A DNA stretch of 64,000 nt, from contig JAHLJT010002630.1 of NCBI GenBank assembly GCA_031308135.1, forward strand, positions 100,065,608 through 100,129,607, in the 5' to 3' direction. The position numbers were made by a program, and so were the translations under genes. Source of the stretch: Acheta domesticus. Its lineage: Eukaryota; Arthropoda; Insecta; Orthoptera; Gryllidae. Below the pieces are notes generated by a model. That model was not told the origin of the DNA, did no database searches, and was given only the letters and a program-made list of their open reading frames with translations. Shown here piece by piece: positions 1 to 64,000 of the stretch. Within the stretch, counting starts at the first letter, position 1; each line of letters starts with the position of its first letter.

Positions 1-190
1 TTTTAATGTTTTTTGACAAACAAATAAATAAATAAAAGGTTCATTCAATCATTTTTTTATTCTATAGAATATTTTCGTTTTCTATTTTTTTCCTGGCCCT
101 CAAGGGAATGTGCGCAGATAAATATCTTTAACCACACGTCATATACAGTTTTTTTCTGTTTTTCGACAAATAAATAAATAAATATTGATT
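1..190 (+). repeat. Two LINE 3'-terminal tails
   Basis: Two stretches end in the same way, with TTTTTTGACAAACAAATAAA near the start and TTTTTCGACAAATAAATAAA near 165-185. The second is preceded by CGTCATATACAGTTTTT, and the same string precedes the tail of the LINE fragment at about 44390-44425. These are therefore 3' ends of the same LINE family with (TAAA)n tails. No coding sequence remains here. Confidence 0.45.
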
Positions 191-1780
191 TATTACTTGC
201 TCTGTTTCATTAGATTGAGCTGTTTCAAAGTTAGAAATGTCTCAACTCAGAACATGTGGGCCTGTTCTTGGGTAAAAATCACATAATTCAAAATTTGCTT
301 CAATGGAAATAAACATTGCCGATTATGGAAACAATTAATGAATGAAGGGACTCATGCCACTCACATCTTTCTTACATGGGTGGCAAAATTATTGGAGATT
401 AAGTGAATTCCATTTGTGTTACCAGTTCTATATTTTTAAACTCTTTTTTATAAGAGAACTTTGCATAATTAGAGATTCATTGTTGCTAATCATTAACATA
501 AAATTGTAATAAATATAATTATATTTTATAAAGTTTTGATTTATAGGTAGGTGTAATCTAAGTTGGAGTATCATAAGCAGATGCAAAAAATAAAACAAAA
601 ACATCTCAGTTAACCTGGAAAGGATGTTGTCTGTCGCTGGAAGGAACACATTTGCTAAGAATGCTACTGCAATAAAAATCTGCAAGAGTTTAAGGTCAGC
701 ATATTCAGAGAAATGTCTAATAACTTATTTATTGTTTATACTGTTTGATACATTATGAAACCATTATCTATAATTTATAATATAATTTTTATACTTTACC
801 TCTTCGTTGATTGTGAAATGCTTTAAGGATTTCTTATTGCAAATTCTGTAATAATAAGTCTACAAAATTTCGTCGCTTACCTGCTATAAATATACAATTC
901 TTTCCAGTGTTCCGTGACTGAGTTAAAGTGATTTAATAAGTAATCTGTACTGCTTGCTTGTCTGTTAAAAGTTACTTCAAATACATGCATAATGGAAAAG
1001 AGTTCTAATTACCTAAATCAATGTATTTACTACATGATTGCATGTAACCACAGTTGTGAAAAGCAATGTCACTATAAAAAACATTATCAACCAACTTCTT
1101 TATAAGGATAGTATTTTTCTGGTTTCAATTGATTCAATAAACAATTTTTTAAAGTATAGTACTTCTTATTACTATAAGTCACCAAATGACACGTGGATAC
1201 ATTTATGTTACAAGAAATGCGACCATCAGAGGAAGTATTTGTCAGGTAAGGATGAACTACGTGATTAAATACATCTCATTGCTAATATTGCTCATGTTGT
1301 AATTTCTAAAATCTGTCCAATTATTTTGTACCTAGCATTTTCCGCGCTCTTTGTTATTTTTGAGTTGGCAGCGGTGCATGTGTACATGTAGAGAAAATGC
1401 TAAGGCGAGGTGTAGGAAGGTAGCCGTGATTCAGAGAGCGTGGCTGTTTTTCGTTTTTCGAGTGGCTCAGTTAAAACGTTTTTCGAGAGCAGGAGTTGCG
1501 AGGGACGCGAGCGTCGTGATACAGACTGTTAACGAGAATCAGACAATAAAGTTATTTTTCTTTAAGACTGTGTGAATTTTTTTTGAACTTATAAATATTT
1601 ACATTACTCATTTTATTAAAATACTTCCATTATTTCGTTTTTGATACTTTCAAACGTTATTAACACAAGATATACTAATACAGTGTTAGAATTAACATTT
1701 TAAATGTGTAATTGCCACAGATCTTTTTCAAGAGATCACTTTTAAGGTTTTGTTGATCTTGACCTCGTATTATAAATATA
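191..1780. other. AT-rich DNA, no recognisable feature
   Basis: Only short open frames without family similarity are visible. The frame at 428-685 on the minus strand is hydrophobic but does not match the last exon expected for the receptor gene that ends upstream at 7035. If gene 1 continues to the left, this is intron. Confidence 0.4.
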
Positions 1781-1942
1781 GTGTGGATACTCGTGAGGGT
1801 AGGTCAATGAAATTCAGTTATTATTACAGTGCTAACGTTTCAGCCATTTGTTTGGCCTGCTTCAGGGCTATATTTATAGCCGAAACTTTGGCACTGTAAT
1901 AATAACTGAATTTCATTGACCTACCCTCACGAGTATCCACAC
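1781..1942. repeat. Foldback (inverted repeat) element
   Basis: The left arm 1781-1841 and right arm 1882-1942 are reverse complements over 61 bases with two mismatches. They are separated by a 40-base loop. There is no coding content. It looks like a foldback or MITE-type insertion; the family is not recognised. Confidence 0.8.
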
Positions 1943-3669
1943 CATACTTTTAAGGTTATATTTTTATTCGCGCAAAACACGTATCAATTACATTACTTGA
2001 AAACCAAGTCTTATTTCAAATAATACTGCGGTCAATTCATGCTCGGATGAGATGTTTCACTCTCACGAAAGACGAGACAGAAGGACTATCACATAACAAA
2101 AAGACTTCCATGGCAAAGAATCTGACCCTGACAGACGAGGACAAAAATCAACTGTAGGGCAGTGAGGTTCATAGTTTCAAAAGTTGGTTGTTCTGACCGG
2201 AAGTAGGTTCAGACGCCACATTGTCTCTTTAGTCCGTATTTTAAGGTGACGTAAAGAATACTAAACAAAAAACACAAATTTCAACAATGGTTGCCGAACG
2301 TAATTTCAGCAATTATTTTATTTTATTTTTTTTATCAGATTTCTCTTCCTGTCGAAATGACATGCGGTGAACCCAATTTCCAGTCGAATACAATAACATA
2401 ACAATAAAATACACATAAATATTTACCCTTTTCGACAAAACAATTTATCTTTACAAAATTTAAAAATAATTCACACATTCAACTTATTTACGTTTCATTA
2501 ATTCTAGTGCACTTTGTTTGAGAGTGAATTCTTTTTGATGCCCATTTTGATTTATCCTTAAAATAATGCACAATCTTGGCCTTGTCATAAATTTTATTTA
2601 AATAAATTTTTTCACTTCCCAGCTGTGTTCCATTTGACCTCCCTTGGTGTCATCCCCCGACTGTTGCCAAATGCCTACGTCCACATTCATATTTAGTTCC
2701 ATTACTATGTTAATTTCCCTACCATACCATTTTAATCTGGAATCCAATTTCCACACTCCCGGACTAATATACACGTACTAACATCACTCTTTAAAAATCT
2801 CAAAACTTCTTATAAAATGTTCTACTTGAATCTGTCAATTCGTTTGCGACACGATGCATCACGTCCAAAAACACGAAACGTCTGAGCATATGCATTGTTA
2901 CAGTACATTTTTCACCTCGCAGTTTGAAAACCAAAAACTGCTGTCCTTCTTTGTCAAAATCGTAATACTTTTTAGACTTTCTATTTACTAATGCAATTAC
3001 ATTCTCATACTTTCTTCGTTACAATACATTCAAATAGTCCGAATAATATTCATAATTTTCCGCTTTTCAAAGTTCGAATCTTGTGATAGATATTAAATGT
3101 TTTTGTTTATTTATTTAATTACGTGAAAACAGTTAAAAACTGTGTGTAACGAGCTATGGGGAGAAGTGAGTTCTGTGCACGTTTTCATAATTCTGTGATC
3201 TCTATCCTGAACCGTATTCTACAGGCCAGCAACTTAGAAAGCTCCCTTGAGTGCGCATGCGCGAGGAAGGATGACTCCCACCATCAACCGATCACTTCCC
3301 CTGAAAATATCGCTCTCTCACTCGCTCTGCGCGCCAGGCGGCGTGGCCGGTCGAGGGGGGGGGGTCTGAACGCATAGACAGTCTGCTTTGTTCGTGGGCC
3401 TAATGTGCAGCAGTAAAAGTGTCAGCCATCCAAATCAAAACAGTTTCAGCTGTCTGTGCACAAACGCTGACTCGTAATATATTAAAATTTAGTAAAAGAA
3501 ACATATGTATAGGAAGCATCGCCCCCTGATCCTCAGTCCTGTCCCTTTCGTCTTCGAGTGCTGTGCAGCGTGGCGTGTCTTAGCGTAGGCCTAATTTCAA
3601 GTGAAGTTCACAGGCGTAATATTGTGTGTATTTGTTTCTAACACTAGGACAACCGTTTGCAGGTAATAT
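1943..3669. other. No gene recognised
   Basis: Mostly AT-rich sequence. A locally GC-richer stretch at about 3150-3420 contains GCGCATGCGCG and a run of G, but no protein family is apparent in either strand. Confidence 0.35.
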
Positions 3670-3990
3670 AACATGAACATCAAGCTCCCTCTTTACCATC
3701 CCGATCTCAAGTCCATCGATTTAGTTTGGAGTTCCATTAGGAATCATGTTACGAAAGAAAGCATCGGTATCCGTCTATGAGTTAAAGAAAATGTATGCCG
3801 AATATTATTTTCTAAATATTGCCCAAATCAATGGAAGAAGTGTTGTGAACACGTTAAGAAAATCGAAGAAGAATATATGAAAACAGACATGTCGACGAAA
3901 GCAAAAGTGGACAAAATTATCGTTTCTTTGCGGGGCAGTTCCTCTAAGGGTGAGAACGACAATGACGTCACACAGCGAAGGCTGCAGTGA
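3670..3990 (+). pseudogene. DDE transposase C-terminal relic (Tc1/mariner-IS630 type)
   Basis: The conceptual plus-strand translation reads LPLYHPDLKSIDLVWSSIRN, a recognisable form of the LPPYHxDLNPIExxW block that carries the last catalytic region of Tc1/mariner-like DDE transposases. Further on come NQWKKCCEHVKKIEEEY and a serine- and acid-rich end near 3930-3960, both typical of the end of such proteins. A stop interrupts the frame just after IRL, and no N-terminal part is visible. It is a dead fragment. The assignment to the superfamily is good; the exact family is not determined. Confidence 0.65.
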
Positions 3991-4389
3991 CGTTGATGAC
4001 TTATAGCTACTCCTTGCTGGAGGAGGGCGACGAATCGCGTGCGCGCAGTAGGTCAGATATTCTGGCAATGTAGCAGCGGTGGGAGAAACCCGCGAAAGTA
4101 AGCACCTCACAAAAGGGAGATTTCAAACTTGTCCCTCTATGGTCGAATATTGAATACAGAAAAAAGAGCGATTTTTTCAAGTTTTGTTGACAAAATATTC
4201 GCTCCTATGTAATAAAACCTATTTTCAAAGGTAAATTGGCTTTAAATTTGTGCATTTCACACGCATCATGTTCTTCATGAAAGAATAATACTTTTTGCCG
4301 CGACAATATGGACAACGATAATTTGAATAACTACACAAAATAATTCGCACATAAAAAAGTCTCTCTAATATTTATGAAAAAACTGACAA

Positions 4390-5135
4390 AAGAGAAATTG
4401 GAGAATAATTTTGAATTTGATTTTTGTTGCCTTTTTTTAAGAGCGGCTTAACCTTAGCTGTTTTAAAAATATCTGGAAAAATTCCGGTGCATAAGGATGC
4501 ATAAAATATGTGAGTTAACGGGTGTACAATGGCAGGCGCACAAGTCTTTTAACAAATAATCTGAAAATTCATCTAAACCGGCCGAATATTTAGTTTTTAA
4601 TTCACCGATTATTTTGCGAATTTCATAGGAAGAGGTTTCGGAAACGAACATTGTGTCTAAACTTTTTACGGTAACGTCAGATGTTGAATTTTGTTGCTGA
4701 AATCCCTTAGTGAGATCGGCAGCAATTCTCGGAACGTATTGGTTAAAGATACTAGCTACTGTTGCTGGATCGTTCACATCTCTATCGTTATCTTTTAAAC
4801 AACATTCTTTACAAGGTTTCTAGTTGATTTGGTCGTATTTTTGTTTTCCACATTGATTTTGTTTTGTTATATATTTTGTGTTCGAAATACCCTGATCGTG
4901 TTTCATGAATTTAGCCTGCCTTATGACTTTTCTTAACAATGATTTGTAGTTTTTAAAGTAGAGGAGGAAATCTTGAGATACGTTATGATGCCTAGTAATG
5001 AAAGAAAGAATTCGTTTTTGTTTTTACATGATGTTCTATTCCCTTGTGTAATCCAAGAATTGCTTTCCCGTGAAATATTTAATTTTCTTTTTTGGAAAGG
5101 AAAGCACGTGTTAAAATGAAATGAAAGCACAGAAA
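4390..5135 (-). pseudogene. LINE reverse-transcriptase fragment
   Basis: On the minus strand, pieces in more than one frame give the region between endonuclease and reverse transcriptase of a CR1/jockey-type LINE. They include SWITQGNRTSCKNKNEFF near 5060, and IRKIIGELKTKYSAGLDEFS near 4620, the usual start of the RT domain. FPDIFKTAKVKPL near 4480-4440 follows. Frameshifts separate the pieces, so it is non-functional. It may belong to the same family as the 3' fragments at 30.1 and 44.0 kb, but the parts do not overlap and this cannot be tested by eye. Confidence 0.7.
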
Positions 5136-5639
5136 AAAAGAATGATATTTATCGTTTGTATCAACAGTATTATAAACCGCATCCCATGACTCCTGCAGCA
5201 AGTAATCAATGAATAATTTTATTTTACTTTTAGTAAACACTCTACTCATACGTGTATTATTTATTGGGTGTTGTATTATTATTTATTTTACGTATTATTT
5301 ATTGTTTCTGTGATAGCACATCATGGCAACACATTGAATTGTCTTTGCCAAATATGAGAATGTTTCTTTAATTAAAATTTAACATTTTTCGAAATAATAT
5401 AGACTTGTGCCACTGTTTATTTATTACATTCATGTTCGCTATTTGTTTATTTCGCACTGGACTGCTAACTTCCTTGGATCTTCTGAAAACAAATAGCACT
5501 TTATACCTTACCATAGCATCTTCCACTGTTTGTTTTGTTTCTACACTATGTCAGTTCTATAACATGTTGATTAGTTTATTTCATTACTGGGGCGCGTCCG
5601 AATGGACCGTCACAATACGGAGTAATATACGTGGTATAC

Positions 5640-6980
5640 AGAGAAACTTATGTAATGCTGCGTGAAAAAACGGCGAATTTTCGGCAGAAGAAAACATTGC
5701 CGGTACCTGATAACGAAAAAGTTGATAAATCTACGCAGTGGATAAATCTAAAATAACTCAGTGGATAAATCTAGTTAATAAATTAAGAAAAAATTCCTCT
5801 AACACGTGGTGTAGCCAAAATGCCTTTCTTGTGGGTCCTTGACACCGAAAAAAGCAATTGACGGCAAAACAACCGTCTGTCCGCCCGTCCGTCCGTCCGT
5901 GAACACCACTAGCGCTTAAACCACACGTAGAATATTTTCCGAATTGAAGAAACCCCTGTCGAAACCCTAGCACGAGTGGAAGTTCTCAGATTGTGAAAAA
6001 CATTCTTTAAATTCTGGGGGTACTTTAAATAAAACCCCAGGGACATAGTCAACATTTTCTCAAAAATGGCTCCAAATTTTATCTTTAAAGTTCTTGTAAG
6101 AATAGAGTAAAATACACTTATAAAGATGGCATAAGTCCGATTTTCACTGTTAACTCTGAATTGTCGAAAACTGAAAAAGTTTGGATTTTTTGGCGTCCTC
6201 CTACAACTACAAAATTGAAGATCAAGATTTTTCCTTCATTTGAGATTTGCTCTCCATATTAAGTTCCTTCATTAAGGTCATGTATATTTTTTGAACATTT
6301 TAGTAGTATTCGCGCAATGTTGGGTGAAAAATGTTCAAAAATAACAAAAACAAGATTTTCTCAACAAGGGTTTCAAATATATTCTTTAAAATTTTGGTAG
6401 AGTTAGTGCGAAATGTACACTATGCGATGACAAAACATCCATTTAGCTCTATTCTTTACTATTTGCAAAAATTAGAAAAATGTAATTATTTTAATAGCCT
6501 CTAATGTTGTTAATATTTACATTAGCGGTGATTTGTGCACATTACTGCATTTACGAGTACATTTGATGTAAATGATGTCTAATAATATTTCTTGAAAACT
6601 CAATAGTTTTCAGTGAAAACGAGTTCAAAATTTCTTCATTTTCAGAAACGCTCAAAAACATTTTCTCATAAACAACTTCAGTTTTTTCTTCAAACTTTTT
6701 GAACAAATAATGCTTATTGCACTGTCTAAGATGACGTAACAATTACTTTTCTTTTGTTTTTTCAAAAATTACACAAATGTAATTGTTTTGAAATATATCT
6801 CACGCCGTTAATGTGAACATTTCTAGCGATTTGTATACATTATTGCTTTTTAATGAAAATTCTTCAAATGAAGTTTTTCGAAACCACAAGTTTTATTTAC
6901 TATTACCGCTCAAATAACTATACATTTACTAATACTTAATTATTTTCTCAAGTATTAAAATTTATTTATTTTTATAATTT
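5640..6980 (-). repeat. AT-rich dispersed repeat, reverse-oriented copy
   Basis: It starts with GTGAAAAAACGGCGAATTTT at about 5660, the reverse complement of the 3' end of the full-length copy at 58.5-60.6 kb. It continues through the shared landmarks (a CCGTCCGTCCGT tract, the question-like core AAAATGGCTCCAAATTTT, and TTCAGTGAAAACGAGTTC). No coding capacity is visible. Confidence 0.7.
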
Positions 6981-7034
6981 TGTTATTTCTAGAGTAGACA
7001 CGTCGCCTCTCCTCCCACTACTAAACATACTTAC

Positions 7035-7402
7035 CACCTCGTAACTATATACTTCCAATCTTGTGGCACAGAACGGATCAATTTCATCGACCCTGCTAAT
7101 GGATACGTTTTGGAGAATAGGAACCAGGTTTCTTCGTCTGCGAACAAAGCGAATGGATTTTCATCGAGAGTCAATATTAGGTCTTGTGGATTGTCAATGT
7201 ATTTGATATTGAGATTATATAAAAACTTAAAAGTTGAATGCGAACAGACACTTCCATTTTCTGAACATATCTGTTTAAACTTCTCCACCCAAGCTTGCTC
7301 TTCTTTGTGTACTAAAACTGGTATTCCACTGGCTCCTAGCTTCTCGATTGTGTCGATGTCAGGGTACCATTGGGGATTAATAATCATATCAAAGAGACGA
7401 CC
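7035..7402 (-). CDS. Gene 1 exon D: ionotropic receptor ligand-binding lobe S2
   Basis: This exon begins with GRLFDMIINPQWYPDIDTIE, the pattern that follows TM2 in divergent insect IRs (AYQ-G-[KR]-L-F... P-x-Y...IDTIxxL). It ends with KYIVTRW, leading to the last exon. It encodes 122 residues plus two bases. The acceptor is TTTCTAG before GGT at 7402 and the donor is TG|GTAAGT at 7035 (phase 2). The same phase and length are found in D2. Protein identity to D2 is only moderate, although structure-bearing positions (GRLFD, YPDI, LDEN, WKY-VT-W) are kept. It should bind or shape the ligand site outside the dendritic membrane. The next exon, carrying the last TM, is not found between 1 and 7034 and presumably lies outside the window. 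Confidence 0.85.
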
Positions 7403-7559
7403 CTAGAAATAAACACTACCTCAGAAACCAATACATAGTCAGATTCGAAAGATGTTTTTCCGTCAACAAGAGTTTTATACTAGATTGATAAATTCAGATT
7501 TCAAAAAGGGTATAGTGTTTTAATTCATATTTACAAGGTGATAAATAAAGATTAATATT

Positions 7560-7700
7560 AATAATGAGACGGGAGAAGAGCTTAAGCAGCAAGAAAAGGT
7601 TCAGAAGCCGGCGCAGCTTCAGAAGGAGCAGCAGCAGAAGCAGCAGCATCAGCAGCAGCAGCAGCAGGAGTAGAAGCAGTAGGAGGACGAATAGGACAGT
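7560..7700. repeat. (AGC)n-rich imperfect microsatellite
   Basis: This is a run of AGCAGC with scattered AAG and AGG triplets. It encodes only Ser/Arg or Ala low complexity and has no sign of selection as protein. Confidence 0.7.
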
Positions 7701-7704
7701 AGCA

Positions 7705-7939
7705 TTATGGTGCGATTTTTCTAACTCTGCCTCTCAAGCCCCTGTGGATACAATGGAATATCACACGACATTTTGCGTCTTTCTCTGTCCTACCGCTAGA
7801 TGTCGCATGATCAGAAGCACTGATACGATCACGATCAAGCGATATCTAGCGGTACAACTGAGAAAGGTGCAAAATACCGCGACATATTTCATCGTGAAGA
7901 CGGGCCTTGAGAGGTAAAGTTAGAAAAACGGCAGTATAT
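7705..7939. mobile_element. Long-TIR palindromic MITE, copy 1
   Basis: The ends ATTATGGTGCGATTTTTCTA and (reverse complement of the other side) ATATACTGCCGTTTTTCTA match each other, and most of the 235 bases can fold on themselves. It shares the blocks CTCTCAAG, TGGAATAT and CCGCTAGAT with the element at 36400-36660, so the two are one family. No coding sequence is present. Copy 1 is the more diverged. Confidence 0.65.
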
Positions 7940-7974
7940 GTGCAGCAGCAGAAGCACCAATTACAGCAGTGGGA

Positions 7975-8560
7975 GCAGCAGTGGCGTAGCGTCAGGGGAG
8001 GCTAAGATGCTGAGCATCCCCACGTGAAATATTAATCAAAGAAGCCTAAATATTGTATTGCTAATATTCCAAATGAGTGAAACACATTCAGCGAAACACG
8101 TTTTGTATTAATTTTGAAGTGACAAGCTGGCCTCTGATTGCTTGGACGCTAAAATGCTTCTAGCGTCTGCCGCGAGATTGCGACGAGCAATGACGCATGC
8201 GCAGACGGCGAGGTTCTCCCCTCCCCCTCTTCACCCCTGCCCTAGCATTCTCGAAGTCCCGAAAAGCTAGCGTACGGATACGGGCAGCAACGGCTGGTGA
8301 GAAAGCACCGTGTGAGAAAGTCTTATGAGAGCAAGTTGCTCGTTTGTGCACGAGAGTGCAGCACACTTGAGGTTGTCAGAGAAATATTTTTCTTTCTCAC
8401 TCGTGATTCCGTGCTTTGTCATGAGTACAAACAGTAGATATAGTGCTTGCCTACTAATTCTCAATTAATATCTAAGAAGCTGAATTCTGACTTAAATATA
8501 TTAAATTTTATTTTGGTTCGAAATATATCAATTCACAAGTGATCTCATTGTCAATCGCGA
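7975..8560. other. Possible hAT terminus, otherwise unassigned
   Basis: CAGTGGCGTAGCGTCAGGGG at 7979 resembles the CAGTGGCGTAG terminal repeats of many hAT elements. I found no matching inverted end downstream, and the following sequence has a CpG-richer stretch at 8160-8290 without protein similarity. Confidence 0.3.
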
Positions 8561-8639
8561 GTGAGAACTAGAGGGGAGCTATTTCATAATTGCTTTCAAG
8601 AAGTCTCCTGACATAAATCTGTTGACGTAGTGTAACATT

Positions 8640-9440
8640 TGTTTCAATATATTGAGGCAGCAGAGTCCTGCAGGAGCAGCACAAATACAAGCAGAAGTAG
8701 GAGCAGCACAAGTACAGGCAGAAGTAGCAGCATCACAAGTATGAGAAGAAGCAGGAACACAAGTACAAGCAGAAGTAGGAGCAGCACAAGTACAAGTAGA
8801 AGTTGCAGCATCACAAGTACGAGAAGAAACAGGAGCAGCACAAGTACAAGCAGAAGCAGGATCAGCACAATTACAAGCAGGAGTGGCACGGCGAGCAGGA
8901 ACAACAGCATCGAAAGACGGCAGCAACTGAAGAGGAGCATTATCAGTAGCAACAGCATCAGACGCAACAACAGGAGTACGAGCAGGAGCTGAAACTAAAT
9001 GTGCAGAAGCATCAAAAAAAGCAGCAGCACGAGCAAGAGCAGCAACGTCTGAAGCATGAGCATGAGCAGTAGTTGGACCACAAATAAATGGAGGAACAAA
9101 ACGGGACCAGAAGCAGTAGCAACAGCATCTGGAACAGGAGTTGGAGCACAAACACATGATGGAGCAGATGCAGGACCAGAAGCAGTAGCAGCAGCATCCT
9201 GAAGAGAAGCACGAGGAGGAGTGTAATCAGCAGCAGCAGAAACAGCAGGGAAGCAGCAGCAGGAGTGCGAACAGTAACAGGAGCAGGAGTAGTAGAAGGA
9301 CTAGAAGCAGCAATACCATTAGAAGCTATTGAAGGGTCGGAAACAGGCAGGAACAGCTACAGCAGCACGACATATAGTGTGGAGATTCAGCAGCAGCAAT
9401 ATTCACAGCCACAGAAACAGTAAAATTGGTAATAACTGCA
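8640..9440. repeat. Degenerate AGC-rich minisatellite
   Basis: About 800 bases of variations on AGCAGCACAAGTACAAGCAG with no fixed period. Apparent open frames on both strands are low-complexity Ser/Arg/Thr or Ala/Cys strings. It lies in the gene 1 C-D intron, close to the donor of exon C1. Confidence 0.75.
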
Positions 9441-9502
9441 GCAGCAGCAAGAACAGAGCGTTGTGCAAAGCATACGCTTTGGACTGATTGCCCTTTTCTT
9501 AC

Positions 9503-9931
9503 CTGGTAGGCGGCGGCGACGACGACGGCGGAGGCGAGCAGCGCGGCGGCCAGCTGCAGGCGCTGCGGCGTGGCGCGCACCCTGTCCTGCGGGGCGCCCC
9601 CGCACGAGGAGAAGGCGCGCAGCGCGGCGGCGGCGCTGGCGGCCAGCGACTCGCCCGCCACCACGCGCCACGCCAGCGCGTACGCCACCGCCGTCCCCAG
9701 CAGCGCCAGCCAAATGCGACGGGAGAACACGCGCAGCGGCAGCGACCACGCCGGCAGCTCCGCAGGCGGAGGCACGACCGCTATCGATCTAGAGACTGAT
9801 TGTGACGCCGGCACGAAGTCACACGTGGGAAACTGCCCGTATAATACGTCAACAGTGAAGTCTACACGGTCAAATAGCACATCTAATATCTTATCGAGAG
9901 TGCTCCACAATACTGATGCCAAATCTGGTCC
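9503..9931 (-). CDS. Gene 1 exon C: IR lobe S1 end, TM1, pore and TM2
   Basis: The exon is 143 codons, phase 0 at both ends. The acceptor is TTTCAG before GGA at 9931 and the donor is CAG|GTAAGA at 9503. Residues 1-36 complete lobe S1. CDFVPASQSVSRSI at 37-50 leads into TM1 (about 73-92, IWLALLGTAVAYALAW). A loop with the pore region follows (RAFSSCGGAPQDRVRATPQR, 105-124), then TM2 (about 125-142), ending AYQ, which splices to GRLFD of exon D. This order is diagnostic of the IR/iGluR ion-channel domain. Codon use is extremely GC-rich with many Ala codons. From 9503 to about 9712 it is identical by eye to exon C2, and similarity stays high to about 9827. The first 34 codons are strongly diverged. 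Confidence 0.88.
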
Positions 9932-10698
9932 CTGAAACATTTTAAGGCGAAACTGGTCAAATTTTAAAGAACTGAAATGCAGCGATTATGAATGAAACGT
10001 TGTATATTCCATCTAATGCATTTTTATCTTTTGAGGATAGACCTCTTCAGTAGTTTCCGGAAATCAGCAAATTTTAGAAAAAGGGTCTGAAGAAAAATAA
10101 TGTTTCCTGTCACTAAAATTATCGTATATTTCGGCAGACAAACAGATGAATCACAAAAAAGGCACCAAAATACATTGTCATCTTATACGAAACATACAAA
10201 CAAATAGTCGTACTCATCATCTAAGGGAAATACTTCCTAAAGTACAGTTGCACTTTCCCAATGCTGAAGGAGGCTTTTCTTTCATCGTAATAGTACATCA
10301 ATCCCCGAATGCCCAAAAGAGTGGGAATAGTTGGCAGAAGCCAGTTCTGCCAGTTACAAGAAATAATGATCACTGATCTAAACTAAATTTTAAGACCGTT
10401 GATAGTTCAGGGTTCACCATACGGAAAGATATATGCTAAAACTATACTTGACGAAAATATATACCTCGTCTTATCTGATGGTTGCCTTTTCTCCAGAAAC
10501 ATACGGTATGTACTACAATTAAAAATGTGTAATACTTATGAAACAAAGCCAAAATGTAAATCCACAATACGAACTAGTGGTTTATAATTATATGCAAAAA
10601 TGAATATTTCTTGACTGTTGATGTTTTGGAATATATAAGTATCAACATATCGCAAACAATACAACCATTTTATAAATGCTTTAATAATTAGATTACAC
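9932..10698 (-). other. Gene 1 intron B-C
   Basis: A short AT-rich intron with no other feature seen. In gene 2 the corresponding intron is 12.6 kb because of transposon insertions. Confidence 0.7.
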
Positions 10699-13044
10699 AC
10701 CTCCAATTTTGAGATGTTTTTTTTCTTCCCACTCCAAACTAAAATGAAGTCGTGCTTCCAGCTCTGTCAACTGTAGGTACATAGGGCCTTTGCTCCACAA
10801 CCTGATTCCCTCAACATCCATATAAGAGTACATCATCACGACGTCATCAGTGTCCCTGATGGACAATGTTGCGCCTCCGAGGTCCGTGGAGCGAGTTGCC
10901 ACCAGCGCCTTGGCCTCGCGCGCGCACGCCTCACTGCGCTCCTCACACTGGGTGAGCCACTCCCCGCTCCCCCCAACGACATCGACGGCCAGCGGCCCCC
11001 ACCGCCCCTCCCCCACCCGTTCGCGCAGCAGCAGCCCGCGGAAGCCCTGGTGGCGCTGCCATAGCGCGGCCAGCACGCGCCGCCCCGCACGCAGCTGCGC
11101 CCCAGCCACGCCCCCCTCCGCGCGCCCGGCCTCGCGCACGCGCCCCCCGCCGCTCCTTTGCTCCTGCTGCGAACCCCGCTCGCCCTCCAGGTCTTCCTCA
11201 AGGAGCTTCTTCACACGCCTCCCGCCGCTCCTTTGTTCCTGCTGCGAACCCCGCTCGCCCTCCAGGTCTTCCTCAAGGAGCTTCTTCACACGCCTCCCGC
11301 CGCTCGTTTGTTCCTGCTGCGAACCCCGCTCGCCCTCCAGGTCTTCCTCAAGGAGCTTCTTCACACGCCTCCCGCCGCTCGTTTGTTCCTGCTGCGAACC
11401 CCGCTCGCCCTCCAGGTCTTCCTCAAGGAGCTTCTTCACACGCCTCCCGCCGCTCGTTTGTTCCTGCTGCGAACCCCGCTCGCCCTCCAGGTCTTCCTCA
11501 GGGAGCTTCTTCACGCGCCCCCCGCCGCTCGTTTGTTCCTGCTGCGAACCCCGCTCGCCCTCCAGGTCTTCCTCAAGGAGCTTCTTCACGCGCCTCCCGC
11601 CGCTCCTTTGTTCCTGCTGCGAACCCCGCTCGCCCTCCAGGTCTTCCTCAAGGAGCTTCTTCACACGCCTCCCGCCGCTCGTTTGTTCCTGCTGCGAACC
11701 CCGCTCGCCCTCCAGGTCTTCCTCAAGGAGCTTCTTCACACGCCTCCCGCCGCTCGTTTGTTCCTGCTGCGAACCCCGCTCGCCCTCCAGGTCTTCCTCA
11801 GGGAGCTTCTTCACGCGCCCCCCGCCGCTCGTTTGTTCCTGCTGCGAACCCCGCTCGCCCTCCAGGTCTTCCTCAAGGAGCTTCTTCACACGCCTCCCGC
11901 CGCTCGTTTGTTCCTGCTGCGAACCCCGCTCGCCCTCCAGGTCTTCCTCAGGGAGCTTCTTCACGCGCCCCCCGCCGCTCCTTTGTTCCTGCTGCGAACC
12001 CCGCTCGCCCTCCAGGTCTTCCTCAAGGAGCTTCTTCACACGCCTCCCGCCGCTCGTTTGTTCCTGCTGCGAACCCCGCTCGCCCTCCAGGTCTCCCTCA
12101 AGGAGCTTCTTCACACGCCTCCCGCCGCTCGTTTGTTCCTGCTGCGAACCCCGCTCGCCCTTCAGGTCTTCCTCAAGGAGCTTCTTCAGACGCCTCCCGC
12201 CGCTCGTTTGTTCTTGCTGCGAACCCCGCTCGCCCTCCAGGTCTTCCTCAAGGAGCTTCTTCACACGCCTCCCGCCGCTCGTTTGTTCCTGCTGCGAACC
12301 CCGCTCGCCCTTCAGGTCTTCCTCAAGGAGCTTCTTCACACGCCTCCCGCCGCTCGTTTGTTCTTGCTGCCAACCCCGCTCGCCCTCATCATCTTCCTCA
12401 GAAATCTTCTGTGAATTCTTCTCGTTTTTATTATCTTCCTCCAGAAGTCTTTGCGATCGCCACTTTTTCTGCGGATTACGTGCAAAAGATTTATCTGAAT
12501 GCCAGTCACCTCCTAGGTTTTCTTCGAAATGATTCAGCGATCCCCAGTCGTGATGCAAACGGTGATCCTCATGAAGCAGCGTCTGACGTCGCCCGTTGTC
12601 CTCCATGAGGCGTTGCCATCGCTCGCCTTCCTTCCGGAGAGTCTGAGGTGACAAATCGTCTCCTTTTTTACTTTTTCTCTTTGGATCCGCTGGGAAGGGA
12701 TTGTGAGATTTCAGTGTGTCCCCCTCGTTTCTATTCTCCCTCTGAGTTCTTTGTAAATTGAAGTTGTCATTTTTACGTTTCTCCAAGTTGTTCTTGAATG
12801 GTTTGTCTTCCCGCAGGTCGTTCAGAAAATTATGCGTTTTCCCCATAATGCTTTTAATTTCTCTATTTGCAAGAAGACGATTTTTACCTTTCTTAACGAC
12901 ATTGTTTTGTAAACTTTCGTGGTTATTTGTGTTCATTTCCTGCTTGCATTTGTCATTGCCTGGTCTCCTTCCAATTGCCAGAACGACTGGCGCTGAAGAA
13001 CTTAATTGAAGGTTTCTATACGAGATGGCGTCATCTGTTAATAT
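10699..13044 (-). CDS. Gene 1 exon B: IR amino-terminal domain with 25-residue repeat array and start of lobe S1
   Basis: The acceptor is TTATTTTACAG before ATA at 13044, giving ILTDDAISYRNLQL, which aligns with exon B2. The frame is open for 782 codons. Residues 1-215 are charged and diverged from B2 after NLQLSSSAPVVLAIGR. Residues about 217-633 are the 75-bp array. Residues about 634-725 are a GC-rich segment almost identical to B2 (REAGRAEGGVAGAQLRAGRR ... ATRSTDLGGA). The end (IRLWSKGPMYLQLTELEARL, then HFSLEW) matches the S1 pattern before exon C. The donor is uncertain: phase 0 requires GGT|GTGTAA at 10699, while GAG|GTGTGT two bases upstream looks stronger but gives phase 1. No stop or frameshift interrupts this copy. 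Confidence 0.8.
11146..12392 (-). repeat. In-frame 75-bp coding array, gene 1 (~16 units)
   Basis: The period is exactly 75 bases (25 codons), for example CCCGCCGCTC recurring at 11221 and 11296. Each unit encodes KKLLEEDLEGERGSQQEQ followed by TSGGRRV. Sixteen full units and a diverged partial unit at the N-terminal edge are present. Variants include Leu to Pro (KKLPEED, three units), Thr to Arg (QEQRSGG) and LKG or EGD changes, more than in gene 2. The unit is rich in K, E, R and Q and could form charged helix or coiled coil separated by SGG linkers. Confidence 0.95.
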
Positions 13045-13624
13045 CTGTAAAATAACCAAAATGTTTAAATGCTGTATATTACTGATGTTGCCTTTTCACT
13101 CTCGCACTAGCTCTCTAACGTTTAGTAGAATAGCGCTACAGCTATTTCAGGAGTATCGTCTGGTTTCACCCTATCCCCGTCAGTAAAGGGATATTAGATA
13201 AGGGCGAGTCATGGTGAGGAAAGAAGGATCGAGAGAAAACCATAAGACGGTGTTTAACACATTAATTGTTTCCAAAGAATTGCAGAAACAGCGAAAAACA
13301 ACAGTAGAAGCAATGAGCCACAAGATTTCTCATCCAGATGGTTACAACGTCCGGCAAAGCACATTAGTCGAGTCTACGGCGGTTCCTTCGGAACTTCCTA
13401 ACGTTCAAGGGTTTCCATGACTGAGGGGTATTCCCGCATAAGGCGGTAGAAAGTTCCCTAAAATCAAATAGCATATGAGTATTTTAACTATCACCAACAT
13501 AAAAATAATTTTTTTGAAAGATTTCTAAACACCCATCTCACTAAAACCATCCCTGAAAATCCAAATTTGTTTTTCTTATTTTAATTTTTTCGTCGGCATA
13601 AAATTAATTTTTCTCAGTGGCGCT
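13045..13624. other. Gene 1 intron A-B, unassigned part
   Basis: An open frame at 13211-13420 on the plus strand has no recognisable family. Nothing else is visible before the dispersed repeat. Confidence 0.4.
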
Positions 13625-16190
13625 CTAGTGGCGCTACAACGGCACATACTTTCCCGTGTCATTGGAAATAGCAACATAGGATTGAAATATTGCACTTTCT
13701 GGGCTACTAACATCTTAGCTATTATTGGAAAACGTATGGCCTACAATTCAACCAAGAAGCGAACAACTCACTGTTTCCTTCGCAGTGTTTTCAAAACTAT
13801 GTGAATTCTACAACTGCATGAAAATATAATACAAAAGGTTTGTAAACTTGTATTGGAAAAAATGCCTGATACCATACAGCTAAATCAAGTCACAACCATG
13901 ATAAGTAATTCAAAGAAATTCGCGACAGTGAACGGAATTCCATTGTTGCATTCCCTGCATTGGCGATACTCCCTTAAAGAGCTAGCAATTTTTATTTCAA
14001 ATATTTCAAAATAAATAATTTCTGAAACATTAATGTGTAAATGTATAACAAAAGGTCGAATGTAAAAACGAACAAAAAAATAATATACAAAATTGCAAAT
14101 TCTAATTTACGACGAATCTGGCTGTCTGAAACGCAGTAAATTTGCAGCGAGCTATTATGTTTGTCAGGAAATTATAGAAAAACTACTCGTGTTTTCAAAA
14201 CTTAAGCATTACCTTATTTGAAGATGTAGTTTTGATAAATACATTTCACTGAGAAAACCATCTGTTCTCTACCGCCGCCAAAAATACAGGGTTTTGACAT
14301 TTTCTTAATTTTTCGGTTTCCTAATGGTAGAACAGAAATATTAATTCTAGAATATTAAAGAACACAAAAACCTTGTCCTAAATGGCAAATTCCTTTTAAA
14401 AATTTGTAGCCGTTTTTAAGAAAATGTCGTTTAAGCGCTACTAAAATTGCGAAATTTGAAACTCTTTTTCACAGACAATTTTTAAGTTTTCAAAAAACTT
14501 TATTTGAAGTCATTTAAAGCGCTTACACTCATAAATATAACAATGTTTACAAATTGCTGGTAATGTGCATATTAAAAATATTAGAGAACTTTACATATGT
14601 GTAATAATTGAAAAAACAAAAATATAACTCAAAATAAACTTAAGTCATATTAAAAAGTGCAATTAGCACTATCCGTTCGAAAAGTTTGAAGAAAAAATTT
14701 GGTGCCATTTATGAGAAAATGGCGTTTGAGCGTTTCTGAAAATGCGGAATTTTTAACTAGTTTTCACAGAAAACAGTTGAGTTTTCGAGAAACTTTACAT
14801 GACATTATTTAAAGCACATATACTCATTAATATAATTATGTGAACAAATCGTCGCTAATGTAAAGTTTACTGACGTGAGAGGCATGTCAAAAAAAAGAAC
14901 ATTTTTGCAGTTTAAAAAAAGAATAGAGCAATATGGCGTTTATGCCATCTAATAAAGTACATTTAGCACTATCCCTACCAAAAGTTTAAAGAACAAATTG
15001 GACCCGTTTTTAAGAAAATGTTGTGTTTTTGTAAGTTTTGAAAAATATACATATTGTACGCAATATTGCTCGAAAACTACTAAAATTATCAAAAAAATGT
15101 ACATGATCTAAAAGAAGGAACTCACTTTGCAGAACTAATTTTATTAGGAAGAAAAATGTATATCCTCAATTTTGTTCTTGTAGAAAGACGCCGAAAAAGA
15201 TTCAAACTTTTGCAATTTTCGAAAATTCAGGGTTAACCGTGAAAATCGGATCTATGCCCGATTCCTGTACGTATGCCGAAAAGTAAAAATTTGGAGCAGT
15301 TGTTAAAAAATATACTTTTTTGGAAATTACATAAATTTCAAACAAAAAATATGCGAAAGCTACTCGTATTTATCAAACAATTGTAGGTGTTCTTTTTTAA
15401 AGAGCAGATTTTTTACAACAGACTAAGTCAAAAATTTCTATCTTCAATTCCAAATGATGGATATGTCGCTGGAAGTGGAACCAGCACCATACTTTTTACC
15501 GTTCCTTGATACATTTGAGGACAAATATTAACAAAAACATTTCAAGTGGTTTTTGACAAAAAATGGTTTGAAAATTAAATAGCCTATGTTTCATGAAATA
15601 TTCCACGGAAACTACACTTCTTTTCGAAAAATTAAACATGAACTTCTTTCAAGATCCGACTTTATAGAGTAGGAAGATGCCAAAAAATTGCACTAATGCA
15701 ATTTTGGAAATTTGTTTTAACGCTTTTGAGACCTGCACCATGCCCCTATACGTCCGATATGCGGTTTGAGGACAAAGTTTAATTAAAAAACTTGGAGAAA
15801 TTTTGTGAGAAACTTTTGGAAACGTTGTAGAGGCCTCATGTAAAATACCCTCAAAAAACAAAATATCCGTTTGAAATTCCCAAAGCCTTAAGTTCGTACA
15901 GATCGATTGGGGAAAATCAATTTGGAGAAAATCGGCTTAATGGTTAAGGCGCTAGTATTGCCCACAGATGGGCAGACGATACGCCTCCAATCGGATTTCA
16001 GGTATCAAAGACCCGCAAAACATGATTCTGGCTACATCATATATTAGAGGAAGTAATTTACGACACATAGTAACATAATTTTTTCATTGGTTCGTTACCA
16101 GGATCCAGCAGTAAGAGTTTTTCTGCCGAAAATTCGCCGTTTTCCGGTGCATTATTATTCAACTTTCTCTTCTTATTAAGTAAGTGCGAA
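13625..16190 (+). repeat. AT-rich dispersed repeat, near full-length copy
   Basis: It starts with CTAGTGGCGCTACAACGGCA at about 13627 and ends near 16150 with TCTGCCGAAAATTCGCCGTT. It contains the block AATTAGCACTATCC followed by TGAGAAAATGGCGTTTGAGC more than once in diverged form, at about 14430, 14720 and 15010, i.e. an internal period of about 290 bases. The GATGGGCAGACGATACG segment near 15965 corresponds to GATGGACAGACG in other copies. No protein-coding region is visible. Confidence 0.8.
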
Positions 16191-17153
16191 GAAGTAAAAA
16201 TGAAAGTTCGCAGGTTGTGACATACAAATCCGATTATTGCGACACATTAAAAACGTGAATAATTGGGAAAGGTTCCGTTCAAGGCATTTCAAACCAGGTG
16301 CATGGCTGGTCAAGAAGTGTAGAAGCCGAAATCTGTGTAAAATAAGTAAAGGAACACTACCGAAATAATCTTTAACAAAATAATTAATGGGATTTTCTAT
16401 GCATTTTGATTTTAGCGCTCAGCAATATGGGATTGATTCCTCTCGCACAGTGCCAGGTCTATAATGCTTTAACACTGTTCGGGTGATAGCTGTTCGAAGC
16501 TGAAATCTACTTTAAATCGGGTTTCAATTTTAAAACACTTAATTTTTTACACAGAGCAATGTAATCACGGATTCCAGGTCTGTAAACGTATTTATACGTA
16601 TACAGGTCTGTATACGTATTCAAGAATTCAGAAAGGGAAAAACCTTTCTCTCCTTGGAAACTATTACAAATGCGTTCGATTTGACATTCTCGCACTTACT
16701 TTGTAATAAGAGAGAGTATTGTAATCGTGCGTGAGAAAACGGCAAATTTTTAAACAGCATCTTTTCTTCACGAGCCCTAGTCACGAACAAGTGATCGGGT
16801 TTCTACTTGTAGTAACGTGCTTCCTCAAACACATTGTGTAGTCAGAATTGTGGGTCCTTGATACGGAAAAATCTATTGGCGGCAAAACTGTCTGTCTGAC
16901 CATCTGTCCGTCTGCTATAGTCAATGCTAACGCCTAAACCAAAACTATGCCATCGATTTTGTCTGTAGCCATCCATTTTGTCATCCAACTTCAGTTTCCT
17001 TTATTATTGATTTATTGATTTTAATTTGGGAAAATGTATTTAAAATGAGAAATCCTACGCATTTCTCTTATATAATTTCCACAAAGCCAATTTTCAACCT
17101 CTCATTGAAAATTGAGATGCAAATTTAGCATCCTCAATTGAACACTAACTGAC
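16191..17153. other. Gene 1 intron A-B, proximal part
   Basis: AT-rich sequence with a short palindromic stretch of GTATACGTATT near 16600. A second, reverse-oriented fragment of the dispersed repeat end lies at about 16730-16960 (GAGAAAACGGCAAATTTT, CTGTCTGACCATCTGTCCG). No exon was seen. Confidence 0.45.
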
Positions 17154-17645
17154 CGTCCTGAAGTGGTCATATACTGCGTCCTTGGTGTGTAGGAGCAGGA
17201 AGGCGAGAAGGTGTTGGTGGCGGTGTGCCGCTAGCACGTAGCCGCCCTGCCTCTCCAGCCACGCGGGCGCCTTGACTTGCTTCAAAAGTGATGGAGACGG
17301 GCGCCACAGCAGCAGCGGCGCCGCGGCGCGGGCGTGCAGGGCGCGTAGCCAGCGCGGGCCGTCGCCCAGGTCCACCACGCCCACCGCCCGGCCCCCACCC
17401 AGCGCCCACTGCACGCCCGCCACGGGCGGCCCCGCCCCCGCCCACGGCACACACACGCCCCGCGCCTCCACCCCCGCCCACGCCCCCCACAGCGCCGCCG
17501 CCAGCGCCAGCCCCAGGGCTCGAAGCCCCGCCCCCGCGCCCCGCCGCCTTCCCCGCGCCTCTTCCCCGGCCCACGCCTCCCACAGCGCCAGCGCCAGGGT
17601 TCGAAGCCAGGCCTCGCCGCCTCGAAGCAGCCCCTTCCCGCCCAT
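17154..17645 (-). CDS. Gene 1 exon A: IR signal peptide and start of amino-terminal domain
   Basis: ATG at 17645 is chosen because gene 2 has an in-frame TGA just upstream of the matching ATG, although the gene 1 frame stays open to 17819. The exon encodes 164 residues and ends with KDAVYDHFRT at a phase-0 donor ACG|GTCAGT. Residues about 13-26 (WLRTLALALWEAWA) form a signal-peptide-like core, and a second similar hydrophobic stretch (LRALGLALAAALWGAWAG) follows at about 40. SPSLLKQVKAPAWLERQGGY is almost identical to gene 2. Composition is extremely rich in Gly, Ala and Arg. From about 17220 to 17393 it is identical by eye to exon A2. A receptor role is inferred from linkage to exons B-D. 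Confidence 0.75.
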
Positions 17646-17886
17646 AGCAGCGCTCTTCGCCTGTTTGCAGTCACCTCGTTGCGACACCGCTGCCTTACGA
17701 AAGGCACCGACACGCCCGTCCTCCTTACGACAGTCGTTCGCCACGGCGGCAGAACGAATCACTTCGCTCTCCACGGACACAGTTGGCGAACATCTCGAAG
17801 CACGGAGTTGAGTCACCATTGCTGCAAATGTGGCAACAATGAGAATGTTTTTTATCTCCGGACATTTCGAGAGTCGTCAATTTGTT
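17646..17886 (-). promoter_or_regulatory. Conserved 5' flank of gene 1
   Basis: About 240 bases upstream of the ATG match the flank of gene 2 (63533-63772) closely, for example CTCCACGGACACAG, GAAGCACGGAGTTGAGTCA and AAATGTGGCAACAATGAGA. Similarity resumes at 18956-19035 after the inserted element. It presumably holds the 5' UTR and core promoter; no TATA box is obvious. Confidence 0.55.
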
Positions 17887-17894
17887 TGTCATAT

Positions 17895-18955
17895 CTTGGG
17901 CTGTAATTTACATGCATTTGCATATTTTTTTCTGTTAGCTAAAACAACCCGTTTCAACGCATTTTGTACGTTTTGAGGCATTTAGAATCAATTTAAGATA
18001 TTTGTATTTCGAATATTTTCGCATATATCTCTATAATAGCATATTTTTGCAATTTGGGCCATATTTGCATATTTTTGTTGCGTATTCGCCCCTCATCCGC
18101 GAAAAGAAGCCCAACAGTTGCAGTTCCGTCAGCGTGTAAGCGACACTGACAGTTCTCTCGTCACGTGCAAGGGTACATCACATGACCTGCTCTGAAGCAA
18201 TGGGCTTCCGAGGATTTGTTTGCGTTGCCATAGCCACGGATCAGCGTTGCCGCTCTCCTGACTCGTACGAAGTCGCTCGAGAAGCACGCCAAGACCTGCC
18301 ATCGTCAGTATCTGTTGAAACGAAATGTGCATTCGCCGAGCGCCAATGCGTGCCCACACATGGCCCAAACGTGGAGTAGTGTTAAAAGAGTCAAGCCCGT
18401 GAATTTATTTAAGGCACAGACGACCTGGGAGTGCTGTGCGTCATTTGTTCGTTGAGTAGTGAAGGGCACCAACCAGAGCTGATGCATAATGTTTTCAAAG
18501 CCTGAATTTGATATGTCCCATTTTTTTCAATTTACTAACGTTTTTCTTTTAATCAAATATCGCTGGCTCACAAGTGAAACGCATTAAATTGATATTTTCA
18601 AGTTTTAAGTGATTTGATTTTTGTGTTCTAGATTTTATTGTAATTGAGAGGAAGTTATATTTTTGTTGCAATACCCATATTTTTTATTTTGTGAAATGTA
18701 GCACATCATTTGCATCATCCATTATTTCCCTAAGAAATTAGTGTTCTTCAAAATTAAGCCATTGACTTAATGTGTTTGTCGCTTATAACAATTTATATGA
18801 TTTCTGTATCGTTTTGTGCAGTAAACATATTTTCCACATTACACTTTACATTACACTATTTCGCATATTTTCCTTTATATTTGCATATATTACCAAATAT
18901 ATTTACATATATATGTGCATATATCGCTGTTTTATTGCATATAAATCACAGCCCC
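17895..18955. mobile_element. Non-autonomous hAT-like insertion upstream of gene 1
   Basis: The left end CTTGGGCTGTAATTTACATG and the reverse complement of the right end, CTGGGGCTGTGATTTATATG, form imperfect TIRs. GTCATAT flanks both sides; if one more base is taken the duplication is 8 bases with one mismatch (TGTCATAT / AGTCATAT), the hAT length. Gene 2 keeps an uninterrupted equivalent at about 63772-63785 (TTGTCATGTCATTTTC), which acts as an empty site. The interior has many TTTGCATATTT motifs and no transposase. Confidence 0.75.
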
Positions 18956-19035
18956 AGTCATATCATTTTCTCCTACCTGGATGTTTGTTGCTGACAACAA
19001 TGAACCTTACTCGATCAGAACCTATAATTTTAACA

Positions 19036-19454
19036 AATAATTCAGAACTTATAATTATAACGAATCGCCGCTAATGTAAATAAGACTGTAATGTAAGTAA
19101 TAAGAAGTTATTAAAGAGTGCAATTAGCACTATCCGCTCCAAACGTTTGAAGAACAAATTTGGAGCCATTTTTGAGAAAATGGCCTCTGAGCATTTCTAA
19201 AAACACGGAATTTTTAGCAACTTTTCACAGAAAACTTTACTTGACATTAATTAAAGCGCTAATGTAAATATTATATTAAACTCTTTAATATTAATGTCAA
19301 CAAATCGTCGCTAATGTAAATATTAAGGACGTGAGAGACAAGTCAAAAAATTACATTTTTACAATTTTTTAATAAAAACAAGGAATAGAGCAATATGGCG
19401 TTTATGTCATCTAATAGAGTACATTAAGCACTAACCCCACCAAAATTAATGAAA
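19036..19454 (+). repeat. Dispersed repeat fragment
   Basis: CGAATCGCCGCTAATGTAAA, the AATTAGCACTATCCGCTCCA block and GCAATATGGCGTTTATGTCA all occur in the dispersed repeat family in this order, so this is an internal fragment abutting the next copy. Confidence 0.6.
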
Positions 19455-20540
19455 CTAGTGGTGCTACAACAGCGCATACTTTCCCGTCTTATTGGAAGCA
19501 GCTACGTAGGACTGAAATATTGCGCTTTCTGCCTTACTAACATCTTAGCTGTTATTTGAAAACGTCCAATTCAAATAAGAAGCGAACAACTCACTGTTTC
19601 CATCGCAGTGTTGTCAAAACTATGTGAATTCTCTAACTGCATAAAAATATAATACCAAAGTTTTGTAAATTTGTATTGGAAAAAGACTGATACCATACAG
19701 CTATACCAAGTCAAAACAATGATAGGTAATTCAGAGAAATTCGCAACAGCGAAAGGGCCCCAGCATTCCCAGCATTGTCGACGCTGCCTTAAAGAGCTAG
19801 CAATTTTTATTTACAATATTTGTAAAGAAATAATTTCTTTAAATATTAATGTGTTAACAAAAGGTCGTATGTACAATCAAACAAAGAAATGATGTACAAA
19901 ATTGCAAATTCTAATTTACGAGGCATCCGGCTGTCTGAAGAGCAGTAATTTTGCAGCGGGCCATTATGTTTGTCACGAAATTATATTATTGTTGATAAAC
20001 ACATTTCATTGAGAAAACCAGCTGCCTTCTATCGCCGCCCAATGTACATTTTTTGACATTTTCTTAGTTTTTCGGTTTTTTTATTGTAGAATAGAAATAT
20101 TAATATTAAAATATTAAAGATCATTAAAAACTCGTCATAAATGGCAATTTTCTTTGAAACTTTTGAAGCCGTTTTTATGAAAATTGCGTTTAAGCATTAC
20201 TAAAAATACGAAATTAAAGCTCTTTTTCACAGAAAATGTTTGAGTTTTCAAAAACTTCATTAAAATCATTTGAAGCCCTTACATTCACAAATATAATTAT
20301 GTTTACAAATTGCTGGTAATGTGCATATTAAAGATTTGAGAAACCTTTCAAAAAAATTACATTTGCATAATTTTTTAAAAAAATACCCCGAAATGAAGTT
20401 TCCGTCATAATAAAGAGTGCAATTAGCACTATCCGTTCCTAAAGTTTGAAGAAACAATATGGTGCCATTTATGAGAAACTGGCATTTGAGCGTTTCTGAA
20501 AATGCGAAATTTTGAGCTAGTTTTTGTAAACAGGATTATA
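19455..20540 (+). repeat. Dispersed repeat, 5' part
   Basis: It begins ACTAGTGGTGCTACAACAGC and follows the family through the first two internal blocks, then breaks off within the second. It joins a reverse-oriented copy at about 20540. Confidence 0.7.
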
Positions 20541-21780
20541 TTTGTGAGTTTAAGTGCTTCAAATTAAGTTTTTTGTAAACTCAAAACTTTTCTGTTGAAA
20601 ACAGCTCCAAATTTTGCATTTTTAATGGCGCTTAAACGCCATTTTCTTAAAAAGCAGCTGGAAATTTTTAAAGAATAGTGCCATTTGGGACGAGGGTTTA
20701 GTGTTCTTGAATTTTCTAAAAATAGTATTTGCGTTCTACCATTAGGAAACAGGAAAATTAATAAAATGTGAAAAAAAAGTACTTTGCCATCAATCGGTAA
20801 TTGATGGCAGCTGGCACGAATGTGTGGCAATTCTGAATAGCTTGCCGAGACACAAGAAAATAGAAAACTAATACGGGAAAACCTGTGCCATTCTCTAGCA
20901 CCACTAGTTTACTTTGTCGTCTTACGAATACTTCGTAAGAAGAGAAACTTTTGTAATCGTACGCCGGAAAACGTGAAATTATCGACAGAGAAACGCTTAT
21001 AGCTGGGGTCTGGCAACGAAAAAGTGGATACATTCTATTGCTAAATTAAAAAAAATCCTCTTACTCGTGGGGTAGCCAAAATCTATGTTCTGTTGCTTCA
21101 TGATACTCAAAAAACGATTGACGGCAATACGTCCGTCTGTGGTCAACGCTAGCGCCTAAATCTTTCAAACGATTTTCTTCAAAATCGATATTCCCCAATC
21201 GATTTGGCTGATGTCAAGGCTTTTGGAATTTTAAACCGATATTTTAACTTTGGGGGGTACTTTACATGAAGTCGTTGGACATTTTCAAAATTTTCAAGAA
21301 AATGGCTCCAAATGTGTTGATTAAATTTTGTTATTGTATAGTGCGAAGAACGTTGAAGAGAATGATGCAGATGTCATTTTCGTTGATATCTCCAATTTTT
21401 CGAAGATTGCAAAAAAATGCCAAAACTGCAAAAATGAAGATAGAGATGTTTGCTTCAAACAAATTCGGTTGTACAAAATTAGCACTTTAAATATGGTCAT
21501 GTACACTTTTTCCAAGAAACGAGTAGTTTTTGCGTAAATTGCGTTAGAAATTTACCAAAATTTTGTTTCTCAAAAACGGCTCCACATTTTTCTTTAAATT
21601 TCTTGTAAGAATAGAGTAAAATACACTTATTAAGTTGGCATATGTCCTAATTTCACGATTTTTTCCGACTTTCCGAAAATTGCAAAAGTTTGAATTTTTT
21701 TCGGGCTACAACTACAAAATTAAAGATAGAGATTTTGTCAAATAAAAGTCTGCTATGTCGCTGGTAAAGTCACCAAAACG
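20541..21780 (-). repeat. Two abutting reverse-oriented dispersed repeat pieces
   Basis: 20541-20910 is the reverse complement of the family's 5' part and ends with AGCACCACTAGTTT. 20911-21780 is the reverse complement of the 3' part, with GCCGGAAAACGTGAAATT, a CCGTCTGTGGTCAACG stretch and CGATTTTCTTCAAAATCGAT. Confidence 0.65.
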
Positions 21781-22785
21781 ACAAAGATATCACCATATTC
21801 AAATAATGATTATTTCATGTTGAAAATATGTGGGGAGGTTTGGAAATTAAAGAAATACAAAAAATATTATTCATTATATATGATTATATTTATATTTTAC
21901 AGCAAAGACCTATATTTTTATAATATCAAAGTATGAATTAAGACTGTTTACATAACGATACAGGAATACAATTACATGGGTGCTGTTGGGTAAGAGATAG
22001 TGTAAGAGTTATGAAGCATAACAGATAAGAGGTATCTTTGTATTACTCATTCTAATGACTGAAACGGAGATAAAGATTTTGATTTGAATGAATCTACTTT
22101 ATTCAGTTTCGATTAAGATGTTCTAATTATTTTTTACGACTTTTCTCCCAAAAAATTCCATTAAAGGCAAACAACATCAAATTTAGTGATAAAATGCCCA
22201 ACCTGGCAACACTGACATCTATATATTCGACGACCGTTAATATCTAGACGTTCTGTGACTGCTATTCTACGTCTTCGGGAGAAGGTCATTTCATTCGCGT
22301 AACCGCGGAAAGGACTGAAAGAACAGAAAATTGTGCATATTGGGCCTTCAGCTTGAGACGCTGTATGAACATACCAATTCCTAAGCAATCCCTTAAAACT
22401 ATATATATATTATAACGCAAAACTTGCAGAAACTCTTTGGAATATGTTTCTATATACACATATTAGCATTAGTTCTTAAATCTATGCTATTTCCCTTCAA
22501 TTACATTGCAATTTTTCCGGGGGAGGCGGGACCGGCGTTGAACTACCTTCGGAGCTTTCCGGGATTCGGAATGGCGTTGGAGTGCAACCGTTAAACAAAA
22601 CGAAGCAGAAGTGCTCGCATCAACATGGCCAATCAATGAGGCAAACTCTGAAATTTTTCTAATTCCAAAATACCACCGGCCCCAATTATTTCGTATTCTT
22701 TTTCTCTATACTGCCCATAGATTTGCGCTCATAGTTCTTCTTGATTGCTAATGTCCCAGAAGTGCTCGCACGAAAAACAAGAGCG
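21781..22785. other. Intergenic DNA downstream of gene 2, unassigned
   Basis: No coding sequence is recognised. The 22500-22650 stretch is GC-richer. Possible polyadenylation signals for the minus-strand gene 2 cannot be assigned with confidence. Confidence 0.4.
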
Positions 22786-23241
22786 TTGACTCAGGCGGTC
22801 GAAGGCGCCCCTGGGTCTCCTGAGCCCTCAGTGCCTGGTTCTGCGCGCGCCGAGGGGTCGCTTCGGCCTGGGATGCCTTGACTCAGGCGGTCGAAGTCGC
22901 CCCTGGGTCTCCTGAGCCCTCAGTGCCTGGTTCTGCGCGCGCCGAGGGGTCGCTTCGGCCTGGGATGCCTTGACTCAGGTGGTCGAAAGCGCCCCTGGGC
23001 CTCCTGAGCCCTCAGTGCCTGGTTCTGCGCGCGCCGAGGGGTCGCTTCGGCCTGGGATGCCTTGACTCAGGCGGTCGAAAGCGCCCCTGGGTCTCCTGAG
23101 CCCTCAGTGCCTGGTTCTGCGAGCGCCGAGGGGTCGCTTCGGCCTGGGATGCCTTGACTCAGGCGGTCGAAGGCGCCCCTGGGTCTCCTGAGCCCTCAGT
23201 GCCTGGTTCTGCGCGCGCCGAGGGGTCGCTTCGGCCTGGGG
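22786..23241. repeat. 92-bp tandem repeat spanning the 3' end of gene 2
   Basis: TTGACTCAGG recurs at 22786, 22878, 22970, 23062 and 23154, a constant spacing of 92 bases with few substitutions. The unit is GC-rich. The unit nearest the gene encodes the last ~15 residues and stop codon of exon E2, so the repeat grew out of the gene end into the 3' flank. As 92 is not a multiple of three, the copies could not extend the protein in one frame. Confidence 0.95.
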
Positions 23242-23562
23242 GGCGCCAACGCGCGCAGAGCTCTGCGCATCTGCGCACGCGCAGCGCCCCGCCGACTGCG
23301 CGCGACCTCTGCGCAGAAGGCGGCGGCGGCCAGCGCCAGCCCCGCGCACAGCAGCGCCAGGTGCGGCCGCAGGTCCTGCAGCTCCAGGGTCCGGGGTTCG
23401 TCGCTTGCCGCCCCCGCTTCGCCCTGACGCCAAGACGCTGCATTGCGCAGACGCCAGTACATCCCCCATGTTCTGCTGAAATCGTCCGCCCACTTGAGAT
23501 AAAGTCCCGCATCTCGGAACTGAATCATCTTCAAATTAATTGCGTCGATCCACGGCCAGTTC
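23196..23562 (-). CDS. Gene 2 exon E: IR C-terminal exon with last transmembrane segment
   Basis: The acceptor TTTCCAG precedes a single G at 23562 that completes the tryptophan codon begun by exon D2 (TG|G). The protein then reads NWPWIDAINLKMIQFRDAGL, YLKW and so on, the usual region before the last TM of IRs. LELQDLRPHLALLCAGLALA followed by AAAFCAEVA is that TM (the L-x-L-x-D-L-x-x-x-x-x-L-L pattern of IRs). A basic tail follows, ending PRPKRPLGARRTRH and a TGA at 23196-23198 inside the first 92-bp unit. The phase match with exon D2 strongly supports the exon. The tail beyond the TM is lineage-specific. Confidence 0.88.
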
Positions 23563-25687
23563 CTGGAAATTTATAAGTAGATGGAGATATTTTTAAAACG
23601 AGTAATTTAAAAAGTAGTTCGGAATATTAAAGAAAACTTAGATAACTATGAAAGTATTGCGGCATAAAAAAACAGTTAAGTGGTGTGTCGATTTTGATAG
23701 AATTATGATTTGTAGAGCTAAAAAATCTGTTGAAGTATTATTATAACAATTTGTTTGAATTTTTGCAAGGGAATTACTAAGCGAAGAGTAACGAATTTTC
23801 TATAGTAGTATATCAAATACCACAACAGACTTTGGCTATTGCTTTCGAGCAAAAACCTCCACCTCGATCATCTTTTAAATTCAGTTTTCCTCTCCACATT
23901 AGACCATTCTGAAATGGTCGTTTGTTTTGCCCGGTATATACTCAATCTAACTTTACTGCCTCGTAAATGTTTCACCCAATTTTTATTACTTTAGTCAGAA
24001 ATAAATTAAATTAAAATGGGTCATACTTTGGTTCAACAGTAATTAGCTATGTAATAGAAAACTAGTTATGCTACAATAGCACGTACCTTCTCTCATTATT
24101 TATAACTTTTGTAGTATTCGAAAGTTCTGAAAAATCAGTGAATCAAGTCGTAACAGCGCCATTTCTATAAGCGCACTTCACCCTATCGGAGAAAATATAA
24201 GTGGGAATGAGCGGCATATCGAAACATTTCCTCCTTTTATTCTCATTTTTCATTATTCAATTTTTGGAAAAAAAATAGGTGACTTCATTTAAAGATTTAC
24301 AACTAAATGGAGTTACGTAGAAAATTTCCAAACCACAAGAATCAATATGGTACAAAAGTGGCTTGAAAATTTGGTGCCTTAATTTTCTAAAGAACGCCAT
24401 TGAAATAATTTGCTATGAATAAGAAACTCTGGTTTAAACAGTGAAGGTGTAGGACATATTTGAAAAAGCTGGACCCCTGTGTTCACATCGCAGAGAAGAA
24501 AGAACTGTAGAAATGTTGCAACGGAAAAGTACATTTGCCCTGTACGGAACATCTATTTTACTCCCAAAATACTTTTTCTTATCGTTGAGTACCTTCTCTA
24601 AGGTTAACGAAATGATGAAGATTTACACTTCTGGAGCAAAAAAGTCACTGTGCACTAGGAACACAGAGTTAAGGTGGTTAAACTCAAAGTGAGTTAAGGT
24701 GATCTACTCAAAAACGACCGAGAATGATGGAAAATTGCATTTTTGTTCTTTTGCCATTCTCGAAGGGTCATTTATTAGACTTTCTTGTGATGAAATCCGA
24801 TTTTTTTTCATCTGCTATATTTTTGGAGATATAATAAAATATTTCCAAGATAGCGTCGCTGCTACACCCCCTCGGCCAACTTGAAACTTGATTTTGGGAA
24901 CACAATCATGTGAAATTAAGAAAAAAAGGATTTTCAACTGAAAACACCAGAGAACAAAAACAGCAGAAGGTACTTGTGAAGAAAAGAAAGAGGGAAGATT
25001 AAGTGAAAGGGGAAGGTGTAACTTATGTTGCAGGATTGCTTATGTTGCAATCTTTAATTGCTTGTGAAAAGTTCATTTTCCTTGCGTATTAATTAACGAA
25101 ATGCAACAATACTTGCGAACTAATAGAAATATTAAAATAATCCTTTCTATATTTTACAGGTAATTTTTCAGTTTAATATGTGAACTACATATAATACTCC
25201 ATAATACAATACTTGAAGAGATGGGTTGAAAGGGTAGTAAAAGAAAATAAACCTAAAATAATTTTTTTAAATTTAGATTTAAAAAAATTAAAATTCTTTA
25301 AAATTTTACTTCCCAAAAAAATTGAAGTTTACATAATGAAGTACTTATTTCTTTCTATACTGGAAAATTATTTAAATATATTAAATGTTAATTAAGATAT
25401 TGTGTTAGAAGTGAAACATTGCAAAAGCACATATAACTCAAAATTTCATTTTTATTAAAAACGGAATGTTATTTTAGGTTTCTTGCATGTACATCTACAT
25501 TCAAGTCATAAAATAAAGAGCTAAAACTATATTATTAGGAAATTTTTGCTTTCAGCAGACATGTACCTTAAACATTTTTCTGAAAATGTAGTTTAAATTC
25601 TATATTTACCAAGATCTAGTTACGTTGTTTTAGTGAACAAGATCAAAATATCCTTCTAAACACCATTTAATACTGTAAAGATTCACT
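23563..25687 (-). other. Gene 2 intron D-E, distal part
   Basis: AT-rich. A dispersed-repeat 5' end appears at about 24062 (ACTAGTTATGCTACAATAGC). No exon or complete transposon is visible in the remainder. Confidence 0.5.
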
Positions 25688-25688
25688 A

Positions 25689-25721
<33 letters not shown>
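25688..25721. repeat. (ATT)n microsatellite at the 3' end of an R4-like LINE
   Basis: About eleven perfect ATT units directly abut the 3' UTR of the LINE. A similar tract abuts its other end at 27962. Confidence 0.95.
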
Positions 25722-25722
<1 letters not shown>

Positions 25723-27960
25723 CGCTGCATCACGAGTCAGCTGAATATAAAATCTACTCCAGGTTGCAACGAGCTACCTAAGGAGCAGATCTAGGGACTG
25801 TCGGGGCCTCTACAATACTTTGCGCAAAATGTGGGCTGTACCAAATAATGCGATTTCTTGCACTTCCCAGTCTTTTGAATTACCTGGTAGTTTAGACATG
25901 CTTTTACACAAATTTTGTGGAACAAATCCCAGAGCCCCGATAACTATCGGTACAACCTGTGCTTTTACGCCCCACATTCGGCTGATCTCGATTTCTAAAC
26001 TCTAGTATTCAAGACGTTTCTCTGACTCCTTGGTTACGACATCCAAGGTACAGCAACATCGCAAGGTACAGCAATATCGACAAGTAAACACGATTTTTTC
26101 TCCAAATCCCGGATAACTATATCCGGTTTCTGCCGCTATCGTGCGGTCAGTTTGAATTTGTTGGTCGTACAATATCGTACACAATCCAACAGACGTCACC
26201 GGTTTCGGTGAGTGTTCGTACCACTTGGGGCATGTGTTTGGAACTTCGAGGGCGGTACAGATCTGCATGTGGAGGTAGCTACACACCCTGTCGTGTCTTT
26301 TCAGGTATTCGGTCTTTGCTAGGATTGGACAAGCTGAGACAATATGATCAATGGTTTCTACTTGCTCCTGGCAAATTCGGCATTTGTCATCTTGGGAAAT
26401 TTTGAGAACCGCTTTATCATAATGTCGTGTTCTCAACGCCTGATCTTGAGCAGCTACTAGAACTGCTTCCGATTCTGGCTTCATTCTTCCCCTTTTAAGT
26501 CACATAAATGATTGATCTTTATTGATCTGCACCTTTTCCATTCTTTCTAGATATTGTCCATGGAGGGGTTTGTCCCTCCACGACTTCTTCAACATTTTTT
26601 GTGTCTCACATTTCATGTTTAGTTGTACCAGAAGCTCAGTGTCTGTGTTATTTGACGTGTCTTGCATAGTTTTCTTTGCAATGCTTTTTGCTACACTAAC
26701 AATGCCTCTGTTTCCTATTTTTCGGTCAGATTTCATGACCTGCCTCATTAGAGGGTCATCTTGATGACTGACTACATATTTTCCCATTACAACTATTGCA
26801 TTGTGCCAGGATGCTTCAATTTGTCTGAGGCCTCTTCCTCCTTCCTTACGTGACACATAAAGTCTATGTACATCAGCTCGAGGGTGGGCGACATGATGCA
26901 TTGTTAGCAGTTTTCTGGTTTTTCGATCCATGATGCGGATTTCTTGCTCAGTCCAGTCCACTAGTCCGGAACTGTACTCAACTACAGGCACCGCCAGACT
27001 ACCAATTGCAGATATTTTATTCCTGGAGTTCAGAGCAGACTGCAGGACAAGTCTCACTCTTCTGTAATAGTCCTTGCGAATTCTCTCTTTCATTGTGTTG
27101 TTCGAGATGGTCTCACATTCTTCAATGCCCAGATATTTGTAAGTTTTACCTGGCTCAATATCTGGTATCACAGTGTGCATATCAACTTAAACGCTCTCTG
27201 ACGTTGTCAGTTTGCCTCTTTTTAAATTGATTTTTGCACATTTGTCAAGACCAAACTTCATGCAGATGTCATTGCTAAAGTCATTTACGACAGACAGCAT
27301 TTGGGAGAGAATCGCTTCATTCTTATCAAACACTTTCAGATCATCCATGTAAAACAAATGTGATACTGGCCTTTCATCACCATGGAGCTTGTAACCAAAG
27401 TCAGCTTGCGACAACTGTCTCGATAGTGGGATCAAACTAATGCAAAACAGCAGAGGGGATAGTGAATCTCCTTGAAAAATACCCCTGTTGATCTGAATAC
27501 TTCTGGTTTCTACTGCTTCCTTTCTGCTCTGTATTAGTAACCTGGTACTCCACGACTTCATGCTAGCCTTGCAAAATTCAATAAGCCTAGGATGAAATCG
27601 ATAGATCTCCAGGGTCTTCAAAATCCAATCGTGTGGTACACTATCAAAGGCTTTTTGTTAGTCAATCCAAGCCATGCTCAAATTACGTTTTCGTTTCTTT
27701 ACATCATTCAAGATGACTTTATTCAGTAGCAAGATTTCCTTACAGCCATAAGAACCTTTACGACATCCTTTTTGTTCAGCTGGCATTAGATGATTCTTCT
27801 CTAGATGTCTGTACATTTTGTCAGCTATGGCTGAAGTTATAACTTTGTACAGTACTGGCAGACAAGTGATTGGTCTATAGTTCTTCGCCAAAGAGCTGTC
27901 TCCCTCTTTGGGTAGCAGATACGTGATGCCGCGTGTGAGCCATTCCGGGAGTTCCTTTGG

Positions 27961-27961
<1 letters not shown>
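25722..27961 (-). mobile_element. R4/Dong-type non-LTR retrotransposon, 5'-truncated and decayed
   Basis: On the minus strand the element encodes reverse transcriptase (KNYRPITCLPVLYKVI; AFDSVPHDWILK; GIFQGDSLSPLLF; FYMDDLKVF, the catalytic YMDD box). Then follow a zinc knuckle CRICQEQVETIDHIVSACPI and the start of a restriction-like endonuclease. It is dead: stops replace Tyr in WID*QKAFDS near 27655, Lys near 27187 and Trp near 26500. A short direct duplication near 26045-26090 shifts the frame in the endonuclease. Both ends sit on ATT tracts. Dong elements are known to insert in TAA repeats, which fits. A second copy lies at 55.8 kb. The orientation is the same as that of host gene 2. Confidence 0.85.
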
Positions 27962-27994
<33 letters not shown>

Positions 27995-28004
27995 TATTAT
28001 TATT
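27962..28004. repeat. (ATT)n microsatellite at the 5' end of the R4-like LINE
   Basis: A near-perfect ATT tract with two extra T bases. The RT reading frame begins directly next to it, so the element is truncated exactly at the microsatellite. Confidence 0.95.
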
Positions 28005-28379
28005 CGCGTATAGGTCACAACTTCCCACGCAACTGATTCACTTATATTATAATCACAGATCTGCTTAAAGAGACATGTTTCAAATGATTGCTGGATCATA
28101 CACACTCATTAATCTCTTCAACAAGACCTTCAGGAAGGCCTTGACACAACCAAACGACGCGACGTAATGAACAAACAACGACAGGCAAGCGATAGAACAT
28201 CTGCTGGCAGTCACCCTCCATTTAAAGCAAATATCACGAAATTGTGAAATGTTCTTTCCATTTAAACAAAAACTGTTATTGTTTTAAATATAAAGTATTG
28301 TAATAATACAGAAGGTTTTAATGAAAATCAAAAATATCCCATACTTATATATGGGACATTCTTTTATTAGATCAAAATA

Positions 28380-29470
28380 TTTCAAGGAAAACTAGTGGTA
28401 ATACAGAATGGTACAGACTATCCCGTATTAGTTTTCTATTTTCTTTGGTCTCGGCTAACTATTCGGAATTGACACATTCTCTTGTTAGCTGCCATCTATC
28501 GCTGCGCAAAGTACATTTTTTTTATATTTTTTAGGTTTTTTAATAGTAGAATTGAAATATTATTTTATGAATATTAAAAACAGTAAAATCTCGTCCTAAA
28601 TGGCAATTTTCTTTGGAAAATTTGAAGCAGTTTTTGAGAAAATGGCGTTTAAGCGCCTGTAAATTCGAAATTTGAAGGTCTATTTTCACACAAAAGTTTT
28701 TAGTTTTCGAAACACTTCATTAGAAGTCATTTTAAAAACTTTACTCACACAAACAATAGAGTTTACAAATTGCTGGAAATGTGCATATTAACGGCGTGAG
28801 AGATCTTTAAAAAGTGTGTAATTAAAAAAACAAAAATGATCTTATGTCATAGTGAAGAGTTCAATTAGCACTATCCGTTCCAAAAATTTGAAAAAAAAAT
28901 TGGAGCCATTTATGAGAAAATGGCGTTGGAGCGTTTCTGAAAATGCGGAATTTTTAGCTAGTTTTCACAGAAAACGGTTGAGTTTTCGACAAACGTTATA
29001 TGACATTATTTAAAACACATGCATTAAATATAATAATGAGAACGATTTGCCACTAACGTAAATATTACCGACGTGAGAGACAAGTTGAAAACATTACATT
29101 TTTGTAATTTTTGAAAAAAGAAAAAGAGTAGAAAATAGGACATTTATGACATCTCATAGAGTTCATTAGACACTATCCGTACCAAAAGTTTAAAGAAAAA
29201 ATTTGGAGTCGTTTTTGAGAAAATTTTCTTTGTAATATTGTTAAAATAGCACATATTGCACGCAACATTCCGCGAAAACTACTAACATTTTTAAAAAAGG
29301 TTTTAATGCAAGAAATAATTATGGACAATAAATTTCATTTGAAGAAAAAATCACTATCTTCAATTTTTTAGTGTTAGGTAACCGCCATTGTAAATTCAAA
29401 CTTTGGCAATTATCGAAAATTCAGAGTTAATCGTGAAAATACGATGTGCGATTCTATACATCTTAACATC
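28380..29470 (+). repeat. Dispersed repeat copy, variant 5' end
   Basis: It starts AACTAGTGGTAATACAGAAT and has the variant head with TTTCTTTGGTCTCGGCTAAC. It then continues through three internal blocks (near 28610, 28900 and 29200) and stops before the 3' end. Confidence 0.7.
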
Positions 29471-29639
29471 ACTAGTTAAGAAAAAAATCAAATTAAAAAA
29501 AACTAGTTAAGAATCAAATTCAATTAAAAACTTGGCGGACGAAATAATTCACGAATTGTAATTTTTTCGGCTTTCATTGATGTTCTTTTAACATTAGGGT
29601 GCCTGGGAAATAAAGTAATCCAGACTTATCAAGCTCCAG

Positions 29640-30330
29640 ATTATTTGGTCAAAAAACAGCAAAAACTGTATATGATGTATGGGGGAAGAGATTATCTGCG
29701 CACATTTTCTTGGGGCCCAAAATAAAAATTTTAAAAAATTTAAATTAAAAAAGCGAAATTAGCAACATTTGAGAAACTAGAAAAAGAATTTAGAAAAATA
29801 TAAATTAGAAAAATGTTTGCTCCCGAGTCATAGAATAACAATTTCAACGGTAAATAAACTGCTGATTTGGATTTTCTGCGTTTCTAACAAAATAGTAACG
29901 AACTTCTACTACAGTTCTACTCCTACCACTACAAGCAAAAGGAGTGCTCAACAAAACGTGCGCATAGTGAAGCTACATTTACGTTCAGAAGCAAAACAAG
30001 GGGCCATCTCAGCATTTGCTCAATGGATCAGCGAAACTGAACAAAAACCTGATCGAGATGGGGGTCATTGACCCGGAAGCGTAAGTACATTACTTGTTAC
30101 AGGCGTATTAAATATTTTTTTTAAATGTATACAATACAAATGTAAACTAATTCATTATATATTATTGTTTTGTTCAAATAAACATTATTTTTCTTTTTGA
30201 CGATCAGTTAAGTCTCTAATTGTATAGAAACAGTTACTCAGCAGAAAAGATTTTACATTTAACTTAAATTTGTGTATTTCTGGAGCATTTACTTAACTGT
30301 AATTTCGAAGTATCATCAGATATTTTCGTG
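29640..30330 (-). mobile_element. LINE 3' fragment, minus orientation, with an internal insertion
   Basis: The reverse complement of 30090-30330 gives KFKLNVKSFLLSNCFYTIR and a 3' UTR matching the fragment at 44190-44380. The terminal string CATATACAGTTTTTGCTGTT lies at about 29650-29680. About 390 bases (29690-30085) separate the two parts and have no counterpart in the 44-kb copy, so they are probably a later insertion. Confidence 0.6.
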
Positions 30331-30711
30331 CCAATGATATTCTGGGAAAAGCAGCCGATACAAGATATAGTTTGATGCCTTCTAAATCTGTCACCACTTA
30401 TGAAACAGCTTATGATTTATTTTGTGATAGACGAACGAAAGGAATGTTCGAGGCATTAACGAAGAGGTTATGCTAGCATTTTTGACCGAACGATCAAAAG
30501 CATTAAAATCAACTAGTCTCTAGTCATACTTTAGTATGCTAAAACAATGTATAAAAACACATGAGAAGACTAAGTATCCACGTAAATTATTCATTCCCTA
30601 TTATTTGAAATAATAGTAAATACGGACGACTCATTATTTAAAATTTATATAAATATACAAAGTTATCGAATATATGAAGAACAAATCTAAGCTAATTACA
30701 ATTCTAAACTA

Positions 30712-30930
30712 GTGGTACTACAACAGCACGTACTTTCCCGTCTTATTGGAAGCAGCTACGTAGAATTGAAATATTGCACTTTCTGCCCTTCTAACATTTT
30801 AGCTTTTATTTGAAAACGTCCAATTCAACCAAGAAGCGATCAACCACAGTGTAAGATATATAGGTGTGTTAACTAGCCGCTTTTGGGGCAAATTTCCTGA
30901 AGCTAGTTGAGGCTAGTTCCTCGCTTGTCC
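30712..30930 (+). repeat. Dispersed repeat 5' fragment
   Basis: It begins ACTAGTGGTACTACAACAGC. The diverging segment with GTGTAAGATATATAGGTGTG is also found at about 41846 in another copy, showing that the two share a subfamily insertion. Confidence 0.65.
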
Positions 30931-31117
30931 TAAATGGCAATTTACTTTTAAAAAAAGCAAACCAAAGGATAATCTTCTTGACATGCAGAATGTAACAAAT
31001 ATTTGCATACACAGGTATTCATACCACATGTACTCTCATGATATGTTCTTTCCAACGAGCTTTAAGGAAGATTAATTCTAGCTATTTTTGATCACATGTG
31101 CTACTTACATTACTTAC

Positions 31118-31491
31118 CATTTCGTAACCATATATTCCCATGATGGTCTCCCTCCGTCGAAAACTTTCATTGCGCCCTTCTTCTGGGTGATCATGGAAAC
31201 TAATAGGGGCCACTCCGTATCGGTTGAAAGTGAAGCGTAGCGATTTTCATCGAGATACAATAGCAGATCATTTGACTTGTTCCAAAATTTAAAATTGAAA
31301 TTTAAGAAAAATTTGATGCCTAATTCCGAACAAATACTGTCTTTTGACTCTGAACAAAAGAGTTTTATCTTATCTATGTAAGGTTGAAACTCTATGGAAG
31401 CTAATGCTGTTATTCCAGTGGCAATGAGTTGGTCAATTGTTTCGATGTCCGGATAGTTTTGTGGAATAATAATCAGGTCGAAGAGACGCCC
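31118..31491 (-). CDS. Gene 2 exon D: ionotropic receptor ligand-binding lobe S2
   Basis: The acceptor is GTGCAG before GGG at 31491 and the donor is TG|GTAAGT at 31118, both in the same phase as exon D1. The exon gives 124 residues plus two bases, beginning GRLFDLIIIPQNYPDIETID and ending EYMVTKW. Compared with D1 it keeps GRLFD, YPDIxTIxxL, LDEN and the W-x-Y-x-V-T end but differs at roughly half of the other positions. This contrasts with the near identity of parts of exons A, B and C. It forms the second ligand-binding lobe. The intron side of the acceptor contains a (CAAA)n tract. Confidence 0.88.
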
Positions 31492-31589
31492 CTGCACAAA
31501 CAAACAAACAAACAAACAAAAACACTTGCTCAGTGGACAATTCATTGGCATTTCTGAGTTGCAACAATTTCATACAAGAATTATCAGAT

Positions 31590-31890
31590 TTCGATTGATT
31601 GATTGGTGGTTCCGGGGGCGTCCACTATTAACGTAATTGGTCCCATAAGTGTAGTGCATATTTTCATTGCGAGAGGAGGAGGCGATCTTCCCCCGCTGGC
31701 TGTCGAAATCCGGTACCGATCTACGTTTGCGTGCGGGGATTTTCCCCAACCAGGTATCTCCCACTAGCGGGGCACCGTCCCAGCCGGGACAAGCTCTAAG
31801 CTCCAGACTGGTCTCCTGACAAAGTTTAATAGTGTAGTAGTTCATGAGAGTGTGTGTATGAGGAGTAATGATAGTACAAGGATGAGGAAG
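31590..31890. repeat. GC-richer block without ORF, probable TE piece
   Basis: The stretch contains TCCGGTACCGATCTACG, GCGTGCGGGGATTTTCCCC and GGGCACCGTCCCAGCCGGGA. It differs sharply from the surrounding AT-rich intron and has no protein similarity. It is most likely an untranslated piece of a retrotransposon; the family is not recognised. Confidence 0.35.
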
Positions 31891-31894
31891 GAAA

Positions 31895-32330
31895 GATTGA
31901 GACAGACTTTCCCATATCACTTTTCTATTTCCTTGGGTCTCAGCTAGCTATTCGGAATTGCCACATACTCGTGCCAGCTGTCATCTAACGCCGCCCGAAC
32001 TACATTTTTTGACAGTTTCTTACTTTTCGGTTTCCTAATGGTAGAACGGAAATATTAATTTTAGAATATTAATGACCAATAAAACCTCGTCCTAAATGAC
32101 AATTTTCTTCGAACAATATGGAGCCGTTTTTAAAAAAATGGCGTTTAAGCGCACCCAAAAATACGAAATTTGAAGCTATTTTTCACAGAAACTTTTTGAG
32201 TACTCGAAACACTTAATTAGAAGTCATTTTAAGAACTTTAACTTAAAAATTTAATACTGTTTACAAATTTCTGGTAACGTGCATATTAAAGGTGAGAGAT
32301 ATCTTTCAAAAAAATTTCATTTGCTGTTGA
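31895..32330 (+). repeat. Dispersed repeat 5' part, variant head
   Basis: It has the TTTCCTTGGGTCTCAGCTAG head and the GTAGAACGGAAATATTAATT and AAAATGGCGTTTAAGCGCAC landmarks, then ends near 32330. Confidence 0.65.
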
Positions 32331-33049
32331 AGCAGCAATATAGCTTCAGACTAATGTGGCTGGGAGAGCTATGAATTGGGTTATGGAGAAACGAACATTC
32401 TGAGAAACGCTTGCTCGCTCGATCCCTGGAAAGACACAATGTACCCCTCCTATTAGAAGATTCATATGAAGGAACAAGGAACCATTGAATAAGTCGTTCA
32501 TCCTTTTACCTGTTTCTCACGGGAAAGCAACCTCCATTTGTTAATTTTTCTGTAAGAAGTTAGCTCGTTACTTGAGCTCTGTTCCCGCTTAAAAGGCGGT
32601 TATTCTTTGGAAGGCAGTGGAGGGGAGACACTAGTACCAACTTTGAAAGCTTAACCTCTTCTCATGGAACGTTAATACATGCTCATTATAACTTGTTCCC
32701 TGTGCGAAAAAGAAAATTGCTGTGAAGTTCCTGATTCGGCGTTTGAATTTGGCGACAATGCTATTATAGGTTAAAACGGAAATCTCCATGCCGTTTTCTT
32801 TGTGTTTATAACGTTTTGCGGCGAGGGCCAAGTAGGAGTTGCCACTTGGGGAAGGGATGCTGAACTAACAAGTATCCGCCAACCTATTTCAAGACACTCA
32901 AAGCAAAGAAGTTTATCCGCGCTCTTTTCGTAACCAGCACGCGGGTTTTGGAGGGAATGTTTTATAAGTCCGACGTGGTACATTTAAAATGCAAATTCTG
33001 AGCTGGTAATTAAGGCCAAAGATTATTATTTATAACTAATTTCCCGGCA
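32331..33049. other. Gene 2 intron C-D, unassigned stretch
   Basis: No recognised coding or repeat sequence; mixed base composition. Confidence 0.35.
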
Positions 33050-33570
33050 CGGCGCAAAATTTGAATCATTAATTGATGCCAATGTGCCAACATTTGCGTA
33101 ATTTTTGCAAAAAAACATACCCAAATTGAACTTTACGTCATATTAAAGAGTGCAATTAGCGCTATCCTTTTGAAACGTTTGAAGAAAAACAATTGAAATT
33201 TACGAGAAAATGGCGTTTGAGCGTTTCTGAAAAAGCGGAATATTGAGCTACTTATCACAGAAACCGGTTGAGGTCTCGAGAAACTTTTCTTGACATTATT
33301 CAAAACATATGTACTTGTAAATATAATAATGTGAACAAATCGCCGCTAATGTAAGTATTATCGACGTGAGAGGCAAGTCAAAAAATTACACTTTTATAAT
33401 TTTAGAAAAAACAAAAGAAAAGAGAAATATGGTGTTTATGTCACCTCTTAGAGTACATTCACGACGCCGCGAGAGGAAGCAGATCGACCAGGAAATATTC
33501 ATTTTGGAAAAAATCGTACTTATGGTTCAGGCGCTACGGTGGTTCACAGACTGACGGACAGATGGACAGA
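33050..33570 (+). repeat. Dispersed repeat, left part, split by a LINE
   Basis: The AATTAGCGCTATCCTTTTGA block and GAAAATGGCGTTTGAGCGTT are present. The copy stops at the GATGGACAGA motif, where the LINE at 33571 has inserted, and resumes at 35421. Confidence 0.65.
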
Positions 33571-35420
33571 AGTTACACTTCCAAACACAAACGGCACAAT
33601 CTAAAGACCACTGCTTACGGAACATAACACGGCGTATCCTGAATAAGCCTATCAAAATACCTCCCCTCACCACTTTATCGGGTACAGTATCTTCACCATC
33701 TGAAAAATGCGAAGTGTTGGGAAAATACTTTGCTACATCATTCACACCCCACCCCACCAACAATCCTGTACATGACAATTTCATCTCAGTAGAAAACTTA
33801 AGGCCAACAATCACAGTACTAGAATGTCCAAAATTCATTTCTCCGTTAGAAATCATTAAATATATTTCTCTGCCAGCCCCCAAAGTATCAAACGGTTTCG
33901 ACCAAATCTCAGCGTACTTAAACTTCTTCCTCTAAAAGTCATTGTACACATCACAGCAATATTTAATGCAGCCCTGAGAATGTCATACTTCCCCCACACA
34001 TGGAAATACGCACATATCATCCCCATCCCCAAACCAGGAAAACCAAATGATGACCCAGGAAGCTACCGCCCAATTAGTCTGCTATCCTCCGTGGGAAAAT
34101 TACTTGAAAAATGCATCCTCACCAGGCTAAATAATCATCTCACCACATTAAATATAATTCCACCTCATCAGTTTGGATTTCAACCTCAGCTTTCAACATA
34201 CCACCAAATACTGCGATTGACATTATTGAGGGCATTATCGAAGGTTTTCATGATCATAAGCATACAGTTGCAGTATTCCTTGACATCGCAAAAGCTTTTG
34301 ATACAGTATGGCACCCAGGACTGATATTCAAACTCCGGAGCATTGACACTCCCCAATATCTCGCACGCATAATAGAAGATTTTCTTAGTGAACGAACTTT
34401 TTCAGTGCGACTTCCTGGTGCACTCTCAACACCATACCCCATCAAAGCAGGAGTTCCGTAGGGTTCGAGCCTCTCTCCAACCTTATTCAATATCTACATA
34501 GCTGACGTACCCACCACACCATCAACATCCATTGCCACTTTTGCAGATGACACAGCAATCTACTCCACAAACTGAGACATAGAAACAGCAATAGAGGATT
34601 TACAAAACCATCTCACTGTATTTTCCGATTGGGCACAGAAATGTCACATTCTGATAAACGCAAACAAGAGCCAAGGGAAAATATTCACTCTTCGAAGACC
34701 ACTTGACCCACCCACACTCACCTATCAGAACCATAACATACCATGGATTCCTGCGAACGCCACGGCAAAATACCTTGGAGTATTACTCGACAGACGACTC
34801 ACATGGAGACCCAATATCATGCATAGAATAGCACTAGCCACTAAACGAACACATCAGTTATATCCCCTACTCAAAAAATCATCCCCACTCCAATTACACA
34901 CATCCATTCATCTTTACCAAACAATGATACGCCCTATATTAAGTTATGCATTTCCTGTCTGGGCCGCAGCATCCAAAACAAATCTTCAGAAAATCCAAAC
35001 ATTCCAAAATAAATTTCTAAGAATAATCACAAAAGCATCCTGGTTCATTCCAAACTCTCAAATCCATCAAGAACTCGGTATCACACCTATCACTGTACAC
35101 TTTTCCCTTCTATCCGCAAAATTCTATAACAAAATTTCTCGAATACCTTCAACTACCCATTTCAAACTTGGCAAACAGAACCCTCATCGTAAACGATTGA
35201 GAAGGAAATGACCCAGAGATTTTTTTGACCCTCCTTAAGCAGACTGGAAGAGATTAGCCTTTCCGTATAATATAAAATGCTCCTAAAAATGTAATAATCA
35301 CGATAAAAGAAAATATCTTGCAAACTTGCTGTATCAAATAAAATCAACTAGTGTACTAGTCGTTCACGGCCGCTGAAGGCCTCAGGCCAAGCAAGAGTAA
35401 ATAAAATAAATAAAAAAAAT
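33571..35420 (+). mobile_element. 5'-truncated jockey-type LINE with target-site duplication
   Basis: The translation gives YAHIIPIPKPGKPNDDPGSY followed by RPISLLSSVGKLLEK, then DIAKAFDTVWHPGL (catalytic Asp of motif A) and FADDTAIY (motif C). The C-terminal part is near 34819-35211. The frame breaks near 34240 and has stops at about 34459 (a Gln codon changed to TAG) and 34575, so it is inactive. It ends in an A-rich TAAATAAAATAAATA tail. ATGGACAGA occurs immediately before the element (33562-33570) and directly after the tail (35421-35429), a 9-base target-site duplication. It inserted in a pre-existing dispersed repeat copy. Confidence 0.88.
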
Positions 35421-35610
35421 ATGGACAGACAGACGGAAGGACGTTTTTAAAAGAACCACTTTTTCTGTATCAGGGGACCCCAAAACGTGTATTTCCGTTG
35501 AAATTTCGAAATCGATTTTCCGCAGCATTACATCACTTTGTTGCAATTACAGATAATTTCAATATTAAAATAGCACTGTTTCCAAAAATTGAACTTTCAG
35601 CATGCTACCC
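35421..35610 (+). repeat. Dispersed repeat, right part, after the LINE
   Basis: ATGGACAGACAGACGGAAGG resumes the copy interrupted at 33570. Similarity to the family fades after about 35550. Confidence 0.5.
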
Positions 35611-36399
35611 ACGTTCTGAAAAAACTAAATTTACTCATGGCTGTCTAAAATAATTTATGACACGAGTAGTGAAAATTACATTTAATTTTGCGAGAAAGAG
35701 ATGTTGCGACACAAGGCCGACAGACCAAGAAGAGCAATCCTACAAGAAAAATAAAACCACGTTAACCATGTGTGTCATACAATATTTTTTAGTCAGCATT
35801 ACTGACTCATTTTATTTTAATACAAATAACACTAATTGGGTAGCATGTTACATTAACCCTACATTGCAAAAACGTCGTATACCAAGCGTTATTACAAAGG
35901 CGCAGTGTGGCAGACTACTTTGGTTAAAAATAAGGAAAAACTCTTTTTTACAATGAAACACTAACGTTAATGAATTGAACATGTGTGAAAAGGAGTTGTA
36001 TATTACATGTTAAAGAGTTTGGTAGATACACGTAATGACTTGACTCTCACAGCTGACACTTGCTTAGTACTGCACACACATGGCTTTTGAGAAGCATCTG
36101 CAAAAGAAGTACCTTGTCACGCGACCTTTGTTATGATCGTCATCGCCCCATTATGATTGTTAAATGTTGAAAACAAAAGTTAAATGCTACAATATTAGGA
36201 TTTTCTATTTATTATTTACTACATTAGCGAATCAAGCACTAAAAATATCACTGACATAACTACAAAAGCATAGTGTATGGTCGACGCGTGTTAAAATGCC
36301 GTATAGGCACAACAATAGGTGTATTTCACTGGCTAGTCACACAACGAAGCCACACTGAGTTTGAAAACGGGGAGGGGAAAAAGGTGCGAAAAATTCGGC
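35611..36399. other. Gene 2 intron C-D, unassigned stretch
   Basis: An open frame at 35657-35956 on the plus strand has no recognisable family. No repeat landmark was seen. Confidence 0.35.
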
Positions 36400-36660
36400 A
36401 CTATACTGCGATTTTTCTAGGAGCGATCCTCAAGGCCACTCAAATCCCATCTTCGCGATGGAATATGTCACGGCATTCCGCGTCTTTCTCAGTCGTTCCG
36501 CTAGATTTCGCACGATCGCGACCGTATGAAGCAGTGCTTGCGGTCATGCGACTTCTACCGGCAAGACCGAGAAACGACGCGAAATGCCGTGACATATTCC
36601 ATCGCGAAGATGGGATTTGAGTGGCCTTGAGGGTCGCTCCTAGAAAAATCGCAGTATAGT
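36400..36660. mobile_element. Long-TIR palindromic MITE, copy 2
   Basis: The left end ACTATACTGCGATTTTTCTA is perfectly mirrored at the right end. Arms of more than 100 bases pair with few mismatches, covering GGCCACTCAAATCCCATCTT and GCGATGGAATATGTCACGGC. Even the centre (CGCTAGATTTCGCACGATCG and its mirror) is partly self-complementary. It has no coding capacity and is the same family as 7705-7939. Confidence 0.85.
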
Positions 36661-37200
36661 TGCATCGTCTGACAGGTGACGCCTTTGTAATCTAGGATTA
36701 AGAAAAGTACGTGATCACACGAAAGTATTTCGTTATATTTGCATTTTTCCAGGGTTGTTTTTTTCAAATGTCATTCACCATATTGATTCCTCCATTTTGA
36801 ATTTTTATTTTTGATATTATATTCTTCATCAGTGAGCTCGAAAACCCCTAATATACTAATTTTTATTGCATTCTCCCAAGTTTTTCAAAACGCCATCCGC
36901 AATATTGAATCCGCCATTTTGAATTTTTTATTTTTTGATGTCATAGTCGTATTTAGTAAGGTCGCAAACCCTAATCTAATCCACAATATAGCCATTATTT
37001 TGAATTTTGCAAGAGATAATTGATTTTAAATACGTTTCAGGCATTTCATCCCACTGTGCGGCGTGAAAAAAATCGTGCAGATAAGGACGTCGAATTTAAT
37101 TTATAGCGAGCAAATGTCAAAAAATGGCGCTTCTCTCCTCGTGAGGCCGTTTGATATTAAACTCAAGGTGTCGGTGAAAATAATGGAAACACCGTTTGAG
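36661..37200. other. No gene recognised
   Basis: AT-rich; ATTGATTCCTCCATTTTGAA near 36782 is echoed by ATTGAATCCGCCATTTTGAA near 36903, a diverged tandem duplication of about 120 bases. Confidence 0.4.
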
Positions 37201-37420
37201 CAACACTCCCATGTACCGAAGAGTACCGTAACATTAACGTAACGTAACGTAATGTAAAAGCAACATTCCCATGTACCGAAGAGTACCGTAACATTAACGT
37301 AACGTAACGTAATGTAAGAGCAACATTCCCATGTACCGAAGAGTACCGTAACATTAACGTAACGTAACGTAATGTAAGAGCAACATTCCCATGTACCGTA
37401 AAGTCAAAGCCCACTAAGTT
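37201..37420. repeat. 60-bp tandem repeat (~3.5 units)
   Basis: CAACATTCCCATGTACCG recurs at 37261, 37321 and 37381, with a slightly changed first unit at 37201. Each unit also contains short TAACG pentamer repeats. Open frames across it are a by-product of the periodicity. Confidence 0.92.
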
Positions 37421-37726
37421 GTATCTAATGGTAACAAATGGTATTTAGTACTCAAAGGTGAAAATATTAGTTTGATTATTTTTTTAGATCGGAATTGCTT
37501 TTCTTGAGATACGTAACACCACAGAAAATAATCCAATACTTTTTAATATACAAATAATTTTTCAATTCTCGCACCCTAGCAAGCTGGTACCCAGACTCTC
37601 CAAAGCCCCCTCTGTTTCTCATAACAAAAATCAAGGAAAGTTAAATAATATTGCAAAGAGTAGGGTTGTACTAGCCCGATTCGGTATTTTCGCACTACTT
37701 TACTACGCTTTCTCAAGAGTAAAAAC

Positions 37727-38178
37727 TGTTGCGGTGGTGCGCGGCGAATTGAATCGCGCGCCGCACCGCCAGCACTCGGCGTCAACACGGGGAGCAACGG
37801 ACCGTAACAAGACCGGGCGAAAGGAGAAGAGGCGGCCAGCTAGCGAAGCCCCGGAATGGATGCGAGGCTATGCCGCCGGGGGGAATAAAAGCGGGCCCCG
37901 ACGCCGAGCAGATAGACAGTGTTATAGTGAAGTTCGGAGTGTAAAGTGGTATAGTTATTGACAAGGCGATATTTTTAGACCCGGCAATTGTGTTTTTGGA
38001 CGCTCTTCTGGTATATTGTTGAAACGGCTTTGTATTGTGGACATCTATTGGTAAACGGTAACCTGGCTATGTTATTTGGTTTAATTCTTTGGTTACCGGA
38101 TTGTTAAAGTTTTCCCTTGCTACTTTTGTTAAATAAAAACTCTTTTTACGAAACGTCTGTGTTTTCCTGGATACAACA
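37727..38178 (+). mobile_element. Solo LTR of an LTR retrotransposon
   Basis: This 452-base block begins TGTTG and ends CAACA, the inverted TG...CA ends of LTRs. Five-base flanks AAAAC on both sides (37722-37726 and 38179-38183) are a perfect target-site duplication. Inside there is a TATA-like GGGAATAAAAGCGG near 37880 and a polyadenylation signal AAATAAAAAC near 38133, in the right order for plus orientation. No internal coding region or second LTR is present, so it is a product of LTR-LTR recombination. The 5-base duplication fits Gypsy, BEL/Pao or Copia groups; the family is not determined. Confidence 0.82.
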
Positions 38179-38183
38179 AAAAC

Positions 38184-39154
38184 ATTTTCTAATATTTTTG
38201 TGACTATCAAAGAAAGCGAAAAGCTAACTCTCAAGGAAGATTGAATTATTTCTTCAAACTTTGTTTTTAAAGAAGTGTGAATTGTTCCAAGAACAACTCT
38301 CTATAATGCTGAATAAACCTGTATTGAAAATTTGTTTCCAACATCAATTGAATTCTTATTTTTGTTTGATATTCTGTAAACACATTAGAATTAAGTACAA
38401 AAGTACATTAGAAGTTACATTTAAACATGTTTAAACAAATAAACACGTTTCATGAACAACTTTCCTTCTTAATGGAAAGGATAGGCAAATGGATAGGAAA
38501 AGGGTGGAGTTTACCATGCGAGAGTTCTCGCACGGGTAGGCTAGTTTAATTTATTGCAGTAAACGTGTGGGCAGACGGCGCTTCTCTTGAGGCGAGGACA
38601 AATGCCGGCCCGTGTACGGCGAGCAAGATCGGTACGCGAGTCGTGAAAGATGATCCTAAAATGTGAAGAAAAAAATTCCTGGTGAGGTGGGTAAAATCCT
38701 TTGCAAAAGTCGGGGAAGTAGATCTTACCATTTATGGTCGAGGTGCACCGCCATCTTCCGGGCAAAACGTTCACTATAATAGTGGGTCTAATGACTTCAG
38801 TTGACGTACCAGGAAACCAATCGAAATATTTAGAAAGTCATAGTACACTTTTGGTATCAAACCTACACTGTTTAAGGTCTAAATGTTGCAGATATAGGTG
38901 AATAAATAATACTAAGAAAAATTATAATTTTTGTTCTAAATTCAAGAAAATTATAGTTGTGAAATATTACATATTTATCGTCTTTCTGTAAACAAGCGGA
39001 ATTTTTTTTCCAAAACAGAAACGTTTTATTTATGCAATTATTTATGCAATAAAAAATTTGAAATATTACGGTAAAATCTCACTCAATTTCGACTTGAAGT
39101 CAGCAAGTGAAGAAAGCAAAGGAATGTCTCGAGCGTTGAGGTCTGTGTCCTCAC
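38184..39154. other. Gene 2 intron C-D, next to exon C2
   Basis: No transposon or exon recognised. A GC-richer stretch at 38510-38770 has an open frame on the minus strand without family similarity. Confidence 0.4.
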
Positions 39155-39592
39155 CTGGTAGGCGGCGGCGACGACGACGGCGGAGGCGAGCAGCGCGGCG
39201 GCCAGCTGCAGGCGCTGCGGCGTGGCGCGCACCCTGTCCTGCGGGGCGCCCCCGCACGAGGAGAAGGCGCGCAGCGCGGCGGCGGCGCTGGCGGCCAGCG
39301 ACTCGCCCGCCACCACGCGCCACGCCAGCGCGTACGCCACCGCCGTCCCCAGCAGCGCCAGCCACATATGACGGGAGAACACGCGCAGCGGCAGCGACCA
39401 CGCCGGCAGCCTCGCAGGCGGAGGCACGGCCATTATCGTTCTAGAGACTGATTGTGACGCTGGCACGAAATCACACGAAAGCATTTGTCCAAATTTCGGC
39501 ATCATCAATCCAACTGTGAAGACCACGTTGTCGAATAAGACATTTCGTATTGTACCATGGACCCTTGTGTCCGATTTTACTAAAGGTTGCCC
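39155..39592 (-). CDS. Gene 2 exon C: IR lobe S1 end, TM1, pore and TM2
   Basis: The exon has 146 codons, phase 0 at both ends: acceptor TTTCAG before GGG at 39592, donor CAG|GTGAGG at 39155. Residues 1-39 (GQPLVKSDTRVHGTIRNVLF and on) are diverged from exon C1 and three residues longer. From CDFVPASQSVSRTI onward it is nearly the same protein, with TM1 (MWLALLGTAVAYALAW), the pore loop (RAFSSCGGAPQDRVRATPQR) and TM2 ending AYQ. The first 210 bases next to the donor (39155-39364) are identical by eye to 9503-9712, yet the intron sequence differs from the first bases on. It is extremely GC-rich. Confidence 0.88.
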
Positions 39593-40169
39593 CTGAAACA
39601 TTTCAAATCGAAGTTAACCAAGTTTAAAAGAAGTGAAGTTCAGGTTTTCTGCAAAAAATAGCGATGCCATAACAAAATTGACAATTAACACATTTTCCCC
39701 TTCAAATATAGTTTTTCTAGTAGCATTTCCACTAGATGAAAATGCCTTAGAAACATTATTTAAATAATATTTGGAACATTATATCTGAAAGCTAATTTTA
39801 GAGGAATTTCGTATCAAAATCAATTTATGTTGATTTCTGATCTACAAACAATATTTATATAATTCAGATCACACATTTTAATAGGAGTAAAATGTGTGGA
39901 TCTATAATTAAATTTAGAGTATCTCTATGTTATATGAAAGAAATTGGTACCATCGTCCTAATCACATTTCGTTATTCACTATGACTTTATTATGGCTTGC
40001 GTTTTATTGATTTTCATTATAGATATGAATTATAATTATTTACATGACATAAAAGCCCATTTAATAGTTTTCACAATATTCTTGACTTTTGTTACTTGTC
40101 CGATCTTTTACCACAAGAAAAAGATTGGTTGTATATTTCTGCTAGTAAAAAATATTTACACGTAGAAAT
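39593..40169. other. Gene 2 intron B-C, AT-rich start
   Basis: No feature recognised. Confidence 0.4.
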
Positions 40170-40600
40170 GCACGTTTCGAAACGCCCATCCGTCTGTCGT
40201 TCTGTATATCCGACTGTCTCTATGTTCATCTGTATCTCTATCTAATTTCATTCGGCCTCTGTCATCTATACCAGTAACTTTCTCTCCATCCCTATGTTCA
40301 TCCGTATGTTCGTCTCTACGCCCTCTAGGTATATCTTTCAGTCCGGCCGTCGGTCTGTCCCTCAGACCGCCTGTCAGGCCGTCCGTCAGACCGTCCCCCA
40401 AACAGTTCGCCCGTCTGACCGTCCGTCTGTCCATCTGCTGTCTGTCTGTACGCCCCTCCGTCCGTCTTCCTGTCCCTCCGTCTGTCTTCCATCCGTCAGT
40501 CCGTCTGACCAGCCTTCTGCCCGTCCGTCTCTCGGTCCATCAGTCTGCCTCACCATCCATCTATCCGTCCGCCTGCCAATCCGTTCGTCAATCATATTCC
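40170..40600. repeat. Degenerate (CCGT/CTGT)n tetranucleotide repeat
   Basis: About 430 bases of CCGTCCGTCTGT variations. It resembles an expansion of the short CCGTCTGTCCG motif found in the dispersed repeat family (for instance near 5880, 16900, 41050). Frames open on both strands reflect the period of four. Confidence 0.8.
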
Positions 40601-40839
40601 GTATATAACTTTAACAGCAAAACGTCATTAAGAATCATATGCTTTATATTTTTCAAAATTTACGTCTCCAATACTCAAACCCTTTTCACAAACAAAAGTA
40701 TGAAATTCCGCGCATTCAGGAAAGATCAAACGACGCTCTTCAACAACCGCTCCATTTTTTCCTTTATTGACTTTATCTTTCCTCAATGAACTTTTATATT
40801 TAAATTAAATGCAATGAATAACACATTTTACTTTCTCGC
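40601..40839. other. Short unassigned AT-rich spacer
   Basis: Nothing recognised. Confidence 0.4.
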
Positions 40840-41688
40840 CTTACGAATACTTCGTAAAAATAGAAAGTTATGTTATCGTGCGCCGAAAAACGGCGAATTT
40901 TCGCAAGAAAACTTTTATAGCTGGAGTCTGGTAACGAAAAAGTAGATAAATTCTGTTGCTAAATTTAGAAAATAAATCCTCCAACTCGTGGTGTAGCCAA
41001 AATTCATGTTTTGTTGCATCTTGATACTGAAAAATCGACTGACGGCGAAATGTCCGTTTGTCTGTCCGCTGTCAACGCTAGCGCTTAAACCGTTCAGGCG
41101 ATTTCTCCAAAATCGAAATTTCCCAATCGACTTGGCTGATGTCGAGGCTCCTGGAATTTGAAACCGACATTTTAACTTTGAGTTACATTACGTGATGCTC
41201 CTTGGACATTTTCAAAGTTCTCAAAGAAATGGCTCAATTTTTTAAAATTACATTTTGTTGTTGAATAGTGCGAAGGACGTTCAAGAGAATGATGCAGGTA
41301 TCATTTTCGTTGATATCTCCAATTATTCGAAAATTGCAAAGAACCATTTCAAAATGCAAAATTGAAGATAGAGATTTTTGCCTCAGACAGAGTTGGTTGT
41401 ACAAAATTAGTGCTTTCAATAAGGTCATGTATAATTTTTTGAAAAAATGAGTTGTTTTTGCGTAAATTGCGTTTGAAATTTACCAAAATGTTTCTCGAAA
41501 ACCGCTCCAAACTTTTCTTTAAATTTTCTTCACTTTTTGGAATAAGGGACGGTAAAAAAATATGGCGCTAATTCTATTTCCGGATGATGCTTGGTTTTTG
41601 AAAAAGTTCAAAAAATATTTTTAAAACTAGAAATTGTAGATAGATATTTTTACCTCATCCAAAGTCTGTTGTCCAAAATTAGTTCTTT
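40840..41688 (-). repeat. Dispersed repeat 3' part, reverse orientation
   Basis: It has GTGCGCCGAAAAACGGCGAA, TGGTAACGAAAAAGTAGATA and the CCGTTTGTCTGTCCGCTG motif, in the reverse order of the full copy. Confidence 0.65.
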
Positions 41689-42390
41689 AAACTAGTCGTG
41701 CTACAACAGCACATACTTTCCCGTATTATTGGAAACAGTTATGCAATATTGCACTTAGAAATGCAATATTGCACTTTCTGCCCTACTAACATCTTAGCTA
41801 TTATTTGAAAACGTCCAATTCAAACAAGAAGCGATCAACCACGGTATAAGATATATATAGGTGTGTTAACTAGCCGCCTTTGGAGCAAATTTTCTGAAGG
41901 CAGTTTGAGGCTAGTTCCTCGCTTGTCCGTACGATCCGCTGCGTAAGATACGTGTAAGTTCGCACGATCGGTTTGGGTCGCGGTGTAAGATATATATCTT
42001 AAGATGACATCTTAAACTGTGGCTGTTAAATTACACGACCACTCACGACCTAACCCAAATGAGACCAAAAGATCGCAGCACTTTATGCGAGAACTGTGAG
42101 AACTAGCCTCACAAAAGCTTCAGTTTTGGACTGGGAGTGAACACACCTATGTATTTTTCACAGTGCGAACAACTCACTGTTTCCATCGCAGTGTTGCCAG
42201 AACTATGTGAATTCCACAACTGCATAAAAATATAATACAAAAGTTTTGTAAACTTGTATTGGAAAAAGAAGTCTGACACCACATGGCTCTATCAAGTCAC
42301 AACAAGGACACGTAATTCACAGAAATTTACGACAGCGGAACGGAATTCAATTGTTGCGTTCCCTTGCATTGTCGATACACCCTTAAGGAG
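41689..42390 (+). repeat. Dispersed repeat, segment 1 of a copy split by nested transposons
   Basis: It starts AACTAGTCGTGCTACAACAG and runs to CACCCTTAAGGAG, the point just before GCTAGCAATTTTTATTT in intact copies. The rest continues at 46412. A 300-base insert with GTGTAAGATATATAT near 41846-42160 is absent from most copies. Confidence 0.7.
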
Positions 42391-43226
42391 ATTGTCACGT
42401 TACGTGAGAAATAAGATTAAACGCTGCAACTGAAATTTATCAAAAGATTAGATGTTTTTACACGCTTTTCCAAAATATGAAGCATTCCTACCATATAGTT
42501 TAAAAGATAATCACACTTGAAAACTTGCGTTTTAACACGCAAAGTATAGGAAAAGGATTTCGTCCGACCATTAATAATTAAATTTGAAACACTTCTACAT
42601 AAGATTACATGGTGGGGAAATGTTACAAATATAGATTAAACGTTTCTAAAGAGAAAAAACTTTGAATGAAAAGATTTTACCGTGTAATTTGGACGAAAAC
42701 ACAAAAAGAAAATAACAACTGCGATCAGTTTTTCGTAAGAACGAAAAAGCGCCGCAACGTTGCATGACGTATCACTTGGCGGGGATTTTAAACATTGGGA
42801 AACTGAGTAGGCTGGTCTGTGGGCATTTGTTTGTGAACCGACATGCGTATGCGGTTAGTTTGTGATGAACGATGATAAAATGTTTTAATGATGTACGTGG
42901 ATGATCAATGCATTCTGGGCCTTTACCCTAACCTCATGTGTATCCTAATGCAGGATTTTAACTTCATGTTCTGCAAATTACCTTGGAACTCCCACGTAGC
43001 AGTCAACAAGGGAAATGAATGATGATTAATACGGTGTGGTCTTTTTTTATTTTGTTTAATGAAAAAACATGAGTGCAGCCTACAGTACCCAAATCAGAAC
43101 TCGGATTATAAAAATGGCATATATCCTACATTTTTTAAATGAAGCTTACATTATTTTATATTTTTTCCCTTTTTATTAACTTTATTCTTCTTCTAGTTGA
43201 ATAAAGCAGATTTTAAAAACAAATAA

Positions 43227-44577
43227 GGCTGATTTACACGCTGCCAGTACTGGTGAGCCAGTTACGAGTTTGCCAGCACCTGGAAAGCGCTAGCGCTCTG
43301 TGCGACTGGCAATAGTTGTTTACACAGTGCTAGTAATGGCATGCAAGATGAGATATTTTTCTCGCTGCTGTTAGCTTATGTATATTCTTTGCGACGTGCT
43401 GCTGATAAGATTTCGGCGCTCAAACAACAGTGTGGAAAGCTAATGTTCCGTAAACGTTTTATCCTATTCACTTAATCTGCATTGGAGAAGTTATCTCTCC
43501 CCATTTTATTTGCAACTGCCAGAAATGCCGCATTTCTGGCCTCGCGGTTCTGGTAAGAACTATCCCACAAATGTTCCGTTACTGTGTATCAATCAAACTT
43601 GTCAGTTTGTTCTTCCGTTATTCAAGAGGTCTTCTGTTCCCGAATCACTTTTTATATATAACAATAATAAGCTGACGATGATCACCGTGCAAGTATAAAG
43701 CAGTGTAAATGCGGGGGGTCGCCGTCGCGGAACCGCGGTGGTGGGGGAGAGCTGAGCATGCCAGTAAACCATGCAGCTCATAAATCATGCAGCTCGTTGC
43801 GTTTATTTTGCAAATGTACATTCCCGCCTGAGATATGGCATAATATTTTGGGGAAGCTCATCCTGTAGTATTCAGACCTTCAGATTGCAAAAGAAAATTA
43901 TTCGAATAATGAAAAAATGCCTTCCACGTGATCCCTGCAAGTCTCTTTTCATTGAGCTGGGAATCGTACCATTGCCTTGTCTATTTATTTACGAATCTGT
44001 AATATTTGTCAAAAAAGACTTACTTAACGTAGAGAACATATTTTCATGCAATATTGATATTTATAATTACAACACACGCCGTAGAAATCATGTGCATCGT
44101 GTCAGTATCAACAGCTCAGTAAAAGAAATCAACATACAATAAATGTACGTTACTTTACAAGGCATTGCCAGATGACATAAAACAATTAGAGTCGGTACAC
44201 AAATTTAAGTTAAAAGTGAAATCTTTTCTACTGCAAAACTGTTTCTATACAATTAGAGACTATACTGATCGTCAAAAAGAAAAATAATGTTTATTGTAAC
44301 AAAACAAAGATATATAATGAATTAGTTTACGTTTGCATTGTATACATTTAAAAAAAATATTTAATACGCCTGTAATATACGCACGTCATATACAGTTTTT
44401 ACTGTTTTTTGACAAATAAATAAAAAACCAAACTTTCTTGTTCGGCTGGCATCGCCAGTGACTGGCGCGAAGGTCTTGCCAGTCACTGGCAACAAGGCGT
44501 TTACACGTTGCCAGTCACCACTTGCCAGTAGCTGGCAACCTCAACTGACACGTTTACTGGTAACATGTAAATCAGCC
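43227..44577. mobile_element. TIR DNA transposon nested in 42391-46411
   Basis: The left end GGCTGATTTACACGCTGCCA and the reverse complement of the right end, GGCTGATTTACATGTTACCA, match over most of 20 bases. CTGGCAA and TGCCAGT motifs continue inward on both sides. The flanks are TAA and TAT, compatible with a 3-base duplication as in PIF/Harbinger, but the class is uncertain. It has no recognisable transposase and carries a LINE fragment. Confidence 0.6.
43785..44425 (+). mobile_element. LINE 3' fragment nested in the TIR element
   Basis: The translation includes VHSRLRYGIIFWGSSSCSIQ, the conserved block after the reverse transcriptase of CR1/jockey-group LINEs. It continues to EINIQ, then after a frameshift near 44140 to KFKLKVKSFLLQNCFYTIR. 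The 3' UTR ends CATATACAGTTTTTACTG and TTTTTTGACAAATAAATAAA. It is 5'-truncated and shares its 3' UTR with the minus-strand fragment at 29.6-30.3 kb. Confidence 0.75.
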
Positions 44578-45195
44578 TATAGTAACAACACCTACCAGAC
44601 ATCTTCACACCAAATTTTTCTGTTTTGCATTTCATGACATGCTAATTTTTGGTATGTTGTGCAAGCAAACAATTTTATTTACCAATCAAATATCGTGTAA
44701 ACAATGTACCAGAAATCGTAGACTTTTTCACAAAACACCTAGATCTCCTTCAAATAAGCAACTTGCTAGAAAACTTCTAGATAACTTCGGCAATTTCTTA
44801 TTTTTATGAACTTCAAACCGAAACAATTCTGGCATCTTATGGTGAATACAGCTGCCAATCCAGAATTAGTCCAGACGACCATCAACAGAAAATGTTTCTT
44901 CGTCTGTAACGTTTTCTTTTCCGTTTTGCAGCTATAGACAAATTTCTTTTTCACGATAACTTACGTTTTGTAACAAATCGCCCTTTATATCTTAACTGGT
45001 CGCACATGATTTTCAGGTTATAAAATTTTTAAAAAAATCAACTCAAACCACTCACGCACTGGTCTACAGCTCTTTTGTACGTTCTAAACCTTCCCGGAAT
45101 CGTAAACCATTGATACCAATATAACTATAAAGCGTTGTCAAGTTTATTGACTGAAAATTAACGTTCTCTAAAGGAGTTAAATGCAATCAAAAGTA

Positions 45196-46098
45196 CAGTA
45201 ATCCCTCGACATTCGCGGATTCGCTATTCGCGAGTTCCTAACATTCGCGATTAGAGAAATGCTCCCGGTTTTAACATTCGCGACTTCGACATTCGCGAGT
45301 GGGTCTTTTGGTCGTACATTTTCTTTGAAACCGAGCACATTTCATTTCCTTTTTCATCATCATCATCATCTGGGAAATGAACTCGACAGACCTCGGAGAT
45401 CGCAGTATAACTTTCTTCAAAAATTACACAGATGAAATGTCAATTCACATTTATAGAATTACATAATTGTAAAATAATTCAATTCAGTTGCGCCAAATTG
45501 GAGGTAAGGGTTTTGGTCAAATGAACAGAAAAGCCATTCAGCATCTGTGCAACTCTCATTATAATGAGCTCATTGTAGAGGAGCTTCGGGAAATCATCAG
45601 TGAAGAAAACCTCATCGACGGTAATGATGAAGTAACGGAAGCGAAACTGCGTCCTGGAGCAACTTCAATGTCAAAACTGTTGATGGCGTTCTAAAATCAA
45701 CAAGCTCTGGTGGAACTGGCATTCAAATGTGATCCAAACATGGTTTAACATCCATAACTTCGAAATTTAAGAGAGAATAGAAGCAGAAACTCTTTCATAT
45801 TTGGATCGAGAGAGATGATGAAACAAAAAAAAACATTAGCAAATCCTATATTCAATCATATTCAACTTCGAAATAAGTTTCAAACATTATTTTATTTCTT
45901 CATTTTCGAATTTTAATTGTGAATTTTGTTTGTAGAAGCGCTTAATCAGTTGTACTGCAATTGATTGTCAAATTTTTTCTTTCTTTTTTAGTTTTTCAAT
46001 ATCCGAGAACCTAACCCACCTTTCTTCATTAAAAGATAGACTTAACATTCGCGAGGTTTTTTGGGAACCTAACTCTCGCGAATGTTGAGGGATTATTG
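45196..46098 (+). mobile_element. Tigger/pogo-type DNA transposon, internally deleted
   Basis: The ends CAGTAATCCCTCGACATTCG and (reverse complement) CAATAATCCCTCAACATTCG are Tigger-like TIRs, with several further ATTCGCGA motifs in the terminal regions. TA precedes the left end as expected; the right flank is TT. The frame at 45488-45694 (EELREIISEENLIDGNDEVT) resembles the end of Tigger transposases. The DNA-binding and catalytic parts are missing, so it is non-autonomous. Confidence 0.75.
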
Positions 46099-46411
46099 TT
46101 TTGTTCTTGAAAGGAAGCATTTACATAACTTGTAAGAAATGTCCTGCTTACAAAATAACTGAAATTTCATACATACACGTACATTACTCCGGTATTTTCA
46201 GTATTTCATGTTGGCATTTCCAGTCAAATTAGCTTCTTAGCTTGCATTTGTAAAATCATTAACACTTTTTAATTCATCATTTAAAAAATACTCGTTTACT
46301 AATCGACACAAAACAGTAAAATAATCTACTTGATACTAGGTCTTCATTTTTTAACGAGCACATTCCAAAATTGTAACTTTTCTTTCATCTAACTAAAGAG
46401 TAACATGACAA

Positions 46412-46971
46412 CCTCCTTAAAGAGCTAGCAATTTTTATTTCCCATATTTGAAAAGAAATATTTTTTAAAAGATTAATGTGTAAATGTATAACAAAACGTC
46501 GAATGTAAAATCGAACAAAGAAATTATATACAAATTTGAAATTCTAATTTACGAAGCATTCGGCTGTCTGAAGCGCAGTAAATTTGTAGCGGGTTATTAT
46601 GTTTGTCACGAATTTATAGAAAACCTACTCGTATTTTCAAAAAATTAAGCATTACCTTATTTTGAGATGTAGTTTTGATAAATATTGAGAAAACCAGCTG
46701 CCATCTATCGCCGTCCAAAGAACTTTTTTTTGACATTTTCCTAATTTTTCGGTTTTCTAATGGTAGAAAGGAAATATTAATTTTAGAATTTTACAGAACA
46801 CAAAAACCTCACCCTAAATGGGAATTTTCTTGTAAAAATTTGTAGCCGTTTTTAAGAAAATGGCGTTTAAGAACTACTATAAATGTGAAATTGAAGCTCT
46901 TTTTCACAGACAATTTTTGAGTTTTCAAGAAACTTCATTTGAAGCACTTACATTCATAAATATAAGTGTTT
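46412..46971 (+). repeat. Dispersed repeat, segment 2 of the split copy
   Basis: It resumes with CCTTAAAGAGCTAGCAATTT and continues to CATAAATATAAGTGTTT, the point before ACAAATTGCTGG in intact copies, where the next element is inserted. Confidence 0.7.
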
Positions 46972-47617
46972 GGGTCATTCCATGCAAAATTTCAGGTTTT
47001 CTGACAGTGAGTCTCAGATTTGTTCATATTTTTTTACATTAATCTGCTAATGATGAACAGTTAAAAGACAATTTATGGAATTAATATCTTCAGCAGTTTA
47101 GCAACAATTACTGGTTAAACATGAACGATGACACAATGTACTCAATAATGATAATAATTATGACGTTCATAAAATGAATAAAACTTTAAAAAAGGGCACA
47201 GTATTTTAAAGATAAATGATCATGTTTTAAGCAGTTGATAATATATTAAGGATTCAGATATTTGTTTATAATAAAAAATGCTAATAAATTAAACTAATAC
47301 ATTTTTCTTCAAAAGTAATATTTTTTTCTTTCATATTCTACACACTGCAACAAGAACCAATAAATAAGCATTCAGCAAACTGTCGCAATGGAATCTTAAA
47401 AAATGTGTAAGTTATTAAATAAAAAGTATACGCGCATTTTGCTCTTAAGGTTGAAAGTCGCGTGCCTTTGCCCAGCGCGGGGTGACGCAAGGTCGTAGGC
47501 AGGCACCGCCAAGTTCATTCCCTGGGGATATCCATCGATGCCTTCGAAGGGATCCTGACACCAGTTTACAGGTTTAGTTTTCGCGTGTTACTGTTCAGTG
47601 ATACATCGTGACAGAAA

Positions 47618-47836
47618 ATGCCAAAGATTGTGAATACGTTTAACAGGCTTTGGTGCTGCAATCCTTTCGGACTTGAGAAGCAAAAGAGTCGGGTGAGTAA
47701 GAGGAAGATAACAGAGGCGATGCGGAAGAAAATATCGAATTTAGTGGTAGGTGAAGCAATATGCGATCTGTGTCGTCACAAAATATCCAAAATGCCCAAT
47801 GCAAATCTTAGTGACTCAACTGAAACAGTGAAGTGA
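47618..47836 (+). CDS. First coding part of the transposon protein (C-x2-C motif)
   Basis: The frame starts MPKIVNTFNRLWCCNPFGLE and contains ITEAMRKKISNLVVGEAICD followed by LCRHKISK, with a CxxC pair. From memory, this layout (N-P-F, then a basic stretch, then CDxCRxxLxK) is found in multicopy proteins of arthropods and cnidarians. Downstream, fragments of the same kind of protein follow on the plus strand: KYKYTINQILIFPDIIDELP near 48140 and QFKEKFSNVKTANEKYMILT with YLPKSWSEQK near 49380-49455. A donor (GAAG|GTAAAA near 48243) and acceptor (GTACAG near 49340) could join the last two. The gene is probably broken, and its activity in transposition is inferred only from position inside the TIRs. 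Confidence 0.45.
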   Translation: MPKIVNTFNRLWCCNPFGLEKQKSRVSKRKITEAMRKKISNLVVGEAICDLCRHKISKMPNANLSDSTETVK

Positions 47837-48479
47837 AAACGTGAAGTGAAGAAGAGTACGTAGCCCTAGGAGTTGCAGAGGAAGCCACTATGAGTAATGT
47901 AAACATATTGTATCCTCTGGGTCAATCACCATTGTCATTGCGAAAACAAACCCGAGAGATATCTGTGACGGTACTCCGCCAACACAATCCTTTTTGTTTT
48001 GGTGGAACCTGAAAAGGCACAGGGGTCTTGGCTGGGAGGAGCCGTGACTCGGGATCACTTGTGAGGTGAATTTTAGCAACCCCTTTTTGTAACAATTTTG
48101 GATTTATTCCAGATAATGAAACTCCCAAGTCCAACAAATACAAATACACAATAAATCAAATACTGATCTTCCCAGATATCATTGATGAATTACCAAACTC
48201 AAGACTATTAGGCCTTTTGCGATGGGATCCCTCGTTTACTGAAGGTAAAAGCATTTACTGTACAAGAAACACATAGCACTTTACCATTTCCCCTTCCAAA
48301 AAGGCTTAAAATTACTTTACAAAAAAATCAATTCCTTTTCTTCTTCTCTTGATTGAAAACTATGTTACATAATATAGCAATTTTGATTTACATTTAACTG
48401 TCTTTCTCCTTTTTTCGACTTGGAACATGGAAACTCTAATTAATCACTTCCCTCCCCGATTCAGGTAATCAGTTCTCAT

Positions 48480-49320
48480 TACTTAAATATGTCCACTCCT
48501 TTTCTTTCTCTTTTCACTCTCCCCAAAATGAAGTCTGTAATACTTTACGTGCGCCGTCTCCTCGCGCCGTCCGACAGGTCTGCTGCAAAGGTCGCGCACA
48601 CTCGCGCGCCGCCACCTCGGAAGCCCGGCCGCCACGCGCCGCCAAGGGCGAACCCCAGCCGGCCCTGAGCCCTCTCGCGTTGCCTCCACAGCACGTCCAA
48701 CCACGTTCCGTCTTCTCTGCTTCTCGTCCGACTCCCGAATTCTTATACCGTTCGTGCGTCCGTATCCTCAAGCGCGGCATTCGACACGAGCCTATCGTTT
48801 TACTGCGGTCCTCGGTTCGCACTATCTGCCGTGTGATAACCACTTAACTCAGTTTTCTAAAACTCACTTTTAATAAACTTAACTTTGTCCATTCTAGCTA
48901 TTTCATTACAGTTCATCTTCTATTCCTGCCTTACGAAATATCACCTTCACTTTTAACATTCAACCGTCTACCTCTCCCGAATCTAACATCTGCCTATTCT
49001 AGATGCCGCCGCCTAGATACTGACTAGGCACCTCCGTCCGGTCACGCTGCTCAGACCAGAAGAAGCGCGATTCCCTTATGGTCAGCCGCACTTCCCCTCT
49101 TTTCCCCCTCACTACCTGACATGAGTGGGGGTCACTCTCCTATCGGTACCCCTTCTCGCCAGCGAACGCTTCTCCGGACGCGCCCAGCTTTGCGCGGTCT
49201 TTTGAATTCTTGTTCTTCCTTTTTCGTCTCTTCCTTGTCTTTTATCCTCACCCTCATTCACGTATCACATATCGTAAGCATATCGTACTCATATCGTACG
49301 CAAGGAGAAAGGTGAGTGCC
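48480..49320. other. GC-rich block inside the 3.1-kb transposon
   Basis: This lies between two coding pieces of the transposon protein, in what may be an intron. It is CpG-rich at 48530-48680 and pyrimidine-rich afterwards. It could be an LTR or 5' UTR of another element; I found no terminal repeats or protein similarity. Confidence 0.3.
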
Positions 49321-50104
49321 GTAATTATTTCATGTGAGTACAGAAAGCAATGATGGAGAAGAAATGTTGACACAATTCAAAGAAAAATTTTCAAATGTGA
49401 AAACAGCTAATGAGAAATATATGATTTTAACGTATTTACCAAAAAGTTGGAGTGAACAAAAAAAATGGTCGAATTTGGCGTATCTCTTCATGTAGGTCGT
49501 ACGGCAAAATTAACACCTAGAGAAGTAGTTTTGTGAAATCCACCATCGCGCCGCGGAGGAAAAAAGTAACGCCGAGTGCTGTCGAAGAGTGCTGGGGCGC
49601 GGCGGCTCTAGCAGCTGAGATGAGTTCGTTTACGGAGCGCCAGTAAGATACTTTTATTCATAACTTTAAAACCATTCAAGATTCCATGATGAAATTTACA
49701 GAGTAGCTTGAAAGTAGTTTCAGCAATTTTTCTTCCAAAATTCAAGAATTTAAAAATATTACATTTCCATTTATTGCACTTTTTAGAATTTCTTTACATC
49801 TAATTATTAAAGACTCGCGGTAAAAAAATATCTTTAGTGTAAAATTATCCTTTACATTTCTTCTACAAACAGTATCACTTTCATATTTTTTGCTTGTTTG
49901 CATATCATCGGAAAAAAAATCATAACGGAATGTTTACAGACTGCTAACCTAATATTTCAAGTGCCCATTGTTGCTAAACAATGGATGATGAGACAAAAAT
50001 ATTGTACCTGGTTCATGCAGGTATCATGACAAGTAAGGTGACAAAATATTTTTAAATTCTGAGATGTAGTGTCAGATTTCCTACTTTCTTGCATGGAATG
50101 ACCC

Positions 50105-51290
50105 GTTTACAAATTGCTGGTAACGTGCACATTAAAGATTTGAGAAACCTTTCAAAAAATTACATTTGTTTAATTTTTGCAAAAACAAAAAAATACCAAA
50201 ATGAACTTTAGTCACATTAAAGAGTGCAATTAGTACTATCCGCTCCAAAAGTTTGAAGAAAAAAATTGGAACCATTTATGAGAAAATGACGTTTGAGCGT
50301 TTCTGAAAATGCGGAATTTTCAGCTAGTTCTAAAAAAAAAACGCTTGAGTTTTCGAGAAACTTTACTTGACTTATTTAAAGCACATGTGCTCATTAATAT
50401 AATAATGTCAACAAATCGCCGCTAATGTAAATATAAACGACGTGAAAGACAAGTCAAAAAAATTACATTTTTGCAATTTTTGAAAAAAACAAAAGAATAG
50501 AGCAATACGGCGTTTATGTCATCTCATAGAGTATATTAAGTACTATCCCTACCAAAAGATCAAAGAGAAAAGTTTTAGCCGATTTTGAGAAACCTTGTTT
50601 TTGTAATTTTTTTTAAAATTGCACATATTGTACGCAATATTGTGCAAAAACCACTAAAATTTTCAAAAAATTGTACATGACCTTAATGAAAGAACTCACT
50701 TTGGAGAAGAAATTTTATTTGGAGGAAAAATCTCTATCTGCAATTTTATAGTTAGAGGAAGACGCCGACAAAAATTCAAACTTTTGCAATTTTCGAAAAT
50801 TCAGAGTTTTCAACCGACATGAGACCAACACCATTCTCTTTAATGACCTTCAGACTATCCAACAAAATTTAATCAAAATTTTTTTGGCGCTATTTTTTTG
50901 AAAATTTTGAAAATGTCCCAGGGGCTTCATATAAAGTACCCTCCAAAATTAAAATATCGGTTTCAAATTCAAGAGACAATGAGAATATTCAGATCGATCG
51001 GAGAGTATCAATTTTGGAAAAAATCGGCTGAATGGTTTAGTCGCTAGCGTTGTTCACATACACGGGACGGACAGACAGGCGCTTTTCTTTCAATTGGTTT
51101 TTCGGTATCAAGGACACAAAAAAGGAATTCTGGCTGCACCACGTGTTAGGAGGTTTTTTCTTAATTTAGCAACTGGATTTATCCACTTTTTCGTTACCAG
51201 GGCCTTGTAATAAGAATGTTTCTGCCGAAAATCCGTCGTTTTTTCGCGCAGCATTACCTAACTTTGCCTATACTATACGTACGTATAGAA
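50105..51290 (+). repeat. Dispersed repeat, segment 3 of the split copy, with 3' end
   Basis: It resumes with GTTTACAAATTGCTGGTAAC, passes the internal blocks near 50270 and 50580 and the ACGGGACGGACAGACAGGCG segment. It ends TTTTCGCGCAGCATTACCTA near 51260, the family's 3' end. Confidence 0.75.
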
Positions 51291-51454
51291 TACGGGAAAG
51301 AAAAAATGTCACGTACAATTTTCTGGAAAAAAGAGTAGATGTTGCGTAATTGGCGCTTGAAATTTGCGAAAAAAAGTTTTCTCAAAAACCGCTCCAAATG
51401 TTTTCTTTAAATTATCTCCACATGTGTAATAAGGGACGGCAAATAAATATACAA

Positions 51455-51640
51455 ACTAGTGGTGCTATAGAATGGCACAAACTTTCTCGCAGAACTGTTT
51501 TCTCTATAGTCTGAACTAGTTTTCCTGTTATGAATGATTATCTTCCCACATACCTTCTTTGGACGCCCAAAGGATATTTTTTTCACATTCTCTGGATTTT
51601 TCGTCTTCCTAATGATGGAAATGAAACATTAATTACCATT
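51455..51640 (+). repeat. Dispersed repeat 5' fragment, variant head
   Basis: It starts AACTAGTGGTGCTATAGAAT and stops after CTTCCTAATGATGGAAATG. Confidence 0.6.
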
Positions 51641-52213
51641 ATATAAGTGTAAATGCCATGCACAGCAAAGCCAGTCGTGCTCGTTAAATGGCGAGCATCG
51701 GCCCAGCTCTTCCGAGGGAAGCTTTCCTGGTTCGAGTTCTCGTCGGGGAGTATTGTTTGTTACAATTCTCTGCTGTCGCAGGAAATTATTGAGAATTCTA
51801 GGAATTTTATTGAAACCATTGGAATAACAAACATTGATAATTTTGATAAACTGGAAACGTCTGTATGTAATATTAAATGTTTAACTTTCTAACAATTTTT
51901 CACATCACTTCTTGGATTTGTAAAACGTATGTACTATCATATCAATTGTTTTCCTATTATGCATTTTCCATTTATGGCTCTGTGCGATTCATTTTATGGC
52001 TCTGTTCGATCCATAGGGTGCTAGTGGGGCGTAGTGATATAAGCACCGGCACGGTAACTTTGAGAATCTCAGTTACAGTCTCGGAACAGAAAAAAATTTC
52101 TAGTTGACCCTTTTGCTGTTTTTTGTGTAGTAGTGTAGTATCATTTAGAAACAGTGCGAGAAAGTATGTGCTTTGGAAGCACTGGTTTTTAGTTTTAATG
52201 ACGAAATACTGAC
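51641..52213. other. Gene 2 intron B-C, next to exon B2
   Basis: A short GC-richer piece at 51653-51750 has a B-box-like GGTTCGAGTTC and a GCTC...GAGC stem-loop and might be a tRNA-derived relic; a full cloverleaf cannot be drawn. The rest is featureless. Confidence 0.25.
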
Positions 52214-55200
52214 CTTTAATGTTGTAGGGTTCTTTCTGACACCTTTCCAATAAATATAAAAGTGAAGCCTCGCTCCGAGCTCTTTGTACTTCAGGTACCC
52301 TGGGGAAGCCAACCGGAAGCTAACTTCCCCAACCTGCACATTGCGCGCGTCACAGCTGTCTTCGAGGTGCGCGTAGGACAAGTCGGCGCCTCCGAGGTCC
52401 GTGGAGCGAGTTGCCACCAGCGCCTTGGCCTCGCGCGCGCACGCCTCACTGCGCTCCTCACACTGGGTGAGCCACTCCCCGCTCCCCCCAACGACATCGA
52501 CGGCCAGCGCCCACCACCGCCCCTCCCCCACCCGTTCGCGCAGCAGCAGCCCGCGGAAGCCCTGGTGGCGCTGCCATAGCGCGGCCAGCACGCGCCGCCC
52601 CGCACGCAGCTGCGCCCCAGCCACGCCCCCCTCCGCGCGCCCGGCCTCGCGCACGCGCCCCCCGCCGCTCCTTTGTTCCTGCTGCGAACCCCGCTCGCCC
52701 TCCAGGTCTTCCTCAAGGAGCTTCTTCACACGCCTCCCGCCGCTCGTTTGTTCCTGCTGCGAACCCCGCTCGCCCTCCAGGTCTTCCTCAAGGAGCTTCT
52801 TCACACGCCTCCCGCCGCTCGTTTGTTCCTTCTGCGAACCCCGCTCGCCCTCCAGGTCTTCCTCAAGGAGCTTCTTCACACGCCTCCCGCCGCTCGCTTG
52901 TTCCTTCTGCGAACCCCGCTCGCCCTCCAGGTCTTCCTCAAGGAGCTTCTTCACACGCCTCCCGCCGCTCGTTTGTTCCTTCTGCGAACCCCGCTCGCCC
53001 TCCAGGTCTTCCTCAAGGAGCTTCTTCACACGCCTCCCGCCGCTCGTTTGTTCCTGCTGCGAACCCCGCTCGCCCTCCAGGTCTTCCTCAAGGAGCTTCT
53101 TCACACGCCTCCCGCCGCTCGTTTGTTCCTGCTGCGAACCCCGCTCGCCCTCCAGGTCTTCCTCAAGGAGCTTCTTCACACGCCTCCCGCCGCTCGTTTG
53201 TTCCTGCTGCGAACCCCGCTCGCCCTCCAGGTCTTCCTCAAGGAGCTTCTTCACACGCCTCCCGCCGCTCGTTTGTTCCTGCTGCGAACCCCGCTCGCCC
53301 TCCAGGTCTTCCTCAAGGAGCTTCTTCACACGCCTCCCGCCGCTCGTTTGTTCCTGCTGCGAACCCCGCTCGCCCTCCAGGTCTTCCTCAAGGATCTTCT
53401 TCACACGCCTCCCGCCGCTCGTTTGTTCTTGCTGCGAACCCCGCTCGCCCTCCAGGTCTTCCTCAAGGAGCTTCTTCACACGCCTCCCGCCGCTCGTTTG
53501 TTCCTGCTGCGAACCCCGCTCGCCCTCCAGGTCTTCCTCAAGGAGCTTCTTCACACGCCTCCCGCCGCTCGTTTGTTCCTGCTGCGAACCCCGCTCGCCC
53601 TCCAGGTCTTCCTCAAGGAGCTTCTTCACACGCCTCCCGCCGCTCGTTTGTTCCTGCTGCGAACCCCGCTCGCCCTCCAGGTCTTCCTCAAGGAGCTTCT
53701 TCACACACCTCCCGCCGCTCGTTTGTTCCTGCTGCGAACCCCGCTCGCCCTCCAGGTCTTCCTCAAGGAGCTTCTTCACACTCCTCCCGCCGCTCGTTTG
53801 TTCCTGCTGCGAACCCCGCTCGCCCTCCAGGTCTTCCTCAAGGAGCTTCTTCACACGCCTCCCGCCGCTCGTTTGTTCCTGCTGCGAACCCCGCTCGCCC
53901 TCCAGGTCTTCCTCAAGGAGCTTCTTCACACGCCTCCCGCCGCTCGTTTGTTCCTGCTGCGAACCCCGCTCGCCCTCCAGGTCTTCCTCAAGGAGCTTCT
54001 TCACACGCCTCCCGCCGCTCGTTTGTTCCTGCTGCGAACCCCGCTCGCCCTCCAGGTCTTCCTCAAGGAGCTTCTTCACACGCCTCCCGCCGCTCGTTTG
54101 TTCCTGCTGCGAACCCCGCTCGCCCTCCAGGTCTTCCTCAAGGAGCTTCTTCACACGCCTCCCGCCGCTCGTTTGTTCCTGCTGCGAACCCCGCTCGCCC
54201 TCCAGGTCTTCCTCAAGGAGCTTCTTCACACACCTCCCGCCGCTCGTTGTTCCTGCTGCGAACCCCGCTCGCCCTCCAGGTCTTCCTCAAGGAGCTTCTT
54301 CACACGCCTCCCGCCGCTCGTTTGTTCCTGCTGCGAACCCCGCTCGCCCTCCAGGTCTTCCTCAAGGAGCTTCTTCACACACCTCCCCGCCGCTCGTTTG
54401 TTCCTGCTGCGAACCCCGCTCGCCCTCCAGGTCTTCCTCAAGGAGCTTCTTCACACGCCTCCCGCCGCTCGTTTGTTCCTGCTGCGAACCCCGCTCGCCC
54501 TCCAGGTCTTCAAGGAGCTTCTTCACACGCCTCCCGCCGCTCGTTTGTTCTTGCTGCGAACCCCGCTCGCCCTCCAGGTCTTCCTCAAGGAGCTTCTTCA
54601 CACGCCTCCCGCCGCTCGTTTGTTCCTGCTGCGAACCCCGCTCGCCCTCCAGGTCTTCCTCAAGGAGCTTCTTCACACGCCTCCCGCCGCTCGTTTGTTC
54701 CTGCTGCGAACCCCGCTCGCCCTCCAGGTCTTCCTCAAGGAGCTTCTTCACACGCCTCCCGCCGCTCGTTTGTTCCTGCTGCGAACCCCGCTCGCCCTCC
54801 AGGTCTTCCTCAAGGAGCTTCTTCACACACCTCCCGCCGCTCGTTTGTTCCTGCTGCGAACCCCGCTCGCCCTCCAGGTCTTCCTCAAGGAGCTTCTTCA
54901 CACGCCTCCCGCCGCTCGTTTGTTCCTGCTGCGAACCCCGCTCGCCCTCCAGGTCTTCCTCAGGGAGCGTCTGCGAATCGTCCTCCATCATTTTCTGAAA
55001 CCGTTTCTGTGGTGACGGCTCACCCTCTTGGCCTGTACGAAGCTTTCGTGAGGTCCACTTATGCTGCAAATGTTGATCAACATAAAGATGTTCGTAAAGG
55101 AATGTCTGAGATCTCTGTTCATCGCCTGCGCTGCGTTGAGTTCGGAAGTTCATCTGAAAAGGCCAGTCGTCATCCCAGGTGCTTTCGAGGCTCGATTTCT

Positions 55201-55546
55201 TCGTCGAGCGACATCGAGTCTGTTTATCGAAGCTTCTATTACCTATCTCATTTTTGTGTTCGATATTCTGAACTTTGAAGCGTTTCCGGAGGTTGTTTTG
55301 TAACAACCGGTCTTTCTGAAAGACATTTTGTGAATCTTTCACAATTTTACGACTTCCTGTATATCCATTCCGTAATCTTTGACACTCTGGACCTTTCATG
55401 AAGTCATGGTTCTGTGGAAGTGAATCGCTTTCTTTATTCTCTTTCTTGCAATTATGAATTTCTGGTGTCCTTCCAATCGCTAAAACGACTGGCGCTGAAG
55501 AATGCAGTTGAAGGTTACGATACAAGATGGTGCCACTTGATAAACC
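52214..55546 (-). CDS. Gene 2 exon B: IR amino-terminal domain with long 25-residue repeat array; frameshifted as written
   Basis: The acceptor is CTTTACAG before GGT at 55546 and the donor is AAG|GTCAGT at 52214, phase 0 at both ends. The exon begins GLSSGTILYRNLQLHSSAPV, aligned with B1. About 190 charged residues precede the array. The array is followed by a segment almost identical to B1 (REAGRAEGG ... ATRSTDLGGA), then a diverged S1 start ending LHFYIYWKGVRKNPTTLK. Two indels break the frame: an extra C in CCTCCCC near 54384-54387 and a missing T in CGCTCGTTG near 54246. Read through, the protein would stop at 54362. Since they cancel and lie in homopolymers of a tandem repeat, assembly error is likely. 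A 3-base deletion near 54511 keeps the frame. Total length is 3333 bases, a multiple of three. Confidence 0.78.
52660..54975 (-). repeat. In-frame 75-bp coding array, gene 2 (~30 units)
   Basis: The unit and period are the same as in gene 1 (KKLLEEDLEGERGSQQEQ plus TSGGRRV). There are about 30 units, nearly identical to one another, more homogeneous than in gene 1. Substitutions include QKEQ in three adjacent units near 52830-52990, RCV or RSV for RRV, and one KKILEED. The KKLPEED variant of gene 1 is absent from the interior. The homogeneity points to recent expansion. Confidence 0.95.
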
Positions 55547-55773
55547 CTGTAAAGAAAAACCCAGTGTTATACATTAAATGAAACTCTCTTGGGAATCTTC
55601 CGCTGCAATAATTAATTTCAAAGCACTTGTCCGAAAGACCATCTCGATAACTGCCTTCGTTAGACAACTCGATCGACCTGCGTTTTTCCTGTCCGTCTAC
55701 GAGAGAGTAGTGCGCTAGTCAAATAGGATCAAAGTGAAATTACGATCCAGTTTATTTTAAATAATATTCCAGG

Positions 55774-55774
<1 letters not shown>
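55547..55774. other. Gene 2 intron A-B, next to exon B2
   Basis: Nothing recognised. Confidence 0.4.

Positions 55775-55816
<42 letters not shown>
55775..55816. repeat. (AAT)n microsatellite at the 5' end of the second R4-like LINE
   Basis: About fourteen perfect AAT units lie directly before the truncated element. Another AAT tract follows its 3' end at about 56910-56932. Confidence 0.95.
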
Positions 55817-56912
55817 CACAATGCAATAACCGGGATGGGAAAGTATGTATTCAGCCATCACGATGACCCACTAATGAGGCAGGTCATGAAATCTGACCGA
55901 AGAATGGGAAACAGAGGCATTGTAAGTGTAGCAAGAAGCATTGCGAACAAGACTATGCAAGACACCCAGAATGACAGAGACACTGAACTTCTGATGCTAC
56001 TTAACATGAAATTTGAGACACAGGAAATGTTAAAGAAATCGTGGAGAGACAAACCACTCCACGGACAATACCTAAAAAGAATGGACAAGGTGCAGATCAA
56101 TAAAGATCAATCATTTATGTGGCTTAAAAGGGGAAGAATGAAGCCAGAATCGGAAGCACTTGTAATAGCTGCCCAAGATCAGGCCTTGAGAACACGACAT
56201 TATGATAAAGCGGTTCTCAAAATTTCCCAAGATGATAAATGCCGCATTTGTCAGGAACACGTAGAAACCATTGATCATATTGTCTCAGCTTGTCCAATTC
56301 TAGCAAAGACCGAATATTTGAAAAGACACGACAGGGTGTGTAGCTACCTCCACTGGCAGATCTGTACCGCCCTCGAAGTTCCAAACACCTGCCCCAAGTG
56401 GTACACTCACTCACCGAAACCGGTGACGTCTGTTGGATTGTGTACGATATTGTACGACCAACAAATTCAAACTGATCGCACGATAGCAGCAAACAAACCG
56501 GATATAGTCATCCGGGATATGGAGAAAAAATCATGTTTACTTGTCGATGTTGCTGTACCTTGCGATCAAAACGTCGTTACCAAGGAGGCAGAGAAACGTC
56601 TTAAATACAAGAGTTTGGAAATCGAGATCAGCCGAATGTGGGGCGTAAAAGCACAGGTCGTCCCGATAGTTATCGGAGCTCTGGGATTTGTTCCGCAAAA
56701 TTTGAGTAAGAACTTGTCTAAACTCCCAGGTAATTCAAAGGACTGGGAAGTGCAAGAAATAGCTTTATTTGGAACAGCCCACATTTTGCGCAAAGTACTG
56801 TAGAGGCACCGATAGTCCCTAGATCTACTCCTTAGGTAGCTGGTTGCAACCTGGAGTAGATTTTATATTCAGCCGACTTATAACATCTTTAGTCGTGATG
56901 TAATGGGAAAAT
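55817..56912 (+). mobile_element. R4/Dong-type LINE, 5'-truncated copy with intact 3' part
   Basis: It starts CACAATGCAATA, aligned with position ~26817 (reverse strand) of the other copy. The 3' UTR contains GTAGAGGCACCGATAGTCCC and GGTTGCAACCTGGAGTAGAT and is shared. Both ends abut AAT tracts, so target choice is the same as in the first copy, in opposite orientation. It lacks reverse transcriptase and is therefore not autonomous. Confidence 0.85.
55835..56803 (+). CDS. C-terminal part of R4-like LINE protein: zinc knuckle and restriction-like endonuclease
   Basis: An uninterrupted frame of 322 codons. CRICQEHVETIDHIVSACPI (about residues 135-154) is the C-x2-C...H...C zinc knuckle of R2/R4-type elements. 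KPDIVIRDMEKKSCLLVDVA followed by VPCDQNV and KEAEKRLKYKSLEIEI gives the restriction-like endonuclease pattern (PD...D...K). The end reads FGTAHILRKVL. The true protein would start upstream with reverse transcriptase; this piece has only the part retained after 5' truncation, and no promoter is evident. Compared with the other copy it has no stop or frameshift, so it is younger or was less exposed. Confidence 0.8.
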   Translation: MGKYVFSHHDDPLMRQVMKSDRRMGNRGIVSVARSIANKTMQDTQNDRDTELLMLLNMKFETQEMLKKSWRDKPLHGQYLKRMDKVQINKDQSFMWLKRGRMKPESEALVIAAQDQALRTRHYDKAVLKISQDDKCRICQEHVETIDHIVSACPILAKTEYLKRHDRVCSYLHWQICTALEVPNTCPKWYTHSPKPVTSVGLCTILYDQQIQTDRTIAANKPDIVIRDMEKKSCLLVDVAVPCDQNVVTKEAEKRLKYKSLEIEISRMWGVKAQVVPIVIGALGFVPQNLSKNLSKLPGNSKDWEVQEIALFGTAHILRKVL

Positions 56913-56932
56913 AATAATAATAACAATAATAA

Positions 56933-57539
56933 AAGAAATTAAAACTGACAAGCAGTATATAAAATCAAATGAAATTTTAATGTACACAATCGAACGATAC
57001 ATTTACTAGAACGATTCTCAATGATTTATTAAGTGCCAAAACTTGGTTGGTAAACTTCACTGTAATTGGTCAAGAACCTGTATGATAATGAAATCTTTAT
57101 CATTATGAGTATCATTACGAAACTGGCTGCAGCCATCAAATGACAGCATTATACGAGCGACAGCGAATACTCCCATTATTCGTACAATGGGAGTAGAAAA
57201 AAACACATTAGAAGCACTTACTGTCAAAATTTTCGTTTTGCAGTTAGGCTCGTAAATGGTTACGTAAAAGTGATGAGTGTGTGAGGAGAACGTTCTATCC
57301 TTAAATCAGACTTTTTATTAAAAAAAATAATTTTGCCAACTTAAAATTTATACCTTTTTCTATTTCATTAGAATTCTGTCCTTTTCTTCTTCATTAGAAA
57401 GTTAGAGAGCAGAACATGAAAATTGGTCTTGCGATTCTCATATCATCGCCACCCGCTGTCTCTTTCTTTCTACGCATACCAGACATAGACAGCATCTAGC
57501 GATTATGCGAGAATCGAATCTCGCAATAGTTTCAAAAAT
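56933..57539. other. Gene 2 intron A-B, unassigned AT-rich stretch
   Basis: No feature recognised. Confidence 0.4.
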
Positions 57540-58157
57540 GAATGATAAAGTTCGAAAAAGAAGCTTTGAAAGTATATGCTAATGCAATTGCATATCTTGA
57601 AAAATGGTACGATTTTGAAAAAGGCCGTTTAAGTACTTCTCTATCATCAATTTCAAAGAGGAAATATCGTAGAACGATTTTATTGATTCTGCAAAGAGTT
57701 TGGGTCTCCGTATCGATGAAGATGCTTTATACGACGAAATCCAGCTGCTCTCCAAAATAGTGACTATAATCAAAGATCTTACAAGCCGACAGATAAAAAA
57801 TTGGTGAAGGTTTTTTGCATCAAGTGACAAAATATTTTCTCAGTTGCCTAAACTTGTTGGTAAAATTTTATCTACCCCTTAAGCAACGCTCCTGTTGAGA
57901 TGATTTTTTCGATACTGTTTAATGTTTGGACCGATAATCGAAATATATTAAATCTAAGCGTTATAAAATCTGAGTTGTTTGTAAAGTTGAAGTACGACTT
58001 GGCTTGTGATCAATTTATTGATTTTCTCAAAAAAAAAGAGGAAATATCTCTGTTAAAAAAGCTCTCAATAACGAAAAATTTTGCTGAAAAAAATAGAACG
58101 TTAGCATATTGTGAGTTACACTATTTTATTAAACGTTACTTATTTATAGATAAATAA
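57540..58157 (+). pseudogene. hAT transposase C-terminal relic
   Basis: Across frames the plus strand reads AIAYLEKWYDFEKG near 57590, then SLGLRIDEDALYDEIQLLSK near 57700. It ends with SNAPVEMIFSILFNVWTDNR followed by NILNLSVIKSEL near 57880-57985. The last is the hAT dimerisation domain (SNAxVERxFSxxxxxWTxxRNRL). Frameshifts and a stop after QIKNW make it non-functional. No matching TIRs were found. Confidence 0.65.
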
Positions 58158-58542
58158 AAAACAAAGAAATGTAAATATATTTTATAGAAGAAAGAACAAA
58201 CGTCTGTGTAATTTTTTTTTAGAGTTCAGAAAGGTAGAAAACGTATTTCAATTATTACCCCCTGTCACAGGGATAACCGATTTTCTGGAATTGGCAAGGT
58301 GGCAAACCTAAATTCTAATAATTAATAGTATAACTGTTGGTAATGTAGATACTTTTTTTCAATAAAGAATGAGACACTGATGTTGTCTGGTATCAAAATG
58401 TTTTATTTAAAGCTGAAAGATGTTTTTCGATAGCTTGGCTATCATTAGAGTTATTTTGCAGCCTCTGACCGGAAAACGAAGTTCTGGAGGACAACACAAG
58501 AACAAAATGGCCCAACCCACAATTTTTCCCATTAATATATGA
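58158..58542. other. Unassigned stretch
   Basis: Nothing recognised. Confidence 0.4.
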
Positions 58543-60600
58543 AACTAGTGGTGCTACAACAGCACATACTTTCGTGTATTATTTGAAACAGCTACGTAGG
58601 ATTGAAATTTTGCACCTTCTGTCCTTTTGCACCTTCTGTCTTAGCTATTATTTGAAAACGTCCAATTCAACCAAGAAGCGAACAACTCACTTTTTCCGTC
58701 CCAGTGTTGTCAAAACTATGTGAATTCTACAAATGCATGAAAATATAATACAAAAGTTTTGTAAACTTGTTTTGGAAAAACAAGTCTGACACCATACAGC
58801 TATATCAAGTCACAACAATGACATGTAATTCACAGAAATTCGTGACAGCGGAACGGAATTCAATTGTTGCGTTCCTGCATTGTCGATTTTCCCTTAATGA
58901 GCTAGCAATTTTTATTTCCAATATTTGAAAGAAATAATTTCTTTAAAGAGTAATGTGCAAATGTATAACAAAACGTCAAATGTAAAAACGAACAAAGAAA
59001 TAATATACAAAATTGCAAATTCTAATTTAAGACGCATCCGCTGTCTCAAGCGTAGCAAATTTGCACGCATTTAAGTTTGTCATGAAATTACAAAAAAAAA
59101 CCCTACTCGAATATTCAAAAAAAAATAAGCATGACCTTATTTGAAGATGTATTTTTGACAAATACATTTCATGGAGAAAACCAGCTGCCATCTGTCGCTG
59201 CCCAAAGTACCTTTTTTGGACATTTTTTAATTTTTCGGTTTTCTAATGGTAAACGGAAATATTAATTTTAGAATATTAAAGAACACTAAAACCTCGTGCC
59301 AAATGGCAATTTTCTTTTGAAAATTTGTAGCCGTTTTTAAGAAAATGTCGTTTAAGCTTTACAAAAAATGCGAAATTTAAAGCTCATTTTCAAAAATAAT
59401 TTTTGAGTTTTCAAAAAACTGTCATTTGAAGCACCTACATTCACAAATATAATAATGTTTACAAATTGCTGGTATGGTGTATATTTAAGATTTGAGAAAC
59501 CTTTCAAAAAATACATTTGTGTAATTTTTGAAAAAACAAAAAAAATATCCCAAAATGAACTTAACGTCATATTAAAGAGTCTAATTAGCACTACCCGTTA
59601 GAAAAGTTTGAAGAAAAAAATTGGAGCCATTTATGAGAAAATGGCGTTCCAGCATTGAAATGCGGAATTTTGAGCTAGTTTTCACAGAAAATGGTTGAGT
59701 TCTCTAAACATTTTACTTGGAATTATTTAAAGCACATGTACTCATTAATATAATAATGTCAACAAATCGCCGCTGATGTATATAATAGAACGTGAAAGGC
59801 AAGTCAAAAAAATTACATTTTTGCAATTTTGAAAGAATAGACCTCTATGGAGTTGACATAATCTAATAGAGTACATTTAGCACTATCCCCACCAAAAGTT
59901 TAAAGAAAAAATTTGGAACCCTTTTTGAGACATTCTTGTTTTTGTTATTTTCTACAATTGCACTTATTGCACGCAAAATTGCTCGAAAAATACTAAAATT
60001 TTCAATATAATGTACCAGATCTTAAAGAAAGAACTCACTATGAAGAACAAATTGTATTTGAAGAAAAATCTGTATCTGCAATTTTGTAGATGGAGGGAGA
60101 CGCCGAATAAATCCGGGAAAATCGGACCAATGCCACTTTAATGAGTGTATTTTACTCTATTGTTAGAAGAGGCTTAAAGAAAAAAATTGGAGCCGTTTTG
60201 AGAAATTTTGAACATGTCCGGGGGGCTTCATGTAAAGTAGAATTAACCAAACCAAAATTAAAATATCGGTTTCAAATTCAAGGGGCCATGAGATCAGCCA
60301 GATTGATCGGGGAGTATCAATTTTGGAGAAAATCGGCTAAGCTGTGTAGTCGCTAGCGTTATTCACAGATGGACAGACGTTTTGCTTTCAATTGGTTTTT
60401 TCGGTATCAAGGCCCTACAAAATAGGTATTCTGACTGCACCACGAGTTAGGAGATTTTTTTTCTTAATTTAGCAACTGGATTTATCCAATTTTTCGTTAC
60501 CAGGGCTCTGTAATGAGTTTTTTCTGCCGAAAATCCACAGTTTTTTCGCGCATCACTTAACATTCCCTATACTATACGTAGGTATAGTATATGGCAAAGT
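58543..60600 (+). repeat. Full-length AT-rich dispersed repeat (reference copy)
   Basis: It begins ACTAGTGGTGCTACAACAGC and ends after TTTTTTCGCGCATCACTTAA and ATACTATACGTAGGTATAGT. It has three diverged internal blocks (AAATTTGTAGCCGTTTTTAA near 59320; ATTGGAGCCATTTATGAGAA near 59620; ATTTGGAACCCTTTTTGAGA near 59910). A GATGGACAGACG segment follows near 60368 and TTTCGTTACCAGGGCTCTG near 60490. No open frame of significance is present, and no TIR or LTR is seen. Confidence 0.8.
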
Positions 60601-60787
60601 AAAAATTACCTTTTAATATTGTGCTTTAAATTAGTTCGTCATTGTAAGCCTTCAGCACAAATTTGAACTAAAACCTAAAAAAATGAAACTAAAAAGTAAA
60701 ATTTGAAAACTCAGATACTCCATTTCATTTCAATATGAGTTAGGCCTCTTTAGTGCTTTAGTGCATCATATAGAGATGAGATTATTA

Positions 60788-60880
60788 TACAGCGGGATGT
60801 CGATTATCCGAACTAATTGGGACCAGGTATAGTTCGGATATTCGATAATTCGGATAACTAAAAGGCATGTACTAAAAGGT
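60788..60880. mobile_element. Tigger/pogo-like terminal fragment
   Basis: CAGCGGGATGTCGATTATCC at about 60791 followed by GTTCGGATATTCGATAATTC is typical of Tigger/pogo terminal repeats, which contain CGATTATCCGAAC. The opposite end was not found, so this is a fragment or a diverged element. Confidence 0.5.
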
Positions 60881-61139
60881 GGGGGGCGGGGCGAGGGTTC
60901 TGCTAACAATAAACATTCCGAGAGAGTGACAGCTGTTGCGCATTTACAATAGGTTGTTTGACAATATACCATTAGTTCTCTGGCACTTGAAGGTGGTGAA
61001 AATCACTTTTCTGCCACTAAACACTCCAAGTTTTTAAGCATTTATTGTAGGATTTGTCAAAGTTCATTGAAATCAAATGATTGACTCTACTGCAGTATCT
61101 CGTTAATATTTTATTAGTTAATCATATCGGGGATCGTTC

Positions 61140-61997
61140 TGAATATTCAGTGCTGTGTACGCGCCGACCATTCAAACGGCGCGCGCAAGCAACCCTCTAA
61201 ACTCCATCAAGAGGGCGCAGCACCAACCCGCTGCGCACTGACCCGTAGCCAAGAACTCATTTCTCATTGGCCCACCGGGGTATATAACCCGGTGGACAAC
61301 GGGTCAGCGTGGAGTCAGCTACCAGTCAGCTACGAGTCAGCTACGAGTCAGCTACGAGTCAGCTACGAGTCAGCCAGGAGCCAGCCACGAGTCCGGCAGT
61401 AGTCAACAGAGAGCCGCTCACACAACCACCGGCACGAGCCTACGGTGTCCACCGACACAGCACGCCCAGGTAGCCGCACATCACGACGCCACTGCCTCGC
61501 CGCACCAGGCGCCGGCCCCGCCGCCGCCACGACGCTCTGCCAGCGACGCGGCCACTCCCCGGCCTCACCTCTGCCGAGCGGACGGCCCCGCCGCCGTCGC
61601 CATGTTCGGCTAGCGACGCTTCATCCAGCATCGCCCGGTGGTGCTACGGCCTCACCGCTGTCGCGGTTCCTACTTGGGCCCCGCTCCGGCCTCTCGGCAC
61701 CTGGGTGACGCCTCCGCCGCCACAACTACTCTCGGCCGGCGACAACCCCCGCTCGCCGCGGCCATTGTCACGGCCCCCAACTGCCACGAGCCAAGATAGC
61801 TCTGTGGCTTAGCAATCTCCTCTCCGAGGAGTGACGCACCGCCGTTCACGCGGCAGAACCAGACCTGCGACCCGCAGCCGGCAAAGACGTCGTCTCCTGC
61901 CACTCAACACGGCCGTCGGCCGTAGATACTGAGCCTCCGGCTTATCCAGTTCGCCTTCCGGCAACCAGTCGCCTTCCCGCGACTAATTGTTTACCAC
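61140..61997 (+). promoter_or_regulatory. GC-rich promoter-like block, possible LTR or retroelement 5' region
   Basis: A TATA-like GGGGTATATAACCCGG at about 61276 is followed by a run of 11-base repeats and about 500 bases of CpG-rich sequence with no long frame. The arrangement resembles an LTR or 5' UTR promoter of a retroelement on the plus strand. No target-site duplication or second copy was found, and a host promoter cannot be excluded. Confidence 0.35.
61308..61380. repeat. 11-bp tandem repeat (GAGTCAGCTAC)n
   Basis: GAGTCAGCTAC repeats about six times, decaying to CAGCCAGGAGC at the right. It lies 30 bases downstream of the TATA-like box. Confidence 0.9.
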
Positions 61998-62470
61998 AAA
62001 CACGAATTACTTGCCATTGCCGTTTATGGAAAAATAATTGTTAAAAACTGAAACATATTCAACCATGCCAGATATTCAAATACGTTTGTAGAGAGAACCA
62101 ACGAGCACAAACGAACCACACCAAGAACATAATTAATACACATTATATACTAACATTTTATAATAAACACAAATTAATTGCCGTTGCTGTATATGAGAAA
62201 CAAATTGTTAAAAACTGAAACATTCGCGTCAATCCAGCTCAAACCAGTTTTTGCCAAGAAGATACGTGGCAATTAATTCGAAATTGTGGCAATTGGCAAT
62301 TAATTAGCAATAAATTATCTGAGTGTTTCCGTGGGCCTGCGACCAGAATTTCACTGATGTGTGTGCCGGCGTCGCGACAAGCCAGCTCACACCCGTTTTC
62401 GCCCTGATGATACGTGGCAATTAATTCGAAATTTTGGCAATTAATTGGCAATTAATTAGCAATAAATCAT
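61998..62470. repeat. Two diverged tandem duplications, AATTAATT-rich
   Basis: The segment ending GTTAAAAACTGAAACAT occurs at 61998-62055 and again at 62165-62222. CCAGCTCA...GATACGTGGCAATTAATTCG occurs at 62236 and 62382. Both are diverged direct duplications with spacings of about 166 and 146 bases. Confidence 0.65.
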
Positions 62471-62479
62471 TAGACATGT

Positions 62480-62700
62480 TTCATTCCGGTGAGCTGACAT
62501 GGCTGTTCCAGCTTGACGCACCTGCTCTTGCCTCCCCCGGTCGGCGGCGCGGCTCGGCCGGGTGCGGCAGGCGAAGGGAGGTATGGTCGTAAAAGTGCCA
62601 TCCGCACCCCGCTTCGAAAGTGACCTGGCTCGCCGGCGCGAGGGGCACGGCAGCCCCCCCCCTCGTCCGTTGCTCGCTTGATCGAATCAAAATTCATATA
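62480..62700 (-). other. GC-rich segment with a splice-donor-like site, unassigned
   Basis: On the minus strand, AAGAGCAG|GTGCGT near 62519 resembles a strong donor, and frames are open across the segment (ASQVTFEAGCGWHFYDHT in one). There is no counterpart in gene 1 between exons A1 and B1, and exons A and B already join in phase. An extra exon is therefore possible but not supported. Confidence 0.25.
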
Positions 62701-62968
62701 AAATTTAACTAATATCACTTGATGTCTCGTTCGCGGCAGGTCGTACCGTTACAGTATGGAAATCTAAAATTTCAGTTCGTGCTATTAATGTAAATTGCGG
62801 TATCTCTAAATTAATAAAATCAATCGTTGTGAAGATATTCTGTTTAAGATTGACCTCATCGGATATCGTGATGTGAACCTCCGATACAGTGAACCAAAAA
62901 TGTTGGTTCCCAGAAGTTCACTACAACCGGAGTTGACTATTACATTCCCTATTGAGTGTGTGACGTAC

Positions 62969-63532
62969 CTTCCTGAAGCGGTCATAGACGGCGTCCTTGG
63001 TGTGGTGGAGCAGGAAGGCGAGGAGATGGGCGGGGCGGTGTGCCGCTAGCACGTAGCCGCCCTGCCTCTCCAGCCACGCGGGCGCCTTGACTTGCTTCAA
63101 AAGTGATGGAGACGGGCGCCACAGCAGCAGCGGCGCCGCGGCGCGGGCGTGCAGGGCGCGTAGCCAGCGCGGGCCGTCGCCCAGGTCCACCACGCCCACC
63201 GCCCGGCCCCCGCCCACGCCCCCCAGCGCCCACTGCACGCCCGCCACGGGCGGCCCCGCCCCCGCCCCCGCCCCCGGCACACACACGCCCCGCGCCTCCA
63301 CCCCCGCCCACGCCCCCCACAGCGCCACCGCCAGCGCCAGCCCCAGGGCTCGAAGCCCCGCCCCCGCGCCCGGCCGCCTTCCCCGCCCGCCCCGCCACCC
63401 CGCCCCCGCCCACGGCACACACACGCCCCGCGCCTCCACCCCCGCCCACGCCCCCCACAGCGCCACCGCCAGCGCCAGCCCCAGGGCTCGAACCCCGGCC
63501 TCGCCGCCTCGAAGCAGCCCCTTCCCGACCAT
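62969..63532 (-). CDS. Gene 2 exon A: IR signal peptide and start of amino-terminal domain
   Basis: ATG at 63532 is fixed by an in-frame TGA about eleven codons upstream. The exon encodes 188 residues and ends KDAVYDRFRK at a consensus donor AAG|GTACGT (62969, phase 0). It starts MVGKGLLRGGEAGVRALGLA, a signal peptide with core ALGLALAVALWGAWA. About 46 residues later the same hydrophobic unit (LRALGLALAVALWGAWAG) is repeated after a Gly/Arg-rich linker, the result of a 138-base duplication. The rest, including RWLRALHARAAAPLLLW and LLKQVKAPAWLERQGGY, is almost the same as in gene 1. Composition is extreme (Gly/Ala/Arg, GC-rich). It should direct the receptor to the secretory pathway. Confidence 0.78.
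63276..63492 (-). repeat. 138-bp direct duplication of the signal-peptide unit
   Basis: GGCACACACACGCCCC at 63276 recurs at 63414, and AGGGCTCGAA at about 63346 recurs at 63484, both offset by 138 bases. The matched part is about 79 bases (63276-63354 and 63414-63492) with a single visible difference. It encodes LRALGLALAVALWGAWAG and VEARGVCVP twice. Confidence 0.9.
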
Positions 63533-63840
63533 AGCAGCGCTCTTTGCCTGTTTGCAGTCACCTCATTGCGACACCGCTGCTTTACGAAACGCACCGACAC
63601 GTCCGTCCTCCTTACGACAGTCATTTGCCACGGCGGCAGAACGAATCACTTCGCTCTCCACGGACACGGCGAACATTTCGAAGCACGGAGTTGAGTCATC
63701 ATTGCTGCAAATGTGGCAACAATGAGACAATTTTCTTCCTCCGGATATTTTGTGTGTCCGCAATTTGATTGTCATGTCATTTTCTCGTACCTGGATGTTA
63801 GTTGCTGACAACAATGAACCTTACTCGTTCAGAAATTATA
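63533..63840 (-). promoter_or_regulatory. Conserved 5' flank of gene 2
   Basis: It matches the flank of gene 1 base by base for most of 63533-63772 and again to about 63835 (GCTGACAACAATGAACCTTA), without the insertion seen at 17895-18955. It includes the TGA that fixes the start codon. It presumably contains the 5' UTR and promoter; no TATA box is evident. Confidence 0.55.
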
Positions 63841-63907
63841 ATTTTATTTATATTTCAATTCTGTTCCTTCTCCACGACATCCAGCGTTGTAATTCATCTG
63901 TTAAAAG

Positions 63908-64000
63908 CAGTGGTGCTACAGAATAGCACAGACTTCCCCATATTAGTTTTCTATTTCCTTTGGTCTCGGCTAGCTATTCTTGGCAGTTATCACCTATCGC
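63908..64000 (+). repeat. Dispersed repeat 5' end, variant head, cut by the window
   Basis: AGTGGTGCTACAGAATAGCA and TTTCCTTTGGTCTCGGCTAG match the variant copies at 28.4 and 31.9 kb. Confidence 0.65.

Follow-up and report, generated by a model that had tools for sequence, protein, structure and literature searches.

Two genes on the minus strand of the window (the whole 64,000-nucleotide stretch of Acheta domesticus DNA that was analysed) carry an array of 75-bp units inside exon B, upstream of lobe S1. The initial annotation had proposed this arrangement, and both the cutting of the arrays into units and the exon models agree with it. We consider it likely that the array is a coding minisatellite in a hypervariable exon-B linker, homogenised by gene conversion and acting as an exchange point between paralogues. 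Judged from their sequence, the genes appear to form a family of receptors like the insect ionotropic receptors (IRs) of taste and smell. In the mechanism that we envisage, the array would lie within a polar linker that evolves fast and belongs to the extracellular N-terminal region and, most likely kept in the mRNA, would provide a working receptor with a long, charged, glycine-punctuated and presumably flexible segment, the length of which would change by slippage or unequal exchange and would be tolerated rather than selected. Gene conversion would keep the unit alike between paralogues, and the segment behind the array as well in most copies, while other parts diverge; in genes 1 and 2, conversion may also have covered parts of exons A and C that are rich in GC. 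With one array common to all copies, paralogues could swap their 5' and 3' halves at this site.

The repeat unit and the gene models

Tandem Repeats Finder places the arrays at 11137-12387 in gene 1 (16.7 copies, 96% matches) and at 52652-54972 in gene 2 (31.0 copies, 98%). The unit, common to both genes, encodes 25 residues with the consensus KKLLEEDLEGERGSQQEQTSGGRRV; its length had been given correctly at the outset, its sequence had not, the first version lacking T and V. Upon cutting, the gene 1 array yields a degenerate first unit and 16 full units, every one of 75 bp and all in frame, and the gene 2 array 30 full units, 27 of them of 75 bp and one each of 72, 76 and 74 bp, so that the earlier counts of about 16 and about 30 stand. 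The arrays, previously described as perfect, are 96-98% regular: the shared consensus is matched exactly by 3/16 units in gene 1 and 17/30 in gene 2. The 45-base core of the unit, with up to three mismatches allowed, occurs 47 times in the window and not once in 100 shuffles.

Both genes are modelled with five exons, splice ends being modelled for these two only, and all features given here lie on the minus strand. Exon A of gene 1 (17154..17645; 164 aa), aligned with the Gryllus longicercus protein P0006, encodes a signal-peptide-like start and the N-terminal part, and has the phase-0 donor GTCAGT. Exon B (10699..13044) is open over 782 aa and comprises a conserved strand ending in RNLQLSSSAPVVLAIG, a polar spacer, the array, a post-array segment (REAGRAEGG..TDLGGA, 10870..11136) that is homogenised between paralogues, and the first part of S1, at a distance of 83 residues from the array. 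Exon C (9503..9931), which matches the Gryllus relatives, holds the S1 end, TM1, the pore and TM2 and ends in AAYQ/gtaaga; exon D (7035..7402) encodes S2 (GRLFDMIINPQ..) and has the phase-2 donor GTAAGT; exon E, with TM3, lies to the left of the window (locus L021, from about contig position 100063008 downwards). All five exons of gene 1 are open.

Gene 2 begins with an exon A (62969..63532; 188 aa) in which the signal-peptide-like stretch is tandemly doubled. Its exon B (52214..55546) has the same layout, with the post-array segment (REAGRAEGG..TDLGGA) at 52385..52651; exon C (39155..39592) holds the S1 end, TM1, the pore and TM2, exon D (31118..31491) S2, and exon E (23196..23562), aligned with Gryllus P0001 and P0007, the S2 end (NWPWIDAINLK..AGLYLKW) and TM3. 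The stop codon at the end of this exon lies in a 92-bp minisatellite, within its first copy. The initial annotation, whose stretch is bounded in our models by the 3' end of exon B of gene 1 (10699) and the 5' end of exon B of gene 2 (55546), had taken gene 2 to be uninterrupted; as assembled, a +1 indel in the 76-bp unit starting at 54451 shifts the frame within the array, a -1 indel in the 74-bp unit starting at 54300 restores it, and two in-frame TGA codons stand between them. The stretch that separates the VLAALWQRHQGF segment from the conserved AIG strand measures 631 aa in gene 1 and, with the frame break disregarded, 960 aa in gene 2, which bears out the proposal that the extracellular part is lengthened by hundreds of residues.

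The order S1 - TM1 - pore - TM2 - S2 - TM3 is present according to hydropathy and alignment: the joined model of gene 2 has hydrophobic TM1, TM2 and TM3 in order, and the A-D model of gene 1 has TM1 and TM2, its TM3 being read in L021. This order of exons and hydrophobic segments agrees with the proposed multi-exon receptor of ionotropic type. The joined S1-S2 regions of the two genes match no Pfam family up to E = 10, including PF10613 and PF00060, the ligand-gated channel domains used for IRs according to passages of PMC2924276, and therefore we call the genes IR-like. Nor was the amino-terminal domain of the iGluR type (PF01094) found up to E = 1 in the open stretches of gene 1 exons A and B and of the 5' part of gene 2 exon B. 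A single-sequence search of the PDB gave no match up to E = 10; among the five matches of a profile search, three were to GluD1, at a non-significant E of 0.72-0.80, with two stretches collinear.

Splicing and the reading frame

An open frame across the array is weak evidence on its own, because each of the three antisense frames of the unit is open as well; plus-strand ORFs of 449-935 aa over the arrays were rejected as genes, being by-products of this property. The splice phases match across the exon models in both genes, and no rival acceptor was found in exon B within the array or 3' of it: of 196 AG dinucleotides in gene 1 and 340 in gene 2, none scores as high as the weakest modelled acceptor, on untrained score weights. 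For these two reasons the array probably stays in the mRNA and is translated. It is very improbable that the array is removed as an intron or part of one, as might be suggested by candidate donors of 8.1 bits 5' of the array, at 12887 (gene 1) and 55023 (gene 2), and by GAG/GTGTGT (8.4 bits) in four units of gene 2: such donors would find no usable acceptor in exon B, and the post-array coding segment continues without a break. The donor of gene 1 exon B in the phase needed, phase 0, is weak (-1.8 bits); a stronger phase-1 donor (8.4 bits), two bases before it, would require a different acceptor for exon C.

The spacer 5' of the array has no stop in the frame used, as compared with 6-19 in the other frames, and when gene 1 is aligned with gene 2 all six gaps are multiples of three and all 567 aligned sites are in phase. 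In the nucleotide alignment the differences are spread over the codon positions as 83/87/91, with almost no third-position excess; a codon-guided alignment gives a dN/dS of 0.33 at a dS of 1.83, near saturation, and another alignment a dS of 1.09. For the spacer we therefore claim conservation of frame and not of residues. In recent pairs the spacer dN/dS is 0.39, 0.28 and 1.17, on few changes; for S2 (exon D) of gene 1 versus gene 2 it is 0.37. The similarity of the spacer to the unit exceeds that of 498 of 500 shuffles in gene 1 and of about 93% in gene 2.

Paralogues, homogenisation and exchange

In a search of the Acheta genome, with 150 of the 513 first candidates scored, the unit was found at the identical exon-B site in at least 12 loci among the matches listed, of 217; all lie on contig C1707 and have the same layout. 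Eleven of the 12 share an identical unit consensus, and the remaining one differs by a single synonymous base. Six (gene 1, L009, L010, L011, L015 and L019) are open from the conserved head via the array into S1 and span 6 to 63 units, so that the array contributes between about 150 and more than 1,500 amino acids, with a longest frame of 1895 aa. The suggestion that array length varies among paralogues, made from the 16 and 30 units of the window, thus extends to the family. In these six loci the array has the properties of a coding minisatellite: a 75-bp unit, a multiple of 3, repeated head to tail, in frame with both flanks and differing in number between paralogues.

In the other six loci exon B has a frame problem, located in the array in gene 2, L012, L014, L016 and L017/L018 and in the spacer in L013; in L012 and L016 the frame is disturbed after the array too, and L010, open in exon B, has a one-base break in exon C. 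Such breaks may be assembly errors or decay. They favour the view that the family has largely decayed and that the arrays lie in pseudogenes, with frames open merely because a stop-free 75-bp unit stays open when copied, a view also in line with the weak constraint on residues in array and spacer and with the high share of pseudogenes, 43.8%, given for Blattella IR genes in the part of PMC6175461 consulted. We regard decay on this scale as unlikely, considering that in 11/12 loci the unique spacer contains no stop and has a length divisible by three, that gene 1 is open throughout, that S2 has a dN/dS of 0.37 between genes 1 and 2, and that most breaks among the loci involve one base. Base-level noise may indeed exist in the assembly, as judged from the small contig C43, where 43 of 120 unit spacings are odd. 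This irregularity and a run of 100 N in L017 could be taken to mean that the length and number of the arrays are themselves assembly artefacts, which seems most improbable given seven arrays (of the 12) with 75-bp spacing only and of differing length, locus-specific unit variants and distinct flanks.

The post-array segments of genes 1 and 2 differ at 2 positions in the first 243 bases, and among seven of the nine loci compared the dS of this segment does not exceed 0.09 (L012 and L016, disturbed there, and L017/L018, where the segment is absent, were left out). For six of those seven loci in each case, dS is 0.66-1.09 in the spacer (L013 omitted), the pair of gene 2 and L009 (0.05) aside, and 0.56-1.16 in S1 (L010 omitted for a stop inside the 48 codons used), the pair of gene 1 and L009 (0.06) aside. 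Array length is much quicker to change than other parts of the gene: the duplicates L014 and L015, with flanks 98 and 99% identical, have 18 and 42 units, a difference of 24 units or 600 residues. L009 resembles gene 2 over the 560 bp before the array (98% identity, versus 51% to gene 1) and gene 1 over the 500 bp beyond the homogenised stretch (86%, versus 49% to gene 2); by this comparison it is a mosaic of gene 2 (5') and gene 1 (3'), with the switch in the array or just after it. L012 was suspected of being a second mosaic from its flank matches, which the 500-bp comparison did not bear out.

Because the array is nearly identical in all paralogues found, swapping between them at this point can be envisaged, and one may tentatively go further and regard the array as a recombination platform, at which a private N-terminal spacer would be exchanged against a private ligand-binding and channel half and the spacer length reset at once, conversion keeping the pore uniform. 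If this bolder reading, for which we see a limited chance, were true, one minisatellite would drive diversity of combination as well as of length in a family of chemoreceptors. Selection for the length or chemistry of the encoded segment itself is doubtful, whether it served as a spacer, in interaction with the lymph or as a weak stalk for oligomerisation, the receptor being tuned by copy number. It would suit the occurrence of one consensus at one site in 12 loci, the range of 6 to 63 units in the open copies, and the requirement of the short N-terminal region of the tuning receptor IR84a for normal cilia targeting, as described in the sections of PMC7882480 consulted. Conversion would explain the single consensus, four readable Gryllus relatives are devoid of the unit, and the unit changes in the six open loci (196 units) comprise 33 replacement and 14 silent distinct types against 162 and 52 possible, a near-neutral mix; residue identity thus shows no strong constraint, which makes a finely tuned structural repeat less likely.

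Relatives and known systems

Seven Gryllus proteins match at E <=1e-5 in a protein search with 8000 candidates scored; one is named Ionotropic receptor in UniRef and six are unnamed. A protein search for relatives with the 25-residue unit, of the kind that had been suggested as a check, did not yield it among 8000 candidates scored, all of 430-1368 aa. At the array site, readable in four relatives and unreadable in P0002, P0003 and P0007, about 58 residues stand in P0006, about 130 polar ones in each of P0004 and P0005, and about 16 in P0001. The similarity of these inserts to the unit was matched by 29% of shuffles for P0004 and 14% for P0006, and we do not claim descent from the unit. A Pfam scan of five of the seven relatives returned two weak, unrelated matches only, and AlphaFold2 models were of low confidence (mean pLDDT 31.2 for P0006, 37.7 for P0001).

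Like the tuning IRs, the cricket genes are multi-exon members of a family and have an N-terminal part, S1, three ordered hydrophobic segments and S2. In the portions of PMC7882480 and PMC2924276 consulted, about 200 residues precede S1 in tuning IRs and about 400 in IR21a, IR40a, IR64a and IR93a, whereas the cricket genes have 883 (gene 1) and 1236 (gene 2), or 459-464 without the array. An extra segment within an IR is also known as the CREL of IR8a and IR25a which, as excerpted from PMC7882480, lies near the S2 start, is conserved and has one N-glycosylation motif; the cricket array, in contrast, lies before S1, is repetitive and variable in length, and its unit contains no N-X-S/T site. Searches of open-licence PMC papers on IRs, including those of cockroaches, crickets and orthopterans, for tandem repeats, minisatellites, disorder, insertions and gene conversion brought up no report of such an array among the entries listed.

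Among coding minisatellites, the PRDM9 zinc-finger array is likewise built of an in-frame, head-to-tail unit of variable number. Its units fold into DNA-binding fingers whose contact residues are under selection, whereas the cricket unit is charged, corresponds to no known domain and is common to a dozen paralogues of a receptor-like gene.

Insect IR families expand quickly, and the arrays bear on how IR paralogues diversify while a working channel is kept. A dozen natural variants of a single type of receptor, including a mosaic and near-identical duplicates that differ in units, are available in one genome, which makes two questions directly testable: how much extracellular length an IR tolerates, and whether a coding minisatellite directs exchange between paralogues. 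The arrays are also a likely annotation trap, in that exons of this kind may come out broken or go missing in short-read assemblies and gene predictions, and receptor repertoires may be miscounted as a result.

A parallel among the relatives is offered by Gryllus P0002 and P0003, which likewise combine an IR-like core with a repetitive charged stretch; there the repeat unit is different and located upstream of the strand ending in LQLNSAAPVVMA, in a predicted protein without S1. In P0002 this stretch has 415 residues, with periods of 4, 8 and 16 above those of shuffles, and that of P0003 is similar by eye.

Gene models and the two arrays of the window

Both genes lie on the minus strand in five exons, A to E, with the same splice phases (0, 0, 0 and 2). 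In gene 1, exons A to D occupy 17645-17154, 13044-10699, 9931-9503 and 7402-7035; exon E, also on the minus strand, lies left of the window in the stretch L021, where it is open, contains TM3 and has an acceptor of the needed phase upstream. Because this exon is open too, all five exons of gene 1 are open, summing to about 1,340 residues. The corresponding exons of gene 2 are at 63532-62969, 55546-52214, 39592-39155, 31491-31118 and 23562-23196. The exon B/C junction of gene 1 is uncertain: scored with untrained donor and acceptor weights, its phase-0 donor reaches -1.8 bits and a rival donor two bases earlier 8.4 bits, the latter requiring an acceptor seven bases inside exon C.

We refer to these genes as IR-like because their relatives and the order of transmembrane segments fit ionotropic receptors (IRs), but the domain and structure searches did not identify a channel. 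In particular, seven Gryllus proteins were found as relatives, one of them named Ionotropic receptor in UniRef and six without a name; exon C can be aligned with them, as can the junction of exons D and E, and hydrophobic segments lie at the expected places of TM1, TM2 and TM3. No Pfam channel domain was found, a single-sequence search of PDB gave no match, the matches to GluD1 in a PDB profile search were not significant, and structure models of P0006 and P0001 reached mean pLDDT values of 31 and 38.

Several smaller features accompany the genes. Exon A contains a tandemly doubled, signal-peptide-like stretch (GLRALGLALAVALWGAWAGVEARGVCVP..) at 17456-17608 in gene 1, where it is degenerate, and at 63253-63504 in gene 2; it is single in P0006, a relative from Gryllus longicercus. 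A 92-bp minisatellite of 4.9 copies (22786-23240) begins within the final codons of gene 2, so that the stop codon comes from its first copy and the remaining copies would be 3' untranslated. Intron C/D of gene 1 holds a 27-bp repeat array (8672-8884), and the introns of gene 2 hold reverse-transcriptase remnants at 26002-27993 (minus), 33860-35211 (plus) and 55727-56803 (plus); Pfam places RVT_1 at 33860-34324 and zf-RVT at 55727-56803, the remnant at 26002-27993 being recognized partly by its likeness to the latter.

Tandem Repeats Finder places the 75-bp arrays at 11137-12387 (gene 1) and 52652-54972 (gene 2), with a common unit consensus, KKLLEEDLEGERGSQQEQTSGGRRV. The initial annotation had estimated about 16 and 30 units, and exactly 16 and 30 full units were counted; its description of the arrays as perfect was too strong, since both are 96-98% regular and, while all 16 units of gene 1 measure 75 bp, only 27 of the 30 in gene 2 do. 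Similarly, of the claim that two receptor genes carry an in-frame minisatellite of 25 residues, the presence of both arrays stands, but in gene 2 a 76-bp unit starting at 54451 shifts the frame and a 74-bp unit starting at 54300 restores it, and the stretch between these units contains two TGA codons. Each of these units differs by one base in a run of G or A, a frequent type of long-read consensus error, and the break is either such an error or a null allele. Four gene 2 units (54830, 54382, 54233 and 53708, minus strand) share a C-to-T variant that gives the array an internal GAG|GTGTGT, which looks like a strong 5' splice site; exon B has no matching acceptor for these sites.

In exon B, a conserved head is followed by a polar spacer, the array, a post-array segment and the start of S1. 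The array is open in the frame that the 5' spacer and the 3' segment have in common. No stop interrupts this frame over the 212 (gene 1) and 193 (gene 2) codons of the spacer, as against 6-19 stops in the other two frames; between the genes, all six gaps in the spacer are multiples of three, all 567 aligned sites are in phase, and the differences are spread evenly over the codon positions (83/87/91). The frame is thus kept and the residues are not, so that the spacer is, as judged from sequence, a hypervariable linker. Within or 3' of the array in exon B, none of the 196 AG dinucleotides of gene 1 or the 340 of gene 2 matches the weakest modelled acceptor score. Most simply read, the array would be translated. 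From the conserved strand (..APVVLAIG) to the conserved VLAALWQRHQGF segment, the insert is 631 residues long in gene 1 and, with the frame break disregarded, 960 residues long in gene 2, which agrees with the earlier prediction of an extracellular part lengthened by hundreds of residues.

Array loci across the genome

Two units served as the query for a search of the host genome (2.33 Gb). The locus counts are lower bounds, because 150 of the 513 first candidates were scored and only part of 217 matches was listed; the matches listed are confined to two contigs, C1707, the host contig (122.5 Mb), and the small C43. C1707 carries at least 12 loci, the stretch at 107.08-107.09 Mb (L017/L018), which contains a run of N and possibly several arrays, being taken as one. 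The conserved head and spacer precede the array in all 12, and the post-array segment is present in 11, L017/L018 being the one where it was not found. By pattern count, there are 17 units in gene 1, 31 in gene 2, 34 in L009, 63 in L010, 34 in L011, 24 in L012, 20 in L013, 18 in L014, 42 in L015, 16 in L016, 6 in L019 and 132 in L017/L018.

Seven of the 12 loci (gene 1, L009, L010, L011, L013, L015 and L019) have only 75-bp spacings, and in all of these save L013, which has a frameshift in the spacer, the frame from head through array to S1 is open over 468 to 1895 residues. Array length thus differs between paralogues, as had been proposed, from 6 to 63 units by pattern in the six open loci. 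L010, whose 63 units form the longest clean array, has a one-base break in exon C, near 1864 on the minus strand. Odd unit spacings occur in L012, L014, L016, gene 2 and L017/L018; L012 and L016 are also disturbed 3' of the array, and L017 has an open frame of 2073 residues in a locus broken elsewhere. The unplaced contig C43 (L020, C43:1-10000) is nearly all array, with 43 of 120 spacings odd, reflecting either base-level assembly noise in unpolished sequence or a decayed array.

Duplication, mosaicism and homogenization

Two comparisons carry the most weight. L014 and L015, at 98% identity over 560 bp 5' of the array and 99% over 500 bp beyond it, are by this measure recent duplicates, with 18 and 42 units, respectively. 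L009 is, as its flanks indicate, a mosaic of gene 2-like and gene 1-like parts: 5' of the array its identity is 98% with gene 2 and 51% with gene 1, past the homogenized stretch 86% with gene 1 and 49% with gene 2, and in exon D 62.6% with gene 1 and 40% with gene 2. The switch therefore falls in the array or in the homogenized stretch 3' of it, and could be a crossover or the end of a conversion tract; the gene 2-like stretch 5' of the array spans 694 of the 3000 bp compared, an extent that fits a conversion tract equally well.

The unit consensus is identical in 11 of the 12 loci, L010 being one synonymous base off. Between gene 1 and gene 2, three tracts are near-identical, namely the 3' part of exon A, the array together with the 81 codons that follow, and the 3' part of exon C; they contain identical runs of 212, 178 and 138 bases, whereas none of 2000 shuffles gave a run above 45 bases, and their GC3 is about 0.85-0.9. 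In the spacer and exon D of the same pair, GC3 is 0.40-0.45 and dS exceeds 1. The post-array segment could be compared in nine of the 12 loci, and among seven of these its dS is at most 0.09; in six of these seven each, dS is 0.66-1.09 for the spacer and 0.56-1.16 for S1, apart from the pairs gene 2-L009 (spacer, 0.05) and gene 1-L009 (S1, 0.06). L014 and L015 serve as the control: they share the common unit consensus, yet their post-array segment stands at dS 0.37-0.42 from the other loci; the segment is therefore free to diverge, and conversion accounts for its sameness elsewhere better than constraint does.

Constraint on the unit and comparison with other receptors

The six open loci, all from one individual's genome, together provide 196 units, in which there are 33 kinds of replacement change (133 occurrences), 14 silent kinds (76 occurrences) and no stop; the changes possible number 162 for replacement, 52 for silent and 11 for stop. 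Replacement changes are thus just slightly below their neutral share, and no sign of a tuned structure is seen in the unit sequence. The unit combines many acidic and many basic residues with a GSQQEQTSGG stretch and has no N-glycosylation site. The encoded segment would be expected to be a flexible, tolerated spacer constrained mainly to keep its frame and remain free of stops.

According to PMC7882480 and PMC2924276, tuning IRs have about 200 residues before S1 and a few IRs about 400; gene 1, in contrast, has 883, or 459 without the array. The known IR insertion CREL, as described in PMC7882480, differs in being conserved and at another place. The IRs of B. germanica form large expansions with many pseudogenes, and arrays go unmentioned in the IR section of that paper (PMC6175461); in the passages found of the cricket genome paper (PMC8203789), 'ionotropic' occurs a single time, among the references. 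Literature searches, covering open-licence PMC papers, brought up no account of such arrays in IRs.

A protein search with the spacer and array gave no match at E <=0.01 among 8000 candidates scored. The array site is readable in four of the seven Gryllus relatives (P0002, P0003 and P0007 being unreadable there), with about 58 residues in P0006, about 130, polar, in P0004 and P0005, and about 16 in P0001. Repeats may have had more than one origin in this IR-like family: a different charged repeat lies ahead of the conserved strand in P0002 (residues 61-475) and also in P0003, with periods of 4, 8 and 16 in P0002, the one protein given the period test.
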